From assembly GCA_024220525.1 (NCBI GenBank), contig JAMYWO010000291.1, forward strand, positions 1-46,992: a stretch of 46,992 bases of DNA. Reading direction: 5' to 3'. The notes beneath the pieces were generated by a model. That model saw only the letters and a list, made by a program, of their open reading frames with translations. It did not search any database and was not told the DNA's origin. Numbering within the stretch: the first letter of the stretch is position 1; each line of letters starts with the position of its first letter. Below are positions 1 to 46,992 of this stretch, piece after piece. Source of the stretch: Cochliopodium minus. Its lineage: Eukaryota > Discosea > Himatismenida > Cochliopodiidae. Made by a program: the position numbers and the translations under genes.

Positions 1-63
1 TTATTTTTTATTTTTTATTTTTTATTTTTTATTTTTTATTTTTTATTTTTTATTTTTTATTTT
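1..63. repeat. (TTTTTTA)n heptamer array at the window start
   Basis: About nine tandem copies of a T6A heptamer. They lie in the intron just upstream of the first LRR exon of copy A. The same unit fills the matching intron of copy D (about 20008-20085), which supports these being two ends of one broken array. Confidence 0.9.
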
Positions 64-98
64 TTGTTTTTTAATTTGAGATTTTTTTCAAAAAACAG

Positions 99-1707
99 TA
101 TTGCTAAAGGTTTCAGGGACTTGGAAGTTTTGGAGTTGGAAGGCTGTTCCATAACAGATTTTGGAGTAAAATTGGCCTTGATGACTCAAAGACTCAAAGT
201 CTTGAACATCTCCAAATGTTTGAATGTAACAAACAAATCAATAGAGTTTCTTTCTGCTTCAAGGACTCTATCTGAAATTTCTTTGAGGAGTTGTATAAAC
301 GTTACGAACGAAGGATTTGAACTCTTTAACAATGGTAATTATATATTTTATTATTTTATTTGCTTTTATTTTATTATTTATTTTATTATTTTATTTTCTT
401 TTATTATTTATTTTATTATTTATTTTATTATTTATTTTATTTTATTATTTATTTTATTTTTATATTTTATTTTTTATTTTTTTAAAGGTTATAATAACCT
501 AAGGAGATTAGATATTAGATGGACCAATGCGGTCACCTATGAGACCATTTCTCAACTCAAAAAAAATAGGACTTACCTCGAAATTCTCCATACTGCCAGT
601 CCATCTTTCATTTGCAAAGAAGGTGTTGGTAAAAATTTGATTTAATTTTTGTATTTTTTTTCGTAAATTTTTAATTTTAAAGTTTTTTTTCGTAAATTTT
701 TAATTTTAAAGTTTTTTGAGAATTAATTTTTTTAAGAGAATTTTTTTAAGAGAATTTTTTTATTTTTATTTATTTTTTAAAAAAGATCCTAGTATTGTGA
801 TAGAAGGGGATGTTGTTAAATTCACAAAGAAATTTAATTTTCCATTGATGGTCAAATCTAATGCTCCTATACCCCGAGATATAGGAATTTTTTACTTCGA
901 AATGAAAGTTTTAGATGAAGGAGAAGATAATGCGTAAGAAAAAAAAAAATAAAAAGTAAAAAAATAATTATTCATAAAAAATAATAAAAAATAATTCAAA
1001 TTAGTATCGGGATTGGTTTGGGTAATAATAAATAATTTCTTTTCAATTTTTTTTTTTTACTTTATTTGTTCATTTTTTTTTAAGCACAAATATCTCACTC
1101 ACTAACGGGAATGCCTGGATGGTTTGTTGGTTCATTTGGATATCACGTATTAAATTCTTAAAATAAAAAAGATGATTTTTTTAAACTGATTTTAAATTAA
1201 TTAGGGAGATGATGGTTCTAAATTCACAGGGGAACAAATGGGGCAAGGTTCTGAATACGGACCTTTATGTAAGCATTATTTTTATATTATTTTTCTTTAT
1301 ATAACAATGATTATTGAAATTATTTTTCTTTATTTTTCTTGCAAATAGATGGGTAAAAAAAAAAACTTTTAAAATGTAAAAATTAAATTTCAATGAAAAT
1401 AAAAAAAATAGTAAGGATGATATTGTTGGATTAGGATGGGATCAAAATAGTGATTGTATATTTTTTACTAAAAACGGTAAAAAAACAAAGAAAAATGTAT
1501 CATACATTTTAATAGATTACCTTTTGTATCTTTTTTTCAAAAAATTTAGGAAAATTTCTTGGGGTTGCATTTGAACACGTTTCGAAAGTGACAAAAGACA
1601 AGAGTTTTTACCCTGTCATTGGTTCTTTCACTCTCAATTCTTCTGTGTCTCTCAACTTCACAAACAACTTTGTATTCGATGTGAAAAATTACATCAAGAA
1701 AAAATAA
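99..1707 (+). CDS. CLU-LRR-SPRY protein, 3' part only (copy A)
   Basis: Nine exons: 99-334, 488-628, 786-933, 1005-1021, 1085-1146, 1205-1268, 1349-1352, 1412-1476, 1550-1707 (TAA). The first encodes cysteine-type leucine-rich repeats (LEVLELEGCSITDFGVKL, LKVLNISKCLNVTNKSIEFL), as in F-box/AMN1 LRRs. The rest encode a SPRY/B30.2 domain (core ISHSLTGMPGWF, then GLGWDQNSDCIFFTKNG). The seventh exon is only 4 nt (ATGG) and is needed to give GPLYGKDDIVGLGWDQ. The SPRY frame is intact. No CLU part is present because the window starts in the preceding intron. The first exon begins in the phase left by the last exon of copy D (15121-19819), and D+A is a whole number of codons, so A is probably the missing 3' end of D. 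Copy B begins 114 bp downstream in the same orientation. The domain family is clear; the cellular role is not known. Confidence 0.85.
340..487. repeat. T-rich low-complexity intron (ATTTTATTATTT-like)
   Basis: Intron between two LRR exons of copy A, made almost wholly of irregular TTTTATTATTTA units. Reading frames through it are artefacts of the low complexity. Confidence 0.8.
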
Positions 1708-1821
1708 AAAACTACTAAAAGGAGATTTTGAGTAATCATTGTAGAAAGAAGTTAATTACATAATAAAAATTGTTTCAAAAAAAATAAAAATAAAAATATA
1801 AAATAAAAATAAAATATAAAA

Positions 1822-4800
1822 ATGGAAAATGATGAAGAATTTGATTATATGAGGGAGAAAAAAGAAGGATTTAATTACAAATTCTTCGGATACCTTGAGG
1901 ATTTGGAGAATGAGAAAGAGGATCTTCAATCCTCCCTCACCATTTCTGGCAGCATATCTAATTATAGTGAATCACAAGACAGTATCAATAATTATAAAGA
2001 TATCTCTGACAAAAAAATAGATGTATTGAATATCAATGAGAATATTATCAAAGAAAAGGAAGAAATCAATTTTTTTGCAAGCAATTCATATTCAATAGCT
2101 TCCCATATTGAAGATTCTACTCAAAATTCCAATGAAAATTTATTTTCTAATGAAAATAATTTGAAAGAGAAATATATTTTATCAAATAGTTATAATGAAA
2201 TTCCTCAAGAGAAGGAATTAAAAAATAATAAAAAAGTTGATGATAATCAATTTGAGGATGGAAATATTGAAAACAATAAAATCAAAAATTATGTGGAAAA
2301 TAATCAAAATAATGAAAGTGATAATTCTCAAAATCTTGGACCTATCCACTCCACTGTTAATGATCTGTGCCATATATTGAGTGTAGACAAAATGAAAGAA
2401 AAGAGAGAAGATCCCCTTTTAAAAGTGATAGAAAAGATAGATACTCTCAAAAAAACAGAGATCAGGGTAAAAAACACATCGAATAATCTATCTCTTTTGA
2501 TCTTTTTCATTAATTCTTAAAAGGAATTGTTAAATGAGATAATAAAGTTTTCTAGTAATCCGAAAAACATTTTATTGGAAGCAATAAACCAAGAACAAAC
2601 ATTGTAAAAAAAAAATAAATAATTCAAAATTAAAAACTTTATTTTTCTTATTCTTTTTAAACTATTTTTTATTCAAAGAAAATTTGTGGAAAAAAAATTG
2701 GGAATTAGACACCCCATTTACAATAATGATTTAAATTGGAACGAAAAGTTTCAAATGTTGGTTACAGGAGGAGAAGACAAATACGAAGAATTGACGGAAT
2801 TAGGAAACGATTTTGTTGAATGTGCTTCTAAATATGGGAAAATAATCATTTCGGAGCTTCATTTAAGCTATGGAGAAAAAACAATCAAACCTTTAACTGT
2901 AGGAGGTAAATATAAATTTTAATAATCTTATTTTAATTATTATTTTTTTAATTGTTGATTATTTATTTCATTAGGGGTGATGGGAGGATTGAAATATTGT
3001 TGTCAAGGAATATTCTTCAAATTTGCGTTGGATACTGAAGAAAAATTGTACAGAGGAGATCAAAATGCAATGAAATCTGCAGGACGTAAAATCTAACATT
3101 TTCAATATTTTTTCCATAATTTTTTATCTTTATTTTAAAAAGATGAATTAAAAAGTTTGATAAGTATTACAAATTGTAGAATAGAAGGTAAAAAGAATAT
3201 TTATCTCTTTTTTAGAGAATAATTTATTTTTTAAATTAGAAATACATCTTCCATTGATGGCACTGATAGATTACAGAGGATACAGGTTGATTTGTTCTAC
3301 TACCCTCCCAGTATCAAATAATACTCTCAAATATGGATCTTCAGGTACACCTATTTTTATTTGTTTTTTTTTTATTTGTTAACTTTTTAAAATAGATGGA
3401 GGAAAAACTGTTAAGTATTCCTACCCAATTCACGAAAAAATGAAAATGTTATCAAAAGAGTTGAACATTAGTGAACACAAAGTTAAAAACCCCTTTAAAT
3501 GTTTTAATTGATTTTTGTTTTTATTACTTTTTTTTTTCTTTCTTTTTGGATAGGTTTTGAATGTAAATATTTTTGGACCTGGTGATATTGAAGGACATAT
3601 TGGAACAGATGGAAGATTCTGTAATACCAATTTCATTTTTTTTTATTACAGTTTTTATTGTTTTAATTCATACAGATCTTCTTGATCTTGCAAGGTTATT
3701 CCCTCCAGAAACTCCAAAGAAAAATGAGACACATACCATTTGGTTTCAACTTTTGAGGCAAATAATTTTTAGTGTTTTATTTCAATTTTTTAGATATTGA
3801 ATAAAATTTTTTCAAAAAAAAATAATATAGACCTGAATTTGTTAGAACTTTGCAGTAAGAATTATTTTATAATATTTAAAATTATTTATACTTTTCAAAT
3901 ATTACTTATTAAATTTTTAAATAGGACACCTCTTTGTTCAGGTATTTTTTTATAACATTTTTTCAGTTTATTCAAAATTTTTTTTATACTTTTATCAATT
4001 TTTATTCAAAAAAAAAGATACATTCTCAGGTTGGGACAAAAATGATCCATTTCATATGAACCACATTAAAACTGTCAAAACTGCTGTAAAAATTTTATAT
4101 GAAGAAGTTATACCCAAAGTCTCCAAAAAATTCGATCATAAAATTTCAAAGAGTCATGACAATGAAATAAGAATTTCAGAAATGCTTCACAGAGAAGGTA
4201 TTAATTGTAGACATTTGGGTTATGTCAGAAATTTATGTAAAGAAAAAATTGCTTTACAAAATCTCATCACAGAGATGGTAAAAAAAAATAATATTATTAT
4301 TTAAATTTAAATTTAAAAGTTAATTTTTTTACTTTATTTTTTCTTTTTAAAAAATATTTTAAAAAGGTTGCAAGAGCTTTGAAAGTAAGAATTCAGTCAA
4401 AATTGAGAGATGAAATGAAAAAATTAAGATTATCGGAAGAAGAACCTTACAGAATCCTCCTCGTCAAAGAATTCAATCTTATCCTTGGTTCTCATGTAAA
4501 TTCAAAAAAATTTTGGAACAAAAAAATCAAATCTATTGTAATTGAGAAATTTGGACCTGTTTCCCTTTTCGAAGATGAAAAAAATCAAGATTTTGATCTT
4601 AGATTATCTCTTGTTTCTACTTCTTTGCTTTTCAAAAAGATTTTCCATTTAATAGGTGTTAGATTGACAAAAAAGGCCAAGAAAGATCTCTTCTCAAATT
4701 TGGAAAACAAAAACAGTCAGTTTGAATTTATTAGTAAAAACATTTTTTTTATTATTTTTTAAAAAGTAATTATATTTTTTCTTTTTAGCAAATGATATTG

Positions 4801-7782
4801 ATAAAATGTACGAAAGAGGTAAAATTTTATTTATTTTAATTTCAAATTTAATTTCAAATTTAATTCTAATAATTTTTTTTTGACAGTAAAACATAGTAAT
4901 TTAATTGATTTTTCTGCAAGTTGTTCTCTTGTTAAAAAGTAAATTTGAATTTTCATTTAAAAATCATACATCATATCATAAATATTCTTTAATAAATTAG
5001 AGGAAACGAAATATTCCTTACCAAAAGGGGAATGGGAGAATGTTTGAGAATGTATAAAATGGCAAATATCAAATTTAGACACGCAGCTGCATCCTTATCT
5101 GTAAAAAAAAAAAAATAGTTAATACAAAAAATTTTAAATTTATTTTTTGAAAAAAAAAAATTCAAAGACAAATCCAGAAATATTCCTAAATTGGTAATTA
5201 AAATCAAAAAAAAAAAATTATTTTATATTGATTTTCTACTTTTTATTAAGGGGGAGATTATTAATTCAAATGGGTGAATTGTGGATAATGAAAACAGAAG
5301 AGTTAAAGAAAGAAAATGTGGAAGAATCTCACGAATACAAGAAAACAAGAAAAATATTCTCAAACGCTTACGAAGTATTCTCTAATGCTCTTCATTTATC
5401 AGACTGTTTCAAATCCGTTTATGAATCAATCAAAGAATTGCATCTTAAAGGTTTTTTTTTATTTGAAAAATTAAGTTTAAATTTAATTTCAATTACCTTT
5501 TTTCATAAAAAGCACAAACATCTTCTGGGATCACTCAAATTCTCTATTTTTATGGTGTAAGGAGAATTTACCTTTCAATTTTCAACACTGAGAATAAACT
5601 TGTCAAAAAACATCTCAGAAGCACACAATTCTTTGAATTTTCTTCAATATTAAGGTAAATATTTAACTTGAATCTTATTTTTCAAAAATTGTTTTAAATT
5701 TTTTCTCCAAAATTTTTTAAATTTATTATCAGATGGTGTGGAGTTTTTAATTTAAGAAAAAAAAATGAACAAAACTTTAAAGACTTTGCAGACATTTTAG
5801 AAAAGTTGACTTCCAAAAAACGTTGTAAACAAAAAAAAAAACTTTTTTTATTATTTTTTTTATTTTTGACAAAAATATTTCTCCTTTTTTAAAAATAGCT
5901 TTGATGAATAAATGTGAAATACTTTTTGACTCTTTAAATTTCAATTCGAAAGAAATGAATAGAAAACTGGAGATTGTTTCACTCATTAGATCTAGCATCC
6001 ATTCTTCACTGATCACAAAATGCCTCAAAGAGAAAATGGAAAGGCAGAAAATAGAGAATATTGATTTTTCAGATTGTAAAGCATTAACTGGGTTTGCTTT
6101 TGATAAATTTGTTCCATCTTTGACCAATTTAAAGCATGCAAACTTTAAAAATTGTAATTTATTCGACGGAACAATTTTGGCTCTTCAGTAAGAAAATTAT
6201 TAATAATTAGTGTTTTTTTTGATTTAAATAGTTTTTTTGATTTTATTTTATTTTTATTTTTATTTTATTTTATTTTTATTTTATTTTATTTTTATTTTAT
6301 TTTATTTTTATTTTATTTTTATTTTTATTTTTTTGATTTTATTTTTATTTTTTTCTTCTAATTTTAATTTTAAATAAAAAGTAACATAAAATATTTTGAA
6401 CTTTTGGAGACTTTGGACTTGGAGAATTGTTACGTATCTGACATTAGTGTACAAAACCTAAAAGAATTGAAAAATCTGAAAATACTCAACCTTTCAAGGT
6501 GTTTACATGTCACCAACAGATCTATCAAATATCTTTCCGAACTGGTTTCATTAGAAGAAATTTTATTAAGGAATTGTTTAAATATAACAAATGAAGGGTT
6601 TGAAAACTTCTACATCGGTAATTTTCATTAAATTTCTTTTAATTATATTTTTATATTTTTATATTTTTATATTTTTATATTTTTATATTTTCATTTTTAT
6701 ATTTTTTTATTTTTTATTTAAAAGGATACAACAGTTTGAAGATTATTGACATCAGGTGGTCAAATTCTGTTTTTTATGAATCTATTTCTCAACTCGAAAA
6801 AAACAGGCCTAAACTTGTAATCTTACACAATTCTTGTCCATCATTTATCAGTAAAGAAGGAATTGGTAAATATTTTACTTAATTTATTTTAAATTTAATT
6901 TTAATAATTTTTTGATTTTTTAAAATAAGATCCAAGTATTGTGATAGAAGGGAACGTTGTTAATTTCACAAAAAAGAATACTTCTCCCTTGATGGTAAAA
7001 TCAAACGCTCCAATACCAAGAGGAATTGATCTTTTTTACTTTGAAATGAAAGTATTATATTCAGAAGAAAATAGTATCGGGATTGGTTTGGGTAATAATA
7101 AATAATTTCTTTTCAAATTTTTTTTTTTTTACTTTATTTATTCATTTTTTTTTAAGGACAAATATCTCACTCACTAACGGGAATGCCCGGATGGTTTTGG
7201 TTCATTTGGATATCACGTATTAAATTCTTAAAATAAAAAAAGATTATTTTTTTAAACTGATTTTAAATTAATTAGGGAGATGATGGTTCTAAATTCACAG
7301 GGCAAGAAACTGGGCAAGGTTCTGAATACGGACCTTTATGTAAGCATTATTTTTATATTATTTTTCTTTATATAACAATGATTATTGAAATTATTTTTCT
7401 TTATTTTTCTTGCAAATAGATGGGTAAAAAAAAAAACTTTTAAAATGTAAAAATTAAATTTCAATGAAAATAAAAAAAATAGTAAGGATGATATTGTTGG
7501 ATTAGGATGGGATCAAAATAGTGATTGTATATTTTTTACTAAAAACGGTAAAAAAACAAAGAAAAATGTATCATACATTTTAATAGATTACTTTTGTATC
7601 TTTTTTTCAAAAAATTTAGGAAAATTTCTTGGGGTGGCATTTAAACAAATTTCGAAAGTACAAAAGACAAGAGTTTTTACCCTGTCATTGGATCTTTCTC
7701 TGTTAACACATCTGTCTCAGTTAATTTCACAAACAACTTTGTATTCGATGTGAAAAATTATATCGAGATTAACAAAAAATAA
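1822..7782 (+). CDS. CLU-LRR-SPRY protein, complete tandem copy (copy B); SPRY frame broken as sequenced
   Basis: 29 exons, about 1313 codons: 1822-2466, 2524-2603, 2679-2905, 2975-3085, 3143-3187, 3240-3344, 3396-3481, 3554-3620, 3676-3757, 3831-3854, 3925-3941, 4018-4277, 4367-4733, 4789-4818, 4887-4938, 5001-5100, 5168-5193, 5251-5450, 5513-5654, 5733-5824, 5899-6187, 6382-6617, 6725-6865, 6930-7091, 7157-7216, 7276-7339, 7420-7423, 7483-7547, 7620-7782. Order of parts: acidic Asn-rich disordered N terminus (exon 1); CLU core (LNWNEKFQ, MGGLKYCCQGIFFKFALD, GPGDIEGHIGTDGRF, LLDLARLFPPETPKK, LLRPEFVRTL); helical central region (EMLHREGINCRHLGYVR); TPR-like helices; cysteine-type LRRs; SPRY. 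Known CLU proteins are cytosolic RNA-binding factors affecting mitochondrial distribution; the LRR and SPRY additions suggest a recognition role (inference). Oddities: intron 9 (from 3758) has a GC donor where copies D and E have GT. Two small deletions relative to copy A (2 nt near 7195, 1 nt near 7655) shift the SPRY frame between them, giving an early stop near 7281. Confidence 0.88.
6238..6345. repeat. (TTTTATTTTA)n intron repeat
   Basis: Pentamer/decamer T-rich repeat in the intron before the LRR exon of copy B. This is the same intron that breaks copies D and A, but here it was assembled through. Confidence 0.8.
6640..6724. repeat. (TATATTTTTA)n intron repeat
   Basis: About eight copies of a decamer-like T-rich unit in the intron between the LRR exons of copy B. 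Confidence 0.75.
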
Positions 7783-7855
7783 CCCAAATTAGTTGTACAA
7801 AACAAAACAGAAATTAAATAAAAATTTTAAAAAATAAATAAAAATTTTTAAATTT

Positions 7856-9427
7856 TCAGTAAGGACATTCTTGTACAAAATAAAACTCTTCTGCATAAGG
7901 AAAAGAAGAATTAGAAGAAGGAAAACAACCAAGAGAACAAGTATACATGGCAATGGTACCAAAATTTCCTAACCCACTATTTTTTCCTATCAAATAAATG
8001 AAGGAAGACATCAACTGACACTCAAAGACCCTGTTAGAACCACAACGAGAACATTTGGGAATTGATTTCGGCTGAATCAAACTCATCCACAATGGTTCTC
8101 CTAAAAACAAATAATATGAAAACATCAACAATGTATAATTTTAATTTTAACAAAAATAAAAAGTCACATTAAAACTGAAAATAAATAAATTATAAAAAAA
8201 TAAATAATGATAAAAAAATAAAAAAATAAATAAAAAATATGAATAACAACAAGATTATTTTTTAAAAAATAAAATAGGAACCTGATCTACATAGTCTCAA
8301 AGATTGAGAAGGATGTCTTTTCACTCTTTTATTAAAACGATGAAAAGTTTTAGAGTGTTGATCAGAATGAGAAGACTCATAAGACTCTCCCTCCCAACCA
8401 CCTCCCCCTTCTTTCTTGCTTTTTGTGGAGAGTTTTTCGCCCAACTTGTTGTATCTCCTCATGTCAGACTCCATCTTCTTGGAGACCAACATCTCTCTCG
8501 ACTCCTCCTCCCATTCCATCCAATGTTGTAAGAATCTATCCTTAGGTACAAATTTTTTGGGTTTTTTCTTTTTTTTGTTTTTAGTAGGAGTTAAATTATT
8601 ATTAATATTATTATTATTATTATTATTAATATTATTCTCTCTTATATTATCAATTTCTATTTTTGGATTATTATTTTCTTTTGGTATGAACGGATTATCC
8701 ACTGACATAAATGGATTATTATTTGGCATAAATGGATTATCATTTGTCATGAATGGATTATCATCCTTTTGAGGTGCGATATTTTCGTAAATCTGTATTT
8801 CCTCTTGTTTCTCATCTAATTTATTTGTTTCTTCCACTATATTTGAACCCCATCCTTCTCCATTTGTTTCTCCTTCATTCTGTTCCTCTTCATAGTAATA
8901 ATACTCCTCTGTATCTATAATCAGATCTTTATCCAAATCTTCCTTTTGAAAATAAAGATAAGATGTGGTTTCTATTGATCAATTAAAATTAATTGAGAAA
9001 TATTTCAAGAAAAATAAATATCTGGCCATATATAGTTGATATAATGGTATTGTTGATATTAAAATTGTATGGTAATCTTTATTCCTTCAATATTTCTTCT
9101 ATTTGTTTGAATAAATACCGTATTCAGTTGTAATCTCAAAAATTTGAAGTCAGGCTTTTCACAATTGTTGCATCCGAACAGATATAAAGTTCTATTTGGC
9201 ACATTTTCATCTCCTGTTTCCAATTGGAAGATGAGGAACATCTGTTTTTCACATTTACTGCATTTGAACCTCTTTTCTTCGTCTTTGAGTGAATGTAAGG
9301 GCCAATCAGGCAATCCTCCATATTTTGAGGTGAAATAATCTGTTTTTTCATCTTCATTTATTTTTTCTCCAATATAGGATAGATGAATTTTGTTTTCTAT
9401 TTCTTCTTCCTCTATCTCATCCTTCAT
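7856..9427 (-). CDS. PDCD2/TSR4-family protein with four NPF motifs
   Basis: Three exons on the minus strand: 9427-9119, 8942-8282, 8100-7856 (TGA), 404 codons. The N-terminal part has the family signature TSKYGGLPDWPLHSL, then a CxxC pair (CSKCEKQMFLIFQLETG) and LYLFGCNNC. The C-terminal part has FNKRVKRHPSQSLR, then GEPLWMS and a second CxxC (PKCSRCGSNRVFECQLM), as in the PDCD2 C-terminal domain. No MYND finger is seen, so it is closer to PDCD2L/Tsr4, which chaperones ribosomal protein uS5 in the cytosol (family knowledge). Unusually, exon 2 encodes a disordered insert with four spaced NPF motifs (DNPFMTN, DNPFMPN, NNPFMSV, DNPFIPK) and an Asn run before the C-terminal domain. It converges on copy B with 73 bp between the two stop codons and diverges from the C2 gene. 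Confidence 0.9.
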
Positions 9428-9949
9428 TTTTTTCTTTTCTTTTCTTTATTATTCAAAAAGTTGCAACTGACATCAATTATTTTTGGAGCATATAGCATCA
9501 TATTCAACTCATATGCTTGCTTAATAAATAGAATATAGATAAAGGTAAATACTAACTTTAATTTTCTTTTATTTTTACAATAAATAAATCCATTTAAGCT
9601 AATTTTTAAAAATTATTGAATTATATAGAACTCCTCTATACAAATTATAGGTTGCAATCTTTATTCTATAATTTAAATTTGAAATTTAAAAGTTTATATT
9701 TGAATATAATAAAAAAAAAGGGAAGAAAGAAATATCTTTTTAAAATTTGTGTAAAATAAACACAATTTATTAAAATTGTATTCAAAAAAAAAAAGGATAA
9801 TTACACAAATAATAACAAATCCCCATCAATTTAAAATATTCTTTGCAAAATCATCACATAATCAAATTATAAACCATTAATAACAAAAGAAGAGTATTCA
9901 TAAAACAAGATAGAATAGAAGATATATATTTTTTGAAAGACATTTATAA
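9428..9949. promoter_or_regulatory. Divergent intergenic region, PDCD2-like (-) and C2 gene (+)
   Basis: 522 bp of AT-rich sequence between two divergent start codons, so it must hold both promoters. I see no conserved motif, RNA gene or open frame in it. Confidence 0.4.
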
Positions 9950-11561
9950 ATGAGTTGTTTTGTATCAGAAGGTAATGAACAGGCCAAAATGATGGATTTT
10001 GGAAAATTGATAATATGGCTAATAAGTGGAGATGATTTGGCACCCAAAGATATGAATGGTTTCTCTGATCCATGTAAGATATATTCAAAAATAAAATATT
10101 TAAAAAAATTTTATAATTTTTAAAAACAGTATATATGCATACATAAAAATTATAAAAAAATTATAAAATTTTTATATCAGCATTCAAAATATATTTGATA
10201 GTGTTATTTCTTTCTCAATTTTTAAATCCATCCCTCTTTTATTTGATATTTTTCAAGATTGCATCATTGGATTCACCAATAATTTGAGTTTGGAAATCAA
10301 AAAAACAAAGGATATGTATTTAGGAGATAAAATAAAGAGTAAAACCAAAAAGAAGGTAAATGAATCTAATTCCCCAAAATATATTTCAACTTTATTAAAT
10401 AATACAAACTATATCAACTCATCAAAAAGAATGATGCCTTCAAATTTCTTTTTGATATATTCAAATTTAAAATCATAATTATTCTACTGAATAAATAAAA
10501 GATATATCATCTTATAAAACCATTTATAGAGATCATTCTAAATCTTATTTATATGTCAAATTTTATTTAAAAGATATGAAAACTAAATCTGCCAAACCAA
10601 TGAAATTATTGAGAGAAATTTATTTATTTTAAAATAAAAAAATGTTGATTTTCTTCTTTATTAATTCACATTCATTTTATGAGAATCAACTTTAGAGCGA
10701 AATATAAATGAATCACTATAATCTTAATTAAATATTTATTGTTTAGTATTTTATCAAATATTTATTTTATCAAATAATTTTTTATGTTTGTTTAATTTTA
10801 TTTTTTTCTTTTTTATAATTTTGTTTTTGCTAATTTTTTTTTTATTAAAAAAATAATAGACATTAAATCCGGTTTGGGACCAAAAGTTAGTGGTGAAAGT
10901 GTTTAGTAATAACAGCAAGACAATACATGGCTTGAGAATTGTGAGTTGGGACAAAGATGTAGGTAAGAAGGACGACTGGTTGGGGCAAATCGTGATAGAA
11001 TCAAAGTAAATTTAAAATTAAAATTAATATTGAATAAAAATAAATAAGAAAAAAAAAATTGAAAAAAAATTAAAAATTAAAAAAAAAATTAAAAATTAAA
11101 ATAAAAATAAAAATGAAAACTTAGAAAAATTAAAATTTGTGAAACTGAAAAATTTCAAAAAAAATAAAAATACAAAAATGAAAATTAAAAAAATTGTAAT
11201 ACAAAATTAAATAAAAAATTAATTTCTAAAAGTTTTGAAAATAATAAATGAAAAATAAAAAAGATAAAAAAATTATTAAAAATTAAATTAATAAATTCAT
11301 TCTAAAATTTTGAAAAATTTTTTTGTTTGTTTAGAAAATTAGAAAGCGGAAAAATAATAGAATTTAATGAGAAACTCCTTCCAGGAGAAGGAAAAAAGAG
11401 AAAGGAGGTGAAGGGGACCATAAAGTTCAAGTGTTTGTTTCTCCCAAACAAAATAGAGAGGGTTTATCTTGATGGCCATTATATCTTCAACGAAATTGAC
11501 GAAAAAGTTTTGGCTACCCTTGTCCCTTCCAAAGTTTCCCATGGCTTCGATTCCAAACAAG
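9950..11561 (+). CDS. C2-domain protein, 5' part (cut by the assembly gap)
   Basis: Four exons: 9950-10073, 10258-10355, 10860-11005, 11335-11561, about 198 codons before the break. Together they give one C2 domain: GKLIIWLISGDDLAPKDMN, GFSDPYCIIGF, KSKTKKKTLNPVWDQKLVV and RIVSWDKDVGKKDDWLGQIV. The aspartates of both calcium-binding loops (KDMNGFSDP and WDKD..KKDDW) are present, so calcium-dependent membrane binding is likely. The stretch between SDPY and KTKKK is longer than usual for C2 domains. The start is the first ATG, 27 residues before the C2 strand. The last visible exon ends in phase 1 and is followed by a T-rich repeat and the N gap, so the 3' end is missing. The third intron piece (10356-10859) is unusually long at 504 nt. 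Confidence 0.8.
10356..10859 (+). other. Long intron of the C2 gene with an unexplained open stretch
   Basis: 504 nt, several times the usual intron length here. The part at about 10503-10631 lacks intron-like T runs and is open for some 43 codons (includes SYKTIYRDHSKSYLYVKFYL), ending in TAA. It follows an AAAAG that could act as an acceptor. The flanking C2 exons join perfectly without it. I do not recognise the peptide; it could be an alternative last exon or a relic. Confidence 0.35.
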
Positions 11562-11639
11562 GTAACTTTCAATTTATTTTATTATTTTTTATTTCATTAT
11601 TTTAATATTTTCTTTTATATTTTCAAAACTTTTAGTATT

Positions 11640-11743
11640 TATTTTTTATTTTTTATTTTTATTGATTTGTTTTTATTTTTTTATTTTTTTATTTTTTTAT
11701 TTTTTTATTTTTTTATTTTTTTATTTTTTTATTTTTTTATTTT
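11640..11743. repeat. (TTTTTTTA)n array abutting the gap
   Basis: T-rich 8-mer array (about eleven units) in the intron after the last visible C2 exon. It runs directly into the N run. Its unit and strand differ from the A-rich array on the other side of the gap. Confidence 0.85.
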
Positions 11744-11881
11744 NNNNNNNNNNNNNNNNNNNNNNNNNNNNNNNNNNNNNNNNNNNNNNNNNNNNNNNNN
11801 NNNNNNNNNNNNNNNNNNNNNNNNNNNNNNNNNNNNNNNNNNNNNNNNNNNNNNNNNNNNNNNNNNNNNNNNNNNNNNNNN
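11744..11881. other. Assembly gap (138 N)
   Basis: Run of n. Left of it is a C2-gene intron ending in T-rich repeat. Right of it is intron 16 of a CLU-LRR-SPRY gene starting in (TAAAAAA)n. The flanks belong to different genes, so the stated gap size need not be real. Confidence 0.99.
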
Positions 11882-11952
11882 TAAAAAATAAAAAATAAAA
11901 AATAAAAAATAAAAAATAAAAAATAAAAAATAAAAAATAAAAAATAAAAAAT
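11882..11952. repeat. (TAAAAAA)n heptamer array after the gap
   Basis: About ten A-rich heptamers in the intron upstream of the first visible exon of copy C. The identical unit on the same strand ends the window (about 46915-46992), in the same intron of copy E. Confidence 0.9.
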
Positions 11953-11990
11953 GAAATATTAAAAATAAAAAATAAAAAATTGTTATTTAG

Positions 11991-13549
11991 ACAAATTTTG
12001 AAATATTCTTAAATTGGGGAAAACTTTTGTTGCAAATGGGAGAAATTTGGATTACAAAGGCGGTCAGATTAGAATACACTGAAGGAGAGAAAGTGTTGGA
12101 GTCAGTTGCCTATGAAAAAGCCCGCAAAATTTTTGTGAAGGCTGGTGAAGTTTTGTCCAATGCTCTTTCCTTGTCAGACTGTTTTCAACCTATTTACAGT
12201 TCGGCAAAAATGTATTTATTAATGGGTAAAATTTTTATTTTATTTTATTATTTTATTTTTTATTATGTTAAGAAATATTTTTTAATTTTGCAAAATTTTT
12301 TTTATTTAGAAATTTATTTTTTTTTTCAAAATTTCTTTCATTTCATTTTTCAACATTTTTTTAAAGCACAAACTGCTGAAGGAGTGAACCAAAGATTGCT
12401 ATATTTTTGTGCTTATGAACTTTATCTTTCTATTATTATTTCCAAAAACGTTTCTAAAGTTAAACATATCAATCCCAATTTCATCTTTGAATATTCTTGC
12501 ATTTTGAGGTTAAAAAAAAAAAGATTTTTATTTTAAAAACTTATTATCTTTTTTTAATTTTTTAGATGGATAGCTGTTTTGGGATTAAACAAATCAAGCA
12601 TTATTTTGGGAGAAGCAGCAAGACTCATTGAAAAATGCTTCAAATATAAAATGAGTATTCGAATTTTTCTTTTATTTTTTATTTTTTATTTTTTATTTTT
12701 TATTTTTTATTTTTTATTTTTTATTTTTTATTTTTTATTTTTTATTTTTAGGACAAATAGACGATATATTCACTTCATTAAATTTTAGATCAGACAAGAT
12801 GAGTGATAAACTAGAAATAGTTTCGATGTTGAGAGTGGGTTGTTTCTCCTTTTTCATTCTCCAAAAGATTGCCAAGATCATCCGGGACAACAACATCAAA
12901 AAACTCGATTTCTCCAACATTACCACCGTCACTTCCTACTCTGTCCTAAAACTCAACGAGCTCATTAAAAATGTCAAAGTTCTAAACTTGGATGGATGTA
13001 TAAATATCAATGATAATGTATTTAGGTAAAAAATAAAATTTCTTTTACTTTTAAATTTTATTTGGATTGATCTTTAAAATTTTTTTTTGGAATTGAAAAA
13101 TTGTTTAAATTTTATTTGAATTCATCTTTAAAATTTTTTTAAAATCCAAAACTGTTTTTAAAATTTAAATTTTGATATCTTTTTTTGATATTAATTATTA
13201 TTTAAATTATAAAAATTTTTTGTTCAACAAATTTTAATATTTTTCTTTTTTGTTTTTTAAAAAAAAAATTTTTTTTTTTTGAATTAGTAACTTGAAAAAT
13301 TTGGAGAATTTGAAAGTCTTGAGACTAGAAAATTGTACTGTCACTGATTACGGAGTAGGCTATCTCATTGAATTGCAGAAGCTCAAAAAGTTGAATTTGT
13401 CGAATTGTTTGAATGTCACCAACACATCCATAGAGTTTCTTTCTTCTTCAGAGTCCCTAAAGAGTATTTCATTAAGAAATTGTAGAAATGTGACAAATGA
13501 GGGAATTGAAATCTTTAATCATAGTAATTTTTTTATTTTTTTTTAAATT

Positions 13550-13580
<31 letters not shown>

Positions 13581-14919
13581 TATTTTTATTTTAAATTTTT
13601 TTTTTTTATTTTTTAAATTAATTTTTTTTTAGAATACATTAATTTGAGGAAAATAGATATCAGATGGAATAACGCAATCACTTATGAAACTATTTCCCAA
13701 CTCAAGAAAAACAGACCTCATCTAAAAATTCTTCATACAGCTTGTCCCTCCTTCATATGCAAAGAGGGAGTTGGTAACAAAATTTTTTTTTATTTTATAT
13801 TTTATTGATTTCATTATTTTTATCATTAATTTTTTAATTTATATATATATATTTTTTTTTTTTTAAATTATTTTTTCTCAATTTTTTTTTTTTAATTTTT
13901 TTTTAATATTTTAAAAAAAGATCAGAGTATTGTGATTGAAGGGAATGTTATCACCTTTACTAAAAAAGGAGTCACTCCCTTGATGGTAAAGGCAAACGCT
14001 CCCATTCCAAGAGATATCGGTGTTTTTTATTTCGAAATAAAAATTTTGGAAGAGGGAGAAGACAAAGCGTAAAATAAAAAATAAAATACATATTTCATAC
14101 ATTATTTTTGTTAACATTAACATTAATGTTCATTTTATTTTTTTTATTTTTAGTAATGGAATAGGTTTAGGTAAAATTTTAATTCTTAAATTTTGATTTA
14201 GTTATCAAAAAAAAAATCTTTTTTAATTTCAAAAAAAAAATATTAGCACAAATATCTCATTCATTAACTGGAATGCCTGGTTGGTTTGCTGGTTCATTTG
14301 GATATCACGTAAAAAAATTTATTTTAGAAAATAAAAATTTGATTTTATCTTTTTTCTTTTTTTTGTTGTTACTAATCTATTAGGGAGATGACGGTTATAA
14401 ATTCATTGGAGACAAAATTGGATATGAAGAATACGGGCCTCCTTGTAACACTTTTTAAAAACAGATTTTTAACAAATTTTTTAATTTTTAATTTTACAAA
14501 AAAAAAAATCAAAAAGATGGGTAAAAATTTTATTAATTATTCATTTTTAATTAAAACCCAATCTTTATTTTCAAAAAGTAAAAACGATGTTGTGGGATTA
14601 GGTTGGGACCAAGAAAATGACTCTGTATTTTTTACCAAAAATGGTAATTTTTAATTTAATTTTTTTGATTTTAATTTATTTTAAACTTTTTTTCTAAACA
14701 GGAAAAGATCTTGGGGTTGCTTTTGAGAAAGTTTCTCGTATTACAAAGGATAAAAGCTTTTATCCTGTTATTGGTTCTTTCACTGTAAGCTCCTCTATTT
14801 CTGTCAACTTTGCGGAGAATTTCGTTTTTGATATGAAAAAGTACATAGAGAACCGAATCGTTAGTAACAAGAGCCAAGAAAAGATCCAATTTGTTTATAA
14901 TTCAAAAGAAGATAACTAA
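11991..14919 (+). CDS. CLU-LRR-SPRY protein, 3' part (copy C)
   Basis: Thirteen exons: 11991-12225, 12367-12508, 12566-12654, 12752-13025, 13288-13523, 13633-13773, 13921-14068, 14154-14170, 14247-14308, 14384-14444, 14517-14520, 14579-14643, 14702-14919 (TAA). They encode the TPR-like helices (SNALSLSDCFQPIYSSAKMY), the cysteine-type LRRs (LKKLNLSNCLNVTNTSIEFL) and an intact SPRY domain (ISHSLTGMPGWFAGSFGYH, GLGWDQENDSVFFTKNGKDL) with a longer tail than copies A and B. The first exon fuses what are exons 17 and 18 in copies B and D, so that intron is lost. The 4-nt microexon ATGG and the 17-nt exon are both kept. No CLU core precedes it because of the gap. The exon content begins exactly where copy E stops, and E+C is a whole number of codons, so E and C are probably halves of one gene. 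Copy D begins 201 bp downstream. Confidence 0.87.
12668..12749. repeat. (TTTTTTA)n array in a copy C intron
   Basis: About twelve T6A heptamers filling the intron between 12654 and 12752. It shows that these arrays occur inside genes. Confidence 0.9.
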
Positions 14920-15120
14920 TTGAAATGGGAGAAAAATAAAATGTTAAATAGATTTTCAATGTTTTTTTTTAAATTAATTAATAATCCAAAATATTTAAAT
15001 ATTTTTGTATTTTTTTCCTTCAATTCTCATTTCTTTTTCAAGACTTTGGAAGAGGTAACTTTTTGAAGACTTTTTCAGTTTGTTAACATTTCATAAAATA
15101 TAAAAAAAAGTCAATTTGAA

Positions 15121-18100
15121 ATGGAGGTTAATTTGTTTGAATCTCAAGATAAAAAGGATGGTGAAAATTATAAAATAGCTATTGGAGATGATGATGAAGA
15201 GGATCCTTTTGCACCACCTTCTCCTATGAACCCAAATATGAATGAAAATAATTATAATACCAAATATCACCATCTTAGCGAATCAGACAACAATATAAAT
15301 CTATCAGATGGAAATATAAAGATAATAAACAATAATTATACAGAAATAAATAATAATAATTATAATGGTAACGATAGCGGCAATAGTTTGAATAATAGCA
15401 ATAATTATTTGATAGAGAATGAGAATTATAAAGAATTGGTTGATCCTAACAAAAAAATGAATATATTAGAAGATAATTTTTATTCAGAAAAGCTAAATAA
15501 TTTTCAGCAAGAGCAAGAGGATGGAGAAACCACAGATTACAAGGAAATAGTCAATTATTTAGCCAGATCTGATGATATGTTGGATGAAAGCACTGAATAT
15601 ATCAAAATCAATGATATTGGCTACAAGGAAATAGGGGATCCTAAATTCAATCCCAAAAAATTGAAGAATGATCCCAAATCACCCAATATGCCCAACAAAT
15701 GGAATTTCATGGGAAGCCCATCGACCAATAATCTCGAGAATATCTCCAATGTGCAGAATGATGTCATAAGCTCGAATGATCCTCTTGAAATCATAAAGGG
15801 CAAAGTATTAAAAATGAATAGAGATGAAGTGAGGGTAAAGAAAAAAAAAACAAAGAATAAATAATAATAATTGAAATTCTTCATTTATTTAATTATTGAT
15901 TCTTCTAATAACCAAATTCATTGTTATTTTTCTAATTTAATATCATTTTAGAAATTGATGCATGATATGATCGATAATAATCCAGATCCAAAATTAATGT
16001 TGATTGAAATGGCAAAACATAATCCTTTTCTGTAACATTTATTTTCAAAATTTTAATTTTTTTTATCAAATCTGAACTATCAAAAAAATAAAAAATAAAG
16101 AAATTTGGTTGAAAAGAGCCTTGATCTACCAACAACAAACACATTTAACTTATCTTGGAACGAAAAGTTCCAAAATTTGGTTGCTGGAGGAGAAGACAAA
16201 TATGAAGAGTTGACGGAATTAGGAAACGATTTTGTCGCTTCTGCTTCTAAATATGGAAAAATAATCATTTCTGAGCTTTATTTAAATTATAACGAAAAAA
16301 CAATCAAACCTTTAACTATAGGAGGTAAATCTAAAATTTAATTATATTCATTTTAATATTTTTTATTTTTTATATTATTTTTTTTATTTGTTGATTATTT
16401 ATTTTATTAGGGGTGATGGGAGGATTGAAATATTGTTGTCAAGGAATATTCTTCAAATTTGCATTGGATACTGAAAAGGGAATGTATAAAGGAGATCAAA
16501 ATGCAATGAAATCTGCGGGACGTAAAATCTATCATTTTCAATATTTTTCCATAATTTTTTATCTTTATTTTAAAAAGATGAATTAAAAAGTTTGATAAGT
16601 ATTACAAATTGTCGAATTGAAGGTAATTATAATTTATAAATAAAAAGCATTTAATATTTTTTAAAATACAATTATTTTTTTTTATTAAAATTTTAACAAT
16701 TACTTTTTAATTAGGAATACATCTTCCATTGATGGCACTGATAGATTATAGAGGATACAGGTTGATTTGTTCTACCATTCTTCCTATTTCAAAACATACT
16801 CTCAAATATGGGTCTGCAGGTCTCATTTATATTTTCTTTTTTCTTTGTCACCTTTTGTTACCTTTTGTTTATTATGATTATTTAATAAAACAGACGGAGG
16901 AAAAACTGCTTTCAATGAATCTCAAGTTGTTAGTGAAAAAATGGAATTGTTAGCTAAAGTACTTAATATCAGTGAACACAAAGTTAAAAACCCCTTTAAA
17001 TGCTAAAGTTTACTTTTGATTTTTAATATACTTTTTTTTTTTCTTTTGGATAGGTTTTGAATGTAAATATTTTTGGACCTGGTGACATTGAAGGACACAT
17101 TGGAACAGATGGGAGATTTTGTAAAACCAATTTTCATTATTTCTTTATTTTGTTTTTATTTTATTTTTGAATCAGATCTCATTGATCTTGCGAGATTATT
17201 CCCTCCTGAAACTCCAAAGAAGGTTTCTCCTCATACTATTTGGTTTCAACTTTTGAGGTAAATAATTTTTTGTTTTGTTTTAATGTGATACAAAATTTTT
17301 TTCAAAAAAAAAATATATAGACCTGAATTTGTTAGAACTTTGAAGTAAGAATTATTTTTAAACATCAAAAAAAAAATAATAAATACTTTTCAAATATTAT
17401 TTATTAATTTTTTAAATAGGACACCTCTTTGTTCAGGTATTTTTTTTTCACATTTTTTCAATTTATTAATATTTTTACATTTCTTTTTTTCATAAAAAAA
17501 GATACATTCTCAGGTTGGGATAAAAATGATCCAAGAAAGAAAAATCACATTAAAGATGTCAAAACAGCAGTCCAACATTTACATCAACATGTTATCCCTG
17601 AATTTGCTGAAAAGTTGGATTCAATTATCAGTAATGATTCTAATTCTGATCTCAGAATTTCAGAAATGCTTCACAGAGAAGGTATTAATTGTAGACATTT
17701 GGGTTATGTCAGAAATTTATGTAAAGAAAAAATTGCTTTACAAAATCTCATCACAGAGATGGTAAAAAAATAACATTATTTTTTAATTTTTTTTACTAAG
17801 ATATTAATAAATTTAATTTGTTTTAATTTTAATTTTCATCATTTCTAAATTATTTTATTTTTTAAAAAGGTTGCAAGAGCTTTGAAAGTAAGAATTCAGT
17901 CAAAATTGAGAGAAGAAATGAAAAAATTAAGATTATCAGAAGAAGAACCATACAGAATCCTTCTCGTCAAAGAATTCAACCTAATACTGGGCTGTCACAA
18001 AGGTTCCACATATTTTTGGACCCAAAAAGTAAAAACTTTGGTTATTGAGAAGTTCGGACATAAAGCTCTTTTTGAAGAAGAAAAATCAACCACTCATGAT

Positions 18101-19819
18101 TTGAGATTTTCTTTGGTTTCTTCCACTTTACTTTTCAATAAGATTTTCCATCTAGTTGGTGTAAAATTGACCAAAAAAGCAAAGAGAGATCTTTTCTTGA
18201 ATTTAGAAAAGAGTACTACTCGTTTTGAGTTTATTTGTAAAAAAACATTTTTTTTTTTGTTATTGTTTTTTGTTAATTTATTTATTTTTAGCTAATGATA
18301 TTGATAAAATGTTTGCAAGAGGTAAAATTTTTTAAATTTTTATTTTTATTTCTAAAAATTTTTTTTTGACAGTAAAACATAGTAATTTAATTGATTTTTC
18401 AGCAAGTTGTTCTCTTGTTAAAAAGTACTAAAATTAATCTTTTTTTTTTCAAATTTAATTCCAATTTTTTCTTTTTTAAAGGGCATATTCTTTGTACGAG
18501 AAAAAAAATGGAGAAGCAGAATGTTTGAGAATGTTTAAAATGGCAAACACAAAGTTCAAAGATGCAGCTGCATCTCTATCTGTAAAGAAAAAAAAACAAT
18601 TAAAAATACTTTAAGAAAAAAAAAATAAATAATTTTTTAAAAAAAATAAAAGACAAATCCTGAAATATTTTTGAAATGGTAATTTCTATTTAAATAAAAA
18701 TTTTTTGTCATGAATTATTTTTTTTAAAAAATTAAAGGGGAGGACTTTTGTTACAGATGGGAGAAATTTGGATCACAAAGACTGTCAGATTAGAAAGTGT
18801 GAAAGACTTAAAGGGGAACATTTTTGAACAACCTTCCTACATCAAAGCCCACAAGATCATGAAGAAGGCCGGTGAAGTTTTTTCCAATGCTCTCACTCTC
18901 TCTGACTGTTTTCAATCTGTCTACAACTCCGCAAAAGTTTATTTATTAATGGGTAAAAAAAAATTTACTATTTAATTCAAGTTATTTTTATTTTTATTTT
19001 TAAATTATTAATTTCTTTTAATTAATTTTTTTTATTTTTTTTTTTTTGATAGCACAAACTGCAGAAGGTGTTAACCAGAGACTTTTGTATTTATGTGCTT
19101 GTGAACTTTATTTGTCAATTATCAAGTCTAAAAATCAAGCACTTAGAAATTTTATTACTCCTTCTTTTATTTTCGAATATTCATGCATATTGAGGTAAAA
19201 AAAAAAGAAATTTTATCAAATAAATTACAAAAATAACAAAAAAATTATTAGGTGGTCTGGTGTTTTAGGAATTTATGAGGCAGGAAGAGTATTGTTTGAA
19301 GAGTCTGCAAGATTAATTGAAAAATGCATGAACTTTCAAATGCGTAATTTTTTTTTTTTTTAATTTAATTTTTTGATGTTTTTTCATATTTTATTTTTTA
19401 TTTTTTTATTTTATTTATTTTTTATTATTTTATTTTTTATTTTTTATTTTTTATTTTTTGTTTTTTATTTTTTATTTTTTATTTTTTATTTTTTATTTTT
19501 TATTTTTATTCGATTTATTTTTTATTTTTATTTTTTATTTTTAAATAGCACAAATGGAAAACATTTTTTCGTCTCTTGACTTTACCTCCAAAAAATTGAA
19601 GGATAAACTAGAAGCAGTATCCATGCTTAGAGCTTCTATTTATTCACAGCAAATCTTGAGAAAAATAGTTCAAAGACTGATTTTTGACAGAACAACAGAG
19701 TTAGACTTTTCCAACATTTTTGCGATGAACACGATTATAGTTGAGAAACTTGTTGAAGTGGAGAATCTGAGCATTTTGAGGTTGAATTATTGTCCTTACA
19801 TTGATGATCGGATATTCAA
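15121..19819 (+). CDS. CLU-LRR-SPRY protein, 5' part (copy D)
   Basis: 21 exons: 15121-15834, 15952-16031, 16101-16324, 16411-16521, 16578-16622, 16715-16819, 16894-16982, 17054-17120, 17176-17257, 17321-17344, 17420-17436, 17502-17761, 17870-18236, 18292-18321, 18373-18424, 18482-18581, 18653-18678, 18738-18952, 19053-19194, 19252-19343, 19549-19819. The start is the ATG opening an acidic, Asn-rich, disordered region (DGENYK, EEDPFAPPSP, repeated NYKEL/DYKEI/GYKEI, closing DPLEIIKGKV). Then come the CLU core (LSWNEKFQNLVAGGEDKYEE, GTDGRF, IDLARLFPPETPKK, LLRPEFVRTL), the central helical region (EMLHREGINCRHLGYVR), TPR-like helices, and the segment before the LRRs. It ends in phase 2 at an intron donor, and the LRR and SPRY exons are absent before the n at 20086. 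Copy A begins with the next expected exon in the matching phase; D+A would give 1335 residues. Confidence 0.88.
19384..19546. repeat. T-rich heptamer-like array in a copy D intron
   Basis: TTTTTTA-type units, slightly degenerate, filling the intron between 19343 and 19549 of copy D. Confidence 0.85.
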
Positions 19820-20007
19820 GTAATTTTTTATTTTTATTTTTTATTTAATTTTTTATTTTTTACTTTTTAAAATCTTTTCATTTCAAGTTTAATATTAATT
19901 TTATTTCCTATCATTAATTTTTTTAAATGTTTAATGTTAATATTTTATTTAAATTTGAAAATTATTTTTATTTTTTAATTTTTATTTTTTATTTTTTATT
20001 TTATTGA

Positions 20008-20085
20008 AAATTAATTTTTATTTTTTATTTTTTATTTTTTATTTTTTATTTTTTATTTTTTATTTTTTATTTTTTATTTTTTATT
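20008..20085. repeat. (TTTTTTA)n array ending at the ambiguous base
   Basis: About ten T6A heptamers in the truncated intron after exon 21 of copy D, ending at the single n (20086). It matches the array at positions 1-63. Confidence 0.9.
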
Positions 20086-20086
20086 N

Positions 20087-20176
20087 TAGACATGTCCAAA
20101 TATTACAACTTTGTTAGCGGATATAAAATTTTTACTAACAAAATTGAGACCGTTGTAATATTTTTGGACATCCCTA
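20087..20176. mobile_element. Short TA-flanked inverted-repeat element (MITE-like)
   Basis: The left arm 20087-20109 (TAGACATGTCCAAATATTAC...) matches the reverse complement of 20152-20176 (TAGGGATGTCCAAAAATATT...) with two mismatches and a 2-nt indel. Inner TTTGTTAG/CTAACAAA parts also pair around a 17-nt centre. Both ends are bounded by TA, as for Tc1/mariner-like elements. It is about 90 bp with no coding capacity, so it is a MITE or solo hairpin. It sits directly after the n. Family assignment is a guess from the TA ends and the GTCCAAA-type terminus. Confidence 0.55.
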
Positions 20177-20241
20177 GATATTAACATTATAAAAAAAAAA
20201 TAATTTTTTGGAAAAAATTGTTTTTTTATATTCCTTTTAAG

Positions 20242-21422
20242 ATTTAAAGCAGTTTGGGAATCAGTGGAAAAACCATTGCATTATTATGAAAATAACTTGA
20301 GTGGAACAGTAAACTTGTTAGAACTGATGCAAAAATACAAAGTTAAAAACATCATTTTCTCCTCTTCTGCTACTGTTTATGACATTTCTAAGAGTAATCC
20401 TCCTTTCGTAGAAACTAATCCACTTGGTGCAATTAATCCATATGGGAGAACCAAAGAAATGATGGAAAAAGTAAATTTTTAAAATTAAAAAAATAATATT
20501 CTTATTCTTTTTTTGAATGAAAATTTTTTATCATTATTTCTATTTTAAAACAAGAAAAAAAAATGAGAAATAATTGGAAGAATTATTTTGTTAATAAGAA
20601 AAAAAATGATTGTTTTATTTTTTTAATTTATAAAAAGTTTTAAATTTTTTTTTGCAAAAATTAAATTTTTTGGTACATTTTCTTTCATTATTTTGATTTT
20701 AATGTTTAAAAATAAATAAATAAGATTTTGACAGATTGGGGAAATATTTTTGACGCATCAATTGTTATTCTCCGCTATTTCAATCCAGTTGGAGCACATC
20801 CTTCAGGTTTAATCGGAGAAAACCCAGTGGGTGTTCCAAACAACTTGTTTCCCTTTATTTCTCAAGTGGCAGTGGGAAGAAGGGAGCTCGTCAAAATTTA
20901 TGGTAAAGACTATAACACCAAAGATGGTACTGCTGAGAGGGATTTCATTCACGTCATGGATATTTCTAACGCTCATATTTTGGCCATGAAGAAGTTTGGT
21001 GATGCGGGAGTTCATGTGTATAACATTGGTACAATAATTTTTATTTTATTTTTGATTAATTTATTTTCTATTAAATAAAAAATTTGAAACTATTTAAATT
21101 GTTAGTTTAATTTTATTTTAATTTAATTTGATTTTTTAAAAAGAAAAAAGAAATCCCTCATTAATCAAAATTTTTAAATTTTTTATTCTCTTAAGGTACT
21201 GGAAAAGCAACTTCAGTTTTGACTGTTGTAAATGCACTCACTGAAGCTATTGGTAAAAAAATCCCTTATCAATTTTTTGAAAAGAGAAATGGTGACGCTG
21301 CCTCCACTTTTTGTGATCCTTCAAAAGCTAAAAGGGAGTTGGGTTTCGAAGCAAAATATAACTTAGCAGATATGTGTAGAGATACTTGGAACTGGCAAAA
21401 AAAGAATCCAAGTGGATATTAA
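20242..21422 (+). CDS. GALE: UDP-galactose 4-epimerase, N terminus missing
   Basis: Three visible exons: 20242-20470, 20725-21028, 21196-21422 (TAA). The enzyme interconverts UDP-glucose and UDP-galactose in the cytosol (Leloir pathway). Visible signatures: [20 protein letters not shown], the active-site strand [10 protein letters not shown], the catalytic YxxxK as NPYGRTK, then [44 protein letters not shown] and the C-terminal [11 protein letters not shown]. It aligns with the family from about residue 90 onwards. The first 75 to 90 residues, with the GxxGxxG nucleotide-binding loop, are absent because upstream lies the inverted repeat, the n and an unrelated gene. The first exon opens in phase 2, giving Gly-Phe-Lys-Ala if the missing exon ends in GG. 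The break looks like an assembly join rather than decay, since the rest is well conserved. Confidence 0.93.
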
Positions 21423-21832
21423 TCTTTTTTATTTATTTATTAAAACAGTAAAAAAACAAAATTACTATTGCATCACTTCAAATCATAAGAACTGAAAAGA
21501 CAAAAAAAAATTTTGAAGAGTCTTTGATGACCTCTCACCTTTTTGATTTATTAATACTGCACAGATAGAGAAGGCTTGAAACAAATAATGAATTAGATAA
21601 TTTACAATAAATGAAATCGTTTTTGGGTATATTTGCTTAATGAAATACTGTAATTGAATAAACACAAAATAATGAAGAACTCTAATTAATTAGATTTTGT
21701 TAATAATTCATTTAAATAAAAAATCAAATATATAAAAAATAAAATAAAAAATTGAGAAAAATTCATTTTGAGGCAAGTATAATTTTGATAACCAACATAA
21801 TATTCAATTATTCAACTATTCTCAATAAAGAA
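21423..21832. other. Intergenic, GALE to Mpv17-family gene
   Basis: 410 bp of AT-rich sequence between tandem genes. An open frame runs into the Mpv17 start from upstream without an ATG. I see no RNA gene or motif. Confidence 0.5.
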
Positions 21833-22595
21833 ATGTCAGGCATTTGGAAAAAATATTTGCAATTATTGGATACCAGTCCATTGATCACCAAATCAATCAC
21901 TTCTGGAGTATTGGTTGCTGGAGGAGATGCAGTTGCTCAATTATTCATTGAAAAGGCACCCACCTATGATTTTGGAAGGACTTTGAGATTCGGAACCTTT
22001 GGAACCTTATTTGTGGGGCCAGTAATGCATAGTAAAAACAATATAAAATAGATATATTAACGATATATACCTTCCAAAATCTATCTTAAAAATATATGTA
22101 CAATAAATTCAAATATATTGAATCTATTTCTTTATTCAACTTTTCTCTTTAACCAATCCTTTTTTTTTTTGTTTTCCAGAATGGTATGCTGTATTGCAAA
22201 AATTATTTCCTGCTGATAATATGTCATCTGCAGTCAAAAAATTGATGATGGATCAAGTGATCTTTGCACCTTTCATTGTCGCATCCTTCTTCACTGGAAT
22301 AACACTATTGGAAGGACAAGGATTCGGTGAAGTGAAGAAAAAATTCCAAAACAGTTATTTGGAGGCAATGAAAATGAATTATTTCATTTGGCCTGCTGCA
22401 CAATCTATCACTTTTACTGTCATCCCATATAATTTGCGTGTTCCTTGGGTATCTTGTGTTTCTTTGGTTTGGAACACTGTATTGAGTCTCATCACCAACA
22501 AAAACAACAATAATAATGCTTCTCAAGATGCTGATAATAAGAATGCTAATAACAGCACCAAAATTGTTGCTATTGATGAAAAGAGATCCAAATAA
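21833..22595 (+). CDS. Mpv17/PMP22-family membrane protein
   Basis: Two exons, 21833-22031 and 22180-22595 (TAA), 204 residues. The ATG at 21833 begins MSGIWKKYLQLLDTSPLITK, the typical family opening, followed by TSGVLVAGGDAVAQ, GTFGTLFVGPVMHKWY across the intron, MMDQVIFAPF, NYFIWPAAQSITFTVIPYNL and WVSCVSLVWNTVLS. These are the four short membrane segments and the C-terminal W-x-W-N-x-x-L block of the family. Members sit in the inner mitochondrial or peroxisomal membrane and form channels or support mtDNA upkeep (family knowledge). A hydrophilic Asn-rich tail follows residue about 175. Which organelle this member serves cannot be told. Confidence 0.93.
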
Positions 22596-23071
22596 AAATA
22601 ATTATATTTATTTTTGATCTATCAGAAAATTCGAAAGAATTTTTCTCAAATAAAATTTTTTTCATAAATTGGACATCTTCTTTTGGATATTTCAAGCATT
22701 TTAAAAAATGTGCAGATAATCATTCAAAAAATTCAAAAATTCAGTTTATAAATAAATTTAAATATAAAAAAAAAACGAACTTTTTTAATCAAATGTGTTT
22801 ATCTTTTGTTCAAATTATGACTTTTTATCTAAATATGTAAGTGATTAAAGGTGAGGATAATAATATAATTTATTTAGTGTATAAATTTAAATTGAAAATA
22901 AAGGTATTCAACAAATTTGAAGAGGGAAAAATATTTTTACATATATCTGTTATTATACCAAACAATTGGAAAGTGTGATTATGATTTTCTTTTTTTAATT
23001 ATAACCCTTTCCTAAAAATTTATTAAATTAGAAATGATAGATAAGTGAAAATGATCTACTCTTCTCTCTTA
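22596..23071. promoter_or_regulatory. Intergenic region upstream of the U1 snRNA
   Basis: 476 bp with no reading frame of note. It must include the Mpv17-gene terminator and the U1 promoter. A slightly GC-richer patch, TTAATTATAACCCTTTCCTA at about 22994-23013, lies 60 to 80 nt before the RNA start, where a proximal sequence element would be expected. A single example cannot establish it as a motif. Confidence 0.35.
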
Positions 23072-23242
23072 ATACTTACCTCTCCAAATAATTGTGTCGA
23101 TCAAGTAGGACCGATTATATTAACCCATTTAGGTAGACCTGCACACTGTCATCTGAATGGGTAATTCCGGGGCCTAACGGTCTGAGATTGGAGTAATTTC
23201 TTGATTGGTGGTATGTGGCATGCGTGCCGAGAACCACTGCCC
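23072..23242 (+). ncRNA. U1 spliceosomal snRNA
   Basis: About 171 nt. It starts with AUACUUACCU, the universal U1 5' end that pairs with 5' splice sites. CUCCAA (23082-23087) pairs with UUGGAG (23188-23193) as helix H. Stem-loop I (23088-23118) has loop GAUCAAGUAG, close to the U1-70K consensus GAUCAYGAAG. Stem-loop II has a 9-bp stem (23124-23132 with 23153-23161) and a UGCAC-containing loop, as bound by U1A. Stem-loop III is GGGCC/GGUCU (23170-23183). An Sm-like site AAUUUCUUG (23195-23203) is followed by stem-loop IV (GUGGU/ACCAC with inner GGCA/UGCC, 23208-23237). Every part of the U1 fold is present in order. The exact 3' end is estimated. Confidence 0.95.
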
Positions 23243-23507
23243 TTTAAATTTTTTTTATTAAAAAGAATATTTTTTTAAATGTTTATATTAATTTATGGGT
23301 TCAAAGTTAATTTTTGGTTACAAAATTTTTTTTTTAATAAATACAACTATTTTTCTATTCTGCAAGGATCTATCAAATCTAATCAATCTACAACTTTTTT
23401 TAATTCTCAAAACCTTTGTAAACCCCTGACAAGGATTCGTGATTGTTTATTAAATGGGTGATCACTAATATTATTCTATATTTAAAAATAACAAATAATT
23501 ATCACTT

Positions 23508-24191
23508 TTAAGAGGTAATTTTAAGTGCATTTACAGTCAAAAGTCTGTTAATTAGATTTTCCCCATGATCAAAACCATGGGACAATAAACGACTACGATG
23601 ATTTTTAATTATAATCCCTTCTATGGGGTATTCTGTTTTTTCTTCTTTTTTCAGGACTTCTTCATTTCTGTCAATTGTTTGTTGCTTTGAGATAATGAAT
23701 ATTTAAAATAAAGATTTTTAATTTATTTTATGATTTTTAATTTTACCTTTTCATGGGTATCATAAGGATTGCATTTGTAAGATATCTCATCTATATTGAT
23801 CCTTTCATAATCTAATTTCTTTGTATATATTGGAAAAATAAATATTATTGGATTCCTTCAAATATATAGATACCATTTTAACTTGTTTTAGACTATATTC
23901 ATAAATGATGTAATTATCTTCTGTTTTCTTCTCCAATCTTTCTATTATAAAATAATCTTCCTCTTTATTATTATCTTCCAACAATTTTGCAGTTTTATTC
24001 ATCTTGTGATTCTTTATTTCACTGTATAATTTGTTCTTTTTGAATCCCTTCATCTTCAAATCTGATCTGAGTTTATGATTCTCAATCATATGGATGGAAT
24101 CAAAAGATAATCCACCAATTGGATAGTCATCTCCAAAATCATTGTTCGCCTTGTCAATATGGACGCCTGTATTATTAATTATAAAGGACAT
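23508..24191 (-). CDS. Hypothetical protein, 188 residues, three exons
   Basis: Exons on the minus strand: 24191-23874, 23818-23747, 23684-23508 (TAA). The splice junctions are in phase 0 and give an uninterrupted frame: exon 1 ends YSLKQVKM, exon 2 is KLDYERINIDEISYKCNPYD plus THEK, and exon 3 begins QQTIDRNEEVLKK. The protein is mostly charged and polar without membrane segments. I recognise no family; the C-terminal half (TEYPIEGIIIKNHRSRLL) looks like a folded strand-turn region. It is divergent from the calpain gene, whose start is 103 bp away, so the two may share a promoter region. Confidence 0.7.
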
Positions 24192-24294
24192 TTTTTTAAT
24201 TCAGAAAATTTTTATGAATTTATTTTATGAAATTGGTTTCAATAATTATAAAAAAATCTGAGAGAAAATCATAATTCATTAACCTTCAAATTCA

Positions 24295-27200
24295 ATGGAT
24301 CGAAAAAAAGAAATCCTTCGAGAATTAATAGAAATCTTTCAAGATAAATCACGATCTTATCTGGAGGAAGTAATAAAGACACATTCCAACTTGAATGAAG
24401 CGATAGAATTCATATTTGAGGATGATAAGAAAGAAAAACTCCAATCATCGAATGGGAATCATCATCAACATAATAACAAGAAATTTAAAAGTGGAAGTTT
24501 AGAAATGATCTCAATATCCAAATCACAAGGTAATGATTTCAATATGAATGAAGATAGATTTAATTTATTTCCTCTTTATCATTTGATAAAATAATATTTA
24601 AAGAAGAAAAACAAAAGTTGATATAAAATTGAGTGAAATGCAAATAAATTAAAGGATTGGAAGAAATATTAATACTTTTAATTTATTATTCACTGAATTT
24701 AAAAAATCAATTAAAAATTTCTTCTTCCTTCCAGAAATATTGCAGATCAATTCGATAATTCATCTTAACGAAAAAGATTTCATATGTTTGCCTTGGCAAG
24801 ACAACGAGCTTCAAAGATGGAACGAGGAAGCATTAAACATAAATGAAAATTACCAAGATCCTTTTGGAAGATTAAAAATGACCGAAGATCAAAACAACAA
24901 GTTTCATGTTTTCAAAAGAATTAACGAAGTTGTTAAAAATCCGAAAATCCAATCCATGGGTACTTTTTTTATTTATTTTTTTAAAAAATTTAATTTTTTT
25001 ATTATTTTGTTAAAGATGAAATGGGAAAAAATTCCATTGTCCAAAGTATTGTAGGTAAAACATTTTTTTCTATTTAGATTTTTTTTGTTATTTTTTTATT
25101 TTATTATTTATTTTTTTATTAGAGTTTAAAAACAAAAAAATTATTTTTGTTTATTTTCGTTTTTTTTTTAAAAAATTATTTTTTAGGAAGCTGCTCCTTT
25201 CTGTCAGCCATGGAAGTGATAATTAACTTGGAACACTCTCACAAGAAACAGATTTTGTCAAACCAAATATATCCCCACAACTCTAGCAACAAGTCTGTAT
25301 ACAATCCAAAGGGGAAATATTTTGTGAAGCTTTTTTTCAATGGAACTTCAAGAAAAGTTGAGATTGTAAAGAAAATTTTTTTTTAATAAATTAATCGAGA
25401 ACAAATCAGAAAAAAAATTATTAATTAATCAATTTTTTTTCATTTTTTAAAGGATGACTATTTTCCTGTTGGTTCCAATAATAAATTATTGACATCTTGT
25501 TCGAATATTCAGTAATTATTATTTTTTTCTTTTAAAACAATATTACCTAATATATTTTTTTTTATTATCATTATTTTTTTTTTTTTCATTTTTTTGTATT
25601 TTATTTTTTGAATTTTTTTTTTTTTTTTTTTTGAAGAAACGAAATTTGGGTCCCTTTGTTGGAGAAAGCATATTTCAAAATAAAGGGTGGTTATTTAAAT
25701 GGAGGAATCAGTTCAAATGATTTGTATAAAATTTTTTAAAATAATTTTTTTTTTTGAAAATTAAGAACATTTTTTTTTTTCAGACATATTTTGACTGGGT
25801 TCATTGGAGAAAACATTAGTATGGATAGTCTCAAGGATGAAGAAGAGCGGGAACTTTTCTGGCAGAAAATATTGTTAGGAGTCCAGAACGGATCCTGCCT
25901 CATGTGTAAATTTAATTTTTTTATTATTTTATTTTTTTATTTTTTTATTTGAAAATAGTTTTCAAATTTCTTTTTTTCGTTTTTTTTTTATTATTATTTA
26001 TTTATTGATTTATTTAATAATTAATTAGGCCTTTCGACGGGGGACTTGGATATGAGAGAAGCCATAGAAATATCCAACCAACATAATCTGAATTTGGTTT
26101 CCGATAACAATGGGTTGGTTTCTTTCCACGCCTATTCTTGCTTGGATGTCGTAATAAAATTTTTAAACATTTAAATAAAAAAACTTATAAAATAAAAAAC
26201 TAACAAATTTAAAAAAATGATCGTTTAAAAATTTAAACTTTAAAAAACTTAACAAATAAAAATAATTCAATTTAAATTTTAAATTCAAAAAACCTGTTAT
26301 TTGTTAGGTTGAACCAATTGAGGGAATTAGACTATTGAAAATTAGAAATCCTTGGGGAAAGGCCAGATGGAAAGGTATGAATATAAAGTAAATTTTAAAA
26401 AAATATTTAAAAAATTTGAATAGTAAAAAAAATTTAAAATAAAAAAATTTAAAAAATAAATAGAAAAAATTTAAAAAGTTTTTTTAATAAATTTTAATAA
26501 TTTAAAATTCGAAAAAAATTTAAAGGGAAATACTCAACACAAGACAACGAGAGTTGGTTAGGAGAGTTAGAACAAAAGCTGAATTATGACGTGATCTTGC
26601 AGAATGCTATTGACAATGGAATTTTTTACATGAGCTACGAGGATGTGATCAAACATTTCGATTATGCTTCTGTCGCTTGGGACCCCTCTTTCTTTGTGAG
26701 GAGTTTTGTTTCCCATGATGTAAACAAAAAAATCAACAAGTTGAGTGATTCTGAGGAGCTTCCTATTATGGAGGAAAACAAAAAAGTAAATTTAGTTTTT
26801 TTTTATTTCAATTTGTTTTTTTTTTATTTATTTTTATTTTTTAATTTATTTTTTAAATTAAGGTAAAATGTTTTTGAATTTTTTTTATTTTTTTTGTTTC
26901 ATTTTATATAATTTATTTTATTTTTTAATTTGTTTATTTTAATTTATTCTAAATTTTTTTCTTCATTTATTTTGTTTTTTATTGATTTTAATTTTGGATG
27001 GATAGTTTTTATTTTTTAAATAAAAGTATAATGTTTTTTGTACTTTTCAATTTTTTTTTTTTTTTAAATATTTATTTATTAATTTATTTTTATTTTTTAA
27101 TTTATTTTTAATTTATAATTTTTTTAAATTAACATTTTTAATTTTTTTTTAATTAGGGAAGATTTACTTTGAATTTAAGAGCTTTTCCTAAATACAAACA

Positions 27201-28635
27201 GTACAACATCAACGTTTACACCAAATACTGCACCACACTAACTCTTGCCTTGTTCCGACACAACACCTCCTCTCACACAACCAAAAACTCCATGTCCTTG
27301 TATGTCTACAAGAATGACCAAAGAATTTTCATTCCCGATCAATCTATCACTAAAAGGACATTCTTTACTGTTGACAATTGTTATAAAGTAATTTTATTTT
27401 CTTTTTTTGTTTTCTTGTAATTTTTCCAATTTATTTATTTTTTTTATTTTTTTTTATTTTATTTTTTTTATTTTATTTATTACAATTTTATTTTTTATTT
27501 TTTATTTTTTATTTTTTATTTTTTATTTTTTGTTTTTATTTTTATTTTATTTTTATTGCTATTTATTACATATTTATTTAATTTAATAATCTTATTTAAT
27601 TTATCCATCCATTTTTTATTTTTTTTTTAATATTTTAATTTTTTATAATTTATTTTTAATTTAATTTGATTTTATTTTCAATTTTTGTTTTTTAAATATT
27701 TTTAATATTTTTATTGCCATTTTTTTTGATTATTTCTTTCCTTTCCTTTCCTTTTCTTTTAATTTAATTTAATTTAATTTTTTATTTTTATTGCCATTTT
27801 TTTGATGGTTATTTTTGAATATTAATAGGCAGATTTAGATGTTTACCCTGGAAATCATAGTTATGTTGTTGTAGTTTGTAATTCCAATGTTTTTGAGGTA
27901 AAAATAATTATTTTGATTTCCCTTTCCCTTATTTATTTTTACCTCTTTTCTTTTTCGAATAATTTTTTTTTAATGAAGGACTTTCCTTTTTCTTTACATG
28001 CTTACTTTGGCGAAAAAACTTTGTTTGAATCACACAAAAACGATTTGCAAGACTATTGCAATATGGATTGCTTGCTCCTTCCAAAATTGTTCTCGAATTT
28101 CAAATACAATGAAAAATATTTGGGTATTTTTATTTTAATTTAATTTTTTTTCATTTATTTTTTATTGTTTATTATTTTTTTTTATTTTTTTTTTATTTTT
28201 TGTTTTTTATTTTTTTTTAATTTATTTATTTTTTTCTACATAATAGAAACAAACTTTATTAGCGGAGGACCTATTCAAGATTGGAAAAACCAAACAGATT
28301 ACCTTAATAACCCAATGTACGTCATAAATTTAGAACCTGGAAATGAAACAGATATTGTTGCTACACTCGAGACTGACAATTTCCATATCAACTTACATTT
28401 GAGAATTCTCTTGAGTACATCTGACACTAGACCTTTTTTTATTGAGAGGAACAGATCTATTAGTGAGAGCAAAAATTATTCCAAACAAAATATTTTTAGT
28501 CACGTCCAAATCCAAAACAGAGTCAAACCTGTTTGTCTTATTGTCGTTGCTTCTAGTTGGCTTGTTGGTGAGAGTTGCACTTACTTATTGAAAGTCAGAT
28601 CAACCAATTCTAAATTTACTCTTAATAGAATTTAA
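24295..28635 (+). CDS. Calpain-type cysteine protease with N-terminal CUE-like domain and two C2-like domains
   Basis: 14 exons: 24295-24529, 24735-24959, 25016-25054, 25187-25365, 25453-25511, 25637-25723, 25784-25905, 26029-26150, 26308-26374, 26526-26785, 27157-27387, 27829-27897, 27979-28123, 28247-28635; 742 residues. Residues about 5-42 (LRELIEIFQDKSRSYLEEVI, HSNLNEAIEFIFED) look like a CUE ubiquitin-binding domain. The protease core has all three catalytic positions: Cys in IVGSCSFLSAMEVI, His in GLVSFHAYSC, Asn in IRNPWGKARW. It also has the family blocks DDYFPVG, NEIWVPLLEKAYFKIKGGY and GIFYMSYEDVIKHF. The usual GDCWFL is GSCSFL here. Two beta-rich C2-like domains follow (from about 27157 and from about 28247), the layout of calpain-7/PalB, which acts at ESCRT-III endosomes and carries MIT domains. 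The CUE in place of MIT is unusual. Intracellular, with no signal peptide. Confidence 0.9.
26870..27156. repeat. Low-complexity T-rich intron of the calpain gene
   Basis: Most of a 371-nt intron (26786-27156) of irregular TTTTTATTT sequence. I see no exon-like stretch in it. Confidence 0.6.
27388..27828. repeat. Long T-rich intron with a short (TTTTTTA)n array
   Basis: 441-nt calpain intron with a heptamer array at about 27490-27530 and a CCTTT-rich patch near 27740. No open frame is supported in it. Confidence 0.6.
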
Positions 28636-28708
28636 AAAAAAACATGGAAAACAATTAATTAAAAAAATAAATTTGTCAATAGAGAAAATATTTTATGAAC
28701 ATTTTAAT

Positions 28709-31700
28709 TTAATCTTTTCTTTTTTTGTCTTTCTTTTCCTTTTTATCTTTATTTTTTTTATCTTTCTTTTCTTTTTTCTCCTTTTTATCTCCTTTTCCAG
28801 TTTTCTTTTCTTTTTTCTCCTTCTTGTCCTTTTTATCTTTTTCATCTTTTTCTTTTTTGTTCTTTTTATTTACTTTTACAGTTTTCTTCTCTTTCTCTTT
28901 CCTTTCTTTAATAAAAGTTTTATCAGATTTGTCTTGATTTTCTTGTTTTTGTTTGTTTCTCTTTTCTTTAATTTCAATTTTCACAGATTTTTCTTTGCTA
29001 TCTTTTTTAACTTTCTTGTCAGATTCTTTCTTTTCTTTCCTCTCCTTTTTCTCAGAATCTTCCTTTTCCCTCTTTTCTTTTTTATTGTCTTTCTCTTTTT
29101 TCCCTTTCTTATCTTTTTTTTTCTCTTTTTTCTTTTCTTTTTTCTCTTTTTTATTGGAATCTTTCTTTTCCCCTTTTTTTTTATCATATTTCACTTTCTC
29201 TTTTTTCTTTTCTTTTTTCTCTTTTTTCCCTTTTTTCTCTTTTTCGTCTTTTTTATCTTTTTTCTTATCTTTGGGGTTTTTCTCGCTTTCTTTCTTAATA
29301 TTTTCAATGCCCTTCTTATAATCCTCACAAAATTTTTTTTCGATTTTTGCGCGTTTCTTCTTCTCCTTCCTCTCCTTCTTCTCCAATTTAAGCCTTCTCT
29401 TCTCCTCCTTCTCCTCTCTTTTTTTTTGTTTCTTCTTCAATTTCTTCTCTTCATTTTTGACATTTTTCTTGCTGTTTTTCTTGGAGGACTTTTTCTCACG
29501 TTTAGGCAAAGACTGTTGAAGAAACTTTGATTTTTTCTCGACACTCTCAGTTATAGTACGAAGAATATCATTGACCAACTTGTCCTTTGAAACAAATTCC
29601 TCTTCCACTGGTACTTTCTCTATTTTGGAGAGATTACCACTACTGATCCCTAGTTTGGTGTTGTTAGAAATTTTGAGTCTGTTGAAAGAGCCTGACAAAC
29701 TCAAATTCTTTTTGGGTTTGATGTGATCATACTTGGCGTTTTTGTTGATGTCGTCTTTAGATCTTTCTCTTTGTTTTGAGAGTTGTTTGGGTGTTTTCAT
29801 TTTTTTAGGTTTTTCTTTCTCTTTTTCTTTTTCTTTATCCTTTTCCTTTTCCTTTTCTTTTTCTTTGTCTTTCTCCTTTTCCTTGTCTTTGTCTTTCTCC
29901 TTTTCTTTATCTTTTTCTTGTGGGATGGTGTTGTTCAATTTGCTGTTATTTTTTTCTTTTTTGCTCATACCTTTGATTTCTTTATTTTTAACTTTGTTAA
30001 CATTACTGTTATTTTCATTAATACTTTTACTGTTATTTTTATTCTTGTTTTTGTTTTTCGGATTGTTGCTGCTTGTCTCAGTTATATTTTTTACATTTTT
30101 AACTGAATTATTATTGTTGTTTGTAATTTGATTATCATTCCTCTTATCGTTATTATTGTTATCATTTTCATTATTTTGATTATTGTTGTTGTTGTTACTT
30201 GCAATGTAATTGATACTGTTATTAATGCTTTTTCGGAAGAAGGTTGAGTTGATTGAAGGATTACCATCGTGAACATCATGGCTCAACTCATTAAAGAAGC
30301 TGTCATCAAGGTTATGAAAACTGTCCCCGTTAAGATTACAAACAACAATGTCACTGATATTAAGAACCTTCTCCTCAACTAAAGAAGAAGAATTGGTATT
30401 TCCATTAGAAAAAGCATTCAAATCCTCTTTGGATGTTTGTAGAAGATCTTTGAGGCTTTCTCCCTTAGAAAGGTTGAATTTCTGCTTGAGTTCTTCTGTG
30501 TTGCACAACACCATGTTTGAGAGGATTTCGGAGCCGTTTTCTTGGAGGATTCTAGGTGTGGAGAAGGGAGGCAAATCGTCAAAGTGAGGGTGATCTATTC
30601 CCAAATCCTCTTCTTTCCCTGAAATTCTACTATAACTAAAAATTAAAAAAAAATAAATAAAAAATTAAAATTAAATTCCAAAAAAATTTATAAACATAAG
30701 TAAAAGTAAAAGGATGAAATTAAAAGTTAAAATAAATAAAAATTATTAAAAGAAATTTTTTTACAGAACAAAGTTTTGTTTTTGTGTATGGGAAAGTTGC
30801 CTCTTTGTGCTGTTGTGGGACTCCCTTTCTTCTAGGAGCTCCTTCTCTCGCTTTTGGCTAATGTTGGCAAGGTTCGAAAGTTGTGTGGTGATAGAATTTT
30901 TCTCCTCTATTTCTTTTATCATTTGGTTATTCAAAGAAAGTAACTAATTTTAAATTAATTTGATCAAATTTAAAAATTTCTTGGATTTGAGAATTTTTTT
31001 TTTTACGTTGCACGAGTTTTCGTGTAGAGATTTGTTGAGGTGATCTATGTTCTCTGAGTATTCCTCCTTTTCTTTTTCCAAGTGTCGAATGTACTCTTCT
31101 TTCTCTTGTACTGAAGCTTTTGAAAAATAAATTTTTGAGTAATAGGAGGGAATATGAAATAAATTTAAAAAAAATGAAAATTTTCCTTTAATTTTTTTTT
31201 TTTACATTTGAGATTGGTTAGATCAAACTGTTCATTTTGTCTTTGGAATTCTAATTGTTGATAATCATCCCTCAATTCTGTTATCTCCTTGCTGTAGCTG
31301 CTATTGAGCTCCTCAAGCTCCTCGATCTTGCTCTCCAATCTCTTCATCTTCTTCATTTTCTGCTCATATTCCTCTATCTCAGCCTTCATCTTGTTCAATT
31401 GTTCATTCAGATTTCCATTTTCTATTTCTGCATCCTTCAGGTTTTCCTTACTCAATTTATATCTCTCCAATTTCTTCCTTATATAGTTTGAATATTGTTC
31501 CTCTTTTTTCTTTTCTGATTCATCATCCTCTATTCCCTCTGTTGTGCTGCTATCATTCATAAGATAATTGTTATATTGCCCGAATATCTTGTTGAATGTT
31601 TCGAATGTGCAGAAGCCATTCTCATCGAGTTGTATTTCCAAGTAATTAAGATTTTGCTCCGATATCCCAGATTCTTCCCTCATTTTGCTAATTATAAAGG

Positions 31701-31892
31701 ATGTTTTCACTGTTCTTTTATTTTCCTTCAAAATAAAAAAAATATTAACAAAAATTTTCGATCAGAACCAAAGAATTGTATTGATTTGGAAGATCTTTCT
31801 AAATCATCACAAATTATAACTTAATTTTATGATTTTTGAATATTTTATTCGTGATAATTTACCTTGTCGAATTCTGCCCATAATTCCTCCAT
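28709..31892 (-). CDS. EF-hand-like coiled-coil protein with a long Lys/Glu-rich tail
   Basis: Five exons on the minus strand: 31892-31863, 31725-31206, 31116-31007, 30943-30765, 30635-28709; about 921 residues. The first 60 residues resemble two degenerate EF-hands (LWAEFDKENKRTVKTSFI; EIQLDENGFCTFETFNKIFG). Residues about 75-290 form a long coiled coil (LKDAEIENGNLNEQLNKMK, SKIEELEELNSSYSKEITEL). A Ser/Asn-rich linker follows, and then about 430 residues that are mostly K, E and D, beginning with KEKDKEKEK-type repeats. This EF-hand plus coiled-coil layout recalls ninein, Rab11-FIP3 and similar adaptors, but no specific family is claimed. It converges on the calpain gene with 73 bp between stops. 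The opposite strand of the tail gives long Phe-rich spurious frames. The tail is basic enough to bind nucleic acid or microtubules (inference). Confidence 0.82.
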
Positions 31893-32164
31893 ATTCTTTT
31901 CAATTTGTTCTTATAATTGAGATGGACCAAAAAAATCCTTAATTTTTTTTTAATTTTAATTTTCTTATTTTTTTTAAGAAAGTTTAAAAGAGGATGTTTG
32001 CTTTGAATTGATAAATTCATAATGATTTTTTCAAGTTAAAATGGAAAATTTCATTTAATCTGATTTCTCCGGGTTGAAAAAATTTCTTATATTCAAAAAT
32101 ATAAAATAAATTTTCAAATGCAAAATAAAGGATCAGATATTAAATCTTTTAAGGTTTTAAATTT

Positions 32165-33779
32165 TCAAAAGTATTTGGAGAATTCATTTCCCAATTTTAG
32201 GCTCTCACTGAAACTGTCAAGTTCAATAATAGCATTGTCCAAAATTTTTTTGAGTTCTGTTGAATCTCCTTCGGAAAGATCGGATAAAGGCTTTTTTACT
32301 TTTCCTCCGAACTTCCAAAAAAGTTGTAAAAAGGAAATAAAATTATATAAAAAATTACCATGTCAAAACTCTTTCTTTTAGATGATAAGTAATCCAAACC
32401 TTTATTATTTAATTTCAATATTTTTTCTAAATATTCTTTTATAAATTTATTTCTTACCACATTTTACTCCTTTGTAAGAATTATTAAAGATCAAAGTTTT
32501 AATAAAAGAAATAGGGAAACTTACCAGCAATTCCATATGTTGCGGTTAATGCTTTGTTGACGGGGTGTAATAAGTTTTGCAATTTAATAGCATTTTCGTG
32601 GTCTTTGTTAACAGTGAGTTTGAATAATAAAGAAGAATAATTTGGAAAACAGTTGGCCTGTTTGAAATAACAAAAATAAACTAATCAAAAACAAAAATTT
32701 TTATTTTACAAGCCCCACTATTGCACCATTACATCCTATTTAAATTTAAATAAGAACAGATTTAATATTATTAAAATTTTTAATACCAGAAACCATTGAA
32801 GCATAAAGAGTAGAACCACTATTGCAACTTTTAATAAAATTTAATATTAATGAAAAAAAAAATGACCTTCCAACTAAAATAGAAAATTCATTTCCTTTGG
32901 AAGCTTCAACAAAATTTTGTGCTTGAACCACCTAATAACAATTTAAAAAAATGAATCTCAAAATAAAATAAAGAATTTACTTGGCCTGTGCTATCAATAA
33001 AAGAAATTAAATAAATAACTAAATTTAAGATTAATTTATTTACCTATCTTTAATTCCCGCAATATTTTCGTGCTTAGATAAAATTTTGATAGCATTGGGA
33101 GTCAAATTAATGGAAGTAAATTGAGGGATACAATAAATAATGACAGGAAGTTTAGAGTTAGAAGCAACGTATTCAAAGTAGTTAACTTGATTTTTTTCTT
33201 TACTCAATTCTAATTTTTAAAGAATATTTTAAAATGATAGTTTAAAAAAAAATGATAATTTGAAAAGAAATTTACCTGTTTGATAATAATGTGGTGTGAC
33301 AACCATATTATAATCATATTTAAGATCATATGCCAGCTCATTTAATTTCAGCACATCATTTATACAATTTCCTCCTGTTGATGCAATCAAAATCTTATCA
33401 TTGTTTATTTTGTGCTTCTCCTCAGCTATTATCTTTATCACCTGTGCTTTTTCATCGTGAGATAATGATGCATATTCGCCATTGGATCCAAGTGATACTA
33501 TAATTGTTACGATTGATCAAAAATTATAATTGTGAGAGTAAATTTTGGTGAATATAAATTATATTTCTTTTTTATATTTGGTTAATTTGTTTTAATTATT
33601 ATCTTGCCTATCCCATCAAGATTCGTTTCTCCAATCAAAAATCTTGCATTCTTTCTGAATCTTTCTTCATCTATTGATTGATCTTTATCTGATTTGAAGA
33701 TGGTGGTGATTGGAACAAACACTCCTTTCAATTCTTTTCTGATTGTATGATTTATCTTTGTTTTAAAGACTTTACTCAT
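32165..33779 (-). CDS. DHDPS/NAL/HOGA-family class I aldolase
   Basis: Eleven exons on the minus strand: 33779-33608, 33497-33276, 33209-33044, 32990-32981, 32931-32867, 32827-32787, 32735-32710, 32657-32525, 32469-32458, 32399-32359, 32311-32165 (TGA); 344 residues. The family is pyruvate-dependent aldolases/lyases (dihydrodipicolinate synthase, N-acetylneuraminate lyase, 4-hydroxy-2-oxoglutarate aldolase). Visible parts: GVFVPITTIFKSDK, DGIVSLGSNGEYASLSHDEK, MVVTPHYYQT, the catalytic Tyr in VIIYCIPQF, the Schiff-base Lys in IAGIKDSTGQ, CNGAIVGLANCFP, and the C-terminal FGGKVKKPLSDLSEGD. The GSNGE motif and C terminus look most like eukaryotic HOGA1-type enzymes, but the substrate cannot be decided. 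Intron 1 has a GC donor. Two exons are very short (10 nt at 32981-32990, 12 nt at 32458-32469). MSKVFK is chosen as the start; an in-frame ATG 30 nt upstream sits in poly-Lys codons. Confidence 0.9.
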
Positions 33780-33965
33780 TTTTTTTTTTTTTAATAACAT
33801 TTTAAACAATTTGGAAGAAACAATATTTAAGATGCATTGTAGATGGGTTCAAATATATCCTTTCAAGGTTGTTTTTACGAAACATGAAAAAAAATCAATA
33901 TACATAACAAAATTAAAAATAAAATAAAATTTGTGGTCTAAATAAATCAATCTGGAATCTAAATA

Positions 33966-36900
33966 ATGAAATCAGCTGCAAATTTTCTATTCAAGAAGAA
34001 AGATAGCAAGAATAATGAAGATAACAAAAGTTCAAAAGAGGATTATGAAGAAAAATTTGGAGAATCTCTATTGAAATTAGCAAAATATGAAACCCAGATA
34101 GTACCCAAATTAAAGAATAAAATAAAAGAGAAGGATGAGATAATTTATCGTATTTATTCTAATTATTTGAATTTGGAGAATTTGATGAAAGAATTTGGCA
34201 AAGAAGCTCCACTTATGGACAATAAAGAAAAATTAGAAAAGATCTATTTAAAAGTGAAAAAATTGAAAGAAGAGGAGAAGAAATTGGTTGAAGAAGAAAA
34301 GAGAAGAGAGGAAGAGGAGAAAAAGAAAGAAGAAGAGGAGAAGAATAAGATTATTCAAAGACAAAGCACCACCGATCAAAATGATAATAATAATTTAGTA
34401 CCAAAGAAAGAAGAAATTAAATTATCAGCAGATGGTAAATTCCATTTTTTTAAAAAACTATAATGAGTAATTATATCAAACTTATATTTAAATTTTTGGG
34501 ACATATATTGACATATTATCTTAAAATATCGAATTTAGGTGTTTCCAATAGGATCATAAAGGAGATATTGGATACCGAAAAGACATATGTTGAAAATCTC
34601 AGAATATTGAATAAAGATTATTTAGAACCATTGAAAAAGAATGCAACAGATCCTCTCAATAAGTAAAATTCAAATTTTAATTAGAAAAAAATTTCAAATT
34701 TTTCTAAAATCATTCCAAAAGGAAAAAACTTTTGAATCCATTGGAATTTTCTGTTCTCTTTGGGAATGTTCTTGTTTTGATCCAACTAAATGAATCATTT
34801 CTTTCAGAAATTTCACTCAAAATAGTAAAGAAGGAAGTGGAGTACTTTAAAGGAGAAAAGCCTGATGAAAATATCTGTGTTGTGAGAAGTGAGATCTCTG
34901 ATGTTTTCATTCAATTCTCTCCTCTATTTAGAATGTACAAAAATTACATTGCCAACTTACCTGAAGCTTTAAAAATTTTGGGAGATCTCAAATCTAGGTC
35001 GGAGCCCTTTTCAAAGTTCTTGTTATCCACCATCAACCCTTCTGGTATCATTCTTCTTTCAACTTACTTTGTATTTGTTATTTAATATATTTTCATTTTT
35101 AGTAAGATTAACCCTTGATGATTATCTTATCATGCCAATGCAGCGTACTTTTTTTTTACGCTTTTAAAATTTTATCATTTTTTTTTTAACAACACAATTT
35201 ATAACAGGTATTCCAAGATATGTTCTTTTATTACAACAATTACAAAAACACACCGAGAAAACTGATCCATCTTATCCAGGTAATATTATCTCTATAACTT
35301 TTTTTATTTATTATGTATACATTAATATTTTTCATCTTAGGAATTTCAAAGTCTATCGATATATTCAAAGAAGTAGCTGATACATTAAATTCAAGTGTTT
35401 CTGAAAATGAAAAGAACAATAAAATGAGGTCCATATATCTCCAAATTGCAGATTATCCAAAAGATATACTGGGTAACTTAATCCAGCCTTTTCGTAAATT
35501 TGTGAGAGAAGGAGAATTACTATGGTTCAACAATGATGGTCAACATTTCAGCATCTGGATCATTCTTTTTAACGACATCATCATGTTTTGCATTAAGGGA
35601 GATCATTTATTGTTGTTCAGAGAGCAAATGAATCTTTTAGACACTAAGATTACATCTCTTACTACTGTGAATACAGAAGATAAAGAAAACACAAAATATC
35701 TTTGTAGAATTTCTTCAATTGGGAAGAGCACTTTTATCATTGGGTCTGCTTCTGAGAACGAAAAGGATGATTGGTACAAGGCTATTCATGGACTGATTGA
35801 AGAAAGAGAGAAAAAAGCAAATTACAAGAGAATCAAGTCTAAAAGAGACCTCAAAAAATTGGATATTTCCCTTCAAAAGGAATCAAATGAAGCCCCAAAA
35901 GAAGTCTCAGAAGATAACACCCAAGTTCCTTTGTCTAGGAATATTTCCAAAAACAACTTGAAGGGATTATTGGGTCCTATGAAAACACAAGAATTTTTGT
36001 TGAAAAAACAGTTCATAACAGACAAAAAAAGAGTAAAAAATTCTTTTAAATTTATTATTTTAATTTATTTATTTATTTATTTAAAAAGAATTCAGGAGAA
36101 AGTGAAAAGATCAAGTTTAATTTGGACACAATCAGGAATACTCTTTCTCATGTAACCACTTCAAATTCTTTGGATGCTTATTTCTCCGAAGTGGAAAACA
36201 TGAAACCAGAGAGCGAATTGAAGGAACATTTTACTTTGCTCCAAAACACAAGAAAGAGTCTTCTTCAGAAAATCAGTGGACTTGAGAAGATAGCAGTAAA
36301 TATGTCTTTGTCCAAAAAAGAAGAGTCTGAAACTGTTTCCAACCAAAATGTTAACATAGAAATAAAAAGACTAAAAATGACTGTCTCTTACATAAATGAT
36401 AGAGAAGAACAAGTAAATGAAAGACTTGACGTACTTAAAATGATGAATGACCAGTCCTCTACTTCTTCTGAAGACTTGATCAACAATTTCTCCAATCCTT
36501 TCTTCAGAAGTGAATCATCTGATGTTGGAGAAAACAAAACGAAAAGCGATTTGGATGATACTACTTCCGAAGAAGAGGATGTTCCTGATGTTCCTCTATT
36601 CACTGACGCAATAGACTCTGAGGAAAGTGAGGGAGAAAGCGAAAAGGAAGTTGTCAGGGAGGTTCCTCAGCTCCCAATTAATATTCTACAGAGAATATTT
36701 CTCTACTTACAACCAAAAGAGCTTTCTACATGTTGTCAAGTAAACAAAGAGTGGAACAAAAATTGGTAATTTATTTTAATCTTTAAAAAACTTTTTTTTT
36801 TTAATCTTTTTTTTTTTTAAAAAAAAGTTCTGATGATAGAACATGGAAAAAGCATTGCATTTTACATTTCCCTGATCTCCTTGAGATACTCAAATACCAT

Positions 36901-38313
36901 GATTATTCTAATTGGAAACAACTTTGCATCTATGCTTTCAACATCACCACCGAAAACAAAAACTCGGTGCATCTTTCCAAATTGATCAGGAACATCTCCA
37001 AAGTTGACAGAAATATTATTGACAGTCATCTCCAAGAATTCAACAAATATCATCCAAACATGTTCGAACGTATTGCTATTGAAGAAACTTCGAAGAACAT
37101 CCTTTTTCATTTCATGGAAGAGTTGGATCTTTCTGAATCTAGAAATTTTGATATCATCAAACTTTTGATCACTAAATATGGTTGTGATATAAACTTACCA
37201 TCTAAAATAGATGATAGAGGTAAACATACAAATTAAAAAAACTTTTTTTCATTTTAATTACATAACATAAACCTTCAATAAAAAAGGATGGGTCTTTCCT
37301 ATTGAAGTTGCTCTCAATCATAAAAAGAACAAGAAAAAAGTTCTTGATTGGCTCTTTTCTCAAGGAACTAAGTATCTCAAGTTCATTCCCATCACTTTTG
37401 CAAAGAAGTTGATAAGGAGTGGAAACGACGACTTGTTGATGGAGATCTGGGAACATATCCAAGCTTTTGGACAAGTGGAAAGAATTTCAATGGAAATTGT
37501 TAAAAACCCAGGTGTAAGAAAAGAAATGAAAGAAAACACTTTGATATTCAATAAATCTTTTTTATTTTTTTTTTTAGGGTCATTTTAGAAAGGTTCTTAC
37601 AAAGTGTTGTGAAAAAATGGACAAAAACCTTTTGAATCAGTTGATGCATACTCTTTATGAAATCCCACGATTTAAAGATGAAAGAGGGGAGTTTTTGGAT
37701 TGGGATGAGGCGATCGGACAAACCAAAATGAATTCTATGGCCAAGAGGAGAATTTTCAACAACAATAGAAGTATCATTGCAGGGTTTTTCTTCAAGTTGG
37801 GAGCTAGTCCTTTCGTGCAAACAAGGGATATTGGTTTCAGTTCTCTTTTTTGGCTTAAATCTAGATTTCTTTTGTCCAATCAAGACAAATCCGATACCTC
37901 CATCACCAATCCTGTCTCTAAATTGAATCCTTCTTGGAAAAAACTACAGAAAAAGCAAGAAACCAAAGACACTTTGGAACCAAAGAAGATTTGTAAGAAC
38001 TGTTTGATCATTTTTGACGGAAACAAAGAGGATGTTTGCAGATATCATCCCGGTACTATTGAAAACTTTGAGAATAAAAGTTCTGGTGGATTTTTGGGCG
38101 GAATTTCAGTTTATGAATACAAGGAGACTTGGTAAAATAATCTCTTCAACAAAATTCTATTTTAAATTTCTTCTTATTATTAATTTTCTAAAAAGGAACT
38201 GTTGTGGACAAGTTCGTATAGATATTTTCCAAGATTCAAGAAAAATATTCCATCCACATAGAACTGGATGTAAAACTGATAAGAAACATACTCCTATTGA
38301 TATCTTTTTTTAA
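33966..38313 (+). CDS. RhoGEF (DH-PH) fused to F-box, ankyrin-like and CHORD-like parts
   Basis: 11 exons: 33966-34434, 34539-34662, 34722-35044, 35103-35144, 35208-35279, 35341-36032, 36089-36765, 36828-37219, 37287-37513, 37578-38131, 38196-38313; 1229 residues. Order: coiled coil with a KKLEEEE-type charged stretch (1-150); DH domain about 160-400 (IIKEILDTEKTYVENLRILN, DDYLIMPMQRIPRYVLLLQQ); PH domain about 410-530 (WFNNDGQHFSIWIILFND, ENEKDDWYKAIHGLI); Ser/Asp-rich linker; F-box (LPINILQRIFLYLQPKELST); a region with weak ankyrin-like helices (FDIIKLLITKYGCDINLP, PIEVALNHKKN); then a zinc-binding pattern ICKNCLIIF..DVCRYHPG..WNCCG..GCKTDKKH that matches the CHORD signature. DH-PH proteins activate Rho GTPases; an F-box recruits SCF ubiquitin ligase; CHORD is found in RAR1/CHP proteins with HSP90. 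The combination is unusual. It shares a 186-bp divergent intergenic with the aldolase. Confidence 0.87.
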
Positions 38314-38477
38314 TATGATTAAACTATAAATATTTTCCCTCAATCTTCTTTGATTGATGTTGTTTGATCAATTGATATATCTCTCAATTTTTTTATTTTT
38401 CTGTATTTTTTCTTTACAAAAAAATTATATAAAAAATAAAAAAAAATTTGGTTTGAGAAGAGGATAAATATACAAGA

Positions 38478-41307
38478 ATGATTGAATCAAATGATAAGAA
38501 AAGGAAAATAGATCTCATTTTGCCCATCAAACAATCCTCCCGAAATGATGAGCCCTTATTCGAAAAGAATAAATTCGATCAAGAGATTGATAAATTTTTA
38601 TCAAAGAAAATCAAAGAAGGAAAAAGAAAATTGACACAAGCTCATATTGTAAGATTTATTGAATGGAATTCCTCTTCAATTAATGCCATGTGCGTTAATC
38701 CTACTGAGAATATGATTGCCATTGGCAGATCTGATGCTTCTATAGAAATAAGAAATATCAAAGGAAATGTATTTTATAAGAGAATTCCAGGAATACATGG
38801 AAATAAAACTGCAGGAAGAATACAATGTATGTGTTGGATAAATTCCAAGGTATAAAAAAAATAAAGAAAAAAAAGTAAATTGATAAAAAATGGAAAATAA
38901 TCAACATTAAAATGATATTGATATAGAAGCATTAACGAGATAATCTTTTAAAAAAATAAATATATCTTTGAATATTCAAAAAAAATCATTAACATATCAC
39001 TCAATAAAAGATAAATAACAAGAATGTTGAGTTATTGCTCACAGCTGGATTGAATGGATTTTTCACATTATGGGATCTTGAGACCCTCAAAGAAAAACAA
39101 ACCTTCAACTCTTTTGGGGGAGCGATATGGAGCATGAAACAAAACTTTGACTCCACTAAATTGGCTTTGGGATGTGAGGATGGAACAATCAGAATATTTG
39201 AAGTAGAAGAGGGAGAAATAAGATACAAATCTTTCTTGAAATCAAACAACATAGAAGGTAAAATTTTTTTTATTTCATAAAGATTAATATTCTATTAATT
39301 TCCCAAAACATTTTTAAAAATTTAGAATATGTAAAAACAACTTATTTATTTCCAAACAACAAAACAATTTGTTCTTTTTATTTATTTTGTGATTTGTTTT
39401 CATTTTAATCTAAATATTAATTCTTTTATTCACTTCTTTATTAATTTATTATTAAAACTTGACAAAACATCTTCATTTACTATTATATAAAGCATTTTGT
39501 TTTATTTCATAAAATCAAAAACATCTTCATTTAAATATATTTAAAAACATCTTATACATTTGAACATTTAGTGAGAATTTTGTCTTTGGCATGGAGCCCA
39601 GACGGAAATGTACTTGCTGCAGGAAACAACGCAGGGTCTATCCAAGTTTACAACATGAAAACCGAAAAACTAAAGTTTGTGATCGACTCCAAAAGCAAAA
39701 AAGCTACACCTGTCTACATTTGGGCGTTGGAGATTTTGAATGACGTCACTATTTGTTCTGGTGATTCACAAGGTAGAACCATGTTTTGGGACGGAATTAC
39801 CGGTACTTTGCTTCAGTCTTTTGATTCTCATCAGTCCGATATCTTGGTGATTGCGAAAGATAAAAACGAGAATATTTATCTTTCTGGTGTCGATCAAAAA
39901 GTATGTAAGTACACAAAAAACAAATATGTAAGATTTTTTTTTTCATTTTTATTTTTTTTTTTATTAATTCGATATTTTTTTGTTTTTATTCATTTTTCTT
40001 TTTTAAAACTTATTTTTAAAAAGAATTCTAAATGGGTAGAAAAATCTATCATGAGATTCCACACCAATGATGTCAATTCATTGTGTGTCGCGAATGGAAA
40101 TTTAATCTCAGGAAGTTTGGACACCAGATTTTTCTCTATTCCTCTGGACCAGTTCGAACTCTACAGAGGTGGCAAAACTCACGTCTTTCCCTATCAAGAG
40201 ACAATCAAGTTTTCAAGAAATTCCAGGTTTATTGGTTATCTAGATCGCAGAAAATTCTCTATCTATGCTTTGTCCCCTTCAATAAATGAAAAAGGATATT
40301 TTTTAAAGTAAATATTGATTATTTTTATTTTTTATTTTTATTTTTATTTTTTATTTGGTTTTTATTTTTTATTTTTTATTTTTTATTTTTTTAATAGAGG
40401 AGATAAAGTAAATGTGGATTATATTCCAGTTATTCAATTTAAAACAGACAATCTTGACAATATAAGTTGTACTGCAATGACAGAAGACACTGATTACGTT
40501 GCTTTTTCTTCAGTGAGCAAAATCTTCCTTTACAAGTTGGACATCACAGAAAATACCATTTCTTTGAATGTTGTTGATTTGCCAGAGAATCTCGCTAAAC
40601 TCAGTGCGACAAAGATGTTGTTCAAAAAATTCGAAAAAAAAAACTATTTTATTTTTGTCGAAAAAGATTTGTTCATCCACATCTATGACTTGGAAAACGG
40701 AAAAACTCAAACATTTGATCTTGCTTCACATATCAAATCTAACCAAAACATTCCTACTCATGGTTCCCTCGGAAATTCCATCCACCAAGTCACTATTTCT
40801 TCAGATGCGCAGTGGTTGGCTTGCAGTGATGTCTGTGGGAACATTTTCGTCTTCAATTTGAATACTTTTTCTTTCCATCACCTCCTCGTCAATAATGCAA
40901 GAAAGGAGCTCTATCACATCGGCTTTAACCCTTATTTGGATAGTGAAGATCCTTGTGTTTCTCACTTGGTTATGTTGTATAATCCCATCGTTTTTGTCAT
41001 TTTTGACGTCAAAGATAAGCAAGAATACAAGTATAATAGTCCCCGCCCTCTCAACAACTTCAATCGTTTGATTCATGGAATTTGTTTTAAACCCCACAAA
41101 AAGTTCAAAGTTTACTTTTATGGTTATGATCACCGTGGCTCCCTTGATTACTTTCCCAACAAAAACTCTAAACTTTCTTATGAAATGATAGAGGGTATCG
41201 TGGGTTTTTCTTATTTCGATCAGAACGAACTTGTTTTGGTGAAGAGAACTTATGCTGACATTGCCAAAACCCTTCCTTTTGGTTTTGTCAAAAAGAAATA
41301 CTTTTAA
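38478..41307 (+). CDS. UTP4: UTP4/cirhin-like WD40 protein of the small-subunit processome
   Basis: Five exons: 38478-38849, 39011-39257 (or from 39023), 39572-39927, 40024-40307, 40398-41307; 722 or 718 residues. A WD-repeat protein of the t-UTP complex for 18S pre-rRNA transcription and processing in the nucleolus (family knowledge). Signatures: HIVRFIEWNSSSINAMCVNP, IAIGRSDASIEIRNI, LALGCEDGTIRIFEV, RILSLAWSPDGNVLAAGNN, ICSGDSQGRTMFWDGITGTL, DVNSLCVANGNLISGSLDTR, then a second propeller ending KTLPFGFVKKKYF. The N-terminal 60 residues before the first repeat are a charged extension. The intron at 39258-39571 is long at 314 nt but shows nothing else. The intron before the last exon holds a T-rich array. 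Confidence 0.92.
40320..40392. repeat. T-rich heptamer-like array in a UTP4 intron
   Basis: TTTTTTA and TTTTTA units filling the intron between 40307 and 40398, so these arrays are not restricted to the CLU-LRR-SPRY genes. Confidence 0.8.
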
Positions 41308-41525
41308 ATCTTTTCTTCTTTATTATTTAATCATTTTAAAATTAATAAATTAATTTATTCTTATCAAGATAGTTTTTTTTTTTTTAAGCAAAAACGGAAT
41401 TTTTCTTTTGCGGAAGAAAAAAATACTTTTTTTGAATGAATAATGTGAGATAATTTTTGAATTATACCTTTATCTTTTTTTGCATAAACACATCAAAATT
41501 AATTTTCAAAAAAAAAAAAAGAAAA

Positions 41526-42754
41526 ATGAAAAAAATAAAGTTGGTAAAGACAATAAGTGAATTTAAAAAATGGAATAAGGAAAATATGGTCAATAATAAA
41601 ACACTCGGATTTGTAAATTTTAAAAAAATCTTTTTAAATTCCCTCAATAAACTTTTTTTTTTGTAGGTTCCAACAATGGGTTATTTACATAAGGGTTATA
41701 AAGAAATTATTTCTTTCATAAATTAGATAAAATAATTGATTTAGGGCATGTATCTTTGGTTGACAGAGTAAATTATTATTCTTTTGAATTTTTAAATGAG
41801 AAAATATTAAATAAATTATAAATTATTTTAAAAGGCAAAAAAAGAAAATGATTTTGTAGCTTCTTCAATCTTTGTGAACCCCACACAATTCGCTCCAAAT
41901 GAAGACTTGGATAAGTATCCTAGGAATTTGGAAGGAGATTTAAAGATGTTGGAAGAGAAAGGAGTGGATATTGTGTTCGCACCCGAAACAAAAGAAATGT
42001 ACCCAACAGGATTTAAAACTTTTGTAGAGCTAGATAAATTCAATGATTTTTCTGAGGGAAAAGCAAGTAAAAATAAAATTCAATTAAAAATTAAAAAATT
42101 AACATATTTAAAAAAAAGGACCTGGATTTTTTAGAGGTAAACAAAAAAAAAATTTTTTTTATTTTTTTAACAAAAACTTTTAAAATTAATTAGGTGTTGC
42201 TACAATAGTAACGAAACTTTTTAACATTGTTCAACCTGACAAAGTTTATTTCGGTCAAAAAGACTTTGTTCAAACTATTGCTATAAAAACAATGATAAGA
42301 GATTTGAATATGCCCATAGAAATGGTTGTGTGTCCTACTGTGAGAGAAAATGACGGGTTGGCGATGAGCAGCAGAAACAGTTATTTGTCAAATCAAGAAA
42401 GAATGGATTCGACCATCATTTACAAAGCTCTTTCTTCTGCATCACAAAAATTTATTTCTTCAGGAGGAAAAATAAAAGTAATTTTAATGTTAATTATTTT
42501 ATTTTTTTTATTTTTATTTTTCAAATTTTTTTTTTACTTTTTTAAAGGTGTCTGATCTTTCAAATCATATTAAAGATTTGATTCGTACCAAATCTCAACA
42601 AATTGATTATGTTATTGTCAGTGATATGTTTGATGCTTCTGAGTTTTCAGAGAATGATACTATTCCTTCTGACAAAAGCATTTGTATTTCTGTTGCTTGT
42701 AAGATAGGAAAGACGAGATTGATTGATAACATTGTTATTGATTCAGTGAATTAA
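41526..42754 (+). CDS. panC: Pantothenate synthetase (pantoate-beta-alanine ligase)
   Basis: Seven exons: 41526-41612, 41667-41694, 41745-41767, 41835-42066, 42119-42136, 42194-42477, 42548-42754; 292 residues. It joins pantoate and beta-alanine with ATP in vitamin B5/coenzyme A synthesis. Family blocks: [18 protein letters not shown] with the HxGH nucleotide motif, [53 protein letters not shown], and [15 protein letters not shown] carrying the KMSKS-like SSR. Length and order match the whole enzyme, with no fused partner. The N-terminal active-site region is cut into unusually small exons of 28, 23 and 18 nt. No targeting peptide is evident, so it is probably cytosolic. No other pantothenate gene lies nearby. 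Confidence 0.95.
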
Positions 42755-42991
42755 AGATAAAAGAAAATTTTTTGTGAAATTTTAAAATTTTTATTCTCTG
42801 AATTTTTAAATATCAATTTTTTTAACAACAAAGAAACATTTGTTTGAAAGAAACACTATATTCAAAAAGATTATTTATCTAATGAGAAATTGAGTTTTTG
42901 AATTTGGATTGAGTATTCCTGCTTTAACAAAAAATTTACAGTTACTGAAGAAAGGAAATTTAATTATAAAAAAAAGTATTGAGATATTCAG

Positions 42992-45900
42992 ATGGAACCA
43001 CAGTATCTCATTGATTATATTAACTATTATGATGAAGATAAAAGGGATGGTGAGAATTATAAATATGTTGAAGAGAAGGAGGATGATGATAGTGATGAGG
43101 ATCCCTTTGCTGATATCAGACCCTTGCCTTTTAACATCCAATCAACATCAAAAAAAGAGAATAAAGAAGAAGGGAGAAAGATTAATGGAAATATGTTCAA
43201 TAATGATCCTCAGGATGCATTTGATAATGATAAAGAGGATATAGATGAGAATAAATCATCTTCTACCAATTATGAAGAGAATGATATTCATTATTACAAG
43301 CCTTTGAGTGCTAGCGATTCCAATAGTGCACTCAATTTAACGTTATGCAGTCCAAGGGAAAAGAATAATGAAAAAGATGATAAGGATACACCATTGAATG
43401 TATTTGATAAAGAAGATAAACTAGAATTTACATTAAATAATTTATCAGAAGATACCTCCAATTATGATGATATTGATTATCAAGCAATTTCACCAAGACC
43501 ACTTGATTTGAAGGATCAAAAAAATATATCAACAGATAATACCAAAGTGAATAAGAATATTTATGATAATATAAGCACCAATCTAAATCTGAATTTCCAA
43601 TCAACATCCAATCCATTTTTGAACGATAAATATCACGATATAGAAACAGATCTAATTGAATCTCCCAAGGGTAACATCAGACCTCCCATAGATATCTTAA
43701 ATAACAGCATAATAGATCCAAATAATATTTCTTCGAGCCCTATAATGGGAAAGATTGGTAGAGATACAGAGAACAAATATGATTTTGATTATCAGCTGGT
43801 TACTCCAAAAAAAGAAGGTGATCTAAAAAATCATCTCTATATTGAAAATGATCTCGATACATCCAAATCACCACTCAATTATAAAGAACATAATGATTCT
43901 TCCAACAGTGATTTGTCCAACAAATCAATCGAGATAAATGATCAATCAATCAAAGAGAATCTCATCAACAACAAGAATAAAAGTAATGAAAACAACATCA
44001 CTAAAAGTGAGAGCAATAATAGCTCTAGTGACTTTTTTGTGGTGAGACCAATAAGTAGGGAGATTAGCATGATCAATCTCCACAACCCTATTAACCAACA
44101 AGATACAAGAAGGAAGCTTATCAATCCTACTGATCCTTTGGAGATTATCAAAGGAAATGTCAACAAGATGAAAGGGCAGGAATCAAAGGTAAAACCTTAA
44201 ATTTTAGAGATCAAATTTTTTTTCTTTTTTTAACTATTTAATTATTAAACAGAAAAAAATACTGGAAATCATAGAAAAATGCAAAGATTATAATTCTTTT
44301 TTGATTGAAATGGCAAAACATAATCCTTTTCTGTAACATTTTATAATTTTAATTTTTGTTTTTTAATCATATTCTAACATCAAAAAAAAAACTAAAGAAA
44401 TTTGGTTGAAACAAGTCTTGAATTACCATTAACAAACGTATTTAACTTATCTTGGAACGAAAAGTTCCAAAATTTGGTTGCTGGAGGAGAAGACAAATAC
44501 GAAGAGTTGACACAATTAGGAAACGACTTCGTCGCCACTGCTTCTAAATATGGTAAAATAATCATTTCTGAGCTTTATCTGGATTATCACGAAAAATCAA
44601 TCAAACCTTTAATGTTCGGAGGTAAATCTAAAATTTAATAATATTCATTTTAATATTTTTTTATTTTTTTATTGTTATATTACATTTTGATTGTTTATTT
44701 ATTTTGTTAGGGGTGATGGGAGGATTGAAATATTGTTGTCAAGGAATATTCTTCAAATTTGCATTGGATACTGAAAAAGGATTGTATAGAGGTGATCAAA
44801 ATGCAATGAAATCTGCGGGACGTAATATCTAACATTTTCAATATTTTTCCATAATTTTTTATCTTTATTTTAAAAAGATGAATTAAAAAGTTTGATAAGT
44901 ATTACAAATTGTCGAATTGAAGGTAATTATAATTTATAAATAAAAAGCATTTAATATTTTTAATTACAATTATTTTTAATAACAATTACTTTTAATTAGG
45001 AATACATCTTCCATTGATGGCACTGATAGATTACAGAGGATACAGGTTGATTTGTTCTACCATTCTTCCTATTTCAAAAAGTACTCTCAAATATGGTTCC
45101 TCAGGTACGAAAACAATTAGTTTTCATTTATTAATTAATTAAATATTTGAAATAGATGGAGGAAAAACTGTTAAAAACGATTCAAGTATGATCAACGAAA
45201 AAATGCAAATTTTAGCTAAAGAATTGAACATTAGTGATCACAAAGTTAAAAACCCCTTTAAATGTTTTAATTGATTTTTGTTTTTATTACTTTTTTTTTC
45301 TTTCTTTTTGGGTAGGTTTTGAATGTAAATATTTTTGGACCTGGTGACATTGAAGGACACATTGGAACAGATGGGAGATTTTGTAAGACCAATTTTCATT
45401 CATTTTTTCATTTATTCCTTGATTTTGATTTATTTTAAATCAGATCTCGTTGATCTTGCAAGGTTATTCCCTCCAGAGCCTCCAAAGAAAGAATCTCCTC
45501 ATACCATTTGGTTTCAATATTTGAGGTAAATATATTAAAGTCATTTAATTTGTGTTTTATACAATTTAACATGTTATTTTTTTTTCTCAAAAAAAAAAGA
45601 CCTGAATTTGTTAGAACTTTAGAGTAACTTCCAAAAAAAAAAATTTATAAATTTTTTCATTTCAATTCTAAAATCTAAAAAGGATACCACTTTGTTCAGG
45701 TATTTTTTTCTTTAATTTTTAATTATCATAAATTTTACAATCGAAAAAGATACATTCTCAGGTTGGGACAAAAATGATCCAAACAAATCTAAACATGCAA
45801 AAGACATTAAACAAGTAGTCAAAGTATTATACAACAAAGTAATTCCTGGTTTTGCTTCAAATTTGGACAAATTCAATGATCACAATCCAGAAGCTAAAAT

Positions 45901-46866
45901 AAGGATTTCAGAAATGCTTCACAGAGAAGGTATTAATTGTAGACATTTGGGTATTGTTAGATATTTGTGTAATAAAAAAGCTGTATTGCAAATTCTCATC
46001 ACAGAGATGGTTAAAAAATTTTTATTATTTTAAAATTTTTCTTTTTTTTTAATTAAATTTTTATTTTTATTTTTTAAATTTAATTTTTTTATTTTTTATT
46101 TTTAAATACTTTTAAAAGGTTGCAAGAGCTTTAAAAGTAAATATTCAGTCAAAATTGAGAGAAGAAATGAAAAAATTAAGATTATCAGAAGAAGAACCAT
46201 ACAGAATCCTTCTCGTCAAAGAATTCAATCTTATCCTAGGTTGCAGTATCAACTCAAACATATTTTGGAACAAAGAAGTAAAAATTTTGGTTCTTGAAAA
46301 GTTCGGACAAAAAGCTCTTTTTGAAGAAGAAAAACTTCCCACTCATGACTTGAGATTTTCTTTGGTTTCTTCCACTTTGCTTTTCAAAAGAATCTTTTTT
46401 CTTCTCGGAGTTCAGCTGACTAGAAAGGCAAAGAGAGATCTTTTCTTGAATTTAGATAAGAGCAGTTCTCATTTCGAGTTTATTTGTAAAAAATAAATAC
46501 TAAAAAATATTATTTTTTAATGTTTATTAATTTTTTTTTATTATTTTTATTAATTTTTTTTTCTTTTCAGCGAATGATATTGAAAAAGTTCAAGCAAGAG
46601 GTAAAATATTTAAGAATATCATTTTTGGTTTTTACTTTTAATACTTATTTATTTTAGCTAAACATAGTAATTTGATTGATTTCTCTGCAAGTTGTTCACT
46701 TGTCAACAAGTATTTTAAATTTTTAAAATAATCAAATTTAATTTTAAACAAATTATTTTAAAAAAGGGCATACAAATTTTTTGAAGTAAAGAATGGAGAA
46801 GCAGAATGTTTGAGAATGTTCAAAATGGCAAACTCTAAATTCAAAGACGCAGCTGCATCTCTATCT
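42992..46866 (+). CDS. CLU-LRR-SPRY protein, 5' part (copy E), running off the window
   Basis: Sixteen exons: 42992-44188, 44253-44332, 44398-44621, 44711-44821, 44878-44922, 45000-45104, 45156-45244, 45316-45382, 45444-45525, 45600-45623, 45683-45699, 45750-46009, 46119-46485, 46571-46600, 46658-46709, 46767-46866. Exon 1 (399 codons) is the longest disordered N terminus of the family: acidic, rich in Asn, Asp and Ser, with DGENYKYVEE, DEDPFADIRP, NYDDIDYQAIS, DYQLVTP and the shared closing block DPLEIIKGNV. Then come the IEMAKHNPFL helix, the CLU core (WNEKFQNLVAGGEDKYEELT, GTDGRF, VDLARLFPPEPPKK, LLRP replaced by YLRP) and the central helical region (EMLHREGINCRHLG). It stops in phase 0 after AAASLS, followed by (TAAAAAA)n to the window end. 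Copy C (11991-14919) supplies exactly the next exon; E+C would encode 1513 residues. Confidence 0.88.
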
Positions 46867-46914
46867 GTAAAATAAATTAATAAATAAAAATTAAAAAATA
46901 AATAAAAAATCAAA

Positions 46915-46917
46915 TAT

Positions 46918-46954
<37 letters not shown>

Positions 46955-46992
46955 AAATAAAAAATAAAAAATAAAAAATAAAAAATAAAAAA
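46915..46992. repeat. (TAAAAAA)n heptamer array at the window end
   Basis: About ten A-rich heptamers in the intron after exon 16 of copy E, reaching the last base. Same unit and strand as 11882-11952. Confidence 0.9.

What the first reader, a model, noticed from the sequence alone, without database searches (positions are those of the whole stretch)
1..46992. Broken CLU-LRR-SPRY copies are exact complementary halves: the three segments appear to be in the wrong order
Copy E ends in intron 16 inside (TAAAAAA)n at the window end, and copy C begins in that same intron inside (TAAAAAA)n right after the N gap. Copy D ends in intron 21 inside (TTTTTTA)n at the n (20086), and copy A begins in that same intron inside (TTTTTTA)n at base 1. 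No exon is missing or doubled, phases match, and the summed coding lengths are whole codons (E+C 4542 nt, D+A 4008 nt). Placing the segments as 20086-46992, then 11882-20085, then 1-11743 turns four fragments into two whole genes. It also puts the cut GALE and C2 genes at the outer ends. The alternative, four independently truncated copies, needs several coincidences.
Basis: partly seen in the sequence, partly recalled or inferred. Interest (0 to 1): 0.9.

Follow-up and report, generated by a model that had tools for sequence, protein, structure and literature searches.

The report
Genome scaffold pieces in reverse order
The four broken genes are not real: this piece of a published amoeba genome was glued together with its segments in backwards order, and two other pieces of the same genome show the same mistake, so gene order in that assembly should be rechecked.

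Summary
The window is the whole scaffold C288 (46,992 bp). Its half genes pair exactly: E (exons 1-16) + C (17-30) = 4542 nt; D (1-21) + A (22-30) = 4008 nt. Both are open, phases match, and the same 7-bp array flanks each restored junction. No close partner was found elsewhere in the genome. The supported order is 20087-46992, 11882-20085, 1-11743: the printed order reversed, strands kept. Four further split genes on two other scaffolds show the same reversal (RasGEF and a MORN-like gene on C7; an ABC transporter cut inside Walker A and a sulfate permease on C1); the permease partner's side and strand were predicted in writing beforehand. All 6 split genes whose two halves I located on one scaffold are reversed; many broken genes had no located partner. 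0 of 28 printed single-n joins read has the same array on both flanks. C1's length (649,451 bp) identifies the Cochliopodium minus draft genome (PMC9198077), scaffolded by SSPACE with artificial MateMaker mate pairs. A mis-set mate orientation would give this pattern; that cause is inferred. An assembly artefact, not biology.

The parts
1..65 (.). (TTTTTTA)n array at left edge of segment 1, remnant of intron 21 of copy A
   Evidence: period-7 scan
99..1707 (+). copy A: exons 22-30 (LRR-SPRY 3' half); partner of D
   Evidence: exon model
1822..7782 (+). copy B: the only CLU-LRR-SPRY copy lying inside one segment; SPRY frame broken; exons 25-30 nearly identical to A
9950..11561 (+). 5' part of a C2-domain gene, cut at right edge of segment 1
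   Evidence: C2 PF00168 2.9e-17; exon hits
11670..11743 (.). (TTTTTTTA)n period-8 array at right edge of segment 1
11744..11881 (.). 138-N scaffold gap: false join between segments 1 and 2
   Evidence: too small for the missing 5' half of C plus the rest of the C2 gene
11882..11952 (.). (TAAAAAA)n array, remnant of intron 16 at left edge of segment 2
11991..14919 (+). copy C: exons 17-30, 3' half; partner of E
   Evidence: exon model
15121..19819 (+). copy D: exons 1-21, 5' half; partner of A
   Evidence: exon model
20015..20085 (.). (TTTTTTA)n array, remnant of intron 21 at right edge of segment 2
20086..20086 (.). single n: false join between segments 2 and 3
   Evidence: one of 28 such joins compared
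20087..20176 (.). dispersed ~90-bp inverted-repeat element (MITE-like) at left edge of segment 3
   Evidence: 38 of the 40 scored matches are copies elsewhere, 84-97% identical over about 90-146 bp; 453 first-look candidates
20240..21422 (+). 3' part of a UDP-glucose 4-epimerase-like gene; model positions before 79 missing
   Evidence: TIGR01179 hits; PF16363 1.8e-32
42992..46866 (+). copy E: exons 1-16, 5' half; partner of C
   Evidence: exon model
46932..46992 (.). (TAAAAAA)n array, remnant of intron 16 at right edge of segment 3

Best explanation
Scaffold C288 consists of three contigs printed in reverse order without being turned over. Supported order: 20087-46992, then 11882-20085, then 1-11743, all on the printed strand. 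It then carries a head-to-tail row of three CLU-LRR-SPRY genes (E/C, D/A, B), with the cut epimerase and C2 genes at its two outer ends. The error is not local: two other scaffolds of this assembly (C1, C7) show it. Shown: the restored genes, and the reversal in all 6 split genes whose two halves I located on one scaffold. Inferred: the short-read contigs broke where AT arrays outgrew the assembler's k-mer, and SSPACE then ordered them with artificial mate pairs (MateMaker, made from the 10x assembly) whose orientation was declared the wrong way round. A pair that really says 'X then Y' is then read as 'Y then X' with strands unchanged, and the estimated gap becomes twice the insert size minus both contig lengths minus the true gap.
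For: Complementary halves with matching phase and no internal stop; no close partner found elsewhere. RasGEF domain on C7 split exactly at 1-78 | 79-181 of PF00617, in reversed order, phase 0|0. C7 MORN-like gene: the same 14-bp array on both reversed ends, phase 2+1. C1 ABC transporter: Walker A GINGA-G-KST restored; PF00005 rises from 36.3 to 66.5 bits on joining. C1 sulfate permease: partner predicted in writing, found on the predicted side and strand, at a contig edge in a like 9-bp array, phase 0|0. 0 of 28 printed single-n joins, against 5 of 6 reversed joins, have the same array unit on both flanks (the sixth looks the same by eye). G000:C1 is 649,451 bp, the paper's longest scaffold; methods: SPAdes, MateMaker inserts 200-50,000 bp, SSPACE. 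Gap arithmetic with round inserts chosen afterwards: C7 Q/R 2x5000-5759 = 4241 against 4090 printed; C288 1/2 2x10000-19947 = 53 against 138 printed (lengths; sums by hand).
Against: No reads were available. Many broken genes have no located partner: in the window the epimerase and C2 genes; on C7 a GH31 gene and PX-, TPR- and GH30-looking genes; WH1 on C1 (prediction 1: nothing N-terminal on C1); myosin pieces on C84, C79 and C496 (3 of 18 myosin loci). One 100-N join (C45) is in the correct order, with an exact 77-bp overlap, so not every join is reversed. The paper's supplementary commands could not be read, so the orientation setting is inferred. The inserts used are not listed in the main text, so the gap arithmetic is a fit; with a 5 kb insert the C7 P/Q pair (9024 bp together), printed as n, fits only if about 1 kb or more is missing between them; the C288 segment 2/3 join (35,110 bp together) needs large inserts and a tolerated negative gap. 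The cysteine-rich stretch restored on C7 is not recognised by Pfam. Over exons 22-30 as a whole A is closer to B (80.0%) than to C (74.3%), because of the A-B tract in exons 25-30.
Confidence: 0.92

Rival explanations
1. Four independently truncated copies (pseudogene halves) in the printed order.
For: Tandem families do decay, and copy B in the same array is broken in its SPRY exons as printed.
Against: All four truncations fall exactly on contig edges, in only two introns, in complementary halves, with open frames and matching phases. Unrelated genes on other scaffolds show the same complementary pattern.
Confidence: 0.02
2. A local misjoin only: the scaffolder was confused by the similar CLU-LRR-SPRY copies and the AT arrays; the rest of the assembly is fine.
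For: The copies are 80-87% alike in exons 2-16, and arrays of 8 or more units are frequent in the genome (1665 overlapping matches; its backwards control reads the same repeat and so says nothing).
Against: The same reversal with strand kept occurs in other genes on C7 and C1; 0 of 28 single-n joins has concordant flanks, though these joins were mostly met around array matches.
Confidence: 0.04
3. The order is reversed on many scaffolds, but by an output error (contig orientation flags inverted, or paths written backwards) at some step, in the deposit or in the copy searched here, rather than by a mate-orientation setting.
For: Gives the same pattern of order and strand and needs no large inserts for the C288 segment 2/3 join.
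Against: Would make the 4090-N gap a true distance inside one intron of the C7 gene, whereas mis-set mates with 5 kb and 10 kb inserts give the two known N gaps to within about 150 bases (a fit made afterwards).
Confidence: 0.2
4. A real rearrangement, or a chimera of two haplotypes, at this locus.
For: The paper says that haplotigs were a problem in its long-read and linked-read assemblies.
Against: Breaks coincide with N, n and both scaffold ends; no second allele of the halves appears in the lists.
Confidence: 0.01

Closest known systems
Scaffolding order errors from mate-pair orientation mix-ups (RF read as FR) in SSPACE-type scaffolders (recalled; the listings showed no paper on this exact case, none of those papers was opened for it)
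   Same: Order of neighbouring contigs swapped, strands unchanged, gap sizes wrong, a single lower-case n where a negative gap was estimated without sequence overlap (meaning of n recalled)
   Different: Here the pairs were artificial (MateMaker from a 10x assembly), and the swap recurs on all three scaffolds in which I could test it
CLU (clustered mitochondria) domain proteins, PF13236
   Same: N-terminal half matches CLU (7.3e-59) and eIF3_p135 above cut-off
   Different: LRR-like and SPRY region in the C-terminal half; a paper search for this combination with 'amoeb' returned nothing

Membership tests
Order-reversed scaffold (assembly artefact) | Split genes become whole, in phase, when contigs are swapped without turning | tested here: met
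   6 of 6 split genes with both halves located on one scaffold; broken genes without located partner not counted
Order-reversed scaffold (assembly artefact) | Same repeat array on both sides of restored junctions and not of printed ones | tested here: met
   5 of 6 restored (sixth by eye) against 0 of 28 printed single-n joins
Order-reversed scaffold (assembly artefact) | Blind prediction of partner location | tested here: inconclusive
   2 predictions written: permease met; WH1 partner not found
Order-reversed scaffold (assembly artefact) | Sequencing reads span restored junctions | not testable with these tools
   no reads held
Mate-orientation error in SSPACE | Printed gap = 2 x insert - contig lengths - true gap | tested here: inconclusive
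   two N gaps fit 5 kb and 10 kb inserts within about 150 bases; C7 P/Q fits only with about 1 kb missing; inserts known only as 200-50,000
Mate-orientation error in SSPACE | Library file with wrong orientation flag | not testable with these tools
CLU-LRR-SPRY gene | CLU domain above Pfam cut-off | tested here: met
   copy D exons 1-16, PF13236 199.7 bits
CLU-LRR-SPRY gene | SPRY domain above Pfam cut-off | tested here: met
   copy C, PF00622 64.4 bits
CLU-LRR-SPRY gene | Leucine-rich repeats above Pfam cut-off | tested here: not met
   LRR_4 21.8 bits against 27 and LRR_EndoS 23.4 against 27.9; repeats look LRR-like by eye only

The most novel reading that the evidence does not exclude
The flip is a property of the MateMaker-plus-SSPACE recipe as commonly run, so not only this amoeba but other genomes scaffolded that way may carry contigs in locally reversed order. 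One search lists six further papers that hold both names (sea cucumber twice, ctenophore, jellyfishes, sea urchin, tunicate); three of them state that they scaffolded with it (passages), the other three were seen in the listing only, and one of those is a newer PacBio assembly. None of these genomes was tested.
Probability: 0.15. Interest if true: 0.75.

Novelty: not a real feature. Interest (0 to 1): 0.5.

Why it matters
The broken genes are an artefact, but of a published genome. If the order is reversed across its scaffolds, gene neighbourhoods, tandem arrays, gene models that cross contig joins and arguments from neighbouring genes (such as the paper's scaffold-based test for lateral transfers, passage) are affected. 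It should be curable by re-scaffolding the existing data. It may partly explain why only 157 of 255 conserved genes were counted in the genome but 199 of 255 in the gene models (figures; the link is inference).

Tried and rejected
Tried without result: Rfam and tRNA scans of the window (nothing). The C2 gene DNA search gave, apart from the window itself, AT-rich repeat-like matches; the protein search found weak C2 relatives, no partner. Myosin: 15 of 18 loci in normal order, 3 incomplete (C84 2-315, C79 384-593, C496 22-277) without a partner on their scaffold. P4-ATPase: pieces on C101 (741-871 at about 100 kb and 834-930 at 119 kb, minus strand) are compatible with reversal but were left out of the count because their profile ranges overlap. 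Permease search: C338 and C351 also lack the end, so the partner was assigned by scaffold, strand, array and phase, not by score (20 bits, below the cut-off). WH1 prediction untestable. Scaffold edges: 12 of 19 scaffold starts asked for read N throughout, so of these only 7 could be read; 3 of the 7 begin in AT arrays. Gene models are home-made (Viterbi); only those of the window's copies were corrected by hand. PX-, TPR-, Zn2Cys6- and UBR-like labels are by eye and recall; MORN and GH30 matches are below Pfam's cut-offs. Rejected: Pelomyxa schiedti as source (52.4 Mb, 5337 scaffolds). The held copy has 598 contigs and 44.65 Mb against 1474 scaffolds and 50.6 Mb in the paper, so it is a subset or another version. 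Paper reading: PMC9198077 section 20 in full plus passages; PMC8887013, PMC11090492, PMC11184263 and PMC6599738 passages only; all others listing only. Positions of the C1 contig edges given roughly in my notes and in the prediction (288983, 332818, 332820) were refined (288977, 332812, 332814).
Full report
What was claimed.

The window. It is the whole of scaffold C288 of a eukaryote genome of 44.65 Mb in 598 contigs, unnamed in the tool. It has an N run of 138 at 11744-11881 and a single n at 20086. The edges of the segments carry AT arrays of period 7 or 8, except the left edge of segment 3 (20087), which begins exactly at a dispersed inverted-repeat element of about 90 bp.

The halves. A home-made gene finder, followed by hand correction against the other copies, gives 30 exons. 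E ends after exon 16 and C starts at exon 17; D ends after exon 21 and A starts at exon 22. E+C is 4542 nt and D+A 4008 nt, both without internal stops. C lacks intron 17. Summed identities keep the same rank along most of the gene: D is closest to E in exons 2-16 (86.5%; B 83.1%) and to C in exons 17-21 (69.3%; B 65.4%), and A to C in exons 22-24 (71.6%; B 70.3%), as expected if E/C and D/A are genes. Single exons vary (in exons 20 and 21 D is closer to B), and in exons 25-30 A is nearly identical to B (93.5%). The general drop after exon 16 is seen for copy B too, so it is not an effect of the junction. E with A would skip exons 17-21 and D with C would double them, so only the order 3-2-1 with strands kept makes both genes whole (reasoned).

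No other partners. In own-genome searches with a 5' and a 3' query, every match of 70% identity or more lies in C288; relatives outside (C20, C71, C74 and others) reach at most 61%. For the epimerase, one search lists a whole paralogue on C230; the N-terminal matches on other contigs all run past position 79, so no orphan 5' piece was seen. This fits a place at an outer end of the scaffold.

Is it local? 24 have an array on at least one flank, 7 on both, and 0 of 28 has the same unit on both. Neighbours whose ends agree may have been merged silently by the scaffolder, so the n joins may also be enriched for bad ones. This is why gene tests were made.

C7. Four whole contigs in a row and part of a fifth were read. 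A RasGEF gene on the minus strand is cut: PF00617 positions 1-78 lie near the left end of contig 174937-180558 and positions 79-181 at the right end of contig 180560-185920, phase 0|0, with period-7 arrays on both ends. True order: second, then first. A MORN-like gene (21.7 bits, just below Pfam's cut-off) runs to 195770, where the contig ends in a 14-bp array; the contig starting at 185922 begins with the same array and an exon in fitting phase (2+1), which extends a cysteine/histidine-rich stretch. I recalled a UBR-like finger there, but Pfam does not recognise it, so this case rests on array, phase and strand.

C1. An ABC transporter on the minus strand is cut inside the Walker A motif: 'GLLGINGA' near the left end of the contig starting at 288977, 'KSTLMNM' near the right end of the contig ending at 332812; the split codon gives the missing G. 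PF00005 matches 24-115 with 36.3 bits for one half, not at all for the other, and 2-115 with 66.5 bits for the join. Again the true order is the reverse of the printed one. Whether other contigs lie between the two was not read.

Prediction. Before searching I wrote that the missing end of a sulfate permease cut at 420114 on C1 should lie on C1 to the right and on the minus strand if the order is reversed. The search found positions 318-357 at 466656-466775, minus strand (weak match, 20 bits; two other permease genes, on C338 and C351, also lack this end), and the contig there ends at 467052, next to a single n, in a 9-bp array that shares a variant unit by eye, phase 0|0. A second prediction (WH1) could not be tested, because nothing N-terminal was detected on C1.

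Tally. All 6 split genes whose two halves I located on one scaffold are reversed with strand kept (C288 two, C7 two, C1 two). Not in the count: broken genes without a located partner (on C7 a GH31 gene and PX-, TPR- and GH30-looking genes; in C288 the epimerase and C2 genes; the WH1 gene on C1; Myb and bicarbonate-transporter genes on C2; three myosin pieces) and the ambiguous P4-ATPase pieces on C101. In the myosin search 15 of 18 loci were in normal order and none was split within one scaffold. One 100-N join on C45 is in the right order, with an exact 77-bp overlap printed on both sides, which points to a de Bruijn step with k near 77 and to two levels of joining (inference).

Source and cause. 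The longest scaffold of the Cochliopodium minus draft genome is 649,451 bp, the length of G000:C1, and its GC of 26.33% is near that of the window (25.3%). Its methods (section 20 read in full): SPAdes contigs, artificial mate pairs made by MateMaker from a Supernova assembly with inserts of 200-50,000 bp, SSPACE scaffolding, splitting at gaps over 10 kb. If the pairs' orientation is declared wrongly, each true link X-Y is read as Y-X with strands kept, and the gap estimate becomes 2I - LX - LY - g (derived by hand). For the C7 contigs of 3663 and 2096 bp, I = 5000 gives 4241 against 4090 printed; for the C288 segments of 11743 and 8204 bp, I = 10000 gives 53 against 138 printed; the C7 pair of 5622 and 5361 bp gives -983 with I = 5000, printed as n; the C288 pair of 8204 and 26906 bp is negative for inserts up to about 17.5 kb, printed as n. 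Against it, the C7 pair of 5361 and 3663 bp gives +976 with I = 5000 but is printed as n, which needs about 1 kb or more of missing sequence between them (possible, since genes on both edges lack their ends) or another insert. The inserts were chosen after seeing the gaps; related papers used sets that include 5 and 10 kb (passages). That SSPACE prints a single n for a negative gap without overlap is recalled. The flag itself was not seen, so the cause is inferred; an output error with the same effect is the main rival.

Verdict. What deserves attention is that the error recurs in the assembly. Three narrow paper searches for a description of such a flip listed none whose title or shown abstract states it; those papers were not opened.

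Noticed in passing
7075-7782 against 1005-1707: Copy B exons 25-30 and introns 25-29 are 89-100% identical to copy A although exons 22-24 are only 66-79% alike, and intron 24 is missing in B: looks like a recent gene-conversion tract, or read collapse.
   Followed up: partly
7157-7216 and 7620-7782: Copy B has a 2-nt deletion (exon 26) and a 1-nt deletion (last exon) relative to A, with 9 internal stops in between: the SPRY domain is broken or the consensus is wrong.
   Followed up: partly
20087-20176: A ~90-bp inverted-repeat element, MITE-like, with 38 scored copies elsewhere and 453 first-look candidates in the genome.
   Followed up: partly
L041 796-872 and 973-1049 (C45): An exact 77-bp overlap is printed twice around a 100-N gap, so an exon piece of a C2-like gene is duplicated in the assembly.
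   Followed up: yes
C7:198155-212900 (L135, L136, L139): A head-to-tail cluster of at least seven genes with Zn2Cys6-like fingers (motif by eye and recall) near the N-terminus and a shared C-terminal region.
   Followed up: no
C84:93140-94221, C79:163295-164665, C496:115-1617: Myosin head pieces (2-315; 384-593; 22-277) whose remaining parts are not listed on the same scaffold.
   Followed up: no
C201:30100-34399, C101:99665-100397 and 119277-119570: P4-ATPase pieces 1-739 on C201 and 741-871 and 834-930 on C101 (minus strand): genes split within or between scaffolds.
   Followed up: no
   Followed up: partly
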